Shown here one piece after another: positions 1 to 64,000 of a stretch of DNA of 64,000 nucleotides. The stretch covers positions 1-64,000 of the forward strand of contig JAKARB010000010.1 in assembly GCA_021819435.1 (NCBI GenBank). The letters are read 5' to 3'. How positions within the stretch are numbered: the stretch's first letter is position 1; each line of letters starts with the position of its first letter. Under the pieces are notes generated by a model. The model was given only the letters and a program-made list of their open reading frames with translations. It had not been told where the DNA came from and did no database searches. Made by a program: the position numbers and the translations under genes. The stretch is from Pseudomonadota bacterium. Its GTDB lineage: Bacteria > Pseudomonadota > Gammaproteobacteria > Burkholderiales > Burkholderiaceae_C.

Positions 1-2360
1 GCACGGAGGCCCTGTCGGAAGGCACGGTGCTGACCATCCCGAACGCGGTGGCCAACTCGGTCAACGACAGCCAGACGTTCAAGGTCTACAACGAAAACGA
101 GATCATCGGCAGCACGAGCCCCGAGGTTCGCACGATCCCCAAGAAAAAGAAGTGGTACCAGAAGCTGGTGATGATCCTGGTCGTGGTGATCATGATCGTT
201 GCTGCGGTGCTGACCGCTGGCGCGGCCCTGGCTGCCATGGGAGCTGCCACACCGGGGTTGTTGTCCATCGGCGCGGGGCTGGCCTCGGCCGTTGGCGCCA
301 CGGGGCTTGGGGTTGTGGGCGGGGTGCTGGCCGCAGCCGCCATGGGCGCGGCCATCTACAGCGCCGCGAACCTGTTGACCCAAGGGCTCATGATTGCCGC
401 GAAGCTGCAAGACGGCTTCAGTTGGAAGTCGCTGGGCAAGGCTGCGTTGAGCGGTGCCGTGAGTGGCGCCGCGACGGCCATTGGCGCGCAATGGGGCGGA
501 ACCCAAGCCGCCAGGGAGGCCGGAGCTGCCGTCAACTGGACCCATGTGGCGGTGCGAGTGGGCGTGGAGGCAGGCAAGCAGTTGATCTTGGATGGCAAGA
601 TCAACAACGTGTCCGGCCTGATTGGTGCGGCCGTAGGCGCGGGTGCTGCGGGCGATACACTGGCCAAATACAACGCAACGCTGACAACGGGCCTGTCGAT
701 CCTGGAGAAGCGGGTTCGCCGCCAAGACGTCAGCGCGCTGGATTGGGTGAACCTGGCCAACGCTGGCCTCGGGGACGCAAGCGCGAACATGAAGGACAGC
801 TGGATTTCCGGCCAGTTCAGCGGCCATGCTTTCAACGCTGAAACCGGCAAGGTGGACTGGAAGACCGTGGCGCTTCAGACCGTGGGGTTGATGGCTGTGC
901 GCAACGGTGATGGCGAAGACGCAGCGCTGAACTACCTGGGCAGCAGCCTGGGCGCGGCGGTCGTCGACTATGCGAACTTTGCATACCGTGATTCCTTTGA
1001 ATCGCTGAATCAACGCGTCCTGGGTGAGCGCAACAGGGATGTCACGGCGCTCACGGATGATCCGTTTGGGGACTATGTGCGCGGGCTTGGCAGTAGCCGC
1101 GAAGATGCTGTACCTACCACCCCAATTTATTTGGATGCTGGACCGCCGGCTGAACAATGGCTCGGTAAATCGCCAGCCATGGGGCTAGGCGATCAGGTCG
1201 TTTATGGGGAAGAAGAGCCAGCCTTGCAGGGCTCAAGGCTCTCCAACGCCCTTTATGCTCCTGGCGATACGGAGGCTTCTTCGATAACCGTTACCAGCCG
1301 AGAGAACGAAAAATCGATGCTGCGCCCCGAAATGGCTCTTGAGAAGGTGCCCGAAGGGCTAATGACCGATGAAGGCCGAGCTATTGCTGATCGAAACATG
1401 ACTAAGGTCTTGGAGCTTGAAAGGCCTGACCTTATCGATCTCATGGCTGCGACGCAAACTCAAGGGATGATGAAGCGCTGGATCGTGGATAACAAGACGG
1501 CATTCGCGCAGCATTTTTCTGGTGAGTTGTCTTTGGCGGAGTTGGCATATTTGGGGAAGGATGGTTTTCCTGTTGAAAATATTGTTAGTCCAGGAGGACT
1601 TAACTCTCAACAGCAGGCTCAGGCTCGGGAGCTGTATGGGGCAGGCGCCGACGCCTTTGAGCAGTTTGCAAACTATCGCAATCGTGCTGCCATAGTTAAC
1701 CACATGAATAGCGCTACCGTAATGGGGGCGCTGCGAGGGACGTGGGATTTTGTTCGTGACCTCAATCCGGTGCTCTTCGCTTACGAAAGAGGTTATAGGC
1801 TTTCTTCAGGGCGAGACGCATGGACGGATACGCCAGTTAATCGGTTAGGGGCGGCTGCAGAGTTTGCGGTCGGTGTTTTTGTGCCAAAGCTTGTTGGTAA
1901 TCAGCTTAACAAGGTGCTTGGGGATTGGCTGCAACCCTTCGATAATTCGAGTGGCTTGTTGACTGCGACTCAGTCTTTCTCAAAAGGTGAAATTAACGCA
2001 GCGTTGCGCAAGAGTGGTCTGCAGCGCCATCATATTAATGAAACAGGGGCTTATGGAACGGTTATTCCGCGCAGCGATGGATTGGCAGTTCCTTTGGGAG
2101 GGTGGGGGAAAGGTACGCCGCATACCGATTTTCACTCAGCAATGAACGTTTTTTGGAAGGACTATCAGGAGGGAGGGCGGATGTACGGTAAGCTTCCGAC
2201 TAATGCAGAAGTTGGACGGGCGCAATATGGTGCGTTTATAAATGCCGGTTACACAAGGACCGAGGCAAAGTTCTTGGTGGACGCTGCTCGGGCAGAACGA
2301 TACATCTACGGATTAAAGGATGCAGCTTATGTTCCGCGGGTTCCGAAAACCGGCAAATAA
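1..2360 (+). CDS. C-terminal part of a giant polymorphic toxin (5' end outside window), HNH-like tip
   Basis: The reading frame is open from base 3, so the GTG at 27 is probably internal. The first visible residues (EGTVLTIPN, then a stretch ending IIGSTSP) look like the LysM-type linker of Burkholderiales/Pseudomonas Rhs-like polymorphic toxins. Counting from that GTG, a basic stretch (38-46) is followed by a strongly hydrophobic pretoxin region (about 47-115) that could insert into a membrane, then a Gly/Ala-rich middle. The last about 110 residues carry a compact His-rich tip: RHHIN at about 667-671 and PHTDFHS about 30 residues later, compatible with an HNH/AHH-like nuclease. The nuclease call is inference; the toxin class is better supported. 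Bases after about 1100 are visibly more AT-rich than the trunk, as expected for a swapped toxin tip. A small gene overlaps its end, as immunity genes do. Confidence 0.75.
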   Translation, partial: TEALSEGTVLTIPNAVANSVNDSQTFKVYNENEIIGSTSPEVRTIPKKKKWYQKLVMILVVVIMIVAAVLTAGAALAAMGAATPGLLSIGAGLASAVGATGLGVVGGVLAAAAMGAAIYSAANLLTQGLMIAAKLQDGFSWKSLGKAALSGAVSGAATAIGAQWGGTQAAREAGAAVNWTHVAVRVGVEAGKQLILDGKINNVSGLIGAAVGAGAAGDTLAKYNATLTTGLSILEKRVRRQDVSALDWVNLANAGLGDASANMKDSWISGQFSGHAFNAETGKVDWKTVALQTVGLMAVRNGDGEDAALNYLGSSLGAAVVDYANFAYRDSFESLNQRVLGERNRDVTALTDDPFGDYVRGLGSSREDAVPTTPIYLDAGPPAEQWLGKSPAMGLGDQVVYGEEEPALQGSRLSNALYAPGDTEASSITVTSRENEKSMLRPEMALEKVPEGLMTDEGRAIADRNMTKVLELERPDLIDLMAATQTQGMMKRWIVDNKTAFAQHFSGELSLAELAYLGKDGFPVENIVSPGGLNSQQQAQARELYGAGADAFEQFANYRNRAAIVNHMNSATVMGALRGTWDFVRDLNPVLFAYERGYRLSSGRDAWTDTPVNRLGAAAEFAVGVFVPKLVGNQLNKVLGDWLQPFDNSSGLLTATQSFSKGEINAALRKSGLQRHHINETGAYGTVIPRSDGLAVPLGGWGKGTPHTDFHSAMNVFWKDYQEGGRMYGKLPTNAEVGRAQYGAFINAGYTRTEAKFLVDAARAERYIYGLKDAAYVPRVPKTGK

Positions 2361-2820
2361 GGCGGCGGATTTGCTGGCCCGACTGGAGTCATCAGATTGG
2401 ATGGCCCGTTGGGGGCGGGGCGGCGCCAACAATCTCAGATTCGTGAGCGATTGGGAGGAGGCTGTACGCTTTATTGGTCAAAGCAGCGGCGCGATGCAAG
2501 AGCTCCAGGGGCAATATACTGCCCGCCTGTATTCGATTTCTCCGAGGTCGCATAAGCGTTGGAACGGTCTGGTTGATCAGTTTAAGCCAGTTGTGGAGGC
2601 GTTGATCGATTCGAAGCTTACTCCCATGGCAAGAGAATACTCATTGGATGAGCTGAGGCTGGTCAGGGCTAGAGTGGCCTGGATACTTCTTCATGCGCTC
2701 ATCGAGGCGGAGCTGTTCGACGTTATGCAGACAAATCAGTTCGGTGAACTGGCGGAACACATTGTTTCCGGGCATCTGCCTTGTGGCTGGACCAATGACC
2801 AAAATCTCGTCTTGTACTAG
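2329..2820 (+). CDS. Probable immunity protein for the upstream toxin
   Basis: A 163-residue, soluble, mainly helical and acidic/hydrophobic protein with no signal peptide. It overlaps the 3' end of the toxin gene by 32 bases in another frame. The ATG at 2329 is preferred over the one at 2320 because AAAGGA (2315-2320) lies 8 bases in front of it. I do not recognise a named family. The immunity role is inferred from three things: position directly behind a toxin tip, translational overlap, and the same low GC as the tip. It could instead be an accessory factor, but small cytosolic proteins in this place are usually the cognate inhibitor. Confidence 0.6.
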   Translation: MFRGFRKPANKAADLLARLESSDWMARWGRGGANNLRFVSDWEEAVRFIGQSSGAMQELQGQYTARLYSISPRSHKRWNGLVDQFKPVVEALIDSKLTPMAREYSLDELRLVRARVAWILLHALIEAELFDVMQTNQFGELAEHIVSGHLPCGWTNDQNLVLY

Positions 2821-2960
2821 CAGTCCCCCGAACTTTCAAATGCGCTGGGCGCGGATGATGGCAGGCCACTACCTTCATTGATGTCAACGCGCTTACGCGG
2901 CCCAGGCCTTACCATGCGCATGACTTCATCAACACATTCAATCAGGATGAGGTGAGCCAG

Positions 2961-4556
2961 ATGCTCATGAAGCAACATGTTGCGCGCATGTGTCGCGCCC
3001 TGGTGTGCGCGATGGCCGTGACTGCGCTGGCAGGCTGTGCCACGCAAGAGATTGCCAGCAGCCACATTCCCACCCAATGGCAGCAAGGGCAAGGCGTTGT
3101 GGCTTTGAAAGTCATCACGCCACTGCGCCGCACGGTTGACGGCCTCACCGTCAAGAACCTCGCGACGGGCGAAGTCCGCACCCTGGTGCCCACCATCAAA
3201 CTGGGCGGACAAGGTGTGAGGCTGATGGCCTCCCTTGATGCGGGTCAATATCAGTTGGTGGCCATGAACGCACGCGCGGTCATCGATGCGGGCAACGTTC
3301 AGGTCGCGAGGAACCTGAGCGTGCCGCTCGACGCACCTGCCAATCGGTTCGAGGTCAAATCGGCGCAGCTCACCGACCTGGGGTCCTTGGCGATCGTGCC
3401 CAAAAGTGCAGCCGTCACCGATTTGATGGCAACGCAAAGCTGGGCCGTGATGCGCGATGACGAGCCAATCGGTGCACGCGATTGGCTCGGACAGGTCAGC
3501 CCGGCGTTGGTCGAGGCCTTGCCCGCCTCGCGGGACTTGGGATGGTCTGTGCCCGTCCCCGACGCTGCGACGCAGCGCAAGCAGTTGCTGCCGCTGCTGC
3601 GCGCGCAGGCCTTGGTGGCCAGTGACCCGGTGGCGGATGCGAGCGGCCGGTATTGGGCGGGCGCGGATCTGGGTGTCGTCATGCGCTGGGACGCCTCTTC
3701 AGGTCGACCGGACCGGTTCACCGTCGATTCATTCCAGCCATTCAATTGCGTGGCGCCTTTGTCAGACGGACGCGTCCTGGCTGCCGGGGATGAAGGATAC
3801 GTGGTGGTGTTGGATCCAGCCAGTGGCGCCAGCAAGCCGGTGCCGGCACCCGTCAACAAGGCGTCGACCGCCTTGTGGATGGGGCAGGCCCCAGATGGCC
3901 TGGTCTACCTGGCCAATCGCACGCCCGATGGCGTGGTGGTTTTGTCGGCCAGTCCCAAGACGCTCCAGTGGCAGGTGATCAGGCGCATGGGCCGTGGGTT
4001 TGATGCCAACGGCGCCGTTGCAGCACGCACCCAGGATTGGGTGAATTTTGCATCCCTGGGGCAGTCTCGGCCGATGGCTGCGGCAACGCGGTCGCACTTG
4101 GTGGTCTACACGGCGGAGCCCCATGCCATGCATGTCCTGGACTTCCAGTCGCACACCTGGGAGGTGCTGCCAGGCGGCTTGAATGCGGTGGCGCTGGAGC
4201 GCGGTGGAGACGACGCCTTGGTGGCACGCGATGCCGTGCCAAACAGTCATGTGTCGTTTGACCACGGCCGGCATTGGCAGAAGATTGACTCCTTCATGTC
4301 GCAACTGACGCCTGTTTTTGTGGATGAAAAGGTGGGCTTTGTTGTGGCCCGCCCTGCTGTCACTTGGACGGCTCAGCCTCCTGCGCTCTACAAGACCGTG
4401 GACGGAGGGTTGAGCTGGCAGCCTGCTGGCGAGGTGCCAACCCCCAGCGATTGGGATGCCGTTCTGCTTTGGGACAGCGCTCACCGGCGGCTGGGCTACC
4501 TTTCCAGTGCTGGGCGCCTGTGGTGGCGTGCCGGTGATGGCCAGCCCTGGCGTTGA
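2961..4556 (+). CDS. Outer-membrane-type lipoprotein with BNR/propeller-like repeats
   Basis: A 531-residue protein with a lipoprotein signal peptide: positive n-region, hydrophobic core and lipobox LAGC with Cys26. AGGATGAGG (2944-2952) places the start at the ATG 2961 rather than the upstream GTG 2952. After an N-terminal beta domain (about 27-130) the rest looks like a beta-propeller: Asp-box/BNR-like phrases such as SFDHGRHWQKI and TVDGGLSWQPAG in the C-terminal third, and regularly spaced Gly-Trp turns, as in YCF48/sialidase-like folds. The ligand is unknown. It lies between the toxin/immunity pair and the flagellar cluster with about 120 bases on each side, so its pathway cannot be told from context. 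Confidence 0.65.
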   Translation: MLMKQHVARMCRALVCAMAVTALAGCATQEIASSHIPTQWQQGQGVVALKVITPLRRTVDGLTVKNLATGEVRTLVPTIKLGGQGVRLMASLDAGQYQLVAMNARAVIDAGNVQVARNLSVPLDAPANRFEVKSAQLTDLGSLAIVPKSAAVTDLMATQSWAVMRDDEPIGARDWLGQVSPALVEALPASRDLGWSVPVPDAATQRKQLLPLLRAQALVASDPVADASGRYWAGADLGVVMRWDASSGRPDRFTVDSFQPFNCVAPLSDGRVLAAGDEGYVVVLDPASGASKPVPAPVNKASTALWMGQAPDGLVYLANRTPDGVVVLSASPKTLQWQVIRRMGRGFDANGAVAARTQDWVNFASLGQSRPMAAATRSHLVVYTAEPHAMHVLDFQSHTWEVLPGGLNAVALERGGDDALVARDAVPNSHVSFDHGRHWQKIDSFMSQLTPVFVDEKVGFVVARPAVTWTAQPPALYKTVDGGLSWQPAGEVPTPSDWDAVLLWDSAHRRLGYLSSAGRLWWRAGDGQPWR

Positions 4557-4609
4557 GCGTGGCCCCTCATTTCAGTGCCCGCTTGGCATCCGCCTGCTCG
4601 TAGAATTTC

Positions 4610-4650
4610 GCTGATATCAAATCAGCTGCGGTTCTGTGCCTGACAGGCAC
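4610..4650. promoter_or_regulatory. Two inverted repeats in front of the flagellar cluster
   Basis: The 123-base gap ahead of fliQ holds GCTGAT (4610-4615) and ATCAGC (4621-4626) around a 5-base loop, then a perfect 15-base palindrome GTGCCTGACAGGCAC (4636-4650). The palindrome ends 30 bases before the fliQ start. Either could be an operator or a 5' leader hairpin for the whole operon. TAGAAT at 4601-4606 resembles a -10 box, but no good -35 partner is at the usual distance, and no clear sigma-28 or sigma-54 promoter is visible. Confidence 0.45.
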
Positions 4651-4680
4651 CCGCGCGGAAAACCAATCAGGGGTAGTTGC

Positions 4681-4947
4681 ATGCACACCGACTTGGCGTT
4701 GTGGATGATGGGGGATCTGCTGTGGAATGCCGCGCTGATCTCTGCGCCTCTGTTGGGTTTCACCCTGCTGGTGGGTGTCCTTGTGAGCTTGTTGCAAGCG
4801 GTCACTCAGGTGCAGGAAATGTCTCTGAGTTTCGTGCCGAAGCTCATTGTGTCTGTGCTGGTGTTGGTCGCCTTCGGTCCGTGGATGCTGCATAAGCTGT
4901 TGTCTTACGCGGCAGGTTTGATCTCCAACATCCCGTCCTACATCTGA
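4681..4947 (+). CDS. fliQ: Flagellar export gate protein FliQ
   Basis: 88 residues with two transmembrane helices (about 17-40 and 52-78), the usual size and shape of FliQ/SctS. The phrase LLQAVTQVQEMSLSFVPK matches the conserved cytoplasmic loop of the family. The ATG at 4681 is chosen because it gives the canonical length; an upstream in-frame start at 4636 would add a polar tail not found in FliQ and would run through the palindrome. FliQ joins FliP and FliR in the export gate inside the MS ring. It is the first gene of the cluster, while its usual neighbour fliP lies about 17 kb away at the other end. Confidence 0.93.
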   Translation: MHTDLALWMMGDLLWNAALISAPLLGFTLLVGVLVSLLQAVTQVQEMSLSFVPKLIVSVLVLVAFGPWMLHKLLSYAAGLISNIPSYI

Positions 4948-4963
4948 TTCCAAAGGCTTCGCT

Positions 4964-5728
4964 GTGCGGTTGGCAGTGGACCCCTCCTGGATCGTTGCGG
5001 TGCTGCTGGTCAGCATCCGGCTGGGCGCATTGTTTGGTCTCACGCCTGTGTTCGCGGCGCTCCAGATGCCGCCCATGGTTCGTGTCTGGCTGTTGGTGGG
5101 CATGTCTTCGTCCATGCTGATCGGCCTGGGTTTGCCCGTGTCGGGCATCGCTTGGTCGCCGTGGACGCTGATGGGAGCCTGCGCATCGGAATTGGCGGTT
5201 GGGGCCTTGATGGCTTTTGGGCTGTTCTGTGCGTTTGCCGTGTTTCAAGTGGCGGGCAAGCTGCTGGATTTGCAGATTGGCTTCAGCATCGGCAGTGTGT
5301 TCGACCCTGCCACGCGAACCCAGATGCCTTTGCTCGGTTCCATGCTTCACATGTTGGCGTTGGCCTTGTTCTTTGCCTCGGACGCCCACCACTTGCTGCT
5401 CAAGGGCATCGCATGGTCTTTCCACCAAGTGCCGCCGGGCTCCGGTCTGGCTGAGCTCAACTTCGACGCGATCGTGGCGCAGTTCGGCCTGATGTTCGTG
5501 CTGGGCCTCGTGTTGGTTGCGCCGGTGGTGCTGGTTTTGCTTTTGATGGACATCGGCCTGGGCATGATCTCGCGAACCATGCCGCAGCTCAACATTTTTG
5601 TCATTGGCATCCCCACCAAGATCGCGGTCGGTTTCCTGATGCTCTGGTGCTCATTGATGTACCTGTCTCCGCTCATGCACCGAGCTTTTGCGTCCATCTT
5701 CCAATACTGGCAAAGGTTGTTGGGCTGA
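4964..5728 (+). CDS. fliR: Flagellar export gate protein FliR
   Basis: 254 residues with six hydrophobic segments, the normal FliR/SctT size. It uses a GTG start 16 bases after the fliQ stop. The phrase LLDLQIGFSIGSVFDP is the typical FliR loop around the third and fourth helices, and the helix ending near QLNIFVIGIPTKI is also characteristic. FliR caps the FliPQ spiral and contacts FlhB. Its stop overlaps the flhB start (TGATG), so the two are translationally coupled. Confidence 0.93.
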   Translation: MRLAVDPSWIVAVLLVSIRLGALFGLTPVFAALQMPPMVRVWLLVGMSSSMLIGLGLPVSGIAWSPWTLMGACASELAVGALMAFGLFCAFAVFQVAGKLLDLQIGFSIGSVFDPATRTQMPLLGSMLHMLALALFFASDAHHLLLKGIAWSFHQVPPGSGLAELNFDAIVAQFGLMFVLGLVLVAPVVLVLLLMDIGLGMISRTMPQLNIFVIGIPTKIAVGFLMLWCSLMYLSPLMHRAFASIFQYWQRLLG

Positions 5729-6819
5729 TGGCTGAGCAAGAACAGGATCGCAGCGAATCGGCAACGCCTCACAAGCTGAGCGAAGCCAAGAAGAAGGGCT
5801 CGGTCGCCAAGAGCCTGGAGATCAGCTCGGTCGTGGTGATGGCCGCGTTGTTGCTGGCCTTGCGGATGTGGGGCGGCTCGGCATCGCAGGCCCACGCGTT
5901 GCTGGACATGGGCATCTTCAACCAGATGGGGCGCCTCAATTTTTCGGAAGCCGGCGTGTTGGCCTGGGGCACCCGGGTGTGCCTGGAGACGATGGTGTTG
6001 CTTGCGCCATTTTTGGTGGCCGTGTTGGTTGCTGGCGTCCTGGGGCACTGGGGCCAAACGGGCCCGATTTTTTCGTTCGAGCCGGTCAAGCCTGACTTCA
6101 ATCGGTTGAACCCCGCCGAGGGCTTGAAGAAACTGTTTTCCACCAAGGCGTTGTTCGACCTGGGCAAGAACACGCTCAAGTTGGTCTTGTTCAGCTGGAT
6201 CCTTTACATGGTGCTCAACAGCATGCGGTCCGATTTGATGGGGCTGTTGCAGGTCGATGCGAAAAGCCTGGGCAAGCACTTCTTGAACGACCTCACATCG
6301 GTGGCTTTCAAACTCATCATCGCCTTGGCGGCGGTTGCGTTGCTGGACTTGCTCTTTACCCGGTGGGACTTTGCTCAAAAAATGCGGATGAGCAAGCGGG
6401 AGGTCAAGCAAGAGTTCAAGCAGCGCGAGGGCGATCCGAAAATCAAGGCCCGCATCCGCGAGTTGCAAAGCGAAATGCGAAAGCGCGGCAAGGGCATGAG
6501 GAACCTGCCCGATGCGGATGTGCTGGTGACCAACCCGACGCACCTTGCCGTCGCCTTGCAATACAAGCGGGGCGACATGGACGCGCCGATGATCGTGGCC
6601 AAGGGCGCGGGCGACATGGTGCCCAAGATGAAGCAGGTGGCCCGGGCGCATGGCGTGATGATTGTCGAGAACAAGCCCTTGGCACGGGCTTTGTTCAAAG
6701 TGAACATGGACAGCCCTGTCCCGAGCGAGCAATTCGCTGCGGTCGCCCGGTTGCTCGTGTGGGTCTATGCACAAAGAGAGGCTCGCGAGAAGGCTCGCCA
6801 GTCATTGAGGGGGGAATGA
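5728..6819 (+). CDS. flhB: Flagellar export switch protein FlhB
   Basis: 363 residues. The N-terminus (about 7-25) has the conserved polar FlhB start with PHKLSEAKKKG, then four membrane helices (about 33-55, 85-107, 145-170, 190-215). A basic linker leads to the cytoplasmic domain with the autocleavage site NPTH at 269-272, intact. FlhB sets which substrates are exported, switching from rod/hook to late substrates after self-cleavage. An intact NPTH means the switch can operate although no late (filament) substrates are encoded here. The start overlaps the fliR stop, and the stop overlaps the flhA start. Confidence 0.95.
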   Translation: MAEQEQDRSESATPHKLSEAKKKGSVAKSLEISSVVVMAALLLALRMWGGSASQAHALLDMGIFNQMGRLNFSEAGVLAWGTRVCLETMVLLAPFLVAVLVAGVLGHWGQTGPIFSFEPVKPDFNRLNPAEGLKKLFSTKALFDLGKNTLKLVLFSWILYMVLNSMRSDLMGLLQVDAKSLGKHFLNDLTSVAFKLIIALAAVALLDLLFTRWDFAQKMRMSKREVKQEFKQREGDPKIKARIRELQSEMRKRGKGMRNLPDADVLVTNPTHLAVALQYKRGDMDAPMIVAKGAGDMVPKMKQVARAHGVMIVENKPLARALFKVNMDSPVPSEQFAAVARLLVWVYAQREAREKARQSLRGE

Positions 6820-8879
6820 TGGGTAGTTTGAGGCGCGTGCTGGGCAGTCAGGCAGATCTGGCCTTGGTGTTCTTGGTGCTGGGCATCCTAGTGGTGCTCT
6901 TCGCGCCAATTCCATCGGGGCTGTTGGATGTGTTGATCCTGACCAACGTCAGCTTTGCGTTGCTGCTGCTGCTGTTGACGTTCTACATGCCCAAGCCTGT
7001 CGAGTTCTCGACATTCCCGGCGTTGTTGCTGGTGGCAACGCTGTTTCGCTTGTCGCTCAACATCGCCGCGACCCGTTTGATCCTGACCGACGCGGATGGC
7101 GGGCGGGTCATCGGTGCCATTGGCTCCTTCGTTGTTGGAGGCAATTACGTCATCGGGCTCATTGTTTTCCTGATTCTGGTGGTGGTTCAGTACGTGGTGG
7201 TGACCAGCGGGGCGCAGCGTGTCTCCGAGGTCGCCGCGCGCTTCACGCTGGACTCGATGCCAGGACAGCAGATGAGCATCGACGCGGACCTCAACATGGG
7301 GTTCATCGACCAACAGGAGGCCATGCGCAGGCGGAAGTTGATCGAGAAAGAGGCAGGCTTTTATGGCGCCATGGACGGCGCCAGCAAATTCGTCAAAGGC
7401 GATGCCGTCGCGGGCATCATCATCATGCTGATCAACATCATCGGTGGCTTGGTGATCGGGGTGATGCAGCAAGGCATGTCTTGGGCTGATGCGCTGCACA
7501 CGTTCACGCTGTTGACCATTGGCGATGGCATCGTGACCCAAATCCCGGCGCTCGTGATCTCGGTGGGCACGGGCATCCTGGTCACCCGATCAGCCTCCGA
7601 TGGCAGCTTGAGTGCCGAGGTCTTCCGGCAGATCATGGCGTATCCCAAGAGCCTGATGCTGGTCATGGTGGCGCTGTTTGGCTTGCTCATGTTGCCCGGC
7701 ATTCCCTTTTTGCCGGGGCTTTTGGTCTTGGCGGGTCTGGGTCTGATCACCATGCTTGCCAGGAAAGAAGCGCCCGATGCCGCCACAGAAGAAATCGAGG
7801 CGCCGGCTGTGGGCGAGGCAGCAGGCAACGAAAGTGCTTACGAGGCCTTGAGCCAGGATCCGATTGAAGTGCGAGTGGGTGAGCGACTGCTGCCATTGGT
7901 CAGTCAGGCGGCCAGCCCCTTCATGGACCGCATCAATGCGTTTCGCAAGCAGCATGCTCAAGAGTCTGGTTTTGTGGTGCCCAACATCCGGTTCCGTGAC
8001 GACCGAGCGCTTCAAGGTGGCGTTTACGAGATCCGAATCCATGGCGCCACCGCCGCGAAAGGCGTTGTGCACCTTGGCAAGACACTGGCCATCCATGGCG
8101 GCGGCGAGCTGAAAAAGATCGATGGCATCGAAACCAGGGACCCAACCTACGGACTGTTGGCTTACTGGATTGAGCCTGAAGTTCGGGAAGAGGCGCGCGC
8201 CGCGCGCTTCACCTTGGTGGATGCGGAAACCACGTTCTTGACGCACCTGTTCGAGGTGTTGCGCCAGCAGTCCGCGCAGTTGCTCACGCGCAGCGCGGTG
8301 GATCACTTGATCTCGCGCGTGCGCAAGGAGCAGGCCGGCCTGGTCGATGAGCTGCTGCCTGGTGTGCTGACCCTGAGCGAAGTGCAGAAGGTCTTGCAGG
8401 GGCTGCTCAAGGAGAAGGTGTCCATCCGAAACCTGGATCTGATCTTGGAGGTTCTGATCGATGCAGGGCGCACGGTCAAAGACCCGGCGCAGTTGACAGA
8501 GTTGGTCCGGCAGCGGTTAGCACCAATCATCTGTCAGCCACTTTTGAGCGATGCGGGCTTGATTCAGGTATTGACGCTGGATCCAAACGTGGAGCAAGCC
8601 ATTGCCAAGAGCTTGCGCACGGTGAACGCGTCGACCAGCCTGGTCCTGGAGCCGCGTTTCGCTGAGGTGCTCATGGGCGCGACAGTTGCCCAAGTTGACA
8701 AGATGATGAAACACAGCTTGGTGCCTGTGTTGCTCTGCGCGCCGGAGTTGCGCCGGCATTTGCGCACCTTGACCGAGCGCGTGTTGCCGCATTTGCGCAT
8801 CATCTCCTTGTCAGAGATTCCGGGTAATGTGGGCTTGCGCTCGTATGGCACGGTGCACGTGCCGGTGCAAGGCACCTAA
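6819..8879 (+). CDS. flhA: Flagellar export gate protein FlhA
   Basis: 686 residues, normal for FlhA/SctV. Eight hydrophobic segments occupy the first about 320 residues. The FHIPEP signature region (RLSLNIAATRLIL) follows the second pair of helices, and the charged cytoplasmic loop with SIDADLNMGFID is conserved. The C-terminal half is the cytosolic ring domain that docks chaperone-substrate complexes. Either ATG 6816 or 6819 could start it; 6819 has the better distance to the purine-rich run GAGGGGGG (6807-6814). It overlaps the flhB stop. The 141 bases that follow, before flgF, hold no gene. Confidence 0.95.
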   Translation: MGSLRRVLGSQADLALVFLVLGILVVLFAPIPSGLLDVLILTNVSFALLLLLLTFYMPKPVEFSTFPALLLVATLFRLSLNIAATRLILTDADGGRVIGAIGSFVVGGNYVIGLIVFLILVVVQYVVVTSGAQRVSEVAARFTLDSMPGQQMSIDADLNMGFIDQQEAMRRRKLIEKEAGFYGAMDGASKFVKGDAVAGIIIMLINIIGGLVIGVMQQGMSWADALHTFTLLTIGDGIVTQIPALVISVGTGILVTRSASDGSLSAEVFRQIMAYPKSLMLVMVALFGLLMLPGIPFLPGLLVLAGLGLITMLARKEAPDAATEEIEAPAVGEAAGNESAYEALSQDPIEVRVGERLLPLVSQAASPFMDRINAFRKQHAQESGFVVPNIRFRDDRALQGGVYEIRIHGATAAKGVVHLGKTLAIHGGGELKKIDGIETRDPTYGLLAYWIEPEVREEARAARFTLVDAETTFLTHLFEVLRQQSAQLLTRSAVDHLISRVRKEQAGLVDELLPGVLTLSEVQKVLQGLLKEKVSIRNLDLILEVLIDAGRTVKDPAQLTELVRQRLAPIICQPLLSDAGLIQVLTLDPNVEQAIAKSLRTVNASTSLVLEPRFAEVLMGATVAQVDKMMKHSLVPVLLCAPELRRHLRTLTERVLPHLRIISLSEIPGNVGLRSYGTVHVPVQGT

Positions 8880-9020
8880 CCAAGGGGAGGCATCCTTGCC
8901 CCGATGGCAGGGGGCGCGTGATACGATGAATTCAGCAAGTTAAACAGTACAAGAAGTACAAATTTGCTGCGAATTTGCTTTTGCATCTCACATAAACAAT
9001 GAGCAGTAGGGAGTGACTGC

Positions 9021-9731
9021 ATGAGCGCGGGCTTACAAGCTGCCGCTGGCAGCATGATGGCGGATATCGAGCGACTGGCTTCGCTCAGCCGCAACCTTGC
9101 CAACGTCGGGACCGTGGGCTACAAGCGCGAGATCGCGCGAGCCTTGCCTTTTGAACAGGCGATGGCGCTGGCCTCCGGAGATGCACGCGAGCAGATTCAG
9201 TTGGCTCGTGACTTCAAGACCGGCCCCATTCGCGAAACCGGCAATCCGCTTGATCTGGCCCTCGATGGCGATGGCTTTCTTGTGGTTTCCACATCAGACG
9301 GCGATGCCCTGACACGTTCTGCGAGCCTGCGACTTCAAAGTGATGGTCTGCTGGTGACGCAAGCTGGATGGCCTGTTCAGACCGATGCGGGTGATCTGCG
9401 CATCACCTTTGCCAATCCCAAGATCGATGCTCAAGGGCGAATCTTCGACGGCGAGCGCCTGGTGGCGCAGCTGAAGCTGGTCAAGCCGGCAAAGAGCGAG
9501 GGCCTGATTTTTTCTGGAGGGGGGCTGTATGTGCCCCAAGAGTCCTCCGGGCTGAAGCCCGCCGATGGTGTCGGTGTGCGGCAAGGCTATCTCGAAATGT
9601 CGAATGTCGAGTCAGCTCAGGAGATGGTGAGGTTGCTCGAGACCGTGCGGCACTTTGAGGCTGGCCAGAAAATGGTCCAAGGCATGGACGAAATGATGGA
9701 TCGGGCACTGAAAAAGCTCGGCGAGTTCTGA
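9021..9731 (+). CDS. flgF: Proximal rod protein FlgF
   Basis: 236 residues, slightly shorter than usual FlgF. The N-terminal rod signature is present (LSRNLANVGTVGYKR), with the FlgF/FlgG core GNPLDLALDGDGFLVV and the C-terminal coiled region (YLEMSNVESAQEMVRLLE). The N-terminus diverges from classical FlgF, which usually begins MDxxIY, and the call rests on its position directly ahead of flgG and on length. A good GGGAG ribosome site precedes the ATG. A 141-base gap separates it from flhA, so a new promoter may lie there; GTAC-N5-GTAC and repeated AATTTGC words are visible in it but no clear promoter. Confidence 0.88.
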   Translation: MSAGLQAAAGSMMADIERLASLSRNLANVGTVGYKREIARALPFEQAMALASGDAREQIQLARDFKTGPIRETGNPLDLALDGDGFLVVSTSDGDALTRSASLRLQSDGLLVTQAGWPVQTDAGDLRITFANPKIDAQGRIFDGERLVAQLKLVKPAKSEGLIFSGGGLYVPQESSGLKPADGVGVRQGYLEMSNVESAQEMVRLLETVRHFEAGQKMVQGMDEMMDRALKKLGEF

Positions 9732-9765
9732 GCGTGTCAACGCGTTATCTGGGGAGGGCAGGGCG

Positions 9766-10545
9766 ATGATTGATTCTCTGTACATTGGCGCCACGGGGTT
9801 GCAGGCTCAGCAGGCCAATGTGAATGCCATTTCGAACAACCTGGCGAACGTCAACACGCCGGCATACAAGCGTGCCCGCGTGGCGTTTCAGGACATGTTC
9901 TACCGCGAGCTTTCTCGCGCAGGTGCTGCGGATGTGCCCCAGCAACTTCGCCAGGCGGTTGGCACAGGTGTCGGGATCCTGAGCACGTCGAAGGTGTTCG
10001 TGGATGGTGACTTGGTCAAAACCGATGACCTGATGGATGTCGCGATCCGAGGGGATGGCTTCCTGGAGGTCGCATTGCCCGATGGGTCGCTCGGCTACAC
10101 CCGTGGCGGGCACCTCCAGGTCACCAAAGACCGGCTGCTGGCGTCTGCCGATGGCTCGGTTTTGCACCCTCAAATCACCGTGCCCGCCGACATGAAGTCC
10201 ATCATGATCGATGCGGATGGCAAGGTTCACGGCTTGCCCCGAGATGGCAGCAAGCCGGTCGAGCTGGGACGGCTGGAGCTGGTTCGCTTCGACAACCCAG
10301 GCGGATTGCAGGCGCTCAGCAACAACCTGTACAAGGCCAACGCCGATTCTGGCGAACCGCTCGCGGGTGAGCCTTCACAAGATGGATTCGGTTCGCTGGC
10401 TCAAGGGTTCACCGAAGGCTCCAACGTCAAGTTGGTGGACGAAATGGTGAGCTTGATGGTCGCCCAACGAGCTTATGAGATCAACGCGAAAGTCATTCAG
10501 GCATCTGACGAGTTGATGAGCATGAGCAACAACTTGCGCCGCTGA
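9766..10545 (+). CDS. flgG: Distal rod protein FlgG
   Basis: 259 residues, canonical FlgG length. It begins MIDSLYIGATGLQAQQ and has ISNNLANVNTPAYK at about 22-35, the standard rod signature, and the C-terminal phrase EGSNVKLVDEMVSLMVAQRAYE, which is diagnostic for FlgG. It builds the distal rod that passes through the P and L rings. Start preceded by GGGGAGGG. Its presence means the structure can extend through the periplasm. Confidence 0.95.
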   Translation: MIDSLYIGATGLQAQQANVNAISNNLANVNTPAYKRARVAFQDMFYRELSRAGAADVPQQLRQAVGTGVGILSTSKVFVDGDLVKTDDLMDVAIRGDGFLEVALPDGSLGYTRGGHLQVTKDRLLASADGSVLHPQITVPADMKSIMIDADGKVHGLPRDGSKPVELGRLELVRFDNPGGLQALSNNLYKANADSGEPLAGEPSQDGFGSLAQGFTEGSNVKLVDEMVSLMVAQRAYEINAKVIQASDELMSMSNNLRR

Positions 10546-10628
10546 TCTCTGAGGTGCTCAACTGCCCAGCGCACTGTCTGGGTCAGGGCGGGCAGATTTG
10601 ACATCAGTGGGCTCGTTCGGAACATCTC

Positions 10629-11207
10629 ATGCGCATTCGTCTCTCGGTCATCGTTCTTATCTTGTCAGGCTTGGCGTGCACCTCGCTCGCTGGCGCTCAA
10701 AGTTTGTACTCGGAGCGAACGTTCCGCTCACTGACTGGAGACATGCGAGCCCGCCAGGTGGGTGATCGGCTGACCGTGGTGGTCCTGGAAAATGCCTCGG
10801 CCACCAGCACGGCCGACACCAAAGCGAGCAACGACAACCAAGCAGGTGCGTCAGCCGGGACGAAGCACCTGCGAGGCAACGTTGATTTGCAGTCTGGGTC
10901 GGCCTTTGATGGCACTGGCCGCACGCAACGAACGGGCAAATTCGCCGCGCAGTTGACCGCGACCGTGGTGGATGTCGACGCCAATGGCGATCTGCTGGTC
11001 AGTGGTGATCAACTCATCGAGATCAACGGTGAGAAGCAAGAGATCAGCCTGCAGGGGCGCGTGCGCCGGGTCGACATCGCGGAGGACAACAGCGTTGTCT
11101 CGTCCCGTTTGGCCGATGCCCGAATCAAGTTCGTGGGCGATGGCGTTGTCAGTGAGCGGCAACGAGCTGGCCTGCTCTCGAAGGTGTTCCTGTGGTTGGG
11201 GTTGTGA
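10629..11207 (+). CDS. flgH: L-ring protein FlgH, apparently without a lipobox
   Basis: 192 residues. The mature part begins SLYSERTFRSLTGDMRAR, followed by VGDRLTVVVLENASATS, the FlgH core; the C-terminus keeps the conserved VRRVDIAEDNSV-type beta region. FlgH forms the L ring in the outer membrane and is normally a lipoprotein with an LxGC box. Here the leader reads GLACTSLAGAQS: no residue pattern before the Cys fits a good lipobox, while AGA-Q looks like an ordinary signal peptidase I site. That is unusual and may alter how the ring is anchored. Confidence 0.9.
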   Translation: MRIRLSVIVLILSGLACTSLAGAQSLYSERTFRSLTGDMRARQVGDRLTVVVLENASATSTADTKASNDNQAGASAGTKHLRGNVDLQSGSAFDGTGRTQRTGKFAAQLTATVVDVDANGDLLVSGDQLIEINGEKQEISLQGRVRRVDIAEDNSVVSSRLADARIKFVGDGVVSERQRAGLLSKVFLWLGL

Positions 11208-11209
11208 GC

Positions 11210-12328
11210 ATGCGCAAGGTCTTTCAACTGCTGCTGCTCGCTCTCGCTTTGTGTGGCGCGCCCTCACATGCCGCCGATGCTGAACTTGTGCGAATCAAAG
11301 ACCTTGGCCGGCTGTCGGGGTGGCGTGATAACGCGCTGGTCGGATATGGCCTGGTGACGGGCTTGGCGGGCACAGGCGACTCGCCAAGGAACCAGGCCAC
11401 CCGGCAGTCGATTGCGAACCTGCTTCAGCAGTTCGACATCAAGCTTGACGTTGACCAAGTCAGCAGCCGGAACGTGGCGGCTGTCATGGTGACGGCCAGT
11501 TTGCCGCCCTTTGCGCGTCCGGGTGATGCGGTGGATGTGTCGGTCACTTCGGTGGGCGATGCCAGAAGCCTCTTGGGTGGAAGCTTGCTGCTGGCACCCT
11601 TGAAGGGCGCTGACGGTCGTGTGTACGCGTTGGCACAAGGGCCCGTCTCGGTGGGTGGCTACAAGTACGACATGAACGGCAATGTGGTGCAGAAAAACCA
11701 CCCAACCGTCGGTGTGATACCTGCAGGCGGCAGCGTGGAGCTGTCTGTTGCCGTGCCGGAACACGAGCGCGATCGGCCTTTGACGTTCGTTCTTGTGCAG
11801 GCTGACTACACGACGTCGGAACGGATTGCGGAGGCCATCAATCGCAGCTTTGGTGCGGGCACGGCGGTTCCCAAGGATGCGGCAGGCGTTGAAATCTCCG
11901 TGCCGAAGAACCGGAAAGACAACTTGGTCGCCTTCATGGCCGCGTTGGAGAACATCTCTGTGCAGCCGGACATGAAGGCGCGCGTGGTGGTCAATGAGCG
12001 AACGGGTGTGGTGGTGTCCGGTGGCGAGGTCAAGTTGTCCAGCGTGGTTGTGTCTCACGGCGACTTGAAGGTGACCGTGACGACCGACAACACCGTGTCT
12101 CAGCCGTTCACGTTTGGCTTCGTTCCTGGCGCCCGGACAGAGTTGGTCGCGAACAGCCGCATCGATGTGGCTGAAGGGGGGGCGAATGTCATATCCGCAC
12201 AAAGGGGAACGGTTGCGGACCTGGTCCAGGCCTTGGCCAAGGCACGGACATCCACACGAGATGTGATCGCCGTGCTGCAGGCCATCAAGGCCGCTGGTGC
12301 CTTGCGTGCGGAATTGGTGATTCAGTGA
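11210..12328 (+). CDS. flgI: P-ring protein FlgI
   Basis: 372 residues with a Sec signal peptide (about 1-22, cleavage near SHA-AD). The mature N-terminus RIKDLGRLSGWRDNALVGYG and the motif LVTGLAGTGDS are nearly invariant in FlgI. The C-terminal half includes NERTGVVVSGGEVKLS. It assembles the periplasmic P ring around the rod. The chaperone FlgA, usually needed for P-ring assembly, is not in this window. Start at ATG 11210, 2 bases after the flgH stop. Confidence 0.95.
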   Translation: MRKVFQLLLLALALCGAPSHAADAELVRIKDLGRLSGWRDNALVGYGLVTGLAGTGDSPRNQATRQSIANLLQQFDIKLDVDQVSSRNVAAVMVTASLPPFARPGDAVDVSVTSVGDARSLLGGSLLLAPLKGADGRVYALAQGPVSVGGYKYDMNGNVVQKNHPTVGVIPAGGSVELSVAVPEHERDRPLTFVLVQADYTTSERIAEAINRSFGAGTAVPKDAAGVEISVPKNRKDNLVAFMAALENISVQPDMKARVVVNERTGVVVSGGEVKLSSVVVSHGDLKVTVTTDNTVSQPFTFGFVPGARTELVANSRIDVAEGGANVISAQRGTVADLVQALAKARTSTRDVIAVLQAIKAAGALRAELVIQ

Positions 12329-12353
12329 TTGACAACAGGGTTTGGGAGTTGTG

Positions 12354-12716
12354 ATGAGTGGTCTGACCGTGGATCTGATTCGGCTGGGTTTGAATGCGGC
12401 GTCGTTGCGGCATCAGGCAGCCGCCTCGAACATCGCCAATGCCGCTGTGCCTGGCTACAAGCGCTTGAGCGTTTCGTTCGAGGATCAATTGGCAGACCAA
12501 TTGAGCGCTGTTCGCCAACCTGATGGCTTGATCGGTGACCTGCCCGCTGGCGTTTCCCCGGTCCTCCAGGAAGCCGCAACGGCTGGTGGTGAGGTTGCCC
12601 TGGATGTCGAAGTGGCCAACATGTCCCAAAACGTCCTGCGGTACGAGACCTTGGTCAAAGGGTTGAGCAAGCACTTCTCGATCCTGAGCACGGCGATCAA
12701 CGAGGGCAAGCGTTAA
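12354..12716 (+). CDS. flgB: Proximal rod protein FlgB
   Basis: 120 residues, normal for FlgB. The phrase LRHQAAASNIANAAVPGYKR is the rod-family N-terminal signature, and DVEVANMSQNVLRYETLV is the FlgB C-terminal helix. The ATG 12354 lies 5 bases after GGGAG and gives the canonical start; GTG 12351 is an alternative. FlgB, FlgC and FliE form the most proximal rod attached to the MS ring and export gate. Confidence 0.93.
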   Translation: MSGLTVDLIRLGLNAASLRHQAAASNIANAAVPGYKRLSVSFEDQLADQLSAVRQPDGLIGDLPAGVSPVLQEAATAGGEVALDVEVANMSQNVLRYETLVKGLSKHFSILSTAINEGKR

Positions 12717-12730
12717 GCGGCGGAGTTGTC

Positions 12731-13189
12731 ATGGACTACAACCAGATCTTCAGAATCAGCGCAGCGGGCATGGCTGTGGAGAAAGCCCGGGTGGATGTCG
12801 CGGCGCAGAACATCGCGAACATGCACACCACGCGCACCGCCGCTGGGGGCCCTTATTCACCGCTGCGTGTTGTCACTCGAAGCGCGGTGCTGCCCAGGCA
12901 GAGTTTCGAGGCCCAGCTGGATGCACAGGGGCAGTCCATGGGGGCCATTCAGTTGAGCGCTCCGCAAGTGGCTGGCGTTGTGGCAACTGGCGCGGCGCCT
13001 CGCATGCAGCATGACCCTGGCCACCCCGATGCGGACGCGGCTGGAATGGTGGCTTATCCCGCGGTGAATCAAGTCAACGAGATGTTGACTTTGGTGACGG
13101 CCATGCGCGCGTATGAAGCCAATGTCACGGCGCTGAACGCCGCGAAAGTGATGACGGTGAAGGCACTTGAGATCGGGAGCAGCAATTGA
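12731..13189 (+). CDS. flgC: Proximal rod protein FlgC
   Basis: 152 residues, a little longer than the usual 135-140. Has FRISAAGMAVEKARVDVAAQ and QNIANMHTT at the N-terminus and the FlgC-specific phrase PGHPDADAAGMVAYP in the second half, ending in the YEANVTALN helix. Stop and fliE start overlap (TGATG). Confidence 0.94.
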   Translation: MDYNQIFRISAAGMAVEKARVDVAAQNIANMHTTRTAAGGPYSPLRVVTRSAVLPRQSFEAQLDAQGQSMGAIQLSAPQVAGVVATGAAPRMQHDPGHPDADAAGMVAYPAVNQVNEMLTLVTAMRAYEANVTALNAAKVMTVKALEIGSSN

Positions 13190-13479
13190 TGTCCATTTCT
13201 TCCATTGCGGCTCTGGCGCCTGATGAATTCATCAGCCTCCAGCCGACGCAGGCTGCACCGTCAAGTTTCGAAGCGGTGCTGTCGAACCAGTTGAACCGAG
13301 TCAATGCCAGCATGACAAACGCCGAAGGGCAACTGCAGTCATTCGCGATCGGGGAGTCGACAAACGTGCATGAGTTGATGATTTCGCTCGAGCAGGCCCG
13401 TTTGTCATTCCAGTTGCTTGTCCAGGTGAGAAACAAGTTGCTGGAGGGCTACCAAGACATCATGAAGATGCAAATTTGA
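13189..13479 (+). CDS. fliE: MS-ring/rod adaptor FliE
   Basis: 96 residues, normal for FliE. The C-terminal signature STNVHELMISLEQARLSF followed by LLVQVRNKLLEGYQDIMKMQI is diagnostic. FliE connects the MS ring and the export gate to the rod and is the first exported protein in standard flagella. The ATG 13189 overlaps the flgC stop. Confidence 0.94.
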   Translation: MSISSIAALAPDEFISLQPTQAAPSSFEAVLSNQLNRVNASMTNAEGQLQSFAIGESTNVHELMISLEQARLSFQLLVQVRNKLLEGYQDIMKMQI

Positions 13480-13490
13480 GGACGAGCCAG

Positions 13491-14984
13491 ATGACGATCA
13501 AGGAATTTTGGGCTGCGTCTCAGAGCAATGTTCGCCTCGGCATCATGCTGGGCGCTGTCGCGATTGTTTTGGGCGTGAGCGCGCTTGGTTACTGGGCCAT
13601 GGCGGCGGACTACCAGGTCCTCTTCTCGGATCTGCAAGAGCAAGATGCATCGGTGATGGTCGCGGAGCTGGACAAGCTGAAGGTGCCATATCGCCTTGAG
13701 GAGGGCGGGACGCGCATTTTGGTGCCGCGGGATGCCGTCTACAAAACACGGTTGAAGCTTGCGGGCAAGAACCTGCCCCTGCATGGCGTTGTCGGGTTCG
13801 AGATCTTCAATAACTCGGACTTCGGCATGACCGAGTTCTCTCAGAAGGTCAACTATCAGCGCGCGCTGGAGGGTGAACTCACCCGGACCATCATGGCCTT
13901 GGATGAGGTCCAGTCGGCTCGTGTTCACCTGGCATTGCCTGAATCATCCTTGTTTCGCCAAGAGAAGTCCAAGGCCAAGGCTTCTGTCACCTTGGGGCTC
14001 AAGCAAGGTCGGTCCATCAATGCTGAGCAGGTTTCGGGGATCCAGCGCTTGGTGGCATCGTCCGTTGCGCAAATCGAGGCCGATGATGTGACGGTGGCTG
14101 ACAAGCACGGCGTGACCTTGAGCATGGCGACGGATGGGGCGGATGCCGCTGCTTCGGGCGACAGGCGGCTGGATGTGAAGCGCAAGTTCGAGGATTACTT
14201 GGGGCGTAAAGCGACCCAGGTTCTGGAGCGGGCCTTGGGCCCGGGGCAGGCGATGGTCAGCGTTGATGCGACGTTGAACATGGATCGGGTCAAGGTGACC
14301 ATGGAAACCGTGCTGCCAGCGAAGGATTCACCTGGGGAGGGCGCCAATCCCGTGGGGGTGCTCGTCAAGGAGCGCCAGATCACCAAAGAAACGCCCGTGA
14401 CCGATGGACAAGGAAAGGCCACGGAGACAACCGCCAGCACCGTGCTGCACTCCGAGTCGGAGTATCAGGTTGGGCGTCGCGTTGAGCAACTGGTTAGCAC
14501 GCCGGGGTCGGTCATTCGGCTGAGCGTTGGCATCGTGGTGTCGGGGGACTTGGACGACATCCGTCAACAAAAGATCCGCGAGTTGGCATCGTCTGCATTG
14601 GGGCTGGATCTCGTCCGAGGTGATGCCATCTCCATTTATCCCTTGTCGCATGTGGCGGTGGCCAGCGATCACGAGGGCTCGCTTAGCGAGCCAGGGCCTC
14701 AAAGCCAGCTCGCGCCTTCCGCTGACCGCGACAGCACGGCCCGTCAGGCGCCCAAGATGCATGGCGGCGGCGTCTTGCCAGAGCAGTGGCGAATCGTCGT
14801 GACCATTCTTCTCGTCATGACGGTGGCCGCGCTGTTGCTGGCCGCCTTCATGTGGCGCAAGCAACTCACGCGCGGGAAGCCGACGGAACAAGGCCTGAGC
14901 GAGCACGAACGCCAGCAGTTGCTGCTGCAAATCAACAAATGGCTCGAGGTGGATGATTTGCCGAAGCAGGGGGGGCTCGCGTGA
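13491..14984 (+). CDS. fliF: MS-ring protein FliF
   Basis: 497 residues, shorter than the common 540-570. First membrane helix at about 17-39, YscJ/FliF ring-building motifs (LFSDLQEQDASVMVAEL; GFEIFNNSDFGMTEFSQKV) and the second helix near 427-452. The FliF C-terminal domain (about 180-400) is present. The cytoplasmic tail is short, but its end (LLLQINKWLEVDD) still resembles the helix that holds the FliG N-terminal domain in normal flagella. Ribosome site GAGG lies 8 bases before ATG 13491. The stop overlaps the next start (GTGA). Confidence 0.94.
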   Translation: MTIKEFWAASQSNVRLGIMLGAVAIVLGVSALGYWAMAADYQVLFSDLQEQDASVMVAELDKLKVPYRLEEGGTRILVPRDAVYKTRLKLAGKNLPLHGVVGFEIFNNSDFGMTEFSQKVNYQRALEGELTRTIMALDEVQSARVHLALPESSLFRQEKSKAKASVTLGLKQGRSINAEQVSGIQRLVASSVAQIEADDVTVADKHGVTLSMATDGADAAASGDRRLDVKRKFEDYLGRKATQVLERALGPGQAMVSVDATLNMDRVKVTMETVLPAKDSPGEGANPVGVLVKERQITKETPVTDGQGKATETTASTVLHSESEYQVGRRVEQLVSTPGSVIRLSVGIVVSGDLDDIRQQKIRELASSALGLDLVRGDAISIYPLSHVAVASDHEGSLSEPGPQSQLAPSADRDSTARQAPKMHGGGVLPEQWRIVVTILLVMTVAALLLAAFMWRKQLTRGKPTEQGLSEHERQQLLLQINKWLEVDDLPKQGGLA

Positions 14985-15463
14985 GCTCTTGCGCAGGTCT
15001 CCGTCGAGCGGCTTTGACGCTTCACTGCTTGTCCGTTGAGGACCGGCAGTGGATGCTGGAGAAGTTGCCGCCGGTCGCGGCTGAGGCGATTCATCCTTTG
15101 CTTCTCGAACTCCGTGAGCTTGGCATTGCGCCTGACTCGTCCGTTTTGTCGGGGCTGGATGTCGGGGCCGATGCGCGAGAACGCGAGAGCCTTGACGGTG
15201 GGCCTCTGCCGCAGCAGCCTGGGAAAAACTGGCCTGACCTTGCCAGCGCCAGGGAGCCCTTGAGCCAGCTACCGCTGGGAATGCAAGCCATCGTTCTGGC
15301 GGCAGCCGATGTGGCCTGGAGGAACGGGTACCTCTATGCCCTTCATGTGGATCTGAGAGACCAGCTGCTGTCGCACCCCTTCATGCAATCGGCGCCGGTT
15401 GCATTGCGGCAGTCTGTGTTGTCTCGATTCCTTGGGCAATTCTTGCTGAAGACCGGCTCATGA
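14981..15463 (+). CDS. 160-residue protein in the fliG position; possible reduced FliG-like adaptor
   Basis: A GTG-initiated gene that overlaps fliF and fliH by 4 bases on each side, exactly where fliG normally stands. It is 160 residues, half the length of FliG (about 330). Residues 9-48 (AALTLHCLSVEDRQWMLEKL and on to ELRELGI) can be laid by eye on the first helices of FliG_N, which bind FliF. No FliG middle or C-terminal domain is seen: the charged torque helix of FliG_C is absent. The C-terminal third is helical and ends RQSVLSRFLGQFLLKTGS. It may be a degenerate FliG or an SctK-like connector between FliF and FliM/FliN. Both are inference; the lack of the torque domain is seen directly. 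Confidence 0.6.
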   Translation: MSSCAGLRRAALTLHCLSVEDRQWMLEKLPPVAAEAIHPLLLELRELGIAPDSSVLSGLDVGADARERESLDGGPLPQQPGKNWPDLASAREPLSQLPLGMQAIVLAAADVAWRNGYLYALHVDLRDQLLSHPFMQSAPVALRQSVLSRFLGQFLLKTGS

Positions 15464-16158
15464 GCGCACTCATCAGAAACTTGGCGATAGACGAGAAGCC
15501 CTTGCGGCTATCCCGAATGCATGCGGCTTCGGCGAGCGAATGCGATGCTGATCAAACACATGGTTTGGCGTCGCGAGATGAGTCACAGGATTTGGTGAGC
15601 CTGCCCACGCAACAAGGTTTGCGTCCCGAAGCGGATGTGCTCATTGAAGCGGCGAGAGAACAGGCTGTCCGCGAAGGATATGAACAAGGTCTGAGCAGAG
15701 GGCACCAGGAAGCCTTGCAGCACAACAAGCAAAAGTTCGATGCGTTGAATCGGCTGCTGGAGTCGGTTCCTGCCGCGATGGCAGGGCAAATCGATGGCCT
15801 CGAAGACGTGGCCCTTCACATCGCCATGACGGCGGTGATGAAAATCTTGGGAGATACGCTGGTTTCTCCAGGTGGCATCCGGGCGGTCGTGCAGCAAGTG
15901 CTCAGGCAGGTGCGGACCTCCGAGCCCATGGCCATGCGCTTGGCGCCCCAGGATTTTTACTTCTTGCTGAAGCAAAAATCGAATGCTGAGCTGTCGCTGC
16001 CTCCAAACATCGAGCTGATGCCAGACGATCGCGTGGAACTGGGCGGTTGCATCTTGGATGCAGCAGGCGGTGGCATCGATGCCCGCATTGAGACACAACT
16101 TGCACGCCTGCGGGACGTGCTGGTCAAGGCCAGGGCCGCTCGCGGAGGCGGTTCATGA
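15460..16158 (+). CDS. fliH: Flagellar export ATPase regulator FliH
   Basis: 232 residues. The central part has the FliH/SctL-type pattern with EQAVREGYEQGLSRGHQEAL (small-residue-rich helix) and the C-terminal domain with DRVELGGCILDAAGGGIDARIETQL, typical of FliH_C, VPS-like stalk proteins. The N-terminal about 60 residues are not conserved in sequence. It links the FliI ATPase to FliN at the cytoplasmic ring. ATGA overlaps join it to both neighbours. Confidence 0.9.
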   Translation: MSALIRNLAIDEKPLRLSRMHAASASECDADQTHGLASRDESQDLVSLPTQQGLRPEADVLIEAAREQAVREGYEQGLSRGHQEALQHNKQKFDALNRLLESVPAAMAGQIDGLEDVALHIAMTAVMKILGDTLVSPGGIRAVVQQVLRQVRTSEPMAMRLAPQDFYFLLKQKSNAELSLPPNIELMPDDRVELGGCILDAAGGGIDARIETQLARLRDVLVKARAARGGGS

Positions 16159-17459
16159 GGCACGAATACGCCAGGGCGATTTCAGAAGCAGACTTGTGGC
16201 AGCGAACAGGCCGCGTTTGCGAGATATCCGGGCTGTTGATCCAGTCGCGCGGACCGGATGTTGCCGTTGGCGATGTTTGTGAAGTGATTTCACACCGGGC
16301 TCAGGCGCAGGTGTTGGCGGAGGTGGTGGGTTTGCAAGCGGGGCGCGTGATGCTGATGCCGTATGGCGACATTGGTGGGATCACGCTGGGTGCGGAGGTG
16401 GTTGTCAGTGGTCAGGCTCCTGCGGTCTCCGTCGGCGAGGGCTTGCTCGGTCGGGTTGTCGATGCGTTTGGCCGGCCTCTTGACAGCAAAGGCCGATTGC
16501 ATACGCAGGGCACCCACACGCTGAAAGGCGCACCGCAAAATCCTTTGCTGCGGCCCAAGATCCAAGAGGTGCTTGAGACCGGCGTGCAGGGCATTGACGC
16601 GCTGTTAACCGTTGGCCGAGGGCAGCGCATGGGCATCTTCGCGGGAAGCGGCGTTGGCAAAAGCACCCTCTTGGGGATGATCGCTCGCCACATGAAGGCG
16701 GACGTGAACGTGATCGCGCTCATCGGTGAGCGCGGCCGCGAGGTTCTGGAGTTCATCGACCACAACCTGGGCGAAGAGGGATTGAGTCGCTCGGTGGTGG
16801 TGGTCGCCACGTCGGACGAACCCGCGCCGGTGCGAGTGAGGGCTGCCTACACCGCAACAGCCATCGCCGAGTACTTCCAGCAGCAGGGCATGGACGTGAT
16901 GCTGACCATGGACTCCGTCACGCGCTTTGCCATGGCACGCAGGGAAATCGGCTTGTCCGTCGGTGAGCCGCCCACGGCGCGGGGGTACACGCCTTCTGTG
17001 TTTGCTGAGCTACCTAAGCTCCTGGAGCGGTGTGGCACTTCCGGCTCGGGTGGGTCGATCACCGCGCTTTACACGGTCCTCGTCGATGGTGACGACATGA
17101 ATGACCCGGTTGCCGATGCGCTGAGGTCCATCTTGGACGGCCACATCGTCCTGTCAAGACAGTTGGCGACATTGGGGCAATACCCGGCCATAGACTACTT
17201 GGCCAGTGTCAGCCGATTGATGGCAGATATTGTCGGGCCGGATGATTTGGCGATGGCCCGGCAGTTCTTGAGCGTGTTGAGTGCCTATGCGCAAAACCAT
17301 CAAATGATCGACATCGGGGCTTACAAGTCGGGCACGAATCCGGATGTGGATAAAGCCATTCGTCTCAGGCCAGCCATGTTGTCATTTATCAAGCAGGATA
17401 CCAAGGCGTCCATTGGTCGCGAGCAGGCGATGATGCAATTGAGGGGGTTGTTCAAATGA
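16155..17459 (+). CDS. fliI: Flagellar export ATPase FliI
   Basis: 434 residues. Walker A GSGVGKST at about 164-171, Walker B VMLTMDSVTRFAMARRE, and the FliI/SctN signature EPPTARGYTPSVFAELPKLLERCG. The N-terminal beta-barrel (1-90) and C-terminal helical domain are complete. It unfolds and hands substrates to the FlhA ring. Overlaps fliH and fliJ by 4 bases each. All catalytic elements look intact, so an energised export apparatus is expected. Confidence 0.96.
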   Translation: MRHEYARAISEADLWQRTGRVCEISGLLIQSRGPDVAVGDVCEVISHRAQAQVLAEVVGLQAGRVMLMPYGDIGGITLGAEVVVSGQAPAVSVGEGLLGRVVDAFGRPLDSKGRLHTQGTHTLKGAPQNPLLRPKIQEVLETGVQGIDALLTVGRGQRMGIFAGSGVGKSTLLGMIARHMKADVNVIALIGERGREVLEFIDHNLGEEGLSRSVVVVATSDEPAPVRVRAAYTATAIAEYFQQQGMDVMLTMDSVTRFAMARREIGLSVGEPPTARGYTPSVFAELPKLLERCGTSGSGGSITALYTVLVDGDDMNDPVADALRSILDGHIVLSRQLATLGQYPAIDYLASVSRLMADIVGPDDLAMARQFLSVLSAYAQNHQMIDIGAYKSGTNPDVDKAIRLRPAMLSFIKQDTKASIGREQAMMQLRGLFK

Positions 17460-17905
17460 AGATCAAATACCCACTCGAATCCTTGCTCAGAAAGCGTGAA
17501 TGGGATGTTGATATTCAAAAGGGACAGCTTGCCGTGCAGCGGGCGCTGGTCGATCAATTGAAAAATTCCTATCTGCTCAGCAAAGACAGGTACGAAGGGC
17601 AAATATCAAGAATAGAAGCGGTCTTCTCGGGGCAATCTCTCTCTTTGAGTCGATATGAGCTCGAGCGAGCCTATCTTCCCGAGTTGTCTAGGAAGATGGA
17701 GGAGGCACAAATTGAATGGCTGGAGGCGATCGAAGTTGAGGAGCAAATGAGGGAGCGCCTCAGGGAGCTGATGATCGAGCTGCAGGTTACGCAAGAGCAC
17801 AAGAAGCAGCACCTGCTTGAGGCCATGTCTGAGTTGCAGAAAAAAGAACTCAAGGCCGCAGACGAGCAATGGCTGTTGACCAACCCGATTGGGGGCTTTG
17901 CATGA
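17456..17905 (+). CDS. fliJ: Flagellar export stalk protein FliJ
   Basis: 149 residues, almost entirely charged coiled coil (for example QIEWLEAIEVEEQMRERLRE), the normal FliJ architecture, starting YPLESLLRKREWDVD, which matches the family's N-terminal pattern. It sits in the FliI hexamer and contacts FlhA. Overlaps fliI and the next gene by 4 bases. From about here to the end of the cluster the DNA is visibly more AT-rich than the genes before. Confidence 0.85.
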   Translation: MKIKYPLESLLRKREWDVDIQKGQLAVQRALVDQLKNSYLLSKDRYEGQISRIEAVFSGQSLSLSRYELERAYLPELSRKMEEAQIEWLEAIEVEEQMRERLRELMIELQVTQEHKKQHLLEAMSELQKKELKAADEQWLLTNPIGGFA

Positions 17906-18573
17906 AATTGTCAAGCATCGAGGTCGGAGGCGATGGCGATTTCTTGAAGAAGGATTCGTTTGTCGCCCGCGAGGGGCTGAAACGAAAGTGGGAACAGTCT
18001 CTGTACGAAGGCGAGCGTCGGCTCCAGGACGCCGATTGTGATCGTCGGGGCTCAAACATGCATATTCAGCCAGACCCCGCGGAAACGCTGCCGTCAAAGC
18101 TGGCATCGAATGGGATGCGATGTGCTATGGAAGTTTCTGGCATGGCTGTCTCTCACAGAGTCGGCACATCATTTTTCCATGAGACGGCGACGGATTCCCT
18201 TGTGGTCAATGGAGAAGCAGATGCCAGGCTGAAAATGGATCAAGCAAGAAATGATGTGGCGCCTTGCTGTTCACCTGATAGGCAGGCGAGGGTTGCTGAC
18301 CCACTTCATTTGATCGAGCAGGGAGAGATGAGCCAAGATCTCGCCCAGAATTTTCAAGACGTCCGCATTGAATGCTTGGAGAAATCAGAACGAGACACCG
18401 TTTGCGTGAACTTGACGGATTCGGCTGAGGGTGTGAGCCTCTGGATTCGCGTGGCGGATGAGGCAAAAGGCAAAAAAATCATCGCCGATGTGCTGATGGC
18501 CTTGAGGCTCAATGAGTGGGCAAAAGATGCGCAGGTCTTTGTCAATGGAAGTCTTTACGCACGCTACAAATAA
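17902..18573 (+). CDS. Unrecognised protein in the fliK (hook-length) position
   Basis: 223 residues, starting at ATG 17902 inside the fliJ stop. It stands between fliJ and flgD, where fliK usually lies, but is about half its length and lacks the typical Pro/Gln-rich ruler. The last about 60 residues (VNLTDSAEGVSLWIRVADEA, then a helix and a short beta end) have the alternating beta/helix look of the FliK/SctP switch domain. A role as a short ruler or switch protein acting on FlhB is inferred from position and this vague fold resemblance. Four Cys residues, unusual for an exported protein, count against it. Confidence 0.45.
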   Translation: MKLSSIEVGGDGDFLKKDSFVAREGLKRKWEQSLYEGERRLQDADCDRRGSNMHIQPDPAETLPSKLASNGMRCAMEVSGMAVSHRVGTSFFHETATDSLVVNGEADARLKMDQARNDVAPCCSPDRQARVADPLHLIEQGEMSQDLAQNFQDVRIECLEKSERDTVCVNLTDSAEGVSLWIRVADEAKGKKIIADVLMALRLNEWAKDAQVFVNGSLYARYK

Positions 18574-18586
18574 ATCGGAGAAATAA

Positions 18587-18994
18587 ATGGCAGTCAGTTC
18601 AATTGGTCAGGTTCTGGCGGATGGGCAATCATCCCAGGCGGCAAGCATTGGTCAAGAGGATTTCCTGAAGATATTGACAACCCAGCTCAATTATCAAGAT
18701 CCGTTGAAGCCAATGGATAACCAGGAGTTCCTTGCTCAAATGGCCCAGTTTGCATCTCTTGAGCAGTCACGCCAAATTGGCGAGAGTGTTCAAAATCTGC
18801 TGTCAGTGCAGGCGGCTACTCAGTCGGTCGGGTTGATAGGCAGGACGGTTGATGTTAACACCGCCAACGGGTCGCAGATCGGCACGGTGACGTCCCTTTC
18901 GTTTTCAAACGGCGTGCCTGCAATGAGCATCAGAACGACCGCCGGGGCGTTTCTGACTGGTATTTCCGTGAGCCAGATATCTGTGGTGAGGTGA
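18587..18994 (+). CDS. flgD: Hook capping protein FlgD (short form)
   Basis: 135 residues. The N-terminal signature is complete: GQEDFLKILTTQLNYQDPL, then MDNQEFLAQMAQFASLEQ. It ends after one beta domain (VGLIGRTVDVNTANGSQIG to the C-terminus), lacking the FnIII-like domain of 220-residue FlgD proteins such as that of Salmonella. Short FlgD proteins of this size are known in Gram-positive flagella. It acts as scaffold for hook polymerisation. AT-rich spacing of 13 bases from the preceding gene with GGAG ahead of the start. Confidence 0.93.
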   Translation: MAVSSIGQVLADGQSSQAASIGQEDFLKILTTQLNYQDPLKPMDNQEFLAQMAQFASLEQSRQIGESVQNLLSVQAATQSVGLIGRTVDVNTANGSQIGTVTSLSFSNGVPAMSIRTTAGAFLTGISVSQISVVR

Positions 18995-18998
18995 TGCC

Positions 18999-20168
18999 AT
19001 GATCGATTCAATCCTGATTGGGATGACTGGTTTGGCCAGCCAATCCAAAGGGCTCAACGTGATAAGCAATAACGTTGCGAACTTGAATACAGTTGGGTTC
19101 AAGGGCGCCTCGCTTCGGTTTGAAGATTTGTACTATCAGGAGGATGCTCGCTCCGAAATGCATGGGAACGGCGTCACGACTGGTGAGTCTTCCTTGTCCA
19201 TGAAGCAGGGAGAAACACGGCAAACCGGCAATGACTTGGATCTGATGATCGACGGTGCTGGGTTGTTCGTGGTGAATGCCAATGGTTCGTTGCACTTCAC
19301 AAGGAATGGACAATTTTCCCTGAGCAGCGATGGTTCCATTGAGGAGAAATCGTCTGGAGCCAAGCTGAGCTACCTGAGTGATGCCGGGAATTTGGGTACT
19401 TTTTCAGTGAGAGGACGGCGCACCAGTGCTCCTGTGCAAACCTCTGCAATCACATTCAGCGGGAATTTGTCACTTTCCGGAACTCAGCACACGATCTCCA
19501 ATGTCACGGTGTATGACGGCGTTGGCAATGCCGCCCAGTTCTCTTTGAAGTTCGAAAATAACAGCGCGAACGCTCAAGGAACGTGGAATGTGTCTGTTTT
19601 GAATGCCGCGGGCACGAGTGTGGCAACCGGACAAATAGCCTTCAGCGGCGGGAGGCCGGTGCTGGGCAGCGACAAGATATCTTTCTCCTTGCCATCCGCA
19701 GGCGGCGCATCTGTGCCCGTTACGCTGGACTTTTCCACCGACGCGACTTCTACTGCAGGTTCTGCCGACTCGACCTTGATCGTTTCTGGGCAAAATGGGC
19801 GTCCAGCGGGAAGCCTCACAAAGGTGACTTTTGATTCAGAGGGCCGTCTGGCAGTCTCTTATTCCAACGGATCAACGGAGAAATTTGAGAAGTTGGCGCT
19901 GGCCTGGTTTGCCGGCGGCGAATCCTTGAAACAAGAGGGCGGCAATTTGATGGCTGCCAGAGACGGCATCGCGCCCATTTATGGATTTGTGTCGCAAGGC
20001 GTCAACGGGAAATTGAGCGTTGGCGCATTGGAGATGTCCAATGTCGACATTTCCCAGCAATTCAGTGAGTTGATCATCACGCAGCGTGCTTATCAGGCGT
20101 CATCGCACATCATCACGACTGCGAACGAAATGCTGCAACAGCTCTTCGACATGAAGGGACGCCGCTGA
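18999..20168 (+). CDS. flgE: Hook protein FlgE
   Basis: 389 residues, normal for FlgE. N-terminal ISNNVANLNTVGFKGASLRFEDLYYQ and C-terminal LEMSNVDISQQFSELIITQRAYQASSHII with TTANEMLQQLF are the hook signatures that form the inner core. The middle (about 145-330) is a variable Ser/Thr/Gly-rich surface domain. This is the most distal structural component encoded; no FlgK, FlgL, FliD or flagellin follows. Stop and next start overlap (TGATG). Confidence 0.95.
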   Translation: MIDSILIGMTGLASQSKGLNVISNNVANLNTVGFKGASLRFEDLYYQEDARSEMHGNGVTTGESSLSMKQGETRQTGNDLDLMIDGAGLFVVNANGSLHFTRNGQFSLSSDGSIEEKSSGAKLSYLSDAGNLGTFSVRGRRTSAPVQTSAITFSGNLSLSGTQHTISNVTVYDGVGNAAQFSLKFENNSANAQGTWNVSVLNAAGTSVATGQIAFSGGRPVLGSDKISFSLPSAGGASVPVTLDFSTDATSTAGSADSTLIVSGQNGRPAGSLTKVTFDSEGRLAVSYSNGSTEKFEKLALAWFAGGESLKQEGGNLMAARDGIAPIYGFVSQGVNGKLSVGALEMSNVDISQQFSELIITQRAYQASSHIITTANEMLQQLFDMKGRR

Positions 20169-20938
20169 TGCCTGTTTGCAGAATGAAGTGGCTGACGCAG
20201 ACGGAGCAATCTGGTTGGCGTGAGTTTCTGCGCTCAGGCATGAGGCAATGGGCGCCTCAATGGTTGGGGGCGTCAGATGGCTTGACAGATGTTTCAGTTG
20301 CCTCCGCCGCCGCACGCGATTTCAACGAGTCGATCGGGGTGCTGTTCAACGCATCCACCATGCTTTCAGGAAAAAGTCAGGCGGTCCGTTGCTGGATTTC
20401 CATTTGTCACATGCGGGAATTTGCCCGCAAATTCTGGGGGGATTCTGCCGGACCAATTGACTCGCAGCGTGAAATCGTTATGGATGTGCTCATCGATGCC
20501 CTGGTGAGTTTGATCGCGGGCAGCGAGACCGAAGTGCGAGCCGAGCATGCAGCCCAAACCGGAATGATTGGCTCTTGCTTCCGCTCTGCGGATTCTCTTT
20601 CAGTGGCATTTTCAATCGAATCTGATGAGTTGGAAATCATTTGCTCTTTTGGAGAGGATGAAGATCCATTGGAGTGGGGCGCTGTTCGTGGCGTTGTTGC
20701 AGGGCGATTGGAGAAGCAACTTCTCATAGAGTTGTGCGGGCATCAACGCATGCCGTTCGAGGTCACCCTGGGTTGCGCGGAAATTGAAATTGGGGCGCTA
20801 TCCGATTTGGCGATTGGAGACGTCATTCGCCTTGACTCAGATATCGATAAGCCTCTTCGGGTAACGGCCAAGGGGGAACATTTTGGGGAAGCTTTTCTTG
20901 GCGCCTTAGAGGGCAGAAAAGCCATTCAATTAACATGA
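20168..20938 (+). CDS. FliM-like/SctQ-like protein with C-terminal SpoA domain
   Basis: 256 residues against about 330 for FliM. The C-terminal about 70 residues (FEVTLGCAEIEIGALSDLAI to KAIQLT) form a recognisable SpoA (FliMN_C) domain. The rest is poorly conserved. The N-terminus does not contain the EIDALL-type CheY-binding motif, and I see no GGxG motif of the FliM middle domain that touches FliG. It therefore resembles SctQ/HrcQ of injectisomes more than a motile-flagellum FliM. It stands directly before fliN (4-base overlap), the normal fliM place. The C-ring or sorting-platform role is inferred. Confidence 0.7.
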   Translation: MPVCRMKWLTQTEQSGWREFLRSGMRQWAPQWLGASDGLTDVSVASAAARDFNESIGVLFNASTMLSGKSQAVRCWISICHMREFARKFWGDSAGPIDSQREIVMDVLIDALVSLIAGSETEVRAEHAAQTGMIGSCFRSADSLSVAFSIESDELEIICSFGEDEDPLEWGAVRGVVAGRLEKQLLIELCGHQRMPFEVTLGCAEIEIGALSDLAIGDVIRLDSDIDKPLRVTAKGEHFGEAFLGALEGRKAIQLT

Positions 20939-21270
20939 CGTTTGCAGTGATGAGTGACGAAAAAAAAGCACACCTTGTTGAGTTGGAGGAATTGCGCCTT
21001 GAGGTTGGGGGCACGCAAGTGATCGCCGACCCTTTGCAACTGATCCGTACCGTGCGAGTACCGGTAAAAGTTGTCATTGGAGAGGGATCCATTCAGGTAT
21101 CTCAACTTGAGTCTCTCCGGACTGGCTCAGTTCTGGCGCTTGATCGAGATCTGAATGCCCCAGTCGATCTGGTGGTTGAAGGCCAGGTCATTGCAAAGGG
21201 GGTGATTGTGGCTGTGGGCGATAAGTTTGGCATACAGCTCACGGAGCTGGGCCCGAAGAAAGATGCTTGA
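20935..21270 (+). CDS. fliN: C-ring / export-platform protein FliN
   Basis: 111 residues. The C-terminal two thirds is a SpoA domain: IRTVRVPVKVVIGEGSIQVSQ, LRTGSVLALDRDLNAPVDLVV and GKFGIQL-like end (VGDKFGIQLTEL). FliN forms the base of the C ring and docks FliH-FliI. The start may be ATG 20935 or ATG 20950. It overlaps the fliM-like gene and fliO. Confidence 0.9.
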   Translation: MTFAVMSDEKKAHLVELEELRLEVGGTQVIADPLQLIRTVRVPVKVVIGEGSIQVSQLESLRTGSVLALDRDLNAPVDLVVEGQVIAKGVIVAVGDKFGIQLTELGPKKDA

Positions 21271-21652
21271 TCCTGATCGGCGGTTTGCCCGTTTGTGCCT
21301 GCTCTTCGTTTCTTTGCTCTTGATTTGTGGCCTTGCGCGTGCCAGTGGTGAGGCCAATGCAAAAGAGTTGGAGATTTCTCTGACGGATGCTTTCCGTGTT
21401 GCCCTCGGTTTTGTTTTCTGTGTTGCCGCTGCCGGAGGACTCCTGGTTCTGCTGAATCGAAAATTCCGATTTGCTCGGCATTTTAAAATATCGGAATCTG
21501 ATTCAATTGAACGTGCCGTGGTCCTGCAGTCGACAAAGTTGGACATCACGTCATCATTGCATGTTGTGGAGTGGGGTGGGCGACGGTACTTGCTTGCAAA
21601 AACCTCGTCCAATGTCACATTGCTTGATGTTAAGAATAAAAATGAAACGTAG
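21263..21652 (+). CDS. fliO: Flagellar biosynthesis protein FliO
   Basis: 129 residues with an N-terminal signal-like helix (about 8-28), a second hydrophobic helix (about 45-62) and a small cytoplasmic beta domain with VVEWGGRRYLLA, which is the typical FliO end. It assists assembly of FliP. Position between fliN and fliP is canonical. Its sequence is weakly conserved, so the call relies on topology, size and gene order. Overlaps fliN and fliP. Confidence 0.85.
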   Translation: MLDPDRRFARLCLLFVSLLLICGLARASGEANAKELEISLTDAFRVALGFVFCVAAAGGLLVLLNRKFRFARHFKISESDSIERAVVLQSTKLDITSSLHVVEWGGRRYLLAKTSSNVTLLDVKNKNET

Positions 21653-22442
21653 TCGGGCTTCTTTCAAGGCGGGTATTCGATTGCTCGGCCTGGCTATTGT
21701 ATTTTTGATTGTTTATTCTCTCATGGCCGGGGATGCCATGGCGGCTCTCTCGTCTGTTGATGTGACCCCTGGTATTCATCTGATCCCTCCCTCTGGCGGA
21801 TCTGCCGGTCAAAAATGGAATTCGGCCATACAGGTTCTTGTTGGTCTTACTGCTCTCAGCCTTGCGCCTGGTATCCTGGTTTCTGCGACATCTTTCATCA
21901 GAATAGTTGTCGTGCTGTCGATGCTCAGGCACGCCATCGGCATGCAGGAAACCCCGCCCAACGCTGTTCTGGTGAGTTTGGCGCTGATTCTGACGGTCTT
22001 CACAATGCGTCCGGTCATCGATGAGGTGAAATCTCAGGCGTATGAGCCATTGGTTGCGGCGGCCATCACAGAGGAGGTCGCTCTGGACCGTGCGCAAAGC
22101 GTGATGAGGAAATTCCTGCTGAAGCAAACCCGGGAGAAGGACATCGCGTTGATGGTTGAGCTCTCGGGTGAGGCGCTTCCTGAATCCGCCGCCCAGGTTT
22201 CGATGTTGCAATTGGTTCCCGCGTTCATCATCAATGAATTGCGTGTGGCATTTCAGATCGGTTTCATCATATTCGTGCCGTTCTTGCTGATTGACCTGGT
22301 TGTTTCGGCGGTGTTGATGGCGCTCGGTATGATGATGGTCCCGCCGTCCATGATCTCGTTGCCCCTGAAAATTCTCATGTTTGTGCTCATAGATGGATGG
22401 GGGTTGGTGGTCAAGGCATTGGTTTCCAGTTTCAAGCTGTGA
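21642..22442 (+). CDS. fliP: Flagellar export gate protein FliP
   Basis: 266 residues with a cleavable signal peptide (about 1-39). Signature phrases include LAPGILVSATSFIRIVVVLS, MLRHAIGMQETPPN, the periplasmic helical region with TREKDIALM, and MLQLVPAFIINELRVAFQIGF. It builds the pentameric gate with FliQ and FliR. It lies some 17 kb from fliQ and fliR, which are normally adjacent to it. ATG 21642 lies inside the fliO end. Confidence 0.95.
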   Translation: MKRSRASFKAGIRLLGLAIVFLIVYSLMAGDAMAALSSVDVTPGIHLIPPSGGSAGQKWNSAIQVLVGLTALSLAPGILVSATSFIRIVVVLSMLRHAIGMQETPPNAVLVSLALILTVFTMRPVIDEVKSQAYEPLVAAAITEEVALDRAQSVMRKFLLKQTREKDIALMVELSGEALPESAAQVSMLQLVPAFIINELRVAFQIGFIIFVPFLLIDLVVSAVLMALGMMMVPPSMISLPLKILMFVLIDGWGLVVKALVSSFKL

Positions 22443-22460
22443 TTCACCAGAATATCGAAC

Positions 22461-23159
22461 ATGACGCAACAGGAGGATGCAAGCCTGTGGGATTCTTTTT
22501 GGCGTGGATGTGATTCTGCGCGCGAGTCCCTCATTGCTTTGTATGCTCCTTATGTCCGGGTTGTCGCGGCCAAGTTGTTTTCCTCAAGGAGTGATCCTGG
22601 TTTTGAGTTCGATGACTATCTCCAGTTCGGCATGGTCGGTTTGATCGAGTCGTTGGACCGGTACCGTCGTGGTAGCGAGGCAACCTTTAAAACGTTCGCT
22701 TATTACCGTGTCCGAGGCGCGATCCTGGACGGCGTGGCGGGGCTGTCTGATCGTCAGCGACAGATATCGCATTACGCACGCTTGCGTAAAGATCGGCTGA
22801 CCTCGTTGTCGGCTGGCACGGTTGCAGAAGACGAAGAGTCCATTGACGATGCTTTGAACCGCATCGGTGATGTCGTGGTTGATCTGGCCATTGGCGTTTT
22901 GATGGAAGGCTCGGCTTTTTGCCATGACGAATCGGCGATGGCAGACGATCCCCGGTATCGGGATTTTGAGCTGAGGCAGATGCAAGGCCGTGTCATGAGG
23001 ATCATTGACGATTTGTCCACGGATCAGGCCAAAGTCTTGCGTCTGCATTATTTGCAGGACTGGCCGTTTGACGACATTGCGGAACACATGGGTTTGAGCA
23101 AGGGAAGGATTTCCCAGCTACACAAGAAAGCCATTGCCGAAATCAGGGAATTGCTTTGA
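22461..23159 (+). CDS. fliA: FliA-family sigma-28 factor
   Basis: 232 residues. Region 2 is clear (DDYLQFGMVGLIESLDRYRR; TFKTFAYYRVRGAILDGV), a spacer with the sigma-3 region follows, and region 4 ends LSKGRISQLHKKAIAEIREL, a helix-turn-helix for the -35 element. This matches FliA-type sigma factors. It closes the cluster, 18 bases after fliP, so it probably serves this system rather than a general flagellum. The cognate anti-sigma FlgM is not seen in the window. Confidence 0.88.
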   Translation: MTQQEDASLWDSFWRGCDSARESLIALYAPYVRVVAAKLFSSRSDPGFEFDDYLQFGMVGLIESLDRYRRGSEATFKTFAYYRVRGAILDGVAGLSDRQRQISHYARLRKDRLTSLSAGTVAEDEESIDDALNRIGDVVVDLAIGVLMEGSAFCHDESAMADDPRYRDFELRQMQGRVMRIIDDLSTDQAKVLRLHYLQDWPFDDIAEHMGLSKGRISQLHKKAIAEIRELL

Positions 23160-23259
23160 GTTCGTTTGTTGAGATCCGGAAAAAGCCTGTTTGTTTTTCT
23201 TCTTGAAAGCCCCCGCCGCAAAATCAGGCGGATGGGCCACGGACATCGATGGGCTCCGC

Positions 23260-23290
23260 TTGACTTCGAGCGCACTGCAACTTCTAGGAT
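23260..23290 (+). promoter_or_regulatory. MerR-type promoter with 19-base spacer
   Basis: TTGACT (23260-23265) and TAGGAT (23285-23290) are separated by 19 bases, longer than the normal 17 and characteristic of promoters twisted open by MerR-family activators. It lies immediately in front of a MerR-family gene, so autoregulation of the two-gene operon is likely. Confidence 0.65.
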
Positions 23291-23296
23291 CGCGCC

Positions 23297-23674
23297 ATGG
23301 ATGGATTTCTCAGCATCGCGGAGGTGGCCCGGCAAACCGGTCTGTCTGCTCACACCTTGCGTTACTACGAGCGCGCGGGACTGATCGCTTCCGTCCGCAG
23401 GGCGCCTGGAGGCCAGCGTCGTTATGTCGCAGCCGACCTGGACTGGATCCGATTTCTGCTGCGACTGCGGGACACGCGCATGCCCATTCGGCAGATGCAA
23501 GTGTTCGCACGCTTGCGCAGCCAGGGCGATTCCACGGTGACCGAACGGCGGGCGCTGCTGGAGCAACACCTTGTCGAGGTGTTGGCGTCCATCCATGCCA
23601 TGCAGCGTGCCGCACAGGCGCTGCAAACCAAGGTCGATCACTATCGAGGCATGGAAAGAAAGGTCCGCACATGA
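23297..23674 (+). CDS. MerR-family transcriptional regulator
   Basis: 125 residues. Winged helix at 1-70: [20 protein letters not shown], then [11 protein letters not shown] and [14 protein letters not shown], all typical MerR. The remainder (about 75-125) is the dimerisation coiled coil. There are no Cys residues in the effector region, so it is a small-molecule or stress-type (NmlR/AdhR-like) regulator rather than a metal sensor. It overlaps the downstream AhpD-like gene by 4 bases and probably controls it through the promoter in front. Confidence 0.88.
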
Positions 23675-24105
23675 ACAGCGCAGAAAACGAACGATTCCAG
23701 CGCGGGCTGGCGAAGCTGAAGGAGATTGACGGCGAGGCCGGCGAGCGCGTGGTGGCGAGTCTGGCCGACATCGCCCCCGACTTTGCGCGCTACCTGATCG
23801 AGTTCCCTTTTGGCGATGTCTACAGCCGGCCCGGTTTGGACCTGCGAGCCAGGGAGATCGCCGTGGTGGCCGCGCTCACGGCCCTGGGCAACGCCGAGCC
23901 GCAGTTGAAGGTGCACTTGCGGGCAGCGCTGAACGTGGGCGTCAGCCGGCAGGAGATCGTCGAGGTCATCATGCAGATGGCGGTTTATGCCGGTTTCCCG
24001 GCGGCGATCAATGGGCTCATGGCGGCGAAGGCCGTGTTCACGGGGTTGGATGATTTGACGGCCGCGCAATCCATGTCGTCTGGCCAGCTCGGGGTGGCAG
24101 GCTAG
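23671..24105 (+). CDS. Carboxymuconolactone decarboxylase (AhpD-like) family protein
   Basis: 144 residues, a single CMD domain: [24 protein letters not shown] core (actual [20 protein letters not shown]), [19 protein letters not shown] and [16 protein letters not shown]. The Cys-x-x-Cys pair of AhpD peroxidases is absent, so it fits the gamma-carboxymuconolactone decarboxylase-like branch. Substrate unknown. Start ATG 23671 overlaps the MerR stop, so the pair is one operon. Confidence 0.85.
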
Positions 24106-24142
24106 CGCGCCTTGTCTCGTGCATCGCGAACACGCTGAGTCG

Positions 24143-24529
24143 TCATGCCCGATGTGCCTCGTCCAGTTCGAAGTGGAACACCTTGGCCATCACCTGCCAC
24201 CGGCCGTCGAGCCTCACCAGGGTCAACAGGTCGGTGAAGTGCTTGGGCAAGATGGCGCATTGCACGCGTGCCATGGCGGTGACCGGTCCAACGAACTCGA
24301 TGGCGATGATGCGGTCGGTCCTGGGGTCGCCTCGGCTGGCCGGCGATGCCCGTCGCGCAACCATCGGCAGGTACTCGTCCATGCGCAAGCACACGAGCGT
24401 GCCGCCGGTGGCGCAGGCATACAGCGCGCTCGGGTGGAAGACGGTGCTGAGGCGCTCCGCATCGCTGTGATACAGGCCGTCGAAGTAGGCCTCCAGCAGC
24501 GCGGTGACCTCGTGGAAGCGCGCGCTCAT
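24143..24529 (-). CDS. SnoaL/NTF2-like (lumazine-binding-2 type) protein
   Basis: 128 residues with the cone-shaped NTF2-like fold pattern: N-terminal helix VTALLEAYFDGLYHSDAERL, FHPSALY, then beta strands ending DGRWQVMAKVFHFEL. Such proteins include ketosteroid-isomerase-like enzymes and orphan accessory proteins; the exact reaction cannot be told. It is the last gene of a minus-strand operon (GST, tautomerase, this gene), overlapping the tautomerase by 4 bases. Confidence 0.8.
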   Translation of the reverse strand: MSARFHEVTALLEAYFDGLYHSDAERLSTVFHPSALYACATGGTLVCLRMDEYLPMVARRASPASRGDPRTDRIIAIEFVGPVTAMARVQCAILPKHFTDLLTLVRLDGRWQVMAKVFHFELDEAHRA

Positions 24530-24762
24530 GCTTGCTGTGGCGTTGCGCGGGATGATTGCGCAGCGTCCTTGATGCGCCGCGCCGTCACGGTCTGGCCGGC
24601 GATGCCCCAGTTGTCGGTGTCGACTTCGTCGATCAGCACAAAGGTGGTGGCTGGGTTCTTGTTCAAGACGCGCACCAGCAGATCGGTGGCGCCCCGAATC
24701 AACTCGGCCTTCTGCTCGGCCGTGGCGCCTTCGCGCGTGATGTGGATGTGGACCAAAGGCAT
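24526..24762 (-). CDS. 4-oxalocrotonate tautomerase family protein
   Basis: 78 residues beginning MPLVHIHITREGATAEQK. Pro2 becomes the catalytic N-terminal proline after Met removal, as in 4-OT and related enzymes. The sequence VLIDEVDTDNWGIAGQ in the middle is typical of the short tautomerases. It probably acts on a keto-enol intermediate, next to a GST-type enzyme. Confidence 0.9.
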   Translation of the reverse strand: MPLVHIHITREGATAEQKAELIRGATDLLVRVLNKNPATTFVLIDEVDTDNWGIAGQTVTARRIKDAAQSSRATPQQA

Positions 24763-24786
24763 GTTCGATCTCCTTCTGGCTGTGTG

Positions 24787-25395
24787 TCAGTGGGCCAACC
24801 CTTCGGCCTGCATGGCGGCCTGAACCGCAGGTCGGTCGGCCACGCGTGACATGAATTTCATCAGCGCGGGCAGATCCGACAAATCGAGGTCGACATGCTT
24901 GGCCCACCTTGTCACGGCGAACAAGTAGGCGTCGGCGGCGGTGAAGGCCGCTCCGGTGAGGAACAGGCCTGGAGACAGCTGCTGCTCGATCCATTCGTAC
25001 TTCTTGCGCAGCAGGCTTCGGTGCAAGGCCTTGGCGTTCGCATCGAATTGGGGGGTGAACAGCGGGCTGAACGACTTGTGCAATTCGGCGGTGATGTGGT
25101 TCTGCCAAGCCATGACGCGGTAGCGATCAAGGCTCCCGCTCGCTGGCATCAGGGAGGTGTTCCCGGCTTGGTCGGCGATGAATTGCGCGAGCACAGGCCC
25201 TTCTGTCAGTCGGGTTCCATCGGCCAGTTCGAGTACAGGGACTTGTCCCTTTGGATTGATGTGGTGGTAGTCCTCGCCTGTGGGCAAGGTGTGCTTCTGC
25301 AGGTCAACCTTGACCAGCGTGAATGGCAGGCCCGCTTCGCGCAGGACGATGTGAGGCGCCAGCGAGCATGTGCCAGGGGCGTGATAAAGCTTCAT
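24787..25395 (-). CDS. Glutathione S-transferase, beta-class type
   Basis: 202 residues. N-terminal thioredoxin-like domain with MKLYHAPGTCSLAPHI (Cys10, the beta-class residue) and the cis-Pro motif GQVPVLELADG; C-terminal all-helical domain with AAFTAADAYLF. It conjugates or reduces with glutathione in the cytosol. First gene of the operon, with a LysR gene transcribed away from it across a 115-base gap. Confidence 0.92.
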   Translation of the reverse strand: MKLYHAPGTCSLAPHIVLREAGLPFTLVKVDLQKHTLPTGEDYHHINPKGQVPVLELADGTRLTEGPVLAQFIADQAGNTSLMPASGSLDRYRVMAWQNHITAELHKSFSPLFTPQFDANAKALHRSLLRKKYEWIEQQLSPGLFLTGAAFTAADAYLFAVTRWAKHVDLDLSDLPALMKFMSRVADRPAVQAAMQAEGLAH

Positions 25396-25510
25396 GAGGT
25401 GGGTTCCGGTGATGAGATGGTGTTGGCATCGTATTGATGATGTTCAAGTCAACAAAGATGTGATCATTCAATTCACTGTTGACACAGAATGACGTAATGC
25501 GAGGAACCTC

Positions 25511-26422
25511 ATGCAACGGCACTTTGAAGACCTGAAGCTGGGCGGCATCGAGCTGTTTTGCATCACGGCGGAGCTGCAGAACTTCACGGCGGCGGCCAAG
25601 GCCATGGGCCTGACGCCAGCTGCGGTCAGCCGCGCCATCAGCCGGCTGGAGGCGAGACTGGGGGTTCAATTGCTCGTTCGAACGACGCGGCAGGTGCGCC
25701 TGACCGATGCCGGACAGGCCTACTTCGAGCGTTGCCGCCAGGCCATTGGGCAATTGATCGACGCGGAGCGGGAGGCTGCAGGCCAGCAGCAGTCGCCTAC
25801 TGGCCTGGTGCGCATGAGCTTGCCCACCTCATACGGGCACCATCGCGTCTTGCCTTTGCTGCCGGCCTTCCGTGCGAAGTACCCAGGCATCACGCTGGAT
25901 GTGCAGCTCACCAATCGCAACATCGATTTCACGGCAGAGGGCTTTGACCTGGCCGTGCGGGGCCGCACCCTGCCAGACTCGGGGCTGGTGGCCCGCAAGC
26001 TGGAAGACGCCGAACTGGTTGTGGTGGCCACGCCCGCCTACCTTCGCCGGCATGGGCGGCCGAGGACGCCGGACGCCCTGCGGGAGCATGAATGCATCCA
26101 ATTCCTGCTGCCCAGCACCGGCCAGCTCATGCCCTGGTTGTTTCGGCAACAAGGCGTGGATGTCGAACACCTCACCAAGGGCGGCATCTGCTGTTCCGAG
26201 GACATCCTCGGGGCAGTGACGCTGGCTCGACACGGTGCGGGCTTGTTGCAGACCTACCGTTTCATCGTTGAAGAAGACCTTGCGCAGCGTGTGCTGGTGC
26301 CAGTTTTGACGGCATGGGGCGGCGCTTCGCGGCCGTTCTCGCTGCTGTACCCGGCTCAGCGGCACATGCCCTTGCGCGTGCGGGTGATGATCGAGTTCCT
26401 GATGGATCGCCTGGCTGCCTGA
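25511..26422 (+). CDS. LysR-family transcriptional regulator
   Basis: 303 residues. Winged HTH at about 10-70 (FTAAAKAMGLTPAAVSRAIS; LEARLGVQLLVRTTRQVRLT), then the substrate-binding domain with FDLAVRGRTLPDSGLVARKL, typical of the CrgA/DsdC-like subgroup. GAGGAA precedes the ATG. It is divergent from the GST/tautomerase/SnoaL operon, the usual arrangement for its target. Confidence 0.92.
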   Translation: MQRHFEDLKLGGIELFCITAELQNFTAAAKAMGLTPAAVSRAISRLEARLGVQLLVRTTRQVRLTDAGQAYFERCRQAIGQLIDAEREAAGQQQSPTGLVRMSLPTSYGHHRVLPLLPAFRAKYPGITLDVQLTNRNIDFTAEGFDLAVRGRTLPDSGLVARKLEDAELVVVATPAYLRRHGRPRTPDALREHECIQFLLPSTGQLMPWLFRQQGVDVEHLTKGGICCSEDILGAVTLARHGAGLLQTYRFIVEEDLAQRVLVPVLTAWGGASRPFSLLYPAQRHMPLRVRVMIEFLMDRLAA

Positions 26423-26452
26423 GCCTCTGCGCAAAACGAGGCGGCGCCCGAC

Positions 26453-26989
26453 TCAGATGTCCATCACAAAGCAGGTGGTCGATGCGTGTGCGTAGAGCTT
26501 GCCATCGGGGCCGTGCAACTTGCCGATGGCGGTTGCCAGCCTGTTGCCGCTGTGGATGACGGTTCCTTCTGCTCGCACGAGCCCCACCTTCTCTGTCAAA
26601 GGCCGAACCACGTTGATCTTGAGCTCGACGGTGGTGTAGCTCTTTCCTCTCGGAAGGGTGGTGTGAATGGCGCACGCCACGGCCGAATCGAGAAGCGTCG
26701 CGAACCAGCCGCCGTGCACCGTGCCCATGGGGTTGTAGTGTTTGAACTGGGGCGCGCCTTGGAATACTGCGCGTCCCGGTCCGGCCTCGATCAGCATGAA
26801 GTCCATGGTGTCGTGGATGGGCGGTGGCGCCAGCCGGCCGGCGATCAAGTCTCGGAGGATCTCAAGCCCGGTCATGCCTGGCCAGCGTTCGCTTTGGATG
26901 CCGGCGGGTGCGCTTGCCTGCCGGATCCGCTCTGCCTGTTCATGCCATTGGGCCAAGATCGAATCGACTGTGGATGGAGACTTGTTCAT
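26453..26989 (-). CDS. PaaI-type hotdog-fold thioesterase
   Basis: 178 residues. The hotdog motif NPMGTVHGGWFATLLDSAVA (HGG-x-x-A-x-x-D type) and the strand YTTVELKINVVRPLTEKVG mark the PaaI/DUF4442-like family, which hydrolyses acyl- or phenylacetyl-CoA esters. A helical extension of about 50 residues precedes the domain. Its neighbour on the other strand is an AraC-type regulator, separated by about 85 bases, which may control it. Confidence 0.88.
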   Translation of the reverse strand: MNKSPSTVDSILAQWHEQAERIRQASAPAGIQSERWPGMTGLEILRDLIAGRLAPPPIHDTMDFMLIEAGPGRAVFQGAPQFKHYNPMGTVHGGWFATLLDSAVACAIHTTLPRGKSYTTVELKINVVRPLTEKVGLVRAEGTVIHSGNRLATAIGKLHGPDGKLYAHASTTCFVMDI

Positions 26990-27074
26990 GGTGCGTGCGA
27001 CGTGTTTGAGCTGTTGGATGGCTCCATTTCACCCATAATCTTTGGCATTGATAACTGTCTGGATTGACAAAAAG

Positions 27075-28094
27075 ATGGCGAAAAACGACAACGTTGATTT
27101 CACCGTCATCGTGCTGGACGGTGCCCTGTCATCTGCCGTCGCCGTGACGCTGGACATGCTGGGTGCCGCTGATCAATTCACACAGGCGCTAGGCATTGGC
27201 CGCGGTCTTCGATGGGTGGTTCGTTCGCCAGGCAAGAAGGCCGACCTGGGCACAGGCATGCACATGTCGACTTTGCCCTTGACGAGCCGAACCAGGCTCG
27301 GCCGTTCAACCGTGGTGTTGCCCGGCCTGCACCTGCTGCCACTGGCGGCCTTCCGTGCGGGTGAGGACCCTCGGCTGTATTTGAGCCGGAGATGCCAAGC
27401 ATCCGATATCCAGGAACTGCTGCTGCCCTTGCTTCGTCGCCACCATTCGAGGGGTGGCGCGATCGCTGCGTCTTGCTCATCGACGCTGCTGCTGGGCATG
27501 GCCGGTCTGCTCGAGGGGCGGCGCGCCACCACGCATTGGGCTCTGGGCGACTGGTTGAAGCAAATCAGCCCCGCCTGCCAAGTGGACGCTGCGCGCATGG
27601 TGGTGGAGGATGCGAACATCACGACCGCAGGCGCAGCGATGGGGCAGGTGGACCTGATGTTGCATTTGCTGGGGCGCCGCGTGGGAAGCAAGGTGGTTGA
27701 TCTTGTGCTCAAGAACCTGTTGCTTGATCGGCGCTCGTCACAGGCCCTGTACGCGGTCTGGCAGCGCTTGGCCGTGCAAAGCCCGCTGACGACGCGCATC
27801 GAAGACCTCGTGGTGGCATCGCTGCCCGAGGTGCCTTCGTTGCAAGAACTGTCCAGCCAGTTGTGCGTGTCTTCACGCACGCTGGCCCGTCGTATCGCGA
27901 AGGAAACCGGGGGCACGCCCCACCAGTTCATCCAGGCCATCCGCATGCGCAAGGCGCAGCTGCTGTTGGAGACCACGACCTTGCCCGTGAGCGAGGTGGC
28001 GGCCCGCGTGGGTTATGCCGATCCGTCTGGTTTACACCGGCTGACCCGGCATCTGGCCAAACGCGCGCCGGGTCGACTCAGGCCGCGTGACTGA
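27075..28094 (+). CDS. AraC/GlxA-family regulator with DJ-1/PfpI domain
   Basis: 339 residues. N-terminal about 200 residues have the DJ-1/PfpI-like fold (FTVIVLDGALSSAVAVTLDM; the elbow IAASCSSTLLLGMAGLLEGR and the TTHW after it), and the C-terminal about 100 are an AraC double HTH (LCVSSRTLARRIAKETGGTP; LPVSEVAARVGYADPSGLHR). ATG 27075 is preferred because the upstream TTG lacks a ribosome site. It probably regulates the adjacent thioesterase gene, or genes elsewhere. Confidence 0.9.
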   Translation: MAKNDNVDFTVIVLDGALSSAVAVTLDMLGAADQFTQALGIGRGLRWVVRSPGKKADLGTGMHMSTLPLTSRTRLGRSTVVLPGLHLLPLAAFRAGEDPRLYLSRRCQASDIQELLLPLLRRHHSRGGAIAASCSSTLLLGMAGLLEGRRATTHWALGDWLKQISPACQVDAARMVVEDANITTAGAAMGQVDLMLHLLGRRVGSKVVDLVLKNLLLDRRSSQALYAVWQRLAVQSPLTTRIEDLVVASLPEVPSLQELSSQLCVSSRTLARRIAKETGGTPHQFIQAIRMRKAQLLLETTTLPVSEVAARVGYADPSGLHRLTRHLAKRAPGRLRPRD

Positions 28095-28117
28095 GCGGCC
28101 AGGTTCTGAGCCAGCAT

Positions 28118-29023
28118 TCAACCCGCTTGTGCGCTGGTCGTCTGGCTCACGTGTGAGGTGTGAGGCGCCGAGCCTTGATCCCGAAACAGCTTGTTCAGCG
28201 CGGAACCCCGCATGGCCGACTGGTTGTAGTGGGTGCTTCCCAGGTCACGCAGTTCCGTGGCGGCGCTCATCAGCGCACCCAGCGCCGCGCGCGCCAGCGA
28301 TCCGCCCACGCTGATGCGCCGAACGCCCATGTCCAGAAGCTCCTGCGCGGTCAAGCTCATGCCGGGCGCCCCGATGAGCACGTTGAGGGGGCGGTCGATG
28401 GCCTTGAGCACCTCGGCGATGTCTTCGCGGCGGGCCAGGCCTGGCGCGAACAGCACGTCGGCGCCTGCCTCCTGAAAGGCGATCAGGCGGCGGATGGTGT
28501 CGTCCAGCTTGTGGATGCCGAAGAAGTGGTTCTCGGCCCTGGCTGTCAAGGTGAAGGGAAAAGGCAGCGAGCGTGCGGCCTCGGCGGCGGCTGTGACGCG
28601 CTCGACGGCCTGCGAAATGTCCATGATGGGTGAGGCGTCGTCGCCGGTGCTGTCTTCGATGGAGCCGCCCACCACGCCCTGACTGGCCGCGTCGATGATG
28701 CAGCGCGCCGCATCGTCAGGCTGTGGGCCGAAGCCATTGAGCAAGTCGGCGCTGATGGGCAGGTGGGTGGATGCGCTCAGTTCACCCAGGTGTTGCATCA
28801 GTGATTCGCGTGAGGTGTCTCCATCCGGCAGGCCCCGCGAGAAAGCAAAGCCCGCGCTGGTGGTGGCCAGGGCGGAAAAACCGAGCGAGGTCAGCAGGCG
28901 GGCTGAGCCGGGGTCCCATGGGTTCGGGATGATGAAGCCTGCTCCGGTTGCGTGGAGCGCCCGAAATCGCCGGGCTTTCTCGGCTTGGGTGATGGGGGCT
29001 TCGGACGGGTCGTTGGGCTGCAT
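28118..29023 (-). CDS. Isocitrate lyase/PEP mutase superfamily protein
   Basis: 301 residues, a single TIM barrel. Key stretches: FIIPNPWDPGSARLL, LPISADLLNGFGPQ, SIEDSTGD and the AGADVLFAPGL region, all characteristic of the PEP mutase-like branch. The isocitrate lyase KKCGH loop is not present, so it is probably not isocitrate lyase; oxaloacetate decarboxylase- or carboxyphosphonoenolpyruvate-mutase-like activity is possible. It is divergent from the LysR gene that follows it. Confidence 0.88.
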   Translation of the reverse strand: MQPNDPSEAPITQAEKARRFRALHATGAGFIIPNPWDPGSARLLTSLGFSALATTSAGFAFSRGLPDGDTSRESLMQHLGELSASTHLPISADLLNGFGPQPDDAARCIIDAASQGVVGGSIEDSTGDDASPIMDISQAVERVTAAAEAARSLPFPFTLTARAENHFFGIHKLDDTIRRLIAFQEAGADVLFAPGLARREDIAEVLKAIDRPLNVLIGAPGMSLTAQELLDMGVRRISVGGSLARAALGALMSAATELRDLGSTHYNQSAMRGSALNKLFRDQGSAPHTSHVSQTTSAQAG

Positions 29024-29118
29024 GGCTGGTGATGAGCAGGAGGGAGGTCATCGACATTACAAGGCATCGGGCTTTGTGCTTCAATCAATGGATCACACAC
29101 CACGCATGCGCCAAAGGA

Positions 29119-30060
29119 ATGTCACTACCGCTCGTTCGGCTCTCGTTCATGGATTTGTTGCGGGGCTTCGTTGCCGTTGGACGGCGCATGAGCATCACGC
29201 TGGCGGCGCAGGACCTGTGCCTGACGCAGTCCGCCGTGAGCCGGCAGATCAATGCGCTGGAGGAGCAGTTGGGCGTCAAGCTCCTGGTGCGAGGGCATCG
29301 CTCCATCTCGTTCACGCCAGAAGGCGCGCGCCTGTTTCGCAGCGCCGATGGCGCCGTGCAGCAGTTGCAGGACGTGCTGGGCGAGATCCGCACAGAGAGC
29401 ACCCAACGGCCGGTTGTGCTGAGTGCGTGCATCGGCTTCACGGGCTTGTGGCTGCTGCCCAGGCTCAGTCGCTTCCAGCAACAGCACCCTGGTGTGGACC
29501 TGCGTGTGTCAGCCAACAACCGCGTGGTCGATCTGCGTCACGAGGGCATTGACCTGGCCGTGCGCTACACGTCGCCATCCCTGGCTCCGGCAGGTGCCAT
29601 GCTTCTTTTTGGCGAGTCGGTGGCGCCGGTGGTTCACCCTTCGTTGGGAATCAAATCGTTGCGCTCCCCGCAGGCCCTGGCCAAGGCGCCGCTGCTGGAA
29701 TTCGACGACCCTCAGCGTCCCTGGCTGCAATGGGCTGACTGGCTGGGTGCCGCCGGTTGGGGCGAGGTGAAGCCGCACAGCGTGCTGCATTTCAACCAGT
29801 ACGACCAGGTGATTCAGGCAGCCCTGAATGGACAGGGCGTTGCCTTGGGGCGCTTGGAGCTGATCGGGCCCCTGTTGGCCTCGAAGCGGCTGATCCAGCT
29901 TGCACCGCCGAAAAGCCAGACCGAGGCCATGCGAGGCCATTGGCTGTTGCAGGCCAGCGAGCACCCCAAGGCAGACGTGCTCAAAGTGGCCCGGTGGATC
30001 GAGGAGGAGGCGCGCTGCACATCGCAAGAGGCCGGCCTGCTGATGCCTTCGCAGGCCTGA
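29119..30060 (+). CDS. LysR-family regulator, GcvA-like
   Basis: About 313 residues. HTH: ITLAAQDLCLTQSAVSRQIN, then ALEEQLGVKLLVRGHRSI. The effector domain has HEGIDLAVRYTSPSLA and ends with a helical tail, matching the GcvA subgroup. The start is uncertain: AAAGGA directly abuts ATG 29119; ATG 29149 is possible and would be less extended. Divergent neighbour of the PEP mutase-like gene and a likely regulator of it. Confidence 0.88.
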   Translation: MSLPLVRLSFMDLLRGFVAVGRRMSITLAAQDLCLTQSAVSRQINALEEQLGVKLLVRGHRSISFTPEGARLFRSADGAVQQLQDVLGEIRTESTQRPVVLSACIGFTGLWLLPRLSRFQQQHPGVDLRVSANNRVVDLRHEGIDLAVRYTSPSLAPAGAMLLFGESVAPVVHPSLGIKSLRSPQALAKAPLLEFDDPQRPWLQWADWLGAAGWGEVKPHSVLHFNQYDQVIQAALNGQGVALGRLELIGPLLASKRLIQLAPPKSQTEAMRGHWLLQASEHPKADVLKVARWIEEEARCTSQEAGLLMPSQA

Positions 30061-30075
30061 GATCGCTCAACCCGA

Positions 30076-30696
30076 TCACGGTTGGGCGCACCAGGCGAGC
30101 GCGTCGTCCAGCCTGTCGTTGCCCCAGAACATCTCATGTCCCACGAAGAAGGTGGGGGCGCCGAACACGCCTCGGTCCATGGCCGCCTGGGTCTGCGCCC
30201 TCAGGCGGCCTTGATGGGCTTCGGACAGCGCTTCGGCGATGACCTGGTCAGCGGGCAGCCCCAGGCCGTGCAGCACGGCGTGCACCGATTCTGGGTCGTT
30301 GATGTCTTCGTCGAGGGCAAAGTTGCGCGTCATGACCGCACGGCAGAAGTCCCCAATCCAAGCTTGCTCTGAGCCCAGCAAGGCAATCCGCGCGGGCAGG
30401 ACGGACGCCCTGGGGAACACCGAAGGCCGCCGCCACGGCAGGCCATGCTTCGCGCATTGTCTGGCCATGTCTCGCCAGACGTGGTCGCCCTTGGCCTTTT
30501 GGAGCACGAAGGGTGAGTTGCTCCAGCCTTGTGCGCTGAAGATGGGGCCGAGCAGGAAAGGGCGCCAGGCGAGCTCAATGCCCAACCGGCGCGTGGCTTC
30601 TTCGATGCGCATCGCGCTCAGGTAGCTGTAATTGCTGGCGAAATCGAACCAGAACTCGATCCGCGCGGGCTTGGACGGAAGCGTGGTCGTCGTCAT
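30076..30696 (-). CDS. 2-hydroxychromene-2-carboxylate isomerase (DsbA/kappa-GST family)
   Basis: 206 residues with the HCCA isomerase thioredoxin fold: IEFWFDFASNYSYLSAM at the N-terminus, WRPFLLGPIF, and the C-terminal GVFGAPTFFVGHEMFWGNDR, a family signature. It uses glutathione to isomerise aromatic degradation intermediates. It overlaps the CmcJ-like gene upstream by 4 bases, so the two act together. Confidence 0.93.
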   Translation of the reverse strand: MTTTTLPSKPARIEFWFDFASNYSYLSAMRIEEATRRLGIELAWRPFLLGPIFSAQGWSNSPFVLQKAKGDHVWRDMARQCAKHGLPWRRPSVFPRASVLPARIALLGSEQAWIGDFCRAVMTRNFALDEDINDPESVHAVLHGLGLPADQVIAEALSEAHQGRLRAQTQAAMDRGVFGAPTFFVGHEMFWGNDRLDDALAWCAQP

Positions 30697-31595
30697 GGCT
30701 GTGAACCTTCCTCGTAGATCACCAGGCAGCGCAGCTCGATGCTTTCTCTCAGGGGCGCGTCGGCGGGGACGTGGGGCAGGTCGAAAGCCGCGTGAGGCAC
30801 GAATCGGGCGACACCTTGCGTGGCGGAGTCGAACTGCTTGAACACCAAGGCCTCGTGGCGGTCCATCTCAGGATAGAAGAACCACTGGTGCCCGGGGGCG
30901 TGCGTCACGGCATAGATCTCGCCGGTTCGGCGTGGATAGCGCACTTCGCTGCAGACCAGGTCTGTGGGTGAAACCGAGCGGGCATCGCAGACGGCCAGGG
31001 GCGTGTCCAGCACCGGGCTCCGGATGGAGCGCCAGATGTTGACGATGCAGTGGCGCCGGATGCGGCCATGGCTGGGCGCATCAGGCAAGACCATGCTCAG
31101 CCGCTTGAGCCCAGAGGCCTCGGTGTAGTCGTTGTGGACACGGCCGTTGGTGGCCGCGACCCCTTCGGCGCTGCGTTTGCCAAAGGTCAGTGGCGCACGG
31201 TCTCGTTCACGCCGGCGGACCAGGTGATCGAAAACGAAGGCTCGTTGGCCCCCGGTGACGTGCAAGGCGATGGCCTCGGCCTCCGGGTGGTACACGCGGC
31301 GGACCTGTTCGTCATCCGTGAAGTCGGACACCTCGGTCGGGGAATCGAGCAGCACGAATCCTTCTGCGTCGATGCTGAACGAACCGCCATGCAGCCTCGC
31401 GTCGCGGATGTCCGTCCAGACCTGTTCATGTTCACCGCTTTCCCAGGGCACACCCGGGGGCGGTTCGTGGGCATAGCTGAACGGCTTGGCGCTGGATGGC
31501 GTGAGGTAGCTCAGCGGCGCCCTGACTCGGGCTGAGGCCGGTTGCGGGGCGGCCGAGGCGAGCAGGCTACCGAGCCAGTCATGCGGAGGTGTCAT
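30693..31595 (-). CDS. CmcJ/NvfI-family oxidoreductase
   Basis: 300 residues. Typical phrases are RVHNDYTEASGLKR, HCIVNIWRSIRSPVLDTPLA and EIYAVTHAPGHQWFFYPEM, as in CmcJ, AsaB and GA4 desaturase-like proteins. The residue set H-N-D...H suggests a metal/2-oxoglutarate-type or isomerase site, but the chemistry of many members is unproven. GGAG lies 6 bases before the ATG at 31595. It heads an operon with the HCCA isomerase, suggesting a small aromatic or secondary-metabolite pathway. Confidence 0.87.
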   Translation of the reverse strand: MTPPHDWLGSLLASAAPQPASARVRAPLSYLTPSSAKPFSYAHEPPPGVPWESGEHEQVWTDIRDARLHGGSFSIDAEGFVLLDSPTEVSDFTDDEQVRRVYHPEAEAIALHVTGGQRAFVFDHLVRRRERDRAPLTFGKRSAEGVAATNGRVHNDYTEASGLKRLSMVLPDAPSHGRIRRHCIVNIWRSIRSPVLDTPLAVCDARSVSPTDLVCSEVRYPRRTGEIYAVTHAPGHQWFFYPEMDRHEALVFKQFDSATQGVARFVPHAAFDLPHVPADAPLRESIELRCLVIYEEGSQP

Positions 31596-31713
31596 TGGGG
31601 ACTCCATGTGCTGCGGGTTGACTGGCATTGAACCCGCACGCCCCCAGGGCTTCAAGACACTTTCCCGTCACCTTGCATGCGCAACGATCATGTTAGCCCT
31701 GTGGCCATGGCCG

Positions 31714-31825
31714 TCAGCTGGAGACCGGCGCGCACAGCTCGACCAGCAAGCCATCGGCGTAGCGGACGTAGGAGACCGTTTGCCCCCAAGGGCGCCGTGG
31801 TCATGCGCATGGAGTCCGGCCTGAG
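31714..31825 (-). pseudogene. Frameshifted C-terminal remnant of a glyoxalase/VOC protein
   Basis: On the minus strand 26 codons ending at a TGA (31714-31716) read PWGQTVSYVRYADGLLVELC then APVSS, the standard last strand of glyoxalase/VOC-domain proteins. In the adjacent frame upstream a MRMTTAP stretch precedes it, so one frameshift near 31790 would join the two. No start or N-terminal part remains; it is cut by the peroxiredoxin gene's 3' end. A decayed remnant is the simplest reading. Confidence 0.55.
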
Positions 31826-31851
31826 GCCTGGGGCTCATCGCCCCATGTGGA

Positions 31852-32508
31852 TCACTTTGGTGGCGCCTTGGCCGTGCGCAGGTAAGGCAGCTTGACGTCG
31901 ATGCTGCCGTACTTCTCGCGGGCCTGCTCGTCGTTGAGCGACAGCGCCACGATCACGTCCTGGCCCAGGTCCCAGTTGGCGGGCGTGGCCAGGGGCACGT
32001 TGTAGGTGAGCTGCAGGGCATCGAGGGCGCGCAGCACCTCGGCGAAGTTGCGGCCCACGGACATCGGGTAGGTCATCGACAGCTTGAGCTTCTTGTCGGG
32101 GCCGATGATGAAGACCGAACGCACGGTGGCCGTGTCGTTGGGCGTGCGGCCATCGGGCAGGTAGGCTTCGGCGGGCAGCATGTCGAAGGCCTTCGAGACG
32201 GCCAGGCCTTCGTCGGCGATGATGGGGAAGCCCGCTGGCGCGCCCGCGAACTTCTCGATGTCGCCCTTCCACTTCTTGTGCGACTCGGCGCTGTCCACCG
32301 AGACGCCGATCACCTTGGTGCCGCGCTTGGCCCATTCGGCGGACAGCTTGGCGACGGCGCCGAACTCGGTGGTGCACACCGGCGTGAAGTCTTTCGGGTG
32401 CGAGAAGAGGATGGCCCAGCCCGAGCCGATCCAGTCGTGGAACTGGATGGGGCCCTGGTCGGTTTCGGCCTTGAAGTCGGGGACGATGTCGTTGATGCGC
32501 AGTGCCAT
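31852..32508 (-). CDS. 1-Cys peroxiredoxin (Prx6 type)
   Basis: 218 residues, the Prx6 length. The peroxidatic motif HPKDFTPVCTTE holds Cys45 with Thr42 and the later Arg (about R130, ATVRSVFIIGP). The C-terminal extension with NWDLGQDVIVALSLND and the ending PYLRTAK is typical of 1-Cys Prx6. It reduces hydrogen peroxide and organic hydroperoxides. Single gene; GGAG ahead of the start. A divergent membrane-protein gene starts about 100 bases away. Confidence 0.94.
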   Translation of the reverse strand: MALRINDIVPDFKAETDQGPIQFHDWIGSGWAILFSHPKDFTPVCTTEFGAVAKLSAEWAKRGTKVIGVSVDSAESHKKWKGDIEKFAGAPAGFPIIADEGLAVSKAFDMLPAEAYLPDGRTPNDTATVRSVFIIGPDKKLKLSMTYPMSVGRNFAEVLRALDALQLTYNVPLATPANWDLGQDVIVALSLNDEQAREKYGSIDVKLPYLRTAKAPPK

Positions 32509-32610
32509 GGGAGCTTCTCCTGGACGGGATGAGGCCATTTGAGACCGTTGAAAGGGCATTATGCAAAGCCGTGCCCTGAGGCGTTGAAACCATGCCGCTA
32601 CGATGGACGG

Positions 32611-33126
32611 ATGGACGCTCGACCTCTCAAGCATTTGGCCGTGCCATGGGCATGGCTGCTGCGGCGCCTGGCCTTGCTGCTGTGGCTGGCCAGCCTGATC
32701 CTGCCCACCTTGCCCACCCCCGACATCGGCAACCTGCCCGGCACGCCGCTGCGGGGTGCCTACCTGTTCGCCAAGAGCGTGGTGATGGCGCTGTACCTGC
32801 CTCAATCCATCGGCTACCCGTTGCACCTGCTGAGCTTGGCCAGCAACGTGGTCTTCCTGCGTGAACTGTTGACGTTGGTGCCGCGCTGGCGGCAGCGTTT
32901 CGGTTTGTGGTCGCCCTGGCTGCTGGCCGCGATGGTGTTCGTGAACGTTTATGTCGGGGTGCGCACGCTCAGGCCCGACGGGCAGGTGCCGCTGCCTGGC
33001 CTGCTGAGCCAGCCTGGCTATTTCGTGTGGCTGGCTGCGTTCGGGTTGATGTGGGCGGCGGCGTTCGCCGCCACCGCTGGCGCTCATGGACATGCCGATG
33101 CCGACCGGCAAAGGCGGCAGGCCTGA
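32611..33126 (+). CDS. Small membrane protein of unknown function
   Basis: 171 residues with a positive N-terminus and four hydrophobic segments (about 17-34, 57-80, 103-122, 141-160). I recognise no family. The His/Asp-rich C-terminus (GAHGHADADRQ) could bind metal but is too short for more. It is divergent from the 1-Cys peroxiredoxin gene. Start at ATG 32611 is chosen because the earlier in-frame start would add a polar tail; no good ribosome site is visible. Confidence 0.6.
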   Translation: MDARPLKHLAVPWAWLLRRLALLLWLASLILPTLPTPDIGNLPGTPLRGAYLFAKSVVMALYLPQSIGYPLHLLSLASNVVFLRELLTLVPRWRQRFGLWSPWLLAAMVFVNVYVGVRTLRPDGQVPLPGLLSQPGYFVWLAAFGLMWAAAFAATAGAHGHADADRQRRQA

Positions 33127-33171
33127 GCTGGCCGGATCCCCGTTTCAAGCAGCCATGTCTTGCCCGCGTTT

Positions 33172-34419
33172 TCAGCGCCCAGGCTTGCGGCCAAGGCCGA
33201 GCAGCGCGCACAGGCCGCCCACCAGCATCGCCCAGGTCTTTGGCTCGGGCACCTGAGAGATCTGCAGGGCCACGAACTGCGTGAACTGGGTGCCGCTGAA
33301 GTTGTTGTCTGACACCAGCACCAAGGTCTGCTTGCCGTTGACGACTGGCCCCAGCGTCAGGCCTTCGATGTTGTCGAGCGCGAGCGCTGACCCGTCGTCG
33401 TTGCGCAGATCGGAGAGATCGAGCAGCAGTTCCTTGCTGGCGGCCACGACGCTGCCGTCACCAGCGATGCTTTCGCGGCCCGAGATGTCGGTGGCGTGGC
33501 GCGCGTCGATGTAGAACAGGCGGATGGTGTTGCCCGTCACCGGGGTGCCAGGCGTTTGCGCGCCGGTGGCGAAGGAGCGCTCGATGCCGATGAACTGGCG
33601 GTCGCCGATGGCCAGCAGGTCGGTCAGGCCATTGGTGGCGAAGGCGCCGGCGGGGTTCGGGGCGAGGGCCACGGGCGAGACATCGTAGGCGTACTCGGCA
33701 CCCGCCTGGCCAGTGGCCACGTCGAACGAGAGGATGCGGCTGCGCGAGCCATTGTTCACCGATGCCGTGGGGCCGTCCTGCACCAGGGCGTTCTCGGTGG
33801 CGGTGTAGAGCGTGCGGCCATCGGTTGAGTAGGTCAGGCTCTCGAAGGCGAGGTTGTTGTTCACACCACGGTCGCCCGCTGCGGTACCGGCGGGGCTGCC
33901 GACAGGCTTGTAGGCGGTGGGCACGCCGAAGTCGCGGATGTGCGTGCCATCAAGGCGCATCTCGCGCACGGTGGGGTTTTGCAGGCCGGCGGCGGTGCGC
34001 TGACCTTCGTTGCTCCACACCAGCGTTTTGCTGGCTGCGTTGTAGCGGATGCTCTCGGGGTCAACGGTGTTGGGCGCGAAGGCCGTGCCAGCGGGGGTTT
34101 GCAGTGTGGTCACGCTGTTGAAGGCGACGCCGGCCGCGCCCGGGGTGGCTGAGCGCACGAACTGGTTCAGGTTCAGCCCAAGGTTGTAGAAGCGGGCCGC
34201 GTTCACGCCGCTGCGGTCGTCGCTGATGGCGTAGTAGGAGCCGGTGCCGGCGTCATAGTCGATGCCGGAGAGGCCGCCCACGGTGGTGCCCTGGAAGGTC
34301 GTGCCCGAGGCCACGATTTGCTGGCCGATGTAGCTCAGCGACCAGTCGGCGCTGAAGGCCGCAGGGCTGGCGGCGATCAAGCCGGCGGCGATCGCGATGG
34401 CGCGATGCAGTGAACGCAT
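33172..34419 (-). CDS. Esterase-like (phytase-fold) protein with PEP-CTERM anchor
   Basis: 415 residues: Sec signal peptide (about 1-23, cleavage AFSA-DW), an esterase-like activity of phytase domain (beta-propeller; GLSGIDYDAGTGSYYAISDD, NNLAFESLTYSTDGRTLYTA, DNIEGLTLGPVVNGKQTLVL) and a C-terminal PEP-CTERM sorting signal: VPEPKTWAMLVGGLCALLGL followed by basic residues. PEP-CTERM proteins are cut and anchored by exosortase and are often made with exopolysaccharide; no exosortase gene is in this window. Substrate is unknown. Confidence 0.9.
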   Translation of the reverse strand: MRSLHRAIAIAAGLIAASPAAFSADWSLSYIGQQIVASGTTFQGTTVGGLSGIDYDAGTGSYYAISDDRSGVNAARFYNLGLNLNQFVRSATPGAAGVAFNSVTTLQTPAGTAFAPNTVDPESIRYNAASKTLVWSNEGQRTAAGLQNPTVREMRLDGTHIRDFGVPTAYKPVGSPAGTAAGDRGVNNNLAFESLTYSTDGRTLYTATENALVQDGPTASVNNGSRSRILSFDVATGQAGAEYAYDVSPVALAPNPAGAFATNGLTDLLAIGDRQFIGIERSFATGAQTPGTPVTGNTIRLFYIDARHATDISGRESIAGDGSVVAASKELLLDLSDLRNDDGSALALDNIEGLTLGPVVNGKQTLVLVSDNNFSGTQFTQFVALQISQVPEPKTWAMLVGGLCALLGLGRKPGR

Positions 34420-34612
34420 GGTGACTCCTGTTGGTGCGGACTCGAACCACTCTAAGGAGCCCGCGTGTCACGGCGATGCAAGCGGGCGAGCCAGGCTTGA
34501 GCCGATCAGTCCAGGGCGGACTAGCTCGCGACGGGGTGTGATTGGTAACAAAATGCGGTACGCGGTGCCCTGCGCGCACCTCATCTCATGACACATCAGG
34601 CAAAGGCCAAAC

Positions 34613-35473
34613 ATGAAACAAGAGACACAACAGACACAAGAGTTGGTGCTGATCACCGGATGCGGATCGGGCATTGGCCAGGCGCTGGCGCGGGCTTTTC
34701 AGCGTGCTGGCCATCGGGTGTGCGCCACCGCACGTCGCCTGGACACCCTGGCCCCGCTGGAGGCCGAGGGCATCATGGTCCGTGCGCTCGACGTGACCGA
34801 TCCGGTGGGCACTTCGGATTTGCTGGATTCGCTGGCCGCCGCAGGCCTGGGCGTGGGCACGCTGGTCAACAACGCTGGCTACGGCGCCATGGGGCCGATG
34901 TTCGATGTGCCTCAGTCGGAGTGGCAGCGGCAGTTCGATGTCAACTTGTTCGGCCCGATCGCGCTGGTGCGAGCGGTCATGCCCGGCATGGTGGCGCGCG
35001 GTCGGGGTTTGATCGTCAACATCAGCAGCGTTTCAGGGGTGATGACCACGCCATTCGCCGGCCCCTATTGCGCGAGCAAGGCAGCCTTCAATGCCGCCAC
35101 CGATGCCCTGCGGCTGGAGGCCGAACCCTTGGGCATCCGGGTGGTGACGGTTCAGCCCGGTGGCATCCAGTCATCGTTTGGCAGCAACGCGAGCAACCAG
35201 GTCAGCCTGACGCCTGATTCGCCTTATCAAGCGGTTCGCGATGGCGTGCTGGCGCGCGCCAACGAGAGCCAATCGAAGGCCATGCCCGCCGACACCTTTG
35301 CCAGCCTGCTGGTGGCGCAGCTTGCGCGTGCCGACTGCCCACCCATCGTGCGCTTGGGCGAGAAGAGCCGGCTGCTGCCGTTTCTCAAGCAATGGGTACC
35401 GGTTCGCAAGCTCGATGACATGTTGCGCAAGCGCTTCCAGCTTGATCGGCTCAGGCCTCACGTCGGGCGCTGA
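34613..35473 (+). CDS. Short-chain dehydrogenase/reductase
   Basis: 286 residues. Rossmann motif TGCGSGIG at about 15-22, NNAGYG for fold stability, catalytic Ser in ISSVSG and YCASK as the Tyr-x-x-x-Lys pair. It belongs to the classical SDR group with a longer C-terminus; substrate is unknown. The start ATG follows a run of ACA/CAA codons with no strong ribosome site. Its stop codon is the first unit of a heptamer repeat. Confidence 0.93.
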   Translation: MKQETQQTQELVLITGCGSGIGQALARAFQRAGHRVCATARRLDTLAPLEAEGIMVRALDVTDPVGTSDLLDSLAAAGLGVGTLVNNAGYGAMGPMFDVPQSEWQRQFDVNLFGPIALVRAVMPGMVARGRGLIVNISSVSGVMTTPFAGPYCASKAAFNAATDALRLEAEPLGIRVVTVQPGGIQSSFGSNASNQVSLTPDSPYQAVRDGVLARANESQSKAMPADTFASLLVAQLARADCPPIVRLGEKSRLLPFLKQWVPVRKLDDMLRKRFQLDRLRPHVGR

Positions 35474-35519
35474 GCCTTGAGCTTTGAGCCCTGAGCGCTG
35501 AGCCCCGAGCCCCGAGCTT
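35471..35519. repeat. Seven tandem 7-base repeats between two convergent genes
   Basis: Units are TGAGCCT, TGAGCTT, TGAGCCC, TGAGCGC, TGAGCCC, CGAGCCC, CGAGCTT. They exactly fill the space from the SDR stop codon to the diguanylate cyclase stop. The first four to five units contain in-frame-independent TGA words, so they may act as a shared stop region or simply be slippage repeats. Confidence 0.75.
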
Positions 35520-37360
35520 CAAGCCGCAGCGGCCTCGGGCGCCACGGCCACCCGATTGCGCCCGCGTTGCTTGGCCAGGTACATGGCCTGGTCCGCGCGG
35601 TGCAGCAAGGCGCCAAAGCCGGGGTCGTCGTTGCGACGCTCGCTCACACCCAGGCTGGCCGTGAAGTTCAGCTTGAGATCTTGATGCGTGGCCACGCATT
35701 CGGCGATGAGTTCGCGCAGGCGCTCGGCCGTGGTCACCGCCTGGGCCTGGTGGATGCCCGGCAGCAGGATGGCGAACTCCTCACCACCCACGCGCGCGAC
35801 GAAGTCGACTTCGCGAACGGCCTCGCGCACCACGCTGGCCGCTGCGCGGATGACCGCGTCGCCGGCCGCGTGGCCATGGGCGTCGTTGATCTGCTTGAAG
35901 AGATCGATGTCGAACAGGATCATCGACAGCGGCTGGGGGTAGCGCTGCGCCCGGGCGAATTCCTGCGCGGCGACCTCTTCGAAGCAGCGGCGGTTGGCCA
36001 CGCCGGTCAAGCCATCGGTACGCGCCAGGCGCTCGGCTTCGTCACGCGCGCGGGCCAGTTCGGCCGTGCGTTGCTGAACCGTGCGTTCGAGCGCGGCGTT
36101 GGCTTCGGCCAGCATTTCGCTGGAGCGCAGCTTTTGATCGACCACGGCTTGCTGGGCGGCGTGGTGCTGGTCGCGCAGCAGCTTGATGCGGTCGCCCAGG
36201 GCCAGCGACAGCAGCACCACGTCAACGAGGATGCCCAGCTCGGCCGCGTGGTAGGTGACGAAGCCATAAGGCAATAAGCCGCTGACCGTCAGCGCGGTGC
36301 ACATGGCTCCGCTGAGGCTGACCATGGTTGCCATCACGAAGAAGCGCGCGGCCCGGTAGCCATGGCGCCACGCGCTCAGGCCGGCGGCCAGGATCAGCGG
36401 CGTGCCCAGGAAGATGAAGTACACCGGCGCAGCGTTATAGGCCACGGCGTTGCCCCATACGCTCACGCCCAGCCAGCTCGCCAGCAGCAGCGCGACGAAG
36501 CCCTTCATCAAGCGGTGCAAGCGCGGCAGGCGCGTCCTCGACTCCAGAAAGGTCATCGAGAACAGGAGGGCGGTGAGCTGGAAGGTAAAGATGAAAAAGG
36601 TGTGGCCCCAGTTGCTCCAGCGCGGCGACTCGGGCCAGAAAAACTGAAAGGCGAAGCCGCTGTAGGACGCGTTCATCGCGCTGAAGGCGAGCAGGTAGAG
36701 GCAGTACCAGGCGTAGTTGGCCTCGCGGGTCCACAGCCATATGAGCCCGTTGTAGAGCACCATCACCAGCAGGATGCCGTAGAACATGCCGTAGTAGGCG
36801 GCCCAGCGTTGTTGCGCGGCCTGAAAGGCCTCAGGCTGCCAGAGTTCGATCGGCGTCATGAAGGCCTGGCGGGTGCTCAAACGCAGGTAATGGGTGTGGC
36901 GGCCGGGTGCCACGTCGAGTTCGAGCACGAAGGCCGGCGTGAGGTGTTCGCGCGCGGCGAAGGGCAGGTCGTCGCCCACCAGCCGTTCATGGAAGCCGCC
37001 TTGCGCATCGGCGGCGTAGAGGTGTACGGTGTCCAGCCAGGGCGTGGGCAACACGAGCAGCATGCGGCGTGAGGTGGTGCCGGGGTTGTCCAGCGTGAAG
37101 CGGTACCAGTACGCCGAGCGGGTGAAGCCGAAGCTCGCGAGCCCCGACGACTCAGGATCGACCGGCCGGAAGCCCTCGCTCGCGCCACCTGAGAGCAAGT
37201 CCTGCAGCGTGAGGCGGCCAGGCTCGTCTTCGAGCACGTCGGCTGCCTTGTGCACATTGAAGACCGGCTGACCCGGGACGATGCGCAGCACATCGGCGAT
37301 GGCGTTGCCGATGAGGAGCTGGCTGCACAGCAGCATCAACCAGCACAGGCGTCGGATCAT
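35519..37360 (-). CDS. Membrane diguanylate cyclase, 7TMR-DISM + GGDEF
   Basis: 613 residues: signal peptide (about 1-22), periplasmic 7TMR-DISMED2 sensor domain (about 25-165, with FTRSAYWYRFTLDNP), seven membrane helices (about 190-385), a coiled coil (about 395-445) and a GGDEF domain ending the protein. The active-site motif is GGEEF at 525-529. An RxxD inhibitory site (REVD) lies five residues ahead, so c-di-GMP feedback is expected. It makes cyclic di-GMP in response to an outside signal and is a single gene. Confidence 0.94.
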   Translation of the reverse strand: MIRRLCWLMLLCSQLLIGNAIADVLRIVPGQPVFNVHKAADVLEDEPGRLTLQDLLSGGASEGFRPVDPESSGLASFGFTRSAYWYRFTLDNPGTTSRRMLLVLPTPWLDTVHLYAADAQGGFHERLVGDDLPFAAREHLTPAFVLELDVAPGRHTHYLRLSTRQAFMTPIELWQPEAFQAAQQRWAAYYGMFYGILLVMVLYNGLIWLWTREANYAWYCLYLLAFSAMNASYSGFAFQFFWPESPRWSNWGHTFFIFTFQLTALLFSMTFLESRTRLPRLHRLMKGFVALLLASWLGVSVWGNAVAYNAAPVYFIFLGTPLILAAGLSAWRHGYRAARFFVMATMVSLSGAMCTALTVSGLLPYGFVTYHAAELGILVDVVLLSLALGDRIKLLRDQHHAAQQAVVDQKLRSSEMLAEANAALERTVQQRTAELARARDEAERLARTDGLTGVANRRCFEEVAAQEFARAQRYPQPLSMILFDIDLFKQINDAHGHAAGDAVIRAAASVVREAVREVDFVARVGGEEFAILLPGIHQAQAVTTAERLRELIAECVATHQDLKLNFTASLGVSERRNDDPGFGALLHRADQAMYLAKQRGRNRVAVAPEAAAA

Positions 37361-37537
37361 CGTGGGCTTGGGTGAACAGGCTTTCGCGGGGTGGTGCAGA
37401 CGGCAGCCAGAGGTGCCGTGGTGAGGCCTCCCCAGTCTATCGAAGTTCGCGCTGCTCGCCAGCTTGAGCTTTTGGTGGAGGTGTGGCGGCGTGGCACGGC
37501 TTGTTCGTGACCGCGTTGAATGCGGGTCGTTGCGCCG

Positions 37538-37567
37538 TTGACAACCAAGTATCCAAGTGGATACATT
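37538..37567 (+). promoter_or_regulatory. Promoter overlapped by a perfect palindrome, upstream of the FAH gene
   Basis: TTGACA (37538-37543) and TACATT (37562-37567), spaced 18 bases, form a plausible sigma-70 promoter. A perfect inverted repeat GTATCC-AAGT-GGATAC (37549-37564) fills the spacer and enters the -10 box, the ideal place for a repressor, for instance a GntR-family protein. No repressor gene is adjacent, so it acts from elsewhere. The 234-base gap holds no gene. Confidence 0.6.
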
Positions 37568-37594
37568 TCATCCGTTTTGATGTTGGGAGCCTGC

Positions 37595-38509
37595 ATGCGT
37601 TGGAGAAGGACGATCTCACCCCATGGGGGCGACGCGACGGTCCTCCAGGTCGAGGAAAGTGGAACTTGGCGCGCGGCCACGCCCGCCGAGCAGCTGGAGC
37701 GGGCCTGGGCGGTGGCGCCGTCTCGCGAGGGGTTGCTCGCTGATTTTTGGCGGCCCGGTGACGTCACCTTGCCGATGCAGCCCCGGTCATTCCGCGACTG
37801 CAGCCTCTACGAGCGGCATTGGGTGCAGTCCTCGCGCGGCTATGTGCACCGCTTCATGCCCGCTGTGGCGGCGTTCACCGACCTCTTCGAGGCCGTGCTG
37901 CGCCGGCCTTTCCCGGCCTTTCGACCGCACCCGCTGGCCCGCGTCCAGCCGGTCTACTACTTTGGCAACCACCTGAGCTTCGTGCCCAGCGGCACGCCGA
38001 TGCGCGCACCCGGTTTCACGCGGGCACTCGATTACGAACTCGAACTGGGCGTGGTGTTGCGCGCGCCCTTGCGCAATGCCAAGCCCGATGAGGCGCTCGC
38101 CGCCATCGGTGGCTTCGTGGTCGTCAACGACTGGAGCGCGCGCGACGTCCAGCGCGCGGAGATGGCCACTGGCCTGGGGCCGCAGAAAGCCAAGCACTTT
38201 TGCAGCTCGATGTCGGCCGAATGCGTGGACGCGGCCGACGTGCTGGCGCGCATCGAAGCGCTGGAGGCCATCGTCGAGATCAATGGTCGCATCGTGGCCC
38301 GCACCAGCACGACCGGCATGCTGCACCGTTGGGGGGAGACGCTGGCCGCGCTGTCGAACGAGGAGACGCTGCTGCCCGGAGAACTCATCGCATCAGGCAC
38401 CTTGCCCGATGGCAGCGGGATGGAGAACGGGCATTGGCCCAGGCCGGGCGATCAGCTGCGGCTGCGCATCGAGGGCGTTGGGCAGATTGAGCACCAGGTG
38501 CTGGCGTGA
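37595..38509 (+). CDS. Fumarylacetoacetate hydrolase family protein
   Basis: 304 residues. The FAH-family signatures are clear: ALDYELELGVVLRAPLRNA (metal-binding E-x-E), VNDWSARDVQ and GELIASGTLPDGSGMENGHW. Members cleave C-C bonds of acylpyruvates or hydrate related acids. GGGAG stands 5 bases before ATG 37595. It is followed with a GTGA overlap by a metallo-hydrolase gene, making a two-gene operon for cleavage of some keto-acid or ester compound. Confidence 0.92.
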   Translation: MRWRRTISPHGGDATVLQVEESGTWRAATPAEQLERAWAVAPSREGLLADFWRPGDVTLPMQPRSFRDCSLYERHWVQSSRGYVHRFMPAVAAFTDLFEAVLRRPFPAFRPHPLARVQPVYYFGNHLSFVPSGTPMRAPGFTRALDYELELGVVLRAPLRNAKPDEALAAIGGFVVVNDWSARDVQRAEMATGLGPQKAKHFCSSMSAECVDAADVLARIEALEAIVEINGRIVARTSTTGMLHRWGETLAALSNEETLLPGELIASGTLPDGSGMENGHWPRPGDQLRLRIEGVGQIEHQVLA

Positions 38510-39561
38510 GGGGCGCCCGCCTGGTCGCGGCAACGGGCCGCGAGGTCACGCGCATGGGCGAGGCCCCGCGCTATGCCGAAGGGCTCTACGAGTTGGCGCG
38601 CGACACGCACGCCTGGCTGGTGCCCAACGGCAGTTGGGGCGAGACCAACCTGGGCCTGGTGCGTTGCGGCGACGAGACCGTGCTCATCGACACCTGCTGG
38701 GACCTGCGCTTCACGCGCGAGATGCTGCGCCACGCAGAGCCGGTGCTGCGTGAAGCACCCATCACGCGGGTCATCAACACCCATGCCGATGGTGACCACT
38801 GCTGGGGCAACCAGCTCTTTGCCGACAATCCGATCCTGGCCACGCGCGCGTGCGTCGGACAGATGGGCCACCATCCGCCCGGCCAACTGCGAGCCTTGCA
38901 ATGGGGCTCGAAGCTGTTTCGCTGCGTGCCCGCCGCCGGGGTCGATGAGCTGGGTCGCTACATGGGCGACATGCTGCGGCCCTACCGCTTCGGCGATGTG
39001 AAGCTGACGCCCGCCACACAGACCTTCGAAGGCGAGACCAAGCTGGAGATCGGCGGCACGGTGCTGCACCTGGTGGAGGTGGGGCCGGGCCACACCGATG
39101 GCGACTGCATCGTGCACCTGCCCGAGCGGGGCGTTGTCTTCACCGGCGACATCCTTTTCGTGGGCGTGACGCCGGTGGCCTGGGCGGGGCCGGTGTCGCG
39201 CATCGTCGAGTCCCTCAAGCTCGTGCTGGCGATGGCGCCACGGGTCATCGTGCCGGGCCACGGCCCCTTGGCGGGCGTGGCCGACCTGCATGCTCAGATC
39301 GCTTACTGGGAATGGGTGCAGGCCCGCCTGGAGCCGCTGGCGCGACAAGGCTTGCCGCCAGAGCAGGCCTGCCGGCGCCTGCTGGAAGGCGCTGATTTCC
39401 GCAGCCAGCCCTTTGCCGCATGGCTGGCGCCCGAGCGCCTGTTCACCTCCGCCTGCACGCTCTACCGCGAGTGGGGCTTGCCTGCTGGGGGCTTGCCGGG
39501 GCCGCTTGGGGCGTTGGATCACTTCCGCCGCCAGGCCCGGCTCACGCGTTTGGCTTTTTGA
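38506..39561 (+). CDS. Metallo-beta-lactamase-fold hydrolase
   Basis: 351 residues. The zinc-binding set is complete: HADGDH in NTHADGDHCWGN, GPGHTDGD, FTGDILF and VPGHG. The fold is that of MBL-type hydrolases such as lactonases, arylsulfatases or dehalogenation-linked enzymes; the N-terminus (about 1-35) and the C-terminal helical part (about 260-351) are longer than the core. GTG 38506 overlaps the FAH stop; ATG 38554 is an alternative start. Functional link to FAH is by operon only. Confidence 0.92.
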   Translation: MRGARLVAATGREVTRMGEAPRYAEGLYELARDTHAWLVPNGSWGETNLGLVRCGDETVLIDTCWDLRFTREMLRHAEPVLREAPITRVINTHADGDHCWGNQLFADNPILATRACVGQMGHHPPGQLRALQWGSKLFRCVPAAGVDELGRYMGDMLRPYRFGDVKLTPATQTFEGETKLEIGGTVLHLVEVGPGHTDGDCIVHLPERGVVFTGDILFVGVTPVAWAGPVSRIVESLKLVLAMAPRVIVPGHGPLAGVADLHAQIAYWEWVQARLEPLARQGLPPEQACRRLLEGADFRSQPFAAWLAPERLFTSACTLYREWGLPAGGLPGPLGALDHFRRQARLTRLAF

Positions 39562-39643
39562 GCGCGCACGGCGTGAAGTTCAGGCGATGATTCGGGGTTG
39601 CCGCCCCTGACATCGCCCCCGAACCCGCTCTGAAAGGCCTGCC

Positions 39644-40561
39644 GTGATCGTTCGACCCCGCCCCAATTGGCTGCGGATGCTGTTTGTCTGGCGGGGCTCG
39701 GTGCTGCGCAAGATCACGCCGCAGCTTGGCGTGGTGGCGGCCGTCTCGGTCTTGGTCGTCGTCTTCCATGGGCAGTTGCTCAACCACAAGGTCACGCTGA
39801 CGACCGTGCCTTTTTCGCTGGTGGGCGTGGCGCTGGCCATCTTCCTGGGCTTTCGCAACAGCGCCAGCTACGACCGCTACTGGGAGGCGCGCAAGCTCTG
39901 GGGCCGCCTGCTCATCTGCAGCCGCGATGCCGCGCGCCAATGGCTGAGCTTCGGGCCTGTTGCCGATCATCACACGGCTCGCCCCTTTGTGCTCGGCCTG
40001 GCGGCCTTCGTGCATGCCGTGCGCCACCAGTTGCGCGGCGGTGACCCCGGCGCCGACCTGCAACGTCTGCTGCCTGCCGAGTTGGTGGCCGATCTGCGCG
40101 GCCGCCGGGTGCCCGCGCAGCGCATCCTGCTGTGGCTGGCCGCCCAGGCTCAGGCCAGGCGCGAACGCGAGGGGCTCTCGCCCTTCCTGGCCGGTGAACT
40201 TGACCGGTCGCTCGCCGGCCTCAACGACGCCCATGGCGGCTGCGAGCGCATCGCCTCCACGCCGCTGCCCTTCACCTATTCGGTGATCCTGCATCGCACG
40301 GTTTACCTTTATTGCCTGATGCTGCCCTTCGGCCTGCTCGACGCCATCGGCGTGATGACGCCGATCATGGTCACCTTCGTGGCCTACACCTTCTTCGCCA
40401 TCGAGGCCCTGAGCGACGAGATCGAGGAGCCCTTTGGCACCATGCCGAATGACTTGGCGCTCGATGCCATGGCCACCGGCATCGAATCGGCCCTGCTTGA
40501 GCTGCTGGGCGAGCGCGACCTGCCTGCCTTGCCGCAGCCGGTTGACCATGTCCTGACCTGA
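39644..40561 (+). CDS. Bestrophin-like anion channel (YneE family)
   Basis: 305 residues, GTG start. The conserved N-terminus (WLRMLFVWRGSVLRKITPQ), the helix with FSLVGVALAIFLGFRNSASY and DRYWEARKLWGRL are signatures of bacterial bestrophins (UPF0187). Four membrane segments are visible, and the acidic cytoplasmic turn EIEEPFGTMPNDL is typical of the family. It may conduct chloride or act as a pentameric channel. Not clearly in an operon with the next gene, which starts 25 bases later. Confidence 0.88.
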   Translation: MIVRPRPNWLRMLFVWRGSVLRKITPQLGVVAAVSVLVVVFHGQLLNHKVTLTTVPFSLVGVALAIFLGFRNSASYDRYWEARKLWGRLLICSRDAARQWLSFGPVADHHTARPFVLGLAAFVHAVRHQLRGGDPGADLQRLLPAELVADLRGRRVPAQRILLWLAAQAQARREREGLSPFLAGELDRSLAGLNDAHGGCERIASTPLPFTYSVILHRTVYLYCLMLPFGLLDAIGVMTPIMVTFVAYTFFAIEALSDEIEEPFGTMPNDLALDAMATGIESALLELLGERDLPALPQPVDHVLT

Positions 40562-40586
40562 AGTTCTTTTTTTCATCGCCATCACC

Positions 40587-40961
40587 ATGAGCCAGAACCC
40601 CGACTCACTCGGCCAGCCCGTTCGCTACCTGAACCCGGAGCGCCGTTATTCCGACGCCGCCATCCACGGCAACGTGGTGTGGCTGGCCGGCCAGGTGCCC
40701 ACTGACACGGGCGCCGACATGGCGGGCCAGACTCGCCAGGTGCTCGAACAGATCGACGCTTTGCTGACCGAGGCGGGCAGCTCGCGCGGGCGCATCCTGA
40801 TGGCCCAGGTCATCGTGCGGGACATCGCCGATGTGCCCGCCATGAACGATGTATGGGAGGCCTGGTTCGATGGCGTGACCGCCCCGCCGCGCGCGACCTT
40901 CCAGGCGCCGCTGGTGAACCCGGCCTGGCGCATCGAGGTCATCGTGACTGCGGCGCTGTGA
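40587..40961 (+). CDS. RidA family protein
   Basis: 124 residues with the RidA/YjgF fold: the N-terminal strand region, NVVWLAGQVP, QVLEQIDALLTEAGSS, DIADVPAMNDVWEAWF and PPRATFQAPL. The Arg in PPRAT is in the place of the imine-binding arginine. RidA proteins hydrolyse reactive enamines from amino-acid metabolism; some paralogues lack that activity. Close after the bestrophin gene. Confidence 0.93.
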   Translation: MSQNPDSLGQPVRYLNPERRYSDAAIHGNVVWLAGQVPTDTGADMAGQTRQVLEQIDALLTEAGSSRGRILMAQVIVRDIADVPAMNDVWEAWFDGVTAPPRATFQAPLVNPAWRIEVIVTAAL

Positions 40962-40971
40962 AGCGGAGGGG

Positions 40972-41853
40972 ATGGTGAGCTCTCCGCTTGTGAAACAGTG
41001 GGCTCGGCTCATGGGCCTGCCAGCGGATGCGCCCTCTTCGGCAAGCCCACCGGGCGCCTTGCCGAATGGCGATGCCGCAGGCGCACGCGTGGTGGCCTGG
41101 CATGTGTCCGCCGCCCACAGTGGGTGGGTGAGCCGGGTGTGGTCGCTCGCGCAGACGCAGGCCGGTCTGCCGGCCCCCGCCATGTCGGTCGATGGGGTTT
41201 CGGGGTGGGCGCTGTGGTTCGCGTTGGCATCGCCACGGCCACGGGCCGAGGTGCAGCGGGTGTTGCGGCACCTGATCGAGGGTTGGCTGGCGGATGCAGG
41301 AGATTTCTTGGCCGGGCCGGGCAAGCTGCGAGAGGAGGGCTCGGCATGGTCATTCACCTGCTGGCCCGATGGTGGTGCGGCGATTGGCCTTGCCGCGTCG
41401 GCGAAGTCGGATGCGGTTTGGCCACCTGTGCCCAGGCAAGTCGGCCCTGAACGATGGTCGGCCTTTGTCGCCCCCGACCTGGTGCCGGTTTTTGCCGAAT
41501 CGCCTTGGCTGGACTGTGCTCCGGGCGAGGAGGGACAGGCCGCTTTGCTAGCCCGACTGAGCCCGATCAGCGAGGCGGAGTGGGCGCGGCTGGTGGAGGC
41601 CGAGCGAGCCCAAGCCCGGGGCACCACCGCATCGGGCCCGGGTAGTGCCGCGCCGCGAAGTGACGTGGCGAGCGGGATCGAGGTGTCGTCGTCGATTCAG
41701 GTGCCCATGCCGGCATCGGGCGCGAATGCGGCCTCACCTGCCCAGCCGCCCTTCGGCGACCCCCGTGTCTTCCTGCTCTCGGTGATGAACGACCAGGGCG
41801 TGGAGTTGGCGTTGCGCATCGAGGCCGCCCGCGTGTTGTTGGCTCACGGCTGA
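40972..41853 (+). CDS. Hypothetical protein, unrecognised
   Basis: 293 residues, starting 10 bases after the ridA stop, so probably co-transcribed. It has no membrane segment or signal peptide. The first about 215 residues contain several Trp-rich patches (GWALWFALASPRP, AWSFTCWPDGG), followed by an Ala/Ser/Pro-rich low-complexity linker (about 215-255) and a short helical end. No family recognised and no function offered. Confidence 0.55.
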   Translation: MVSSPLVKQWARLMGLPADAPSSASPPGALPNGDAAGARVVAWHVSAAHSGWVSRVWSLAQTQAGLPAPAMSVDGVSGWALWFALASPRPRAEVQRVLRHLIEGWLADAGDFLAGPGKLREEGSAWSFTCWPDGGAAIGLAASAKSDAVWPPVPRQVGPERWSAFVAPDLVPVFAESPWLDCAPGEEGQAALLARLSPISEAEWARLVEAERAQARGTTASGPGSAAPRSDVASGIEVSSSIQVPMPASGANAASPAQPPFGDPRVFLLSVMNDQGVELALRIEAARVLLAHG

Positions 41854-41925
41854 ACGCGGGCGCTGAGCCTGAGGCTTGGCAAGCCCGTGGGCTCGCGCCG
41901 CCTGAGGGTCGGTTCAGCGTCGGGT

Positions 41926-43233
41926 TCAGCGCTCCGCCGCGCGCGCCTGCGATGCGAAGGCGAAGTCGGGCAGCGCCAGCGTGGCCTCGGCCACATCGAG
42001 CAGGCGCTTGTTGTGGTCCATCGATGCCTTTTGCAGCGCCCGGAAGGCTTCTTCCTCGCTCAGGCCCAGGCGCGACATCAACGCGCCCTTGGCCCGCTCG
42101 ATGACCTTGCGTTCGTGCAGCGCGCGGCGCGCGGCGTCGAGCTCGGCCTCCATGCGGCTGAGTCGCGCCGACTGATCTTGCAGCAGCTCGACCAGGGCCG
42201 AGCCGGCGCCTGTGCCCGGCGCGTCCTTCAGTCCATCTGGCAGGTTTGACAGCACCGGGGCCTCGGACTGCTCCGCGTCGTTGAAGAAGCGATCGACCGC
42301 GTGGCTGTGGCGTGGCGGGTTATCGCGCAGGCGCTGCAACAGGCCTTCTGAGTCTTGCAGGTCTTGTTCGGTGGCGCGGATCTGGGCCTCGCAGTCGTGG
42401 CGCAGGGCATGCACCAGGGCCACGAGCATGGTCTCCATCTCGCCGATGCGCGCGCTGGTCACCTCGAACCAGCTTTCGCTGAGGGCGGTGTCGAGCTTGG
42501 CGCCAGGACGGGCCGTGCACAGGCTGCGGCGCAGGCGTTCGAGCTGCGCCATGTTGGGCGTGAGCTGCGATTGCAGCCAGCGGCCGCGCAGGGTCGGGTC
42601 GGTGAACTCCTCGAAGACGTGCAGGCTGCGCTCTTGCGCGTCGATGAGGTGGATGACGCGCTGCTGCTCAGCCTCGCTGCAGTGCCCCGAGGCGAAAAGC
42701 TGCGCGCCCACGGCACGCTCTTGACCGGCGGCCTCCTTGCCCTGCACCAGGTGCACGAAGGCCACCAGCAGGCGCGAGATGCCGGGGTGCAAGGTGGCAT
42801 CCGCCACGTGGAAGATCAGCTCGACCAGACCGGCGATGAGGCGGCTGTAGGCCGTCACCGCCGCATGGGCCGTGGCCGTGTGCTGCACGGTCTGGGCGCG
42901 CAGGCCGGAGAGGGCGTCGAGGTCGAGCACCACCCAGGCCATCAGCGAAAGCATGCGCGCGGACGCGCCGGCCTCGGGGGCCAGTTGCGCCTCGAACAGG
43001 TCGCGCAGGCGGGCTTCGAGCGGGGCGACTGCTTCCACCGTGGCCACGCGTTCGCTGGCAAAGCGCTGGCCGGCTGACGCGAGGTAGAGGCTGGTGGCGC
43101 CGCGCTCGCGTTGCAGCGCATGGATCAACTGCCCGATGACGTCGACCAGCTCGATGCGGCCCGCGAGGTGCCGGATGCCCTCCAGCTCCAGTTGCTTGGC
43201 GCGCAGGACGAGGCTGGAGACGGACAGGGGCAT
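41926..43233 (-). CDS. NasR-type nitrate-sensing regulator with NIT and ANTAR domains
   Basis: 435 residues from ATG 43233 (ATG 43317 would add 28 mostly basic residues; neither has a good ribosome site). The first about 270 residues form a NIT nitrate/nitrite sensor domain (LIHALQRERGATSLYLAS, typical). A coiled linker (about 280-355) leads to a C-terminal ANTAR RNA-binding domain with ERAKGALMSRLGLSEEEAFR. In NasR-type proteins this region binds leader hairpins and prevents termination of nitrate-assimilation transcripts. It lies downstream of nirBD on the same strand and probably controls them. Confidence 0.88.
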   Translation of the reverse strand: MPLSVSSLVLRAKQLELEGIRHLAGRIELVDVIGQLIHALQRERGATSLYLASAGQRFASERVATVEAVAPLEARLRDLFEAQLAPEAGASARMLSLMAWVVLDLDALSGLRAQTVQHTATAHAAVTAYSRLIAGLVELIFHVADATLHPGISRLLVAFVHLVQGKEAAGQERAVGAQLFASGHCSEAEQQRVIHLIDAQERSLHVFEEFTDPTLRGRWLQSQLTPNMAQLERLRRSLCTARPGAKLDTALSESWFEVTSARIGEMETMLVALVHALRHDCEAQIRATEQDLQDSEGLLQRLRDNPPRHSHAVDRFFNDAEQSEAPVLSNLPDGLKDAPGTGAGSALVELLQDQSARLSRMEAELDAARRALHERKVIERAKGALMSRLGLSEEEAFRALQKASMDHNKRLLDVAEATLALPDFAFASQARAAER

Positions 43234-43439
43234 GGCTTCGGTCGGTGGGCGTCGGACAAGCCTGATTGTCCCCCCTTTGGCCGTGCCAGTGGCGGTTTTC
43301 TGGTTTCGCGATGGCATCGCAACGAGGGGGCTAGCCGGGCGAGAGGCCGTAGGCGAGAACGGAGGTCATGCTTTTTTATTTCCTGTGTCAGCGGGGGAGT
43401 GGGCCTGCGCGCCTCTGTCGGGTCGTCGTCAGGCGAGCG

Positions 43440-43455
43440 GGGCGGTGGTCCGCCC
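43440..43455 (-). terminator. 6-base hairpin after nirD, weak terminator candidate
   Basis: GGGCGG (43440-43445) and CCGCCC (43450-43455) around a 4-base loop form a perfect stem between nirD and the NasR-type gene. There is no U-run on the nirBD transcript after it, so it is at best a weak or antitermination-controlled stop. The 269-base gap 43234-43502 otherwise holds no gene. Confidence 0.3.
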
Positions 43456-43502
43456 TCTGTGTGCTCGGGTTGTCTCTTCGGTACGGTCTTGTCAGGCGTG
43501 GG

Positions 43503-43886
43503 TCAGCGCAGGCTGACTTGCACGAGCCCGCCTTCGGTGCGCACCGCGTGGGCGCTCACCGAGAGTTCGGGCTGCTCGATGCATTCACCGCTTTGCAGAT
43601 CGATGTGCTGCTTGTAGAGCGGCGAGGCCACGACGATGCGCTCGCCCAGGCTGCCCACGAGCCCGCGTGCGAGCACGCTGGCGCCGGACTTGGGGTCGAC
43701 GTTGTCGATGGCGAAGAAGCGGTCGCCTTGGTCGGTGGACTTGACGCGGAAGACCGCAACGTGACGGCCCTGCACCAGCGCGCAGACGCCGGTGTCGGGG
43801 AGGATGTCATCGGCCGGGCAGATGTCGGTCCAGGCGGAGGTGGTGGAAGCGGTGCTGGTCATGGTGGGGGTGAGGACGGCGCTCAT
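43503..43886 (-). CDS. nirD: Nitrite reductase small subunit NirD
   Basis: 127 residues. The Rieske-like fold of NirD without the iron-sulfur Cys/His ligands: ICPADDILPDTGVCALV, FAIDNVDPKSGASVLARGLV, and PLYKQHIDLQSGECIEQP, matching the E. coli type. Forms NADH-dependent assimilatory nitrite reductase with NirB. It lies 15 bases after nirB. Confidence 0.94.
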   Translation of the reverse strand: MSAVLTPTMTSTASTTSAWTDICPADDILPDTGVCALVQGRHVAVFRVKSTDQGDRFFAIDNVDPKSGASVLARGLVGSLGERIVVASPLYKQHIDLQSGECIEQPELSVSAHAVRTEGGLVQVSLR

Positions 43887-43901
43887 GTTGTCGGCTCCTG
43901 C

Positions 43902-46439
43902 TCAGGCGGTCTCGGTCGTGGCCGTGGATGCCGCACCGGTGCGTTCTTCAGGGCGCGCGGGCCGGATTTGGCCGCGTTCCTTGACGAAGAGGATGCGTTC
44001 GTCCTTGGCTTCGCTGTTGACGAAGGAGCGGAAGCGCTTGCGCACATCGGGGTTGGTCACCGCCGTCTTCCATTCGCACTGGTAGGTGTCGACCACGTGC
44101 TGCATCTGGGCTTCGAGTTCGGCGCCCAGGCCCAGCGAATCGTCGATCAGCACGGACTTCAGGTAGTCCAGGCCGCCTTCGAGGTTGTCGCGCCAGGTGC
44201 TGGTGCGTTGCAGGCGGTCGGCCGTCTTGACGTAGAACATCAGGAAGCGGTCGATCAGCTTGATCAGCTCGGCCTTGGAGAGGTCCGAGGCGATCAGCTC
44301 GGCGTGGCGGGGTTTCATGCCGCCGTTGCCGCACACGTAGAGGTTCCAGCCCTTCTCGGTGGCGATCACGCCCACGTCCTTGCCCTGCGCCTCGGCGCAT
44401 TCACGCGTGCAGCCCGAGACGCCGAACTTGATCTTGTGCGGGGCGCGCAGGCCCTTGTAGCGGTTCTCCAGCTCCACCGCCAGGCCGACCGAATCGTCGA
44501 CGCCGTAGCGGCACCAGGTCGAGCCCACGCAGGACTTCACCGTGCGCAGCGACTTGCCATAGGCGTGGCCCGACTCGAAGCCGGCGGCGATCAGCTCTTC
44601 CCAGATCAGGGGCAGTTGCTCGACGCGGGCGCCGAAGAGGTCGACGCGCTGGCCACCGGTGATCTTGGTGTATAGGCCGTACTTCTTGGCGACCATGCCG
44701 ACGGCGATCAGGCCTTCGGGCGTGACCTCGCCACCGGCCATGCGCGGCACGACCGAGTAGGTACCGTCCTTCTGGATGTTGCCCAGGAAGTAGTCGTTGC
44801 TGTCTTGCAGCTTGGCGAGTTCGGGCTTGAGCACGAAGTCGTTCCACACCGAGGCGAGCACGCTGGCTGCGGTGGGCTTGCAGACGTCGCAGCCCAGGCC
44901 CTTGCCATGCTTGTGCAGCAGCTCGTCGAAGGTCTTGATCTGGCCGACGCGGATGAGGTGATACAGCTCCTGGCGCGAGTAGGCGAAGTGCTCGCAGATG
45001 TGGTTGTTGACCTCCATCCCTTGCTTCTTCATCTCGAACTTCATCACCTGGGTGACGAGCGGCACGCAGCCGCCGCAGGTGGCGCCGGCCTTGGTGCAGG
45101 CCTTGAGCTTGGCGATGTCGGTGGCGCCTTCGCACACGGCCGCGCAGATCTGGCCCTTGGTGACGCTGTTGCAAGAGCAGATCTGGGCGCTGTCGGGCAG
45201 GGCTTCGACACCAAGACCGGGCTTGGCCTTGCCGTCGCTCGAAGGCAGGATCAGGAACTCGGGGTCGGCCGGCAGGGCGATGCCGTTGAGCGCCATCTGC
45301 AGCAGGGTGCCGTATTCATCGGCGTTGCCGACCAGCACGGCGCCCAGCAGCTTGGTGCCATCGGCGCTGACCACGATCTTCTTGTAGACCTGCTTGACTT
45401 CGTCCACGTATTGGAACGATCGGCAGCCGGGCGTCTTGCCTTGCGCGTCGCCGATGGAGGCCACGTCCACGCCCATCAGCTTGAGCTTGGTGCTCATGTC
45501 GGCGCCGGTGAAGGCCGCGCTCGCATCGCCCGCGATGTGCTTGGCGGCCACGCGGGCCATGTCGTAGCCGGGGGCCACGAGGCCGAAGGTCTGGTCGTGC
45601 CAGGCGGCGCATTCGCCCACCGCGTAGATGTGGTGGTCGCTGGTGCGGCAGTGGTCGTCGATGGCGACGCCACCGCGCGCGCCCACGGCCAGCACGCTTT
45701 GGCGGGCCAGTTCGTCGCGGGGGCGGATGCCGGCCGAGAACACGATCATGTCGGTCTCGAGGTGGCTGCCGTCTTCGAAGACCATGCGGTGGCGGTGCTC
45801 GGCGCCATCGACGATCTTGACGGTGCTGTGGCTGGTGTGAACGTGCACGCCCAGGTCTTCGATCTTCTTGCGCAGGATGCGGCCGCCGCCATCATCGACC
45901 TGCACGGCCATCAGGCGCGGGGCGAACTCGACGACGTGGGTGTCCAGGCCCATGTCGCGCAGGGCCTTCGCGCATTCCAGGCCCAGCAGGCCGCCACCGA
46001 CCACAACGCCCGACTTCGACTTGGCGCCCGAGGCCTTCATCTTGTCCAGGTCTTCGATGGTGCGGTAGACGAAGCAGTGCGGGCGGTCGCGGCCCGGGAT
46101 GGGCGGCACGAAGGGGTTCGAACCGGTGGCCAGCACCAGCTTGTCGTACTGGATTTCTTCGCCGTCGACGGTGGTGACGGTGTTCGTGCGGCGCTCGATC
46201 TTGGCGGCGCGGGCGGCCAGACGCAGGTCGAAGCCGGTGCGGTCAAAGAAGCCGGGCTCGACGACGGAGAGCTCTTCGGCGGTCGTGCCCGAGAAGTAGG
46301 ACGAAAGGTGGACGCGGTCGTAGGCGGGGCGGGGCTCTTCGCAGAGCACGGTCACCTGGGTGCCAGTCAAGCCAGTTTCGGCGAGGCTTTCCAGGAATTT
46401 GTGGCCGACCATGCCGTGGCCAACAACGACGATTTTCAT
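43902..46439 (-). CDS. nirB: NADH-dependent nitrite reductase large subunit NirB
   Basis: 845 residues, complete. FAD/NAD-binding region (1-400) with VVVGHGMVGHKF and VGGGLLGLECAKAL; BFD-like [2Fe-2S] domain with CSCNSV and CGGCVP (about 415-480); ferredoxin-like and sulfite/nitrite reductase domains with the siroheme/[4Fe-4S] ligands SCVGSTWCRYG and SGCTREC. It reduces nitrite to ammonium in the cytosol. It is the first gene of nirBD. The leader of about 250 bases up to 46694 has no gene; it contains GCACC-GCGAT-GGTGC on the plus strand (46634-46648). Confidence 0.97.
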   Translation of the reverse strand: MKIVVVGHGMVGHKFLESLAETGLTGTQVTVLCEEPRPAYDRVHLSSYFSGTTAEELSVVEPGFFDRTGFDLRLAARAAKIERRTNTVTTVDGEEIQYDKLVLATGSNPFVPPIPGRDRPHCFVYRTIEDLDKMKASGAKSKSGVVVGGGLLGLECAKALRDMGLDTHVVEFAPRLMAVQVDDGGGRILRKKIEDLGVHVHTSHSTVKIVDGAEHRHRMVFEDGSHLETDMIVFSAGIRPRDELARQSVLAVGARGGVAIDDHCRTSDHHIYAVGECAAWHDQTFGLVAPGYDMARVAAKHIAGDASAAFTGADMSTKLKLMGVDVASIGDAQGKTPGCRSFQYVDEVKQVYKKIVVSADGTKLLGAVLVGNADEYGTLLQMALNGIALPADPEFLILPSSDGKAKPGLGVEALPDSAQICSCNSVTKGQICAAVCEGATDIAKLKACTKAGATCGGCVPLVTQVMKFEMKKQGMEVNNHICEHFAYSRQELYHLIRVGQIKTFDELLHKHGKGLGCDVCKPTAASVLASVWNDFVLKPELAKLQDSNDYFLGNIQKDGTYSVVPRMAGGEVTPEGLIAVGMVAKKYGLYTKITGGQRVDLFGARVEQLPLIWEELIAAGFESGHAYGKSLRTVKSCVGSTWCRYGVDDSVGLAVELENRYKGLRAPHKIKFGVSGCTRECAEAQGKDVGVIATEKGWNLYVCGNGGMKPRHAELIASDLSKAELIKLIDRFLMFYVKTADRLQRTSTWRDNLEGGLDYLKSVLIDDSLGLGAELEAQMQHVVDTYQCEWKTAVTNPDVRKRFRSFVNSEAKDERILFVKERGQIRPARPEERTGAASTATTETA

Positions 46440-46694
46440 GATTGCTCCAGAGAAGACGTGGACGTGCAGATGGGGACCAGCGCAAAGCGCGGGTGCCGAC
46501 TGAGTCCGCCGTCGTCAGCGGGAGTCGTGCATGACCGGGGGCAACTTCACCGCCGGGTCGGATGCGTCATCTCATGCAAGGGCTGTGCCGGCTTTGATCC
46601 GCCTGGGGGAGTCATGTTGATTGGCATGCACTTGCACCGCGATGGTGCGACCTCATGGCCTGCGCGGGAGGCGCTCAGGCACGCTTGAGGTGCA

Positions 46695-46913
46695 TCAAGC
46701 GGGGTCGTTCGCGCCGGGCCGGGGCGCTGGCTGGGCATCCCACAGTTGGCGTTGGCGCGCGGCGCGGGCCACGCAGGCGCGGCGCTCGTCGTCGGTCATC
46801 GAAGTCCAGCGGCCGATGTCGTCGCGGCTGCGGCCGCAACCGGTGCACAGGTCGTCCTCGTTGAGGCGGCACAGGCTGCGGCAGGGGCTGGGCACGCCGC
46901 CAGGAGCGGGCAT
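46695..46913 (-). CDS. DUF1289 family protein
   Basis: 72 residues with the short Cys motif of the DUF1289 family: SPCRSLCRLNEDDLCTGCGR and DDIGRWTSMTDDERRA. Four cysteines suggest a small zinc or iron-sulfur site. Function is unknown. Start ATG 46913 is chosen, as the coding pattern begins there; in-frame codons upstream are also open. It follows a DUF3297 gene by 23 bases on the same strand. Confidence 0.82.
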   Translation of the reverse strand: MPAPGGVPSPCRSLCRLNEDDLCTGCGRSRDDIGRWTSMTDDERRACVARAARQRQLWDAQPAPRPGANDPA

Positions 46914-46936
46914 GTTGACCAGCCGGTTGTCGGGGC

Positions 46937-47182
46937 TCAACGGTAGAAGGCCTCGACCTTGCCCTTGAGCTTGATGCACATCGGGCGGCCCTTGCGGTCG
47001 AGCGTCTTGCCGGCCGGCACCTTGACCCAGCCCTCGCTGACGCAGTATTCCTCGACGTCGTTGCGCTCCTTGTCGTTGAAGCGGATGCCGATGTCGTGCT
47101 GGAACACGGCGGCGACGTGGTGCGGGCTGCGCGGGTCGATCGAGAGGCGGTCGGGCAGTTCGGGGCGTTCGGTTTGGCTCAT
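46937..47182 (-). CDS. DUF3297 family protein
   Basis: 81 residues, full length for the family. LPDRLSIDPRSPHHVAAVFQ, GIRFNDKERNDVEEYCVSEG and KTLDRKGRPMCIKLKGKVEA are its conserved parts. Function is unknown. Upstream of the DUF1289 gene on the same strand. Confidence 0.88.
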   Translation of the reverse strand: MSQTERPELPDRLSIDPRSPHHVAAVFQHDIGIRFNDKERNDVEEYCVSEGWVKVPAGKTLDRKGRPMCIKLKGKVEAFYR

Positions 47183-47235
47183 GGTGTTGGTTTTTTTCGC
47201 GAGGGCGCCAGTTTACCGAGGCCCGCGCGTCCGCC

Positions 47236-48276
47236 TCAAGCCACACGCGCCGGGTAGGTGAAGGCCAGCAGGTGCACCGCGTTGACCGTGAAATGCGTGA
47301 GCACGGCGGCGGCGATGCGGCCGGTCCGCGCGAAGGCCCAGCCGCTGCCGATTCCGACGATGGTGGCGAGCACGGCCATCAGCGGGCCGCCCCCCAGGTG
47401 CGCCAGCCCGAAGAGCGCGGCGGGCAGCGCGATGGCGGCCACCGTGCCGGCCATGCCCCGAGCCGCCCAGCGGCGCATCAGGGCCGATTGCAGCAGGCCC
47501 CGGAAGAAGGCTTCCTCGGCCACGCAGGTGACGAAGAGGTTGAGCGCCAGGAACAGCGCCATGGCTTCGGGGTGGCCTGGCACCTGGGGCCAGGCCATGG
47601 CCGGCTCGGTCAAGCCCCAGGCCCAGCCCAGTCCGAGGGCGGCGAAGGTGGTCAGAAGCGCCGCGCGGGCGATGGTGGCTGCGTTTGCGCCAACGTTGGC
47701 ACTGACGCTGGCATTCGCGCTGGCATTCGCGCTGACCGCAGCCAGAGGGATGCAGCGCGGCACCACGGTGGCCAGCAGCAAGAGCCCGGCGCAGGCTTTG
47801 TCGAACGAGGCGCTCAGGCTGAACGGCGGGTCACCGGGGCGCCAGCGGGCGCCGTCGAGCACGAGCGGGTTGTGGAAACCGGGGATGATGTGCAGGGCCA
47901 ACGCCAGGGCCAAGGCGCCGATCAGCCAGGGGGCCATGGCGTGGAGCCACTGCGGCCCAGTGCTGTGCTGGGCCTTGCCCGACGAGCCACCCAGGCCTCC
48001 ATCGTGCGGCGCGACGCCGCGCCACCAGCCTGCCAGGCCGATGCACCCGAGGACCGCCAAGGCGCCCCTCGCATCGAGCAGCCCGCCCGACCAGGCCAAG
48101 CCCCCGGCGAGCAGCCAGGTCATGGCCCAAGTGCGGCCACCGCGCCGTACCGCCCTGCCGGCCGGCGTGTGCACATGCCTGGTGCCGACGCTTTGCTGGC
48201 CAGGTGCGGCGGCGGGCTGGCAACACAAGGCCAGGCCGGCCAGCCAGAGCGCGATGAAGGGCAGGGCGGGATGCAT
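47236..48276 (-). CDS. CPBP-family intramembrane metalloprotease
   Basis: 346 residues. The CPBP (Abi/CAAX protease) motifs are visible in the C-terminal half: EEAFFRGLLQSALMRRW, FGLAHLGGG and HFTVNAVHL, with the Glu-Glu and His residues expected for the active site. Six or more membrane helices. Around residues 185-200 there is a repetitive SANA-type stretch encoded by 12-base repeats. Start ATG 48276. A head-to-head neighbour is an ECF sigma gene 134 bases away. Confidence 0.85.
   Translation of the reverse strand: MHPALPFIALWLAGLALCCQPAAAPGQQSVGTRHVHTPAGRAVRRGGRTWAMTWLLAGGLAWSGGLLDARGALAVLGCIGLAGWWRGVAPHDGGLGGSSGKAQHSTGPQWLHAMAPWLIGALALALALHIIPGFHNPLVLDGARWRPGDPPFSLSASFDKACAGLLLLATVVPRCIPLAAVSANASANASVSANVGANAATIARAALLTTFAALGLGWAWGLTEPAMAWPQVPGHPEAMALFLALNLFVTCVAEEAFFRGLLQSALMRRWAARGMAGTVAAIALPAALFGLAHLGGGPLMAVLATIVGIGSGWAFARTGRIAAAVLTHFTVNAVHLLAFTYPARVA
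47690..47737 (-). repeat. Four degenerate 12-base tandem repeats inside the CPBP gene
   Basis: Units of 12 bases (CTGACGCTGGCA, TTCGCGCTGGCA, TTCGCGCTGACC, with a diverged first unit CCAACGTTGGCA) encode the peptide pattern Ser-Ala-Asn-Ala repeated. As the unit is a multiple of three, copy-number changes would keep the frame. Confidence 0.7.
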
Positions 48277-48409
48277 GGGCGGCGATTGTGCGCCCTGCGA
48301 AGACCTCGCCGGCCCACGAGCCCCAAAGGCTGCGCGGACCATCCGAGCCCTGTTGGTCCGCCGCGACCGAAAACCCCAAGAAGCGCCCGGATCGTGGTTG
48401 AATCCCGCC

Positions 48410-49012
48410 ATGGATCAGACCATCACGCCGGGACGCAGCGACACCGTGGCCGACTGGGTCCGCCAGTGGCGCACGCCCATGCTGCGCTTCGCCATGCTCC
48501 ACATCCAGCCCCGCGAAGACGCCGAGGACGCGGTGCAGGAGGCCCTGACCGCCGCGCTGATGGCGCCAGCCGGCGCCGCCGACATCGCCGACCCGCGCAG
48601 CTACCTGTTCGGCATCCTCAAGCACAAGGTCACCGACCGGCTGCGCCAGCGCTACCGCCGCGAGCGCCCGGTCAGCGAACTCGCTGGCGACGGCGATGGC
48701 GCCGAGTTCGACGAGGCGCTGTTCGACGAACGCGGCCACTGGCACACGGGTGTCGAGCCCACGCTGTGGCAGTCGCCTGAGGGCACGCTGGCCTCGGACC
48801 AGTTCTTTGCCGTGGTCGATGCCTGCGTGCACAAGCTGCCCACCAAGCCGGCGCGCGTCTTCAGCATGAAGGCGCTGCTCGAGTGCGAGGCGGAAGAGAT
48901 CTGCGCCACGCTGGGCCTGAGCAAGACCGATTACTGGCAGTGCATGAGCCGCGCGCGCAAGCAGTTGCAGGTCTGCCTGACGCAGAACTGGTTTGCCGGA
49001 GGGGCCGCATGA
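48410..49012 (+). CDS. ECF-family RNA polymerase sigma factor
   Basis: 200 residues. Sigma region 2 (MLRFAMLHIQPREDAEDAVQ, with RSYLFGILKHKVTDRLRQRY) and region 4 (HKLPTKPARVFSMKALLECE, AEEICATLGLSKTDYWQCMS) are clear. It likely pairs with the tiny zinc protein gene that overlaps its stop codon (ATGA). Target stress is unknown. Divergent from the CPBP gene. Confidence 0.92.
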   Translation: MDQTITPGRSDTVADWVRQWRTPMLRFAMLHIQPREDAEDAVQEALTAALMAPAGAADIADPRSYLFGILKHKVTDRLRQRYRRERPVSELAGDGDGAEFDEALFDERGHWHTGVEPTLWQSPEGTLASDQFFAVVDACVHKLPTKPARVFSMKALLECEAEEICATLGLSKTDYWQCMSRARKQLQVCLTQNWFAGGAA

Positions 49013-49221
49013 TCAGTTGCCAACGCTTTGTCTTCCTGCAGACCTCGGGAGAGCTCGGCGAGGCCGGCTGGCTGACGCGGCTGCAAGCCGGCCACCACCG
49101 GCTGATCTGCCCCCACTGCCGGGCTTTCGCGGCCAACGACCAGCGGCTCGACGACATCGTGCGCGCGCAGCGGGAGCGCTGGATGCGGCCGGATCAGGAT
49201 CCACCGGGTGACGCCGGCTGA
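49009..49221 (+). CDS. Small zinc-finger putative anti-sigma factor
   Basis: 70 residues. The pattern GHHRLICPHC (His-x3-Cys-x2-Cys) is the HCCC zinc-binding core of anti-sigma (ZAS/zf-HC2) proteins, here without any membrane anchor. Overlap with the ECF sigma gene by 4 bases supports a role as its partner. It ends soon after the zinc site, so it would be a minimal, cytosolic anti-sigma. Confidence 0.75.
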   Translation: MISCQRFVFLQTSGELGEAGWLTRLQAGHHRLICPHCRAFAANDQRLDDIVRAQRERWMRPDQDPPGDAG

Positions 49222-49341
49222 CTTCGCGCGCATGTGGAGGCCCACAATTTCTTTCTGATCCGCGCTCGATAACCTTCGTTTCATGTGCACCGGCCCGCGC
49301 GGCCGGTTTGTCTTGTCGGTCCCCGTTCACCGGACGCTCCC

Positions 49342-50673
49342 ATGAAACGCATCGCCTCCAGCCTCTACTTCTGGGTCGTGCTCGCCATCGTCGCTGGCGC
49401 CTGCATCGGCATCGTCAACCCGCAGCTCGGCGTGGCGCTCAAACCGCTGGGCGATGGGTTCATCTCGCTGGTGAAGATGCTGATCGCGCCGATCATCTTC
49501 TGCACGGTGGTGCTGGGCATCGCCAATGGCAGCGACATGAAGCAGGTCGGCCGCGTGGGGGTGAAGGCCTTCACCTACTTCGAGGTTGTGTCCACGCTGG
49601 CGCTCGGCATCGGCCTGCTGGTGGCCAATGTGTTGAAGCCCGGTGCGGGCTTCAACGCCGACCCGCACACGCTCGACGCCAAGGCCGTCGCGGCCTACGC
49701 CAAGAAGGCCGGCGAGCAAAGCACGGTGGACTTCATCCTGCACATCATCCCCAAGACCTTCACCGATGCCTTCACCGGCTCGGGCGACCTGCTGCAGGTG
49801 CTGCTGCTGGCGCTGCTGTTCGGCTATGCCATGCAGCGCATGGGCGGTCGCAGCAAGGCCGTGCACACCTTCATCGAAGAGTGCTCGCACATCTTCTTCT
49901 CGATGATGAACGTGATCATGAAGCTGGCCCCCATCGGTGCCGGCGGCGCCATGGCCTTCACGCTCGGCAAGTACGGTGTCGACTCGCTCAAGCCGCTGAT
50001 GTTCCTGATGGCCAGCTTCTACCTGTGCTGCGTGGTGTTCGTGGTCGGCGTGCTGGGCACCATCGCCGCGCTCACCGGCTTCAACATCTTCAAGCTGATC
50101 GCCTACCTCAAGGAAGAGCTGCTGACCGTGCTGGGCACCTCCTCGTCCGAAGCCGCCCTGGTGCCGCTGATGCGCAAGCTCGAACGCCTGGGTTGCGCCA
50201 AGCCGGTGGTCGGCCTGGTCGTGCCCGCGGGCTACTCGTTCAACCTCGACGGCACCAACATCTACCTGACGATGGCGGCGCTGTTCGTGGCCCAGGCCCT
50301 GAACATCGACCTCACGCTGACGCAGGAGCTCTCGATCCTGGGCGTGGCCATGCTGACCTCGAAGGGCGCATCGGGCGTGACCGGCGCGGGCTTCATCACC
50401 CTGGCCGCGACGCTGGCCGTGGTGCCGCAGGTGCCGGTGGCCGGCCTGGCTTTGATCCTGGGCGTGGACCGCTTCATGTCCGAAGCCCGCGCGCTGACCA
50501 ACTTCATCGGTAACAGCGTGGCCACCATCGTCGTCGCCCGCTGGGAAGGCCAGCTCGACCGCGAGGCCCTGGACCGCGAACTGCGCGGAGGCAGCCTGGC
50601 CGGCGCCGTGGCTTCGGTGGCCGTGGCACAGGTCGCTGAACCCCATCACATGGATGAGCAAAAAGCTGCCTGA
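49342..50673 (+). CDS. dctA: C4-dicarboxylate transporter DctA
   Basis: 443 residues. DctA/DAACS signatures: [19 protein letters not shown], the serine-rich loop [14 protein letters not shown], and [20 protein letters not shown]. It imports succinate, malate and fumarate with protons or sodium. Start ATG 49342 gives the normal N-terminus [15 protein letters not shown]. The short gap in front contains no clear regulator site. No dctBD genes adjoin it. Confidence 0.96.
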
Positions 50674-50786
50674 GCAAGGCCGTGCGCAAACCGGATCGAT
50701 GCCGGTCAACGCGGTCATGCATGGCGCGTGTCCGGTCTGCGGCCCGGCCTGCATGGTGACGAAGATCCGCACGAAGGCCCCTGTGA

Positions 50787-50829
50787 AGAGGACTTCCTCG
50801 GTGACAATGTTGTCCCGATGAAGTCCTCT
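50787..50829. promoter_or_regulatory. Nested inverted repeats ahead of lrgA
   Basis: A perfect 10-base inverted repeat AGAGGACTTC (50787-50796) and GAAGTCCTCT (50820-50829) surrounds a shorter one, GACAA-TG-TTGTC. The outer pair ends 14 bases before the lrgA start, so it may be an operator or leader hairpin. The 170-base gap holds no gene. Confidence 0.5.
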
Positions 50830-50843
50830 GTTTCATTCAGCTC

Positions 50844-51263
50844 ATGATCCAAGGCCTGGTGCTGCTGGTGGCCGGGCAACTGGTCGGCGAGGCCGTGGTC
50901 ACCGTGACCGGCCTGCCCGTGCCTGGCGCCGTGGTCGGCATGGTGCTGGTGCTGGCCGCGCTGCTGGCTCGCAAAGGGCGCATGCCCGAGGTGAGGCGGG
51001 CAGGGCAAACGCTGTTGATGCTGGTGCCTCTGTTCCTGGTGCCGATCAGCGTGGGCATCATGGAGCAGTTCGATGCGCTGCGCGCCGACGCCTGGCCGCT
51101 GACCACTGCGCTGCTCGTGAGCATTGTGCTGGGGATGGCCGCCACGGGCTTGGCTGTGCGCTGGTTCAGCCGTTTCGATGGCCTGGATGACGGCCCCGGC
51201 GGGCACGCGGCCAAGGGGCCATCAGCTCAGTCGCCAGCCCGCAATGAGGCCCACGATGGCTGA
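50844..51263 (+). CDS. LrgA/CidA-family holin-like protein
   Basis: 139 residues with four hydrophobic segments and LrgA/CidA signatures: LLVAGQLVGEAVVTVTGLPV and PGAVVGMVLVLAALL, then VPLFLVPISVGIMEQFD. It forms a membrane pore component paired with LrgB; the pair influences murein hydrolase activity or pyruvate uptake in other bacteria. Overlaps lrgB by 8 bases. Confidence 0.88.
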   Translation: MIQGLVLLVAGQLVGEAVVTVTGLPVPGAVVGMVLVLAALLARKGRMPEVRRAGQTLLMLVPLFLVPISVGIMEQFDALRADAWPLTTALLVSIVLGMAATGLAVRWFSRFDGLDDGPGGHAAKGPSAQSPARNEAHDG

Positions 51264-51978
51264 ACTCCTGCACGCCGCCGCACAGGTCATCCTGGCCCTC
51301 CCCATCTTCCCGCTGGGGCTGACTTTGTCGGCCTACGCGGCGGGTACCTGGCTGCACCGCCGGGCCGGGCAGTCGCCTTTTTTCCATCCCCTGATCCTGG
51401 CGGTGGCCATCGTCATCGTGGCGCTCAAGGGCCTGGGCATGCCCTACGCCACCTACTTCGAAGGCACGCGCTTCCTGCACTGGATGCTGGGGCCGGCCAT
51501 CGTGGCCCTGGCCGTTCCCCTTTACGGCGAGCTCACGCAGCTCAAGGCGCGCTGGCGCAGCACCTTGGCGGCCTTGCTGGTCGGCAGCGTGGTGGCCAGT
51601 GTTTCGGCGGTGCTGGTGGCCTGGGCGCTGGGCGGCAGCCAGGGCCTGCTGCTGGCCTTGACCACGAAGTCGGTCACCACCGCCCTGGCCACCGTGCTGG
51701 CACAAGAGATCGGTGCCAACCCTGCCATCGCGGCGACCATTGTGTTGATCACCGGCCTGTTGGGTGCCGTGATCGGGCCCTGGCTGTTCGCACGCCTGCG
51801 TCCCGGCGACGACGCGGCCCTGGGCACGGCGCTGGGCACCTGCGCCCACGCCATCGGCACCTCGCGCGCCATCCAGCTCAGCGAGGCCTGCGGCGCGTTC
51901 GCGGCCTTGTCGATGGGGCTCAACGGCCTGCTCACGGCCTTCGTGCTGCCCACGCTGATGAAATGGCTCCAGGCTTGA
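51256..51978 (+). CDS. LrgB/CidB-family membrane protein
   Basis: 240 residues with about six to seven membrane segments. Signatures include LILAVAIVIVALKGLGMPYA, MLGPAIVALAVPLYGE, LTTKSVTTALATVLAQEIGA and GTCAHAIGTSRAIQL, all typical for LrgB. ATG 51256 lies within the lrgA end. The pair is a two-gene operon, without LytTR regulators beside it. Confidence 0.93.
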   Translation: MAELLHAAAQVILALPIFPLGLTLSAYAAGTWLHRRAGQSPFFHPLILAVAIVIVALKGLGMPYATYFEGTRFLHWMLGPAIVALAVPLYGELTQLKARWRSTLAALLVGSVVASVSAVLVAWALGGSQGLLLALTTKSVTTALATVLAQEIGANPAIAATIVLITGLLGAVIGPWLFARLRPGDDAALGTALGTCAHAIGTSRAIQLSEACGAFAALSMGLNGLLTAFVLPTLMKWLQA

Positions 51979-52017
51979 GCCGTGGTGGGCAGCGAGCGGG
52001 TTGCTGCGATGCCGTTT

Positions 52018-52968
52018 TCAAGAACGCGTCTGCGATGCAGCGCTCCAGCGCAGGGGTCCCGAAGGGCGCCACCACGCCTGGGTGAGGCAGACGTGGACGT
52101 GGCGCTCGGCGTCTGGACCGAGGCCCGATGTGCTGATACTCGCCTTGCCCTGCAGCCACAGCCATCCGCCGCTGTGCACGTCGAGAAACAGCAGCCCGAC
52201 GCGCGGCTGCACCTGGATGTTGCCCAAGGTGTTGAACATCCTGTTGCCAGGGAAGTCAGGCCAGCTCAGCACGGCTTGGCCCTTGTCGTCCTGCCCGACT
52301 TGCACGAAGCCGGCCGGCCCACCCCGGTGTGACACGTCGACGCCCTCGCTGCTTGCCAATTCGTTCGACGTGGCCGAGGCACTGCTGGACGCGATGAAAA
52401 ACGTGTCTGCCCGCAGGATGACAGCGCAGGCCTCCGATGTCAGCTCACCCGCCTCCCAGGCGCTTTGAATGGGCGATGCCGAAGCCTGCCAGCCCGTTTC
52501 GAAAGCGCACTCGCGGGGCTCGATGTGGCGAGGGCAATTGCCGAAGCTCTGGCGCACGCCGATGGTGGCGGTGCCCGATGCGTCGATTCGCAAGGTGCCA
52601 TTGAGCCGGTTGCGCCGGCGCGTGTGGTGTTGCAAGCCGAGCAGGCCGGCCTGAACACCATGGCGCCAACCACCGATGGCAGGGTCGTCAGCGCTCAGGC
52701 GGGCATCGAGCCGCAGCGTGTGCTCATCGGGCGCCCAGGCGAAACCCGGTGGGCCGCACAGCGCGGTGGCCCAGGGGTTGCCAAGCTCGTCGAGCAGGCC
52801 GATCAACACGGCAGGCAGCAGTGGGAAAAATTCCTGGTGCTGCTGCGGCATGTGGTCGCGGATCACGCGCCGCCCCATGGCGTCCACGGCATCCCTCTGC
52901 CCAATGGCCTCGTGCCAATGGCGTTCTCCGGCGTGGAAGGGAGCACGCGTGTCGTCGGCATCAGGCAT
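52018..52968 (-). CDS. Pyridoxamine 5'-phosphate oxidase family protein (FMN split barrel)
   Basis: 316 residues. The split-barrel region is seen near residues 115-290: GNCPRHIEPRE, RADTFFIASS, HRGGPAGFVQV, LSWPDFPGNRMFNTLGNIQV, a pattern of the MSMEG/heme- or FMN-binding PNPOx-like group. An N-terminal about 110 residues with PLLPAVLIGLLDELGNPW form a second small barrel. The minus-strand neighbour is a GST gene 13 bases ahead, and the two may be one operon. Confidence 0.87.
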   Translation of the reverse strand: MPDADDTRAPFHAGERHWHEAIGQRDAVDAMGRRVIRDHMPQQHQEFFPLLPAVLIGLLDELGNPWATALCGPPGFAWAPDEHTLRLDARLSADDPAIGGWRHGVQAGLLGLQHHTRRRNRLNGTLRIDASGTATIGVRQSFGNCPRHIEPRECAFETGWQASASPIQSAWEAGELTSEACAVILRADTFFIASSSASATSNELASSEGVDVSHRGGPAGFVQVGQDDKGQAVLSWPDFPGNRMFNTLGNIQVQPRVGLLFLDVHSGGWLWLQGKASISTSGLGPDAERHVHVCLTQAWWRPSGPLRWSAASQTRS

Positions 52969-52981
52969 GGCAGGCCTCCGA

Positions 52982-53599
52982 TCAGCCGCGTTGAGGTGCT
53001 TCAGGCATCGGCGTGAAGCCGGGCAGTTGCTCGATGTCTTGCAGCCAACGGCGCACGGCGGGCCACGCCTCCAGGCTCAGACCGCCGTCGCCCGCGCGCG
53101 CGGTGTAGCTGTACATGGCGATGTCGGCGATGGTGGGGTGCTGTTGCGAAGCCAGGTAGCGGCTGCGCCCCAACTGGCGCTCCATGCTGTCGAACAGGTG
53201 TTGCGAGAGGTCTGCCGCCCGTGCCTCGGGCGCGCCGCCAAACAGCTTGAGCACGCGCATGCGGGCCGGGCCATTGGCCAGCGGGCCCGCAGCGGCGCTC
53301 AGCCATTGCTGCACGCGGGCCTGGTCCAGCGCCGCTTCGGGCCACCAGGTGCGAGCGGGGTCATGCTTGAGGGCCAGGTACAGCAGGATGGCGTTGCTGT
53401 CTCCCAGGGTCACGTCGCCATCCTCGATCACCGGTACCTGCCCGAACGGGTTCATGGCGAGGAAGGCGGGCGACTTCTGCTGCCCTGCGCGCAAGTCCAC
53501 GGGGTGGAGTTCGACGGGCAGGCCCAGCAGGCTGCAGAACAGGCGCACGCGGTGGGCGTGACCAGAAAGGGTGAAGTCGTGGATGCGGATGGGGGGCAT
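52982..53599 (-). CDS. Glutathione S-transferase
   Basis: 205 residues. N-terminal thioredoxin fold with PFGQVPVIEDGDVTLGDSNA (cis-Pro and the Glu/Asp-Ser glutathione-binding pair) and a C-terminal helical domain with HPTIADIAMYSY. It starts MPPIRIHDFTLSGHAHRVRL with no Cys10; the class is nearer to the Ser/Thr type. A divergent LysR gene shares the promoter gap. Confidence 0.92.
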   Translation of the reverse strand: MPPIRIHDFTLSGHAHRVRLFCSLLGLPVELHPVDLRAGQQKSPAFLAMNPFGQVPVIEDGDVTLGDSNAILLYLALKHDPARTWWPEAALDQARVQQWLSAAAGPLANGPARMRVLKLFGGAPEARAADLSQHLFDSMERQLGRSRYLASQQHPTIADIAMYSYTARAGDGGLSLEAWPAVRRWLQDIEQLPGFTPMPEAPQRG

Positions 53600-53692
53600 G
53601 GCGGTGGCCTCGGGTTGGGATGGCGGGAGAAGATGTCCTGCACGATAGGAGATGGTGGCCGGTTTTGGAATCACCGCCTGCTGGCTTGCAGC

Positions 53693-53709
53693 GTTGCAGA
53701 AAATGCAAC
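53693..53709. promoter_or_regulatory. Palindrome in the GST/LysR promoter gap
   Basis: GTTGCA-GAAAA-TGCAAC is a perfect 6+5+6 inverted repeat, containing the T-N11-A core of LysR binding sites. It ends 8 bases before the LysR start and about 94 bases before the GST start, fitting autoregulation plus control of the GST operon. Confidence 0.55.
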
Positions 53710-53717
53710 AATGGGGC

Positions 53718-54686
53718 ATGGATCAGATCGAAGCCATGCGCGCTTTCATGGCCGTTGTCGACGCCTCGGGTTTTGCTGGCGCGGCACGCCAGATGGGGGT
53801 TTCCACCGCGACCGTGACGCGGCAGGTGGCCGCGCTCGAGCAGCACCTGGGCGCGCGCCTGTTGATCCGCACCACCCGCAGCCTGCGCTTGACGGACGCA
53901 GGGCACCGCTACCTGGCGGATGCGCGCGCCATCCTGCAAGCCCTGTCTGACGCCGACGCACTCGCGCGCGGTGCCCACGTGGAGCCCGTGGGCCTGCTGC
54001 GGGTGACGGCTCCCGTGGTGTTCGGCCGCCTGCACCTGTTGCCGGTGGTGCTGTCTTTCCTGAAGGCGCACCCCAAGGTCTCGGTGCAGACCCATTTCGT
54101 CGACCACGTCACCCACTTGATCGACGAAGGGCTGGACGTGGCTCTGCGCATCGGGCGGCTTCCTGATTCGAGCCTGCGAGCCGTGCCGTTGGGCTCTGTG
54201 CGGCGGGTGATTGTGGCCTCGCCCGCTTACCTGCGCCGTCATGGCGTGCCACGAACACCGGACGACATCCAACGCCACCAGGTCATCGGGATCGACCGGG
54301 CAGGGCACCCGTTTCAGCCTTGGGTGTTGCGCGGTCAGGCCTTGGCTTTTCGCAAGGCGGGCGGTCCGGCGCTTCAAGCCGTTGACGTGCCGCTGCGGCC
54401 CGTCACCATGCCGCCTGTGCGCCTGATGGTCAACCACAACGAGGTGGTGCGTGATGCAGCCGAGGCAGGGGCTGGCCTGGCGCGCTTGCAGTCTTACCAG
54501 GCAGCCGAAGCGGTGGCTGCGGGGCGCTTGCGCATCGTCATGGCCGAGTGGGAGCCGCCCGCCTCACCCGTTCACCTCGTGCACGCCGATGCGCGCGCGG
54601 CGACGGCCAAGGTCAGCGCATTCCTGAGCCATGCCACGCCGCGCTTGCGCCAACTGCTGCAGGCGCTGGACGAGCAACTGGCCTGA
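53718..54686 (+). CDS. LysR-family transcriptional regulator
   Basis: 322 residues. HTH: GFAGAARQMGVSTATVTRQV, then ALEQHLGARLLIRTTRSLRL; effector domain LLRVTAPVVFGRLHLLPVVL and LDVALRIGRLPDSSLRAVPL. It resembles the CrgA-type subgroup. The ATG 53718 lies next to a LysR-type palindrome. Divergent from the GST/PNPOx genes and a likely regulator of them. Confidence 0.92.
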   Translation: MDQIEAMRAFMAVVDASGFAGAARQMGVSTATVTRQVAALEQHLGARLLIRTTRSLRLTDAGHRYLADARAILQALSDADALARGAHVEPVGLLRVTAPVVFGRLHLLPVVLSFLKAHPKVSVQTHFVDHVTHLIDEGLDVALRIGRLPDSSLRAVPLGSVRRVIVASPAYLRRHGVPRTPDDIQRHQVIGIDRAGHPFQPWVLRGQALAFRKAGGPALQAVDVPLRPVTMPPVRLMVNHNEVVRDAAEAGAGLARLQSYQAAEAVAAGRLRIVMAEWEPPASPVHLVHADARAATAKVSAFLSHATPRLRQLLQALDEQLA

Positions 54687-54719
54687 ACAGGTTCAACCCG
54701 CTCAGACGAAGAGGCTGGT

Positions 54720-55106
54720 TCACGGACGATGCCTTCGTCCGCGCTTGCGAGGCGCCATGTGATCCACGAGCGCATGCTCCACAGCTCCGGGTTGCTCGGC
54801 GTACCTTCTGCTGAGGTCGAACGCAGCCCGAACGTCTTCAATCACCTGGTCGGTGTAGCCCTTGGGCCGATGCGGCTCGATGGGGCTCAATGTCGAGCGC
54901 AGCATCTGCTCCCAGTGCTGTTTCACCAGCGCGTTGGCACGAAGCAGGTATGCGCATGCGTCCGATGGCTCGACATCGAAGTGCTCCGCAGCCGCGATGA
55001 GTCGAAACGCATCGACGCCTGTGCCGCCATCGATCCCCGTGTCATCCTGTGCCCCCGGTTTGGGGCGCCAGAGCTTGTCGATGCGTGCCGGCTTCAACCG
55101 CGTCAA
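54720..55106 (-). CDS. Hypothetical protein downstream of the PAAR gene
   Basis: 128 residues with a weak TTG start at 55106; no ATG or GTG in the frame upstream after the in-frame stop. It has a mixed charged sequence and ends in an Arg-rich tail (PRKRGRRHR). No family recognised. It follows the PAAR-like gene by 86 bases on the same strand, a place where T6SS cargo effectors or their immunity genes often lie, but no such feature is visible in it. The gene may not be real. Confidence 0.35.
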   Translation of the reverse strand: MTRLKPARIDKLWRPKPGAQDDTGIDGGTGVDAFRLIAAAEHFDVEPSDACAYLLRANALVKQHWEQMLRSTLSPIEPHRPKGYTDQVIEDVRAAFDLSRRYAEQPGAVEHALVDHMAPRKRGRRHRP

Positions 55107-55192
55107 GCCGATTTTGTCGATGCCTTGCCCTGTGCTGACGGTTTCCGTTCAGCCAATGCGAGGCTTGCCTTGTCGTTTTGTGCTTGGCGAAG

Positions 55193-55453
55193 TTAACCAG
55201 CAGCCGTGGAAGTGAACTGGCTGGAGATCAACATCGCGCCGCACGCGCACTTGTCACCATGCCGGGCTGCGGGCTGGCCGTCGATGATCATCGTTGGGTC
55301 GCCCGAGACGATGACGGTGGTGCCGCCATGGCCCTTTTTCGGGCAGGTGACTTCGTCGCCCACACGGGCGATGCGTTCGCCATGGACGTCGGTGGTTTGA
55401 GACGAGCCGATGACGACGCCGCCGTGGTCGGTGCGGGTGCGTTGCGCGCGCAG
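55193..55453 (-). CDS. Orphan PAAR-domain protein (T6SS spike tip type), start unclear
   Basis: The frame ending at the TAA 55193-55195 reads TDHGGVVIGSSQTTDVHGER, then IARVGDEVTCPKKGHGG and IIDGQPAARHGDKCACGAML, an almost full PAAR domain. It folds into a needle tip for VgrG and is zinc-stabilised by His and Cys. However, there is no ATG, GTG or TTG within about 150 bases upstream in this frame except a GTG inside the domain; the CTG at 55451-55453 is the only usable codon. It may be a decayed gene, or may start in a shifted frame. No VgrG or other T6SS gene is in the window. Confidence 0.6.
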   Translation of the reverse strand: MRAQRTRTDHGGVVIGSSQTTDVHGERIARVGDEVTCPKKGHGGTTVIVSGDPTMIIDGQPAARHGDKCACGAMLISSQFTSTAAG

Positions 55454-55563
55454 GCGCGACTGTACGCGGGCACCCCGCCCGGCCTCTTCCCCCCATGCTG
55501 GGCAAATTGTTACCGTTTGCGGTGAGGGGCAGGCGCGATGAACGAATCGCGCTGCGGCGCGGA

Positions 55564-56046
55564 TCAGTCCTTGCCGTCCCTCGACATCGGCACGCCGGGC
55601 GCTGGCACCACCGAGATGCTGTTGTCGGGCGAGCCATCAACGAGCCGGTCCGAGTAGCTCAGGTAGACCAGCGTATGCCGCTGCGGGTCGAGCATGCGCA
55701 CGATGCGCAGGCGCTTGAAGACCAGCGATGTGCGTTCGGTGAACACTTCTTCCTGTTGCGGAAGCTTCCCCTTGACCACCAGCGGACCGGTCTGGCGGCA
55801 CGAAATCGAGGCTTCGGAGCGGTCTTCGGCCAGGCCGAGCGCGCCCTTGATGCCGCCGGTCTTGGCCCGCGCGACGTAGCAGGTCACGCCTTGCACCTTC
55901 GGGTCGTCGTGCGCATCGACCACGATCTTGTGATCGGGCCCGACGAGCTTGAAGACGGTGTCGACCTCGCCGATCGAGTCGGCATGGGCATGGCCTGCCA
56001 GCACGAGCAGCAGGGCGGAAGCGATGATGCGAAACATGGATGCCAT
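55564..56046 (-). CDS. creA: CreA family protein
   Basis: 160 residues with a Sec signal peptide (about 1-22, cleavage AHA-D). Mature parts [40 protein letters not shown] and [20 protein letters not shown] match the whole CreA family (DUF2058-like small periplasmic proteins). Function is unknown. ATG 56037 (MFRIIAS) may be the real start. Single gene. Confidence 0.9.
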
Positions 56047-56141
56047 GGCGAATCCTCCTGATCCTGAAGGCGTGGACGATGCCAGGGATCATGCCTCGGC
56101 TTGCTGGTGTCTTGCACATGCCTTGCGGGCGGCTGGATTTG

Positions 56142-56411
56142 ATGTCCAATCCGGCCATGAGCCTCACCCCTGCATCTCACCCAGGCACACCCGCCTCACC
56201 CTTGGACACCCAGGTCGATCACCGCCTGACCGAGCTGGAGATCAAGGCCGCTTTCACCGAAGACCTGCTGGAGGAGCTCAACCGAACCATCGTGCGCCAG
56301 CAACAGCAGATCGACATGCTGGTGCGCGAGCTGCTGCAACTTCGCGAGCAGGCCGATGCGTCGCAACCGGCCTTCCGCAGCTTGCGTGACGAGTTGCCTC
56401 CGCATTACTGA
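56142..56411 (+). CDS. slyX: SlyX family protein
   Basis: 89 residues from ATG 56142; ATG 56157 is an alternative. A coiled coil with LTELEIKAAFTEDLLEELNR and TIVRQQQQIDMLVRELLQLR, ending SLRDELPPHY, which is the typical SlyX end. Function is unknown; small cytosolic coiled-coil protein. Longer at the N-terminus than the usual 72-75 residues. Confidence 0.85.
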   Translation: MSNPAMSLTPASHPGTPASPLDTQVDHRLTELEIKAAFTEDLLEELNRTIVRQQQQIDMLVRELLQLREQADASQPAFRSLRDELPPHY

Positions 56412-56600
56412 TGCCTGTCCCGAGCCAGTTCGGGACGGCCGCTCCAGGCCCCTGAGCAAGCCCTGCTGCGACACCCCTACCGCAGCTGCCAACCTCAAGT
56501 TTTGTGAAGTGCTTGTCGATACACCGTCCGCAGGGTAGTCTGTGAGCTCCCCGCCTGTTCTGGTTTGTCGCGCACGGGTTGCCGCACGGAGGGTTCGTTC

Positions 56601-57536
56601 ATGGGCATGATGGCTTTCTTCACCCGCCGGGATCCGGTGGCGCTGGCGATGCGCCCCGAAACCCAGCGCGAGGCCATCGTCGCCAGCCTGTTGGCCTGGG
56701 CCTGGGCCGTCGAGGCCCGAGACCCCTGGACAGGTGGCCACCTCTGGCGCGTCGCCCGCTACACCGAGCTGTTGGCTGGTCGAGCCGGCATGGCTCCGCA
56801 AGAGCGTGCCCAGGTGGCGCTGGCTGCTTTCGTGCATGACATCGGCAAACTCTCTGTGCCCGATGCCATCCTGCGCCAGAGCGAACCCCTGAGTGAAGCC
56901 GCGCACGCGGTGGTGCGCACCCACCCCGAGATGGGCGCGCGTCTGCTGGCCGGCCACCCCTATGGCCCCCTCGTGCATGACATCGTGCTGCTGCACCACG
57001 AGACACCGGATGGCCGTGGCTACCCCCGTGGCCTGAGTGGCCCCACGATCCCGGCCGGTGCGCGCATCGTCGGCCTGTGTGATGCGTTCGACGCCATGAC
57101 CACGCGCCGGCCCTGGCGCGCGGCCATGAGCGTCAGCGAGGCCCTCTCGGCCATCGAGGTTCAGCTGGGTCGCCAGTTCGACGATTTCCTGGGTCGGCAC
57201 TTCCTGGCGCTGGCGCGCGAAGGCGCATTCGAGGGGATCCTCGGCCACAGCGACGAAGGCATGCCCTTGCAGCATTGCGCCACCTGTGGCCCGACCATGG
57301 TGCAGCGGCGCGAGCACCACGTCGGCGAGCACCTGCATTGCCCGGTCTGCGGGGCTCGGCACAGGCTGGTGGCTGCGGCCGGCTCTGGGTCAGGGCATCG
57401 GGGGCTCATCGCCGAACCCACGGGTGCCTTCGGCTCGCCAATGGACTTGCTGCCGCAACCCGACCACGCGCTCATCCGACGGTTCGTGCAGGACACGGTG
57501 GGTTTGGCTGTGCAGGCGGCTTACGCCCCGGCCTGA
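56601..57536 (+). CDS. HD-GYP domain phosphodiesterase with C-terminal zinc ribbon
   Basis: 311 residues. HD at 79-80 in AAFVHDIGKLSVPDAIL and HHETPDGRGYPRGL at 132 onward form the HD-GYP signature (GRGYP in place of GxGYP), so c-di-GMP hydrolysis is likely. Residues about 230-262 carry two CxxC pairs (HCATCGP; LHCPVCGARH), a zinc ribbon not common in this family. GGAGGG lies 7 bases before ATG 56601. A cytosolic protein with no receiver domain. Confidence 0.9.
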   Translation: MGMMAFFTRRDPVALAMRPETQREAIVASLLAWAWAVEARDPWTGGHLWRVARYTELLAGRAGMAPQERAQVALAAFVHDIGKLSVPDAILRQSEPLSEAAHAVVRTHPEMGARLLAGHPYGPLVHDIVLLHHETPDGRGYPRGLSGPTIPAGARIVGLCDAFDAMTTRRPWRAAMSVSEALSAIEVQLGRQFDDFLGRHFLALAREGAFEGILGHSDEGMPLQHCATCGPTMVQRREHHVGEHLHCPVCGARHRLVAAAGSGSGHRGLIAEPTGAFGSPMDLLPQPDHALIRRFVQDTVGLAVQAAYAPA

Positions 57537-57625
57537 GGCTTGATTCCACATGGTGACAAGCGCTGTGACACACTGCGCCCTTCACGGGCTGCAGTTCGGG
57601 CCCTGTCATCCTTGTCCGAACTCCC

Positions 57626-58516
57626 ATGACCGCTTTTGACCGCTTTCTCCTCTTCGGGGTCGTCCCCGTCATCGTCCTCATCACCTTGCTGGAAGGGTGG
57701 TGGCTGTCCAGGCGCCATGCCGGCCAGGTCTATGACTGGGGCGCCACCGGCATGTCGATGCTCGACCTGATCACGCGCCTGCTGGTCAACCTCTACGTGC
57801 CTTTCGCCTTGTCGACGCCAGTGACCAACTGGGCGCGCGAGCACCGCCTGGCCGATTTCTCGCTTGATGGCTGGCAGGCCTTCCTGCTGCTCTTTTTCGG
57901 GCTGGAGTTCTGCTACTACTGGTTCCACCGTGCTTCGCACCGCATGCGCTGGTTCTGGGTCAACCATTCGATCCACCATTCGCCCAATCAGCTCAACCTG
58001 GCGGCGGCCGTGCGCATCGGCATCTTCGGCAAGGTCTCCGGCACCTTCGTGTTTTTCGCTCCTCTGGTCTGGCTGGGCTTCGATGCCAAGTTGGTGGCGA
58101 TCGCCCTGACGGTGAACCTGCTCTACCAGTTCTGGATCCACGCCACCTGGCTGCCCAAGCTGGGGTGGCTGGAGGGCATCCTCAACACGCCCTCGGCGCA
58201 CCGCGTGCACCATGCCTCCAACCCGCAATACATCGACGCCAACTATGGCGGCGTGTTGCTGATTTTTGACCGCCTGTTCGGCACCTACGTGCCGGAGCGC
58301 GAAGACGTGCCGCCTCGCTACGGCCTGGTCAAGCCCATCCTGAGCAACAACCCGCTGAAGGTGTGGTTCACCGGCTGGTTCGACCTGCTGCGTGACCTGG
58401 CATCCGCACGCAGCCTGCGCGAGGCGCTGGGCTACATCGTGCTGCCGCCCGGCTGGCGACCGGGGCAACCGGTGCCGCGCGCTGAACGCCACGCGTCGGA
58501 GGTGCCGCTGCCGTGA
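57626..58516 (+). CDS. Fatty acid hydroxylase/sterol desaturase family protein
   Basis: 296 residues with four to five membrane helices. The eight-His di-iron set is visible: FHRASHR (HxxxH), HSIHH (HxxHH) and HRVHHASNPQYID (HxxHH). It hydroxylates or desaturates a membrane lipid, such as a fatty acid or hopanoid/carotenoid. The following gene begins with a GTGA overlap. Confidence 0.93.
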   Translation: MTAFDRFLLFGVVPVIVLITLLEGWWLSRRHAGQVYDWGATGMSMLDLITRLLVNLYVPFALSTPVTNWAREHRLADFSLDGWQAFLLLFFGLEFCYYWFHRASHRMRWFWVNHSIHHSPNQLNLAAAVRIGIFGKVSGTFVFFAPLVWLGFDAKLVAIALTVNLLYQFWIHATWLPKLGWLEGILNTPSAHRVHHASNPQYIDANYGGVLLIFDRLFGTYVPEREDVPPRYGLVKPILSNNPLKVWFTGWFDLLRDLASARSLREALGYIVLPPGWRPGQPVPRAERHASEVPLP

Positions 58517-60081
58517 GCGTGCCCGTGCCGGACGCCCAGCGTCGCCTCGTCGACCGACTGCACCAGCGCTTGCAGGAACAGGCCCATGGTCACGAGGTGG
58601 CGTGCATCGAAACCCACCTCAGTTGGGTGCTGGTCACGCCCACCGAGGCCTTCAAGGTCAAGAAGGCGGTGGACCTGGGCTTTGTCGATCAGCGCGGGCG
58701 CGAGGCGCGCCGCCAGGCTTGCGAAACCGAGGTGAGGCTCAATCGGCGCACGGCACCCTCGCTGTACCTGGGCGTTCGTGGCATCGATGCGAATGGCCAA
58801 TGGGTTTTGGCGAATGACCGCCAGGCCGTGGATCACGCCGTGCACATGCGCCGCTTCGACCCGGCCGCCACGCTCGATCAGTTGTTGTGCCTCGATGGCG
58901 ATGTGAGCGACGAGGTGGCCGAACGCTGGATCGATCAACTGGTGGATCAGATCGTGGCCATGCACGCGCAGGCACGCCACGCCACGCATGGAGGCCTGAT
59001 CGACGATCTGCGCCGCGCCACCCACGAAACCGTGCCCTCCTGGCGCGCCGTGTGCGAAGGCCCCGAACAATGGGACCGGGTCGACAGCGTGCTGCACGCC
59101 ATCGCCGAACGCGAGCGGGCGCTCGATGGCCTGTGCCGGCAGAGGCGCAGCGATGGCTTCGTGCGCGAATGCCATGGCGACCTGCACCTGGGCAATGTCT
59201 GCGTGTTCGAGGGGCGGGTCACGGTGTTCGATGCCATCGACTTCTGCGAGCCCTTGCGCACGCTGGATGTCATGAACGACCTGGCCTTCCTGTTGATGGA
59301 CCTGTTGGTGCGCGAGTGGCCGCAATTGGCCTGGCGCGCGCTGTCGCGTTACCTGGATGCGACGGGTGACCACGCCGGTGTGCCGCTGCTGGCTTCGGCC
59401 ATGGCCTGGCGCGCGCTGGTGCGCTTCAAGGTGGCGCGGCTGCAGGGTGGCCCACAAGGCGAGGCCCTGGCCGAGCGCTACCTGTCAGGCGCGATCCAGC
59501 TGCTGTCGCCGCGCCAGCCTGTGCTGGTGGCGATGCAAGGCGTGTCGGGCAGTGGCAAGTCGGCCGTGTCGCAGCGCCTGCTGGCGTGCCTCGGGGCCAT
59601 CCGCTTGCGCTCCGATGTCGAGCGCCACCGCTTGCACGCGCCTGGTGAACCGGCCGATCACTCGGCCGATGCGCGCGAGGCGGTCTACGATGCGCTGTTT
59701 GATCGGGCCGAGGGCCTGTTGCGGGCTGGCCAGCGCGTGGTGCTCGACGCCACCTTCCTGGCGTTGGCGCAGCGCGAGCGGGTGCGCGAGTTGGCCGAGC
59801 GTCTGCAAGTGCCTTGGGCCTGGGTGCAGTGCGAAGCCCCGGTCGAGGTCATGCTGGCGCGCCTGGCCGCTCGGCAGGGTGATGCCTCCGAGGCCGATGG
59901 ACGGGTGCTCATTTGGCAACTGGCCAGTTCGCCCAAACCGTTTGGCGAATCGGAGCAGGTGCGGCTCATGCATGTGAGCACGACCTTGCCTTTGTCGCAC
60001 TGGGACTCGCCGGACTCGTGGCTGCCGCTGTGGAACCTGCTGGGACTCACGCCGCCGCCGTCGGAGGCTTTGCCTGATTGA
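58513..60081 (+). CDS. Fusion of aminoglycoside phosphotransferase-like and P-loop kinase domains
   Basis: 522 residues, GTG start. The first about 330 residues are an APH/choline-kinase-like fold with the catalytic motif CHGDLHLGNVCVFEGRVTVF and IDFCEP. From about 335 a P-loop kinase domain follows with Walker A GVSGSGKSAVS and the late ERHRLHAPGE region, of the AAA/zeta-like type. This bifunctional architecture is known in proteobacteria; its substrate is not. It overlaps the fatty acid hydroxylase stop, and the last 35 bases overlap the convergent TetR gene. Confidence 0.9.
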   Translation: MSVPVPDAQRRLVDRLHQRLQEQAHGHEVACIETHLSWVLVTPTEAFKVKKAVDLGFVDQRGREARRQACETEVRLNRRTAPSLYLGVRGIDANGQWVLANDRQAVDHAVHMRRFDPAATLDQLLCLDGDVSDEVAERWIDQLVDQIVAMHAQARHATHGGLIDDLRRATHETVPSWRAVCEGPEQWDRVDSVLHAIAERERALDGLCRQRRSDGFVRECHGDLHLGNVCVFEGRVTVFDAIDFCEPLRTLDVMNDLAFLLMDLLVREWPQLAWRALSRYLDATGDHAGVPLLASAMAWRALVRFKVARLQGGPQGEALAERYLSGAIQLLSPRQPVLVAMQGVSGSGKSAVSQRLLACLGAIRLRSDVERHRLHAPGEPADHSADAREAVYDALFDRAEGLLRAGQRVVLDATFLALAQRERVRELAERLQVPWAWVQCEAPVEVMLARLAARQGDASEADGRVLIWQLASSPKPFGESEQVRLMHVSTTLPLSHWDSPDSWLPLWNLLGLTPPPSEALPD

Positions 60082-60634
60082 GCCCCGCCGCCAGCCCGGC
60101 GACGGTCAAATCCAGCATCACGTCCAGCGTGTGCTGCGCATCCCGCCCGTCCAGCAAGTTGAGGCGGTCTAGCTCGACCAGGCCGTGCAACCCTGCCCAG
60201 AGTGCCGTGCCCACATCACGCGGGTCGTGCGCCAGGGGCAGGGCGTCAGCCAGTTCGAGCACGAAGGCCCAGATGGCATCGTGGCTGGGCGGTGCCTGTT
60301 CGCCGCTGCGCACCTCAGCCATCTTGACCTGGTATAGAGCGGGGCGCGAGCGGGCGAAATCGAGGTAGGCACGTGCCAGCGTGCGCAGGGCGAGCAGAGG
60401 TGGCTGCCCGGCGCTGGCCGTGCGCAAGGCGTCCAGCAGGATGCGGCTGCCTTCTTCGGCCAGGGCCGCCACCAACTCGGCCTTGCCGGGGAAGTATCGG
60501 TACAGCGCGTTCGGCGCGACCTGCAAACCGGACGCCAACGCGCGCATCGACAGGGCTTGCAGCCCCTCGCTTTCGAGCGTGTCCAGCGCCACCTCAAGAA
60601 TGGTTTCTCGGCTGAGTTTGCGGGGGTAGGACAT
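60047..60634 (-). CDS. TetR-family transcriptional regulator
   Basis: 195 residues. HTH at about 8-52: RETILEVALDTLESEGLQAL, MRALASGLQVAPNALYRYFP, then a TetR_C domain with YLDFARSRPALYQVKMAEVR. It is divergent from the molybdenum hydroxylase operon, and a palindrome sits between them. Overlaps the end of the preceding convergent gene by 35 bases. Confidence 0.93.
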   Translation of the reverse strand: MSYPRKLSRETILEVALDTLESEGLQALSMRALASGLQVAPNALYRYFPGKAELVAALAEEGSRILLDALRTASAGQPPLLALRTLARAYLDFARSRPALYQVKMAEVRSGEQAPPSHDAIWAFVLELADALPLAHDPRDVGTALWAGLHGLVELDRLNLLDGRDAQHTLDVMLDLTVAGLAAGLNQAKPPTAAA

Positions 60635-60652
60635 GGGGGCGAATGTACCCGG

Positions 60653-60687
60653 TTGACGATTGGGGTTTGTAAAGTGTACGCTGTACA
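60653..60687 (+). promoter_or_regulatory. Promoter/operator of the molybdenum hydroxylase operon
   Basis: TTGACG (60653-60658) and a weak TACGCT (60677-60682) with an 18-base spacer could form the promoter. The palindrome TGTAC-GCT-GTACA (60675-60687) overlaps this -10 region and ends 3 bases before the iorA start, well placed for the divergent TetR repressor. Confidence 0.55.
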
Positions 60688-60689
60688 TC

Positions 60690-61163
60690 ATGATCCAGTT
60701 CCAGCTCAATGGCCGCTCCGTGCAGGCCGATGTCGAACCCGACATGCCCCTGCTGTGGGTGCTGCGCGATGAACTCGGCCTCACCGGCACGAAGTTCGGC
60801 TGCGGCGTGGGCGCGTGCGGCGCCTGCACGGTGCACCTCCAAGGCGCGGCCATCCGCTCGTGCGTGATGCCGGTGGTGGCGGTGGCTGGCCAGTCGGTGC
60901 GCACCATCGAAGACGAGGGCGACCCGGTGTTAGCGCGCCTGCAGGCCGCGTGGGTCGCGCACCAGGTGCCCCAATGCGGCTACTGCCAAAGCGGCATGTT
61001 GATGGCAGCGGCCGCGCTGTTGCGGCAGAACCCACGGCCCTCCGACGCCGACATCGACGCGGCCATGACCAACTTGTGCCGATGCGGCACCTACGTGCGC
61101 GTGCGCGCCGCCATCCACACGGCGGCCGAGACGCCGGCGCCGCCGACCACGGGGGTTGCATGA
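60690..61163 (+). CDS. (2Fe-2S) subunit of a molybdenum hydroxylase, IorA-like
   Basis: 157 residues. Two [2Fe-2S] sites: plant-type ferredoxin [13 protein letters not shown] at about 38-50 and the all-helical CGYCQSGM...[11 protein letters not shown]. Typical for the small subunit of isoquinoline 1-oxidoreductase and related aldehyde/xanthine-type enzymes. It passes electrons from the Mo site. Overlaps the large subunit gene by 4 bases. Confidence 0.95.
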
Positions 61164-63571
61164 AGCCGCGCATGAAACCAGGCCTGATGAGCCCGACCTC
61201 GTGGGGCGGCCCCGCCATGAGCGAGGGCGTTGACCGCAGCCGCCGCCGCTTCCTGCTGGCTGGTGCCGCGCTGGGCGGCGGCCTGTTGGTGGGCTGTGGT
61301 GCGCCCACGCCCGAAGACCGCCTGGGCGGCCCCGACGTGCTGCCCGTGCGCGAAGGCCATGTCGCCCTCAACGGCTGGGTGCGCATCGCGCGCGATGGCA
61401 CCGTGACCGTGGCCGTGCCGCGAGCCGAGATGGGGCAGGGCGTGTTCACCGCGCTGCCGCTGCTGCTGGCCGAAGAACTCGACGCCGATTGGGACGACGT
61501 GCGCGCCGAGCCCGCACCGGTTGATCGCATTTACGCCAACCAGGCCATGATGCTCAATGCGCTGCCCTTCGGGGTCGAGGAAGACGGCTGGTTGGTGCGC
61601 GCCAGCTCGGCCATGATGGAGCGCCTGGGCAGCGTGCTGTCGCTGCAAGCCACGGGTGGCTCCAGCAGCATCCGCGATGCCTGGTGCCCCTTGCGAGTGG
61701 CCGGCGCCACCGCGCGCGCCATGCTCGTGCAGGCGGCGGCCCAACGCTGGCAGGTCGAGTTCTCGGCTTGCCGCACCGATGCGGGCCACGTCATCCACCC
61801 GGATGGACAGCGCAAGCTGGGTTATGGAGAGCTCGCCACCGAGGCCGCCAAACTGCCACCTCCCGCGCACGTCCGCCTGAAGGACCCGAAGCAGTTTCGC
61901 CTCATCGGCCACGCCGCGCCGCGCCAGGACATCCCGGCCAAGGTCAATGGCTCGGCGGTGTTCGGCATCGACGTGCGCGTGCCGGGCATGGTCTACGCCT
62001 CGCTGATCCAGGCGCCGGTGTTTGGCGCCGAGGTTGCCTCCTTCGATGGGGGTGAGGCGCTCAAGCAGCGCGGCGTCTTGCAGGTGATCCGCATCCCGCA
62101 CGCGGTGGCGGTCATCGCCGACAACTGGTGGCGCGCCAAGCAGGCGCGTGAGCTGGTCAAGGTGCAATGGACGGCCACGCCTCACGATGCCTATGCGAGC
62201 CAGGACCTGGCCCGCGCGGCTGACGAGGCCTTGCGCGATGGCTTCGGCATGCCCTATGTGATGCGGGGCGACGCAGAGGGACGCATCGAGCAGGCCCGGC
62301 AGGCCGTGGCCGGGCAAGCAGGTCAGTCAAGTTCGTCCCAGGCTCCGGCCGGCGGTCCGGGCCCGCGCCTGCTCGAAGCCCGCTACCACGCACCCCACGT
62401 TGCGCACGCCGCGCTGGAACCCATCAACTGCACAGCCCGCGTGCAAGAGGGCCGCGTCGAAGTCTGGGCCTCGACCCAGGTGGCCTCGCTGGCACGCTGG
62501 CGGGCCGCGCAAGTGGCCGGTGTCGACACCGAACAGGTCACCTTGCACCTGCCGTTGCTCGGCGGCGGTTTCGGGCGCCGGCTGGAGGTCGACATGGTGG
62601 AGCAGGCCGTTCGATTGGCCATGCAGACGCAAGGCAAGCCCGTGAAAATGGTGTGGACGCGCGAGGAGGACACCCAGCACGACTTTTATCGCCCGGCGGC
62701 CTGGGCCGATTTCCGCGCCGCGCTGGATGAACAGGGCCGCGTCATCGCCTGGCACAACCGCGTGGCCGCTCAGCCGCCCACCAACATGGCCATGGTGCGC
62801 CTGCTGCCCTGGGCCTCCACCAAGCTGCCAGACAAAAGCCAGATCGAGGGCGCTTTCGACGTGCCCTACGCCATCGAGCACATGAAGGTGCAGCAGTTGC
62901 AGCTCGAATCGCCCGTGCCGGTGGGCTACTGGCGCAGCGTGGGCCATTCGTACAACGCCTTCTTCACCGAATGCTTCGCCGACGAACTGGCCCACGCCGA
63001 GGGGGCCGACCCGGTGGCCTGGCGGCGTGCGCGGCTGGGCTCGCAGCCTCGCCATCGCGCCGTGCTCGACGAGGTGGCTCGCCGCGCGGGCTGGGGCACG
63101 CCATTGCCGCCTGGGCATGCGCGAGGCGTGGCCTTGCAGGGCAGTTTCGGCTCGATCTGCGCTCAGGTGGTCGAAGCCTCGATCGAGGGCGCCGAGGTGC
63201 GCGTGCACCGTGTCACCTGCGTCATCGATTGCGGCGTGGTGGTGCACCCCGACACGGTGATCGCGCAGATGCAAGGCGGCATCGTGTTCGCGTTGACGGC
63301 GGCCCTGTTCGGCGAGATCACCGTGTCCGAAGGACGTGTGCAGCAAAGCAGCTTCCCCGACCAGCCGCTGCTGTCGCTGGCGCGCACGCCACGCATCGAC
63401 GTGCACCTGATGCCGAGTGCGCACCCGCCAGGCGGCGTGGGCGAGCCGGGCGTGCCGCCGTTGGCCCCGGCGTTGGCCAATGCGCTGTTCGTGCTCACGG
63501 GCGAGCGGCTGCGCAGCCTGCCTCTGCGCCTGAAGCCTGGTGGGAACGATCCGGACACGGCGGTGTCGTGA
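61160..63571 (+). CDS. Molybdopterin-binding subunit of a molybdenum hydroxylase, IorB-like
   Basis: 803 residues. A Tat-type leader with [14 protein letters not shown] (about 28-41) suggests export folded; LVGCG following could also be a lipobox. The Mo-binding domain follows: [63 protein letters not shown] and the C-terminal [19 protein letters not shown] with the active-site Glu. Such enzymes oxidise N-heterocycles or aldehydes. No FAD subunit is needed in this type (cytochrome acceptor). Confidence 0.95.
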
Positions 63572-64000
63572 GCCGCTGCACCGAACTGGGCGAGGCATCG
63601 GGAGGACCCGGTCTTTCTTCGCCCCGGGTTGTGGCCTTGGTGCTTGCTGCGGGCCGTGCCAGCCGCTTCGGCTCGGACAAGCGCCAGGCCCGCTTGCCCG
63701 ATGGCCGCTGTTTGCTGGAAGCGGTCTTGCAAACTCAGCGCGAAGCCTGTGATGACGTGCGCGTGCTCCTGCGCCCTGACGACGCGTGGGGCCGGGCGCT
63801 GTGCACCGAGCACGGTGCCGCATGGCTGACGGTGCCGGATGCCGACCGGGGCATGGGACGCACCCTGGCCGCAGGCCTGCGCGCGCTGATGAACGACGAA
63901 AGTTCGGTCGCAGGTGCCGCATCGTCGATGCCCGGTTTCGACGCCGCGCTCATGGTGCTGGCCGACATGCCCTGGGTTCAGACCGCCACGGTGAGGGCCC
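63568..64000 (+). CDS. MobA/MocA-like molybdenum cofactor nucleotidyltransferase (3' end outside window)
   Basis: A frame open to the window end, starting GTG 63568 in a GTGA overlap with the large subunit gene; 144 residues are visible. The motif VLAAGRASRFGSDKRQARLP and the later LMVLADMPWVQ are the NTP-transferase signatures of MocA/MobA-like proteins, which load CTP on Mo-molybdopterin. Such maturation enzymes are commonly encoded beside xanthine-oxidase-type genes. Confidence 0.9.
   Translation, partial: MSRCTELGEASGGPGLSSPRVVALVLAAGRASRFGSDKRQARLPDGRCLLEAVLQTQREACDDVRVLLRPDDAWGRALCTEHGAAWLTVPDADRGMGRTLAAGLRALMNDESSVAGAASSMPGFDAALMVLADMPWVQTATVRA

Follow-up and report, generated by a model that had tools for sequence, protein, structure and literature searches.

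Genes and layout of the locus

The window, i.e. the whole stretch of 64,000 nucleotides analysed here, runs from base 1 onward of contig C17, which opens inside a giant RHS-type gene. Positions 4681-23159 hold 24 contiguous plus-strand genes, all with open reading frames, which overlap at 13 of 23 junctions (start codons as assigned in our analysis) and form a low-GC island (57.4% vs. 66.8% after it). Pfam searches bear out the original prediction of consecutive export, rod, ring and hook genes: fliQ (4681..4947; PF01313), fliR (4964..5728; PF01311), flhB (5728..6819; PF01312, start codon read) and flhA (6819..8879; PF00771) are followed by genes for a flgF-like rod protein (9021..9731) and flgG (9766..10545), both with Pfam matches, and by flgH for the L ring (10629..11207; PF02107), flgI for the P ring (11210..12328; PF02119), flgB (12354..12716; PF00460) and flgC (12731..13189; PF06429); flgF, flgG, flgB and flgC also match their E. 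coli counterparts. Next come fliE (13189..13479; PF02049), the MS-ring gene fliF (13476..14984; PF01514 and PF08345), a gene for a short FliG of 160 aa (14981..15463), fliH (15460..16158; PF02108), the ATPase gene fliI (16155..17459; PF00006 and PF18269), and genes for a 149-aa protein in the fliJ place (17456..17905) and a 223-aa protein in the fliK place, between fliJ and flgD (17902..18573). The remainder comprises the hook-cap gene flgD (18587..18994; PF03963 and NCBIfam), the hook gene flgE (18999..20168; Pfam and NCBIfam FlgEFG_subfam), a FliM/SctQ-like gene (20168..20938; 256 aa, PF01052), fliN (20935..21270; PF01052), fliO (21263..21652; PF04347, with NCBIfam TIGR03500 under its cut-off), fliP (21642..22442; PF00813) and a fliA-like sigma factor gene (22461..23159; Pfam sigma-70, with the FliA/WhiG-like NCBIfam TIGR02479 under its cut-off). 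A search for a sigma-28 promoter pattern found nothing common.

Judged from sequence, the cluster keeps the FliPQR and FlhAB gate with FliO, FliHI with the FliJ-place protein, the MS ring, rod, P and L rings, hook and hook cap; the hook-basal-body set among these (MS ring, rod, P/L rings, hook, FlhAB-FliPQR and FliHI) was identified by Pfam in the window cluster. No secretin is among the Pfam matches of the cluster, which has FlgH and FlgI instead. The parts named in the original prediction were found, with the FliM-like gene, omitted there, to be added beside FliN; over its C-terminal FliMN_C domain, a profile of it matches structures of FliM-FliN (E 4e-11).

Three cluster genes (14981-15463, 17456-17905 and 17902-18573) have no Pfam match. 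The original prediction had the cluster without a full-length FliG, which holds; the 160-aa gene after fliF, however, turned out to encode a short FliG, which consists of an N-terminal part that binds FliF and a domain of the middle type and has no separate torque domain. At the sequence level, a profile built from 30 relatives finds FliG (best whole-sequence E 9.4e-5), the best 19 structural matches of its AlphaFold2 model (pLDDT 87) are all FliG entries, and a profile search did not find FliG_C in it. The predicted protein is a FliG pared down to what links FliF with FliM/FliN. The fliJ-place protein has members in 19 of 25 cluster regions by a local profile (16 of 25 in a stricter count). 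The fliK-place protein has no match in NCBIfam; a family that occupies the fliK place in 12 of the 25 regions has no recognisable relationship to it.

A comparison with 44 flagellar and chemotaxis proteins of E. coli gave matches in the 64 kb for 17 and none for 27. The queries without a match anywhere in the window include FlgA, FlgJ, FlgK, FlgL, FlgM and FlgN; FliC, FliD, FliS, FliT, FliG, FliL, MotA and MotB, so that neither a full-length FliG nor a filament, junction, cap or stator gene was found in the window; and FliJ, FliK, FliM and FliO. As divergent FliM- and FliO-type genes exist despite the latter misses, a miss is no proof of absence. Judged from sequence, no gene for a torque domain, junction, cap or filament belongs to the cluster.

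A separate lineage beside ordinary flagella

The host genome also holds an ordinary flagellum on other contigs: fliE to fliR with a full FliG on C16; flgM, flgA and flgB to flgL on C22; flhB, flhA and fliA on C18; and two flagellins with fliD, fliS and fliT on C8. The single FliG_C of the genome belongs to this system, and its six MotA/TolQ/ExbB-type loci include one motAB pair like that of E. coli, located some 167 kb away from the cluster at the opposite end of C17. Window proteins are only 26-48% identical to their ordinary-flagellum counterparts where matched. Given this separate and dissimilar set, the cluster is not half of a split flagellum; the genome-wide search for filament, stator and fliG genes of matching phylogeny found the ordinary set instead.

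The cluster recurs in three classes, Beta-, Gamma- and Alphaproteobacteria, so that the range first proposed, other Burkholderiales, is too narrow. In a stricter count, with profiles retrained on the same 25 regions, twelve gene types (FliF, FlgB, FlgC, FlgD, FlgE, FlgF, FlgG, FlgH, FlgI, FlhA, FliI and FliP) are present in 25 of 25 regions and ten more in 21-24, among them FlhB, FliR, FliE and FliN in 24, FliH in 23 and FliQ in 22. In the FlhA tree the 25 cluster rows form one clade (100/100) on a long stem, distinct from the FlhA of primary flagella, lateral flagella and injectisomes; the seven injectisome-type rows were labelled by profile scores, with genomic context checked for one, and each of the three lateral-type rows comes from a contig on which there are a second FliG_C and flagellin-type matches too. 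The tree supports the earlier proposal that the cluster represents a distinct lineage, separate from the primary, lateral and injectisome families.

FliG_C and flagellin are both missing from 10 of 54 cluster-bearing genomes: Flagellin_N was found nowhere in these, and FliG_C is lacking in 10 of 55 entries, one genome having been entered twice. In seven of the ten, the cluster FlhA is the sole FlhA. These genomes uphold the view that the cluster is not a swimming flagellum.

Giant RHS-type genes beside the cluster

In 17 of 25 regions, the window included, giant genes with RHS repeats, resembling polymorphic toxins, or cut pieces of them, lie at most 6 kb from the cluster; five of the 17, the window again among them, contain just pieces in which no RHS motif can be counted. 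In the other eight regions no giant is seen out to 7-8 kb from the cluster, for some of them because the contig ends. Open frames of the giants run from 2,000 to over 4,000 aa, the latter unusually long for type III substrates. Pfam detects RHS repeats in all six giants scanned from relatives, and a PT-HINT, GH-E nuclease or ribonuclease domain at three of ten scanned C-termini.

In the window, the gene at 27..2360 on the plus strand, open from contig base 3 with its N-terminus outside the contig, is the C-terminal, post-repeat part of such a giant and putatively encodes an exported toxin. Its first ~200 residues align to the part that follows the RHS repeats in cluster-adjacent giants elsewhere (six matches in five genomes, with E-values of 4e-10 to 2e-8); the fragment has no Pfam match and no toxin or pretoxin domain. 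Directly 3' of it, a plus-strand gene for a 166-aa protein (2320..2820) is a candidate immunity gene by position alone; the protein has no match in Pfam, NCBIfam, PHROGs or PADLOC. The original prediction had left the RHS-type gene at the contig start unlinked to the cluster, an omission that the giants adjoining the cluster elsewhere correct.

The giants share an N-terminal region, whose profile gave strong matches in seven of nine cluster-bearing vs. none of 458 other genomes (four of six vs. none of 94 among relatives; three of four vs. none of 365 among class genomes, each of the three having a match on the cluster's own contig). Weak matches (23-60 bits) in 12 of the 365 class genomes without the cluster indicate that part of the N-terminal domain is more widely shared. 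The window genome has no match, its RHS gene being cut by the contig end; the cluster-bearing genome G084 has none either. In bearers from six families the N-terminal region follows the cluster, and it also occurs on further contigs (one genome, G080, has four matches), so linkage alone does not explain the association. The predicted N-termini do not open with the basic residues of Sec signals: eight giants have 0-1 K/R in their first ten residues vs. two in FlgH and FlgI. In four of the sole-FlhA genomes (Kangiella sp. HZ709, Microbulbifer sp. YPW16, with a 4.19-Mb complete-genome record, M. sediminum and an uncultured Sphingomonadaceae), a giant bearing this N-terminus lies at most 2.3 kb from the cluster, and TssC of the type VI secretion system (T6SS) was not found.

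Elsewhere, TPR and ~125-aa proteins are linked with the cluster. The window cluster has no TPR, ~125-aa or flgA neighbour.

Putative export function and relation to known systems

We consider it probable, on comparative sequence data, that the cluster encodes a distinct, non-rotating, horizontally spread, flagellum-derived type III machine that exports giant RHS toxins; the earlier choice between a secretion and a surface nanomachine is supported and can be narrowed to putative export of these giants. The rod and a short hook would form a channel across both membranes; FlhA/FliHIJ would recognise the common N-terminal region of the giants, with the linked TPR and ~125-aa proteins possibly serving as chaperones, and the recognised giants would be threaded outward through the machine; their C-terminal tips, which vary and have nuclease, RNase or HINT domains where any was identified, would act on competitor or host cells. 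In the window, 27..2360 would be the tail of such a substrate and 2320..2820 its candidate immunity gene. The system may well constitute a third flagellum/type III branch, a stator-free and filament-free hook machine spread horizontally in Proteobacteria and dedicated to giant RHS toxins with their own N-terminal region and TPR helpers, i.e. a new antagonism system.

The genomes in which the cluster is the only system weigh most against a second flagellum, cryptic or of lateral type, for which the cell's primary system would supply filament, stator and FliG. In favour of such borrowing, the cluster has flagellar hook parts, and flagellin is present in the window genome and in 44 of 54 other cluster genomes; but the cluster persists in the ten genomes without FliG_C and flagellin, encodes only a short FliG and has an FlhA apart from the lateral-type rows, and we regard this reading as largely refuted and very unlikely. 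Decay of a lost flagellum, as described in papers on Lysobacter, would likewise account for the absence of motility genes, which that genus is described as having lost in the available text of PMC9927559; however, 24 of 24 frames are open in the window, 12 gene types are retained in every region and ten more in 21-24 of 25, the FlhA clade is monophyletic on a long stem and spans three classes, and 44 of 54 genomes hold the cluster alongside a flagellin-bearing system, which makes a remnant highly improbable.

It is unlikely, though less so, that the machine is a non-rotating hook-like surface structure for adhesion, twitching control or sensing, with the RHS genes as fellow passengers of the island. 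Lysobacter flhA, flhB, fliI and fliR are reportedly needed for twitching, according to the accessible part of PMC7277350, RHS export is only inferred, and no giant is seen in eight of 25 regions; this explanation fits poorly with an N-terminal region that follows the cluster through six families and recurs on other contigs. Delivery of the giants by a T6SS, with the flagellar-like cluster unrelated to them, would be compatible with TssC in 21 of 44 cluster genomes. The other 23, including the window genome and the four sole-system genomes with an N-terminus-bearing giant, lack TssC, and neither PAAR nor VgrG families are among the Pfam matches of six giants; we think such delivery most improbable. 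One of the six has a phage-baseplate-like match under the cut-off.

The putative RHS-exporting machine resembles primary and lateral flagella in its homologous export gate, rod, ring and hook parts, but has no filament, cap, junction or torque-domain genes of its own and a separate FlhA clade. With injectisomes it shares the core export proteins, the lack of rotation and, putatively, effector export, whereas its FlhA falls outside their clade and it has a flagellar rod, hook and P/L rings where they have a needle and a secretin. RHS polymorphic toxins are T6SS-, Sec- or TcB/TcC-linked, and many are delivered by T6SS. The giants are like them in their RHS repeats, variable C-terminal domain and, in one case, HINT, and unlike them in an N-terminal region peculiar to the giants, which lacks a basic signal start and is tied to the cluster.

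We found no RHS link to such a flagellar-type machine in the open-licence literature; as far as the available portions of the sources go, Lysobacter flagellar export and FliO in otherwise undescribed non-flagellar operons are already in print, and the RHS association is new. The latter operons, FliO-bearing "nonflagellar T3SS operons" of Pseudomonadota found beside or instead of flagella (PMC12403147), probably include the present system: the orders overlap (Sphingomonadales, Burkholderiales and Xanthomonadales), although the accessible text notes FliO alone and supplies neither a gene map nor a lineage, a short FliG or a substrate. In Firmicutes, a toxin-like RNase adjoins flagellar operons (PMC3482391), an earlier hint that a polymorphic-toxin-type nuclease might be delivered by a flagellar system; as far as that account could be consulted, the RNase is small and lies in ordinary flagellar operons, with no RHS giant and no filament-less machine.

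Our results would provide a concrete living answer to the use of a propeller-less flagellum: a widespread lineage from which the motor part of FliG is gone and the rest is retained. As a likely substrate class is now supplied, both this evolutionary question and a possible bacterial weapon become testable by a single gene deletion. Genome-based motility prediction from flagellar gene counts could be misled by such clusters, and "remnant" flagellar genes of non-motile bacteria, e.g. Lysobacter, may be a different machine altogether. The flagellar export system of the non-flagellated Lysobacter enzymogenes OH11 secretes foreign flagellin in an flhB- and fliI-dependent manner (PMC7277350) and is also stated to secrete FlgD (PMC7277350, PMC9927559). 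By description, it is alike in having flagellar export genes without flagellin, FliG, MotAB, FlgK, FlgL and FliD; in contrast to the cluster, it is scattered over more than one operon and has reportedly lost flgB, fliE and fliM, and the available text of both papers describes it as retained after loss and reports no RHS link. Among the genomes compared here, the only Lysobacter carriers of the cluster are Lysobacter sp. Root690 (L139) and a Lysobacter MAG (L105).

Gene content and a second flagellar set

The cluster at positions 4681–23159 of the window comprises 24 genes, all on the plus strand and overlapping at 13 of 23 junctions. Pfam matches and position give the order fliQ, fliR, flhB, flhA, flgF, flgG, flgH, flgI, flgB, flgC, fliE and fliF, followed by a 160-aa gene, fliH, fliI, genes in the fliJ and fliK places, flgD, flgE, genes for two FliMN_C proteins, fliO, fliP and a sigma factor gene (fliA); Pfam gave no match for the genes in the fliJ and fliK places or for the 160-aa gene (14981–15463), whose product, the short FliG, lacks the FliG_C torque domain. 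When E. coli flagellar and chemotaxis proteins were searched against the 64 kb, 17 of 44 matched and 27 did not; the filament, cap, junction, chaperone, stator, anti-sigma, flgA and flgJ queries were among those unmatched. The fliJ, fliK, fliM and fliO queries were unmatched as well, yet the cluster does carry divergent FliM- and FliO-type genes. The complete-looking export, rod, ring and hook cluster lacking filament and stator genes described in the original prediction is real.

Such a cluster could be one half of an ordinary flagellum split across the chromosome. The genome (4.41 Mb in 27 contigs, the window being bases 1–64,000 of contig C17) holds a second flagellar set: fliE, fliF, a full fliG and fliH to fliR on C16; flgM, flgA and flgB to flgL on C22; flhB, flhA and fliA on C18; two flagellins with fliD, fliS and fliT on C8; and six MotA-type loci, one of them an E. 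coli-like motAB pair at the opposite end of C17 (E values of 4e-89 and 9e-86). flgN had no match in the extracted stretches of this second set. The genome as a whole has one FliG_C (on C16) and two FlhA proteins, and the window proteins are 26–48% identical to the second set where matched, some over one domain only, in a comparison based on a greedy gene list, which overlooked several pairs known from gene maps. The cluster does not represent one half of a divided flagellum.

The GC content is 57.4% in the cluster and 59.5% in the 4.5 kb upstream, vs. 66.8% downstream and 62–67% in six stretches elsewhere in the genome; this contrast is consistent with an acquired island. The step from 57.4% to the 66.8% of the rest of the window falls at 23159–23200, after fliA, and likely marks the island edge; the next open frame encodes a carboxymuconolactone decarboxylase domain. 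A lipoprotein-like gene (2952–4556; 529–534 aa) between the RHS tail and fliQ, for which Pfam, NCBIfam, PHROGs and PADLOC gave no match, possibly belongs to the island.

Distribution and conservation of the cluster

Among 100 relatives, the window FlgE scored 213–818 bits in six cluster bearers, vs. at most 135 bits for ordinary FlgE and 149 bits for an additional partial copy in genome G010. The genus has bearers in 3 of its 42 genomes, the rest of the family in 0 of 18 and the rest of the order in 3 of 40; given this patchy presence the cluster is an accessory element. G010, of the same genus as the window genome, has three FlhA proteins, the cluster on contig C55 and a second, partial one (fliF to flgE) on the small contig C38 (locus L054, 1–5843).

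A scan of named genomes with an FlhA alignment extended this range. The best 80 loci, among the matches listed, come from Massilia, Duganella, Ralstonia, Roseateles, Variovorax, Ramlibacter, Pandoraea, Chromobacterium, Methylophilaceae, Dyella, Lysobacter, Microbulbifer, Kangiella, Pseudoalteromonas, Legionella, Sphingomonas, Erythrobacter and others. All 80 were mapped with given flanks. A closer map covered 25 larger regions, namely the window, four early relatives, the ten genomes lacking FliG_C and ten more. After the profiles had been retrained on these regions, 19 of the 24 gene types were represented in every one. A stricter, non-overlapping count leaves 12 types in 25/25, with FliN, FliE, FlhB and FliR in 24, FliH, the FliM-like protein and FliA in 23, FliQ and FliO in 22, short FliG in 21, the FliJ type in 16 and the 223-aa gene of the fliK place in one. 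No gene in the 25 maps had an E. coli protein as its best match, filament, stator and chemotaxis queries included. As to whether other Burkholderiales keep this exact order, it is conserved in blocks, but some Oxalobacteraceae (and the Alphaproteobacteria) are rearranged; the spread reaches beyond the order, and the finding is more general than the original prediction assumed. In 18 of 25 regions flgG and flgH are separated by a gene of family U2, which is FlgA in the three scanned (Pfam ChapFlgA) and is absent from the window. Locus L048 (4372–5834) and loci L081, L084, L085 and L087 carry a gene of ~400–500 aa and a small FlhB-like gene between flhA and flgF.

FlhA lineage and genomes without a flagellum

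In a midpoint-rooted tree of 47 FlhA proteins, all from Proteobacteria and with the non-cluster labels assigned in this analysis, all 25 cluster proteins form a single clade (support 100/100, stem 0.69), which neighbours 15 flagellar proteins (group support only 86/68) and is separate from seven injectisome-type proteins. Three FlhA proteins are of lateral type; their contigs also hold a second FliG_C and flagellin-type matches.

We searched 50 of the best 80 named loci and five relatives (55 handles for 54 genomes, one appearing twice). FliG_C was absent from 10 of 55 handles and Flagellin_N from 10 of 54 genomes, the identical ten. In seven of these ten the only FlhA is that of the cluster: Ramlibacter paludis, Microbulbifer rhizosphaerae, Kangiella sp. 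HZ709, Oleiagrimonas citrea, Microbulbifer sp. YPW16, M. sediminum and an uncultured Sphingomonadaceae; the YPW16 record is titled a complete genome, and the other absences come from draft assemblies. The machine thus exists alone, with neither filament nor torque domain. The suggestion that this is not a swimming flagellum and may be a distinct lineage is supported, and we are nearly certain that the cluster encodes a distinct non-motile machine.

Partial flagellar sets occur in ~4% of genomes according to a flagellar-loss study (PMC12199754). Lysobacter enzymogenes OH11 reportedly has working flagellar export without a flagellum, in which foreign flagellin is secreted in a flhB- and fliI-dependent manner and twitching is affected (PMC7277350); a later paper presents the system as retained after gene loss, with FlgD stated to be secreted and flgB and fliE listed as lost (PMC9927559). 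Set against that published list, the cluster of Lysobacter sp. Root690 keeps divergent copies of both genes. In section 7 of a 2025 study, FliO is reported from "nonflagellar T3SS operons" in overlapping orders, and those operons are not described further there (PMC12403147). An earlier survey notes a toxin-type RNase adjoining Firmicutes flagellar operons and raises flagellar delivery as a question (PMC3482391). The RHS link and the lineage of the cluster did not turn up in searches of a library limited to open-licence papers.

RHS giants and a proposed export role

Single-linkage grouping of initially unknown genes around the 25 clusters placed a giant RHS-repeat family, or cut pieces of it, in 17 regions including the window, 0.2 to 5.6 kb from the cluster; Ralstonia sp. 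A12 has one more giant N-terminus, farther away. At least four RHS-type motifs lie in one frame in 12 of the 17 regions, and five, the window among them, have pieces only; control stretches, ~207 kb from the same genome plus 53 kb from E. coli, had at most one per frame. All six giants scanned contain RHS repeats, in 8–53 stretches. The window frame is open from contig base 3, and its first ~200 residues align with the post-repeat region of other giants (six matches in five genomes, E values from 4e-10 to 2e-8). Three of ten C-terminal 400-residue ends carry a PT-HINT, GH-E nuclease or ribonuclease domain; the scan found no toxin-type domain in the other seven, including the window's. The gene after the window tail (2320–2820) may, from its position, be an immunity gene. 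Family U1, which contains TPR proteins (four of four members scanned), lies near the cluster in 18 of 25 regions and family U4 (~125 aa) in 13; both are absent from the window.

Profile A2, built from the N-terminal 120 residues of eight giants, matched 4 of 6 cluster bearers and 0 of 94 others among the 100 relatives (Fisher, 4e-6), the two unmatched bearers being G084 and the window genome, where the contig end cuts the gene. In the class, cluster FlhA (>1,000 bits; next-best 716) occurs in 4 of 369 genomes, namely the window genome, G370, G414 and G450. A2 exceeds 80 bits in exactly the latter three and also matches on the FlhA contig of each, at 43 bits in G450, where the contig end cuts it and stronger matches lie on other contigs. 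None of these contigs belongs to the best 80 loci; their clusters include short FliG and are complete except for the absence of fliA in G370. Weak matches of 23–60 bits occur in 12 of 365 class genomes without cluster FlhA, and p is 2e-4 with these counted. Pooled over 467 different genomes, strong A2 matches occur in 7 of 9 bearers vs. 0 of 458 others, relatedness being uncorrected and the seven spanning six families. Long frames weakly resembling A2 were seen in six genomes without cluster-type FlhA (G249:C220, G241:C372, G431:C25, G324:C1, G173:C52 and G153:C40), where related proteins perhaps have another carrier. TssC, marking the T6SS, is absent from 23 of 44 cluster genomes, the window's included, and from 5 of 10 flagellum-less genomes; in four of these five (Kangiella, Microbulbifer YPW16, M. 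sediminum and Sphingomonadaceae) a giant with its N-terminus adjoins the cluster, which is the sole system present among those searched (flagellum, T6SS and FlhA-type export).

In flagella, the rod, P and L rings and hook form a channel across both membranes, into which FlhAB–FliPQR and FliHIJ feed unfolded chains. Building on the observed gene content, lineage, short FliG and association with giants, we propose that the structure would end at the hook because junction and cap proteins are lacking; that RHS giants sharing an N-terminal region would be fed into the channel, perhaps helped by the TPR and U4 proteins; and that their C-terminal domains would act as toxins, perhaps on bacteria, fungi or other hosts. 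Export of RHS proteins by the cluster machine is likely.

Genome G080, a Chitinimonas by its match with locus L111, has four separate RHS N-termini of the giants' type on contigs C57, C73, C147 and C209 (loci L195, L197, L199 and L200), which makes several substrates per machine possible; one of its RHS open frames exceeds 5,300 aa.
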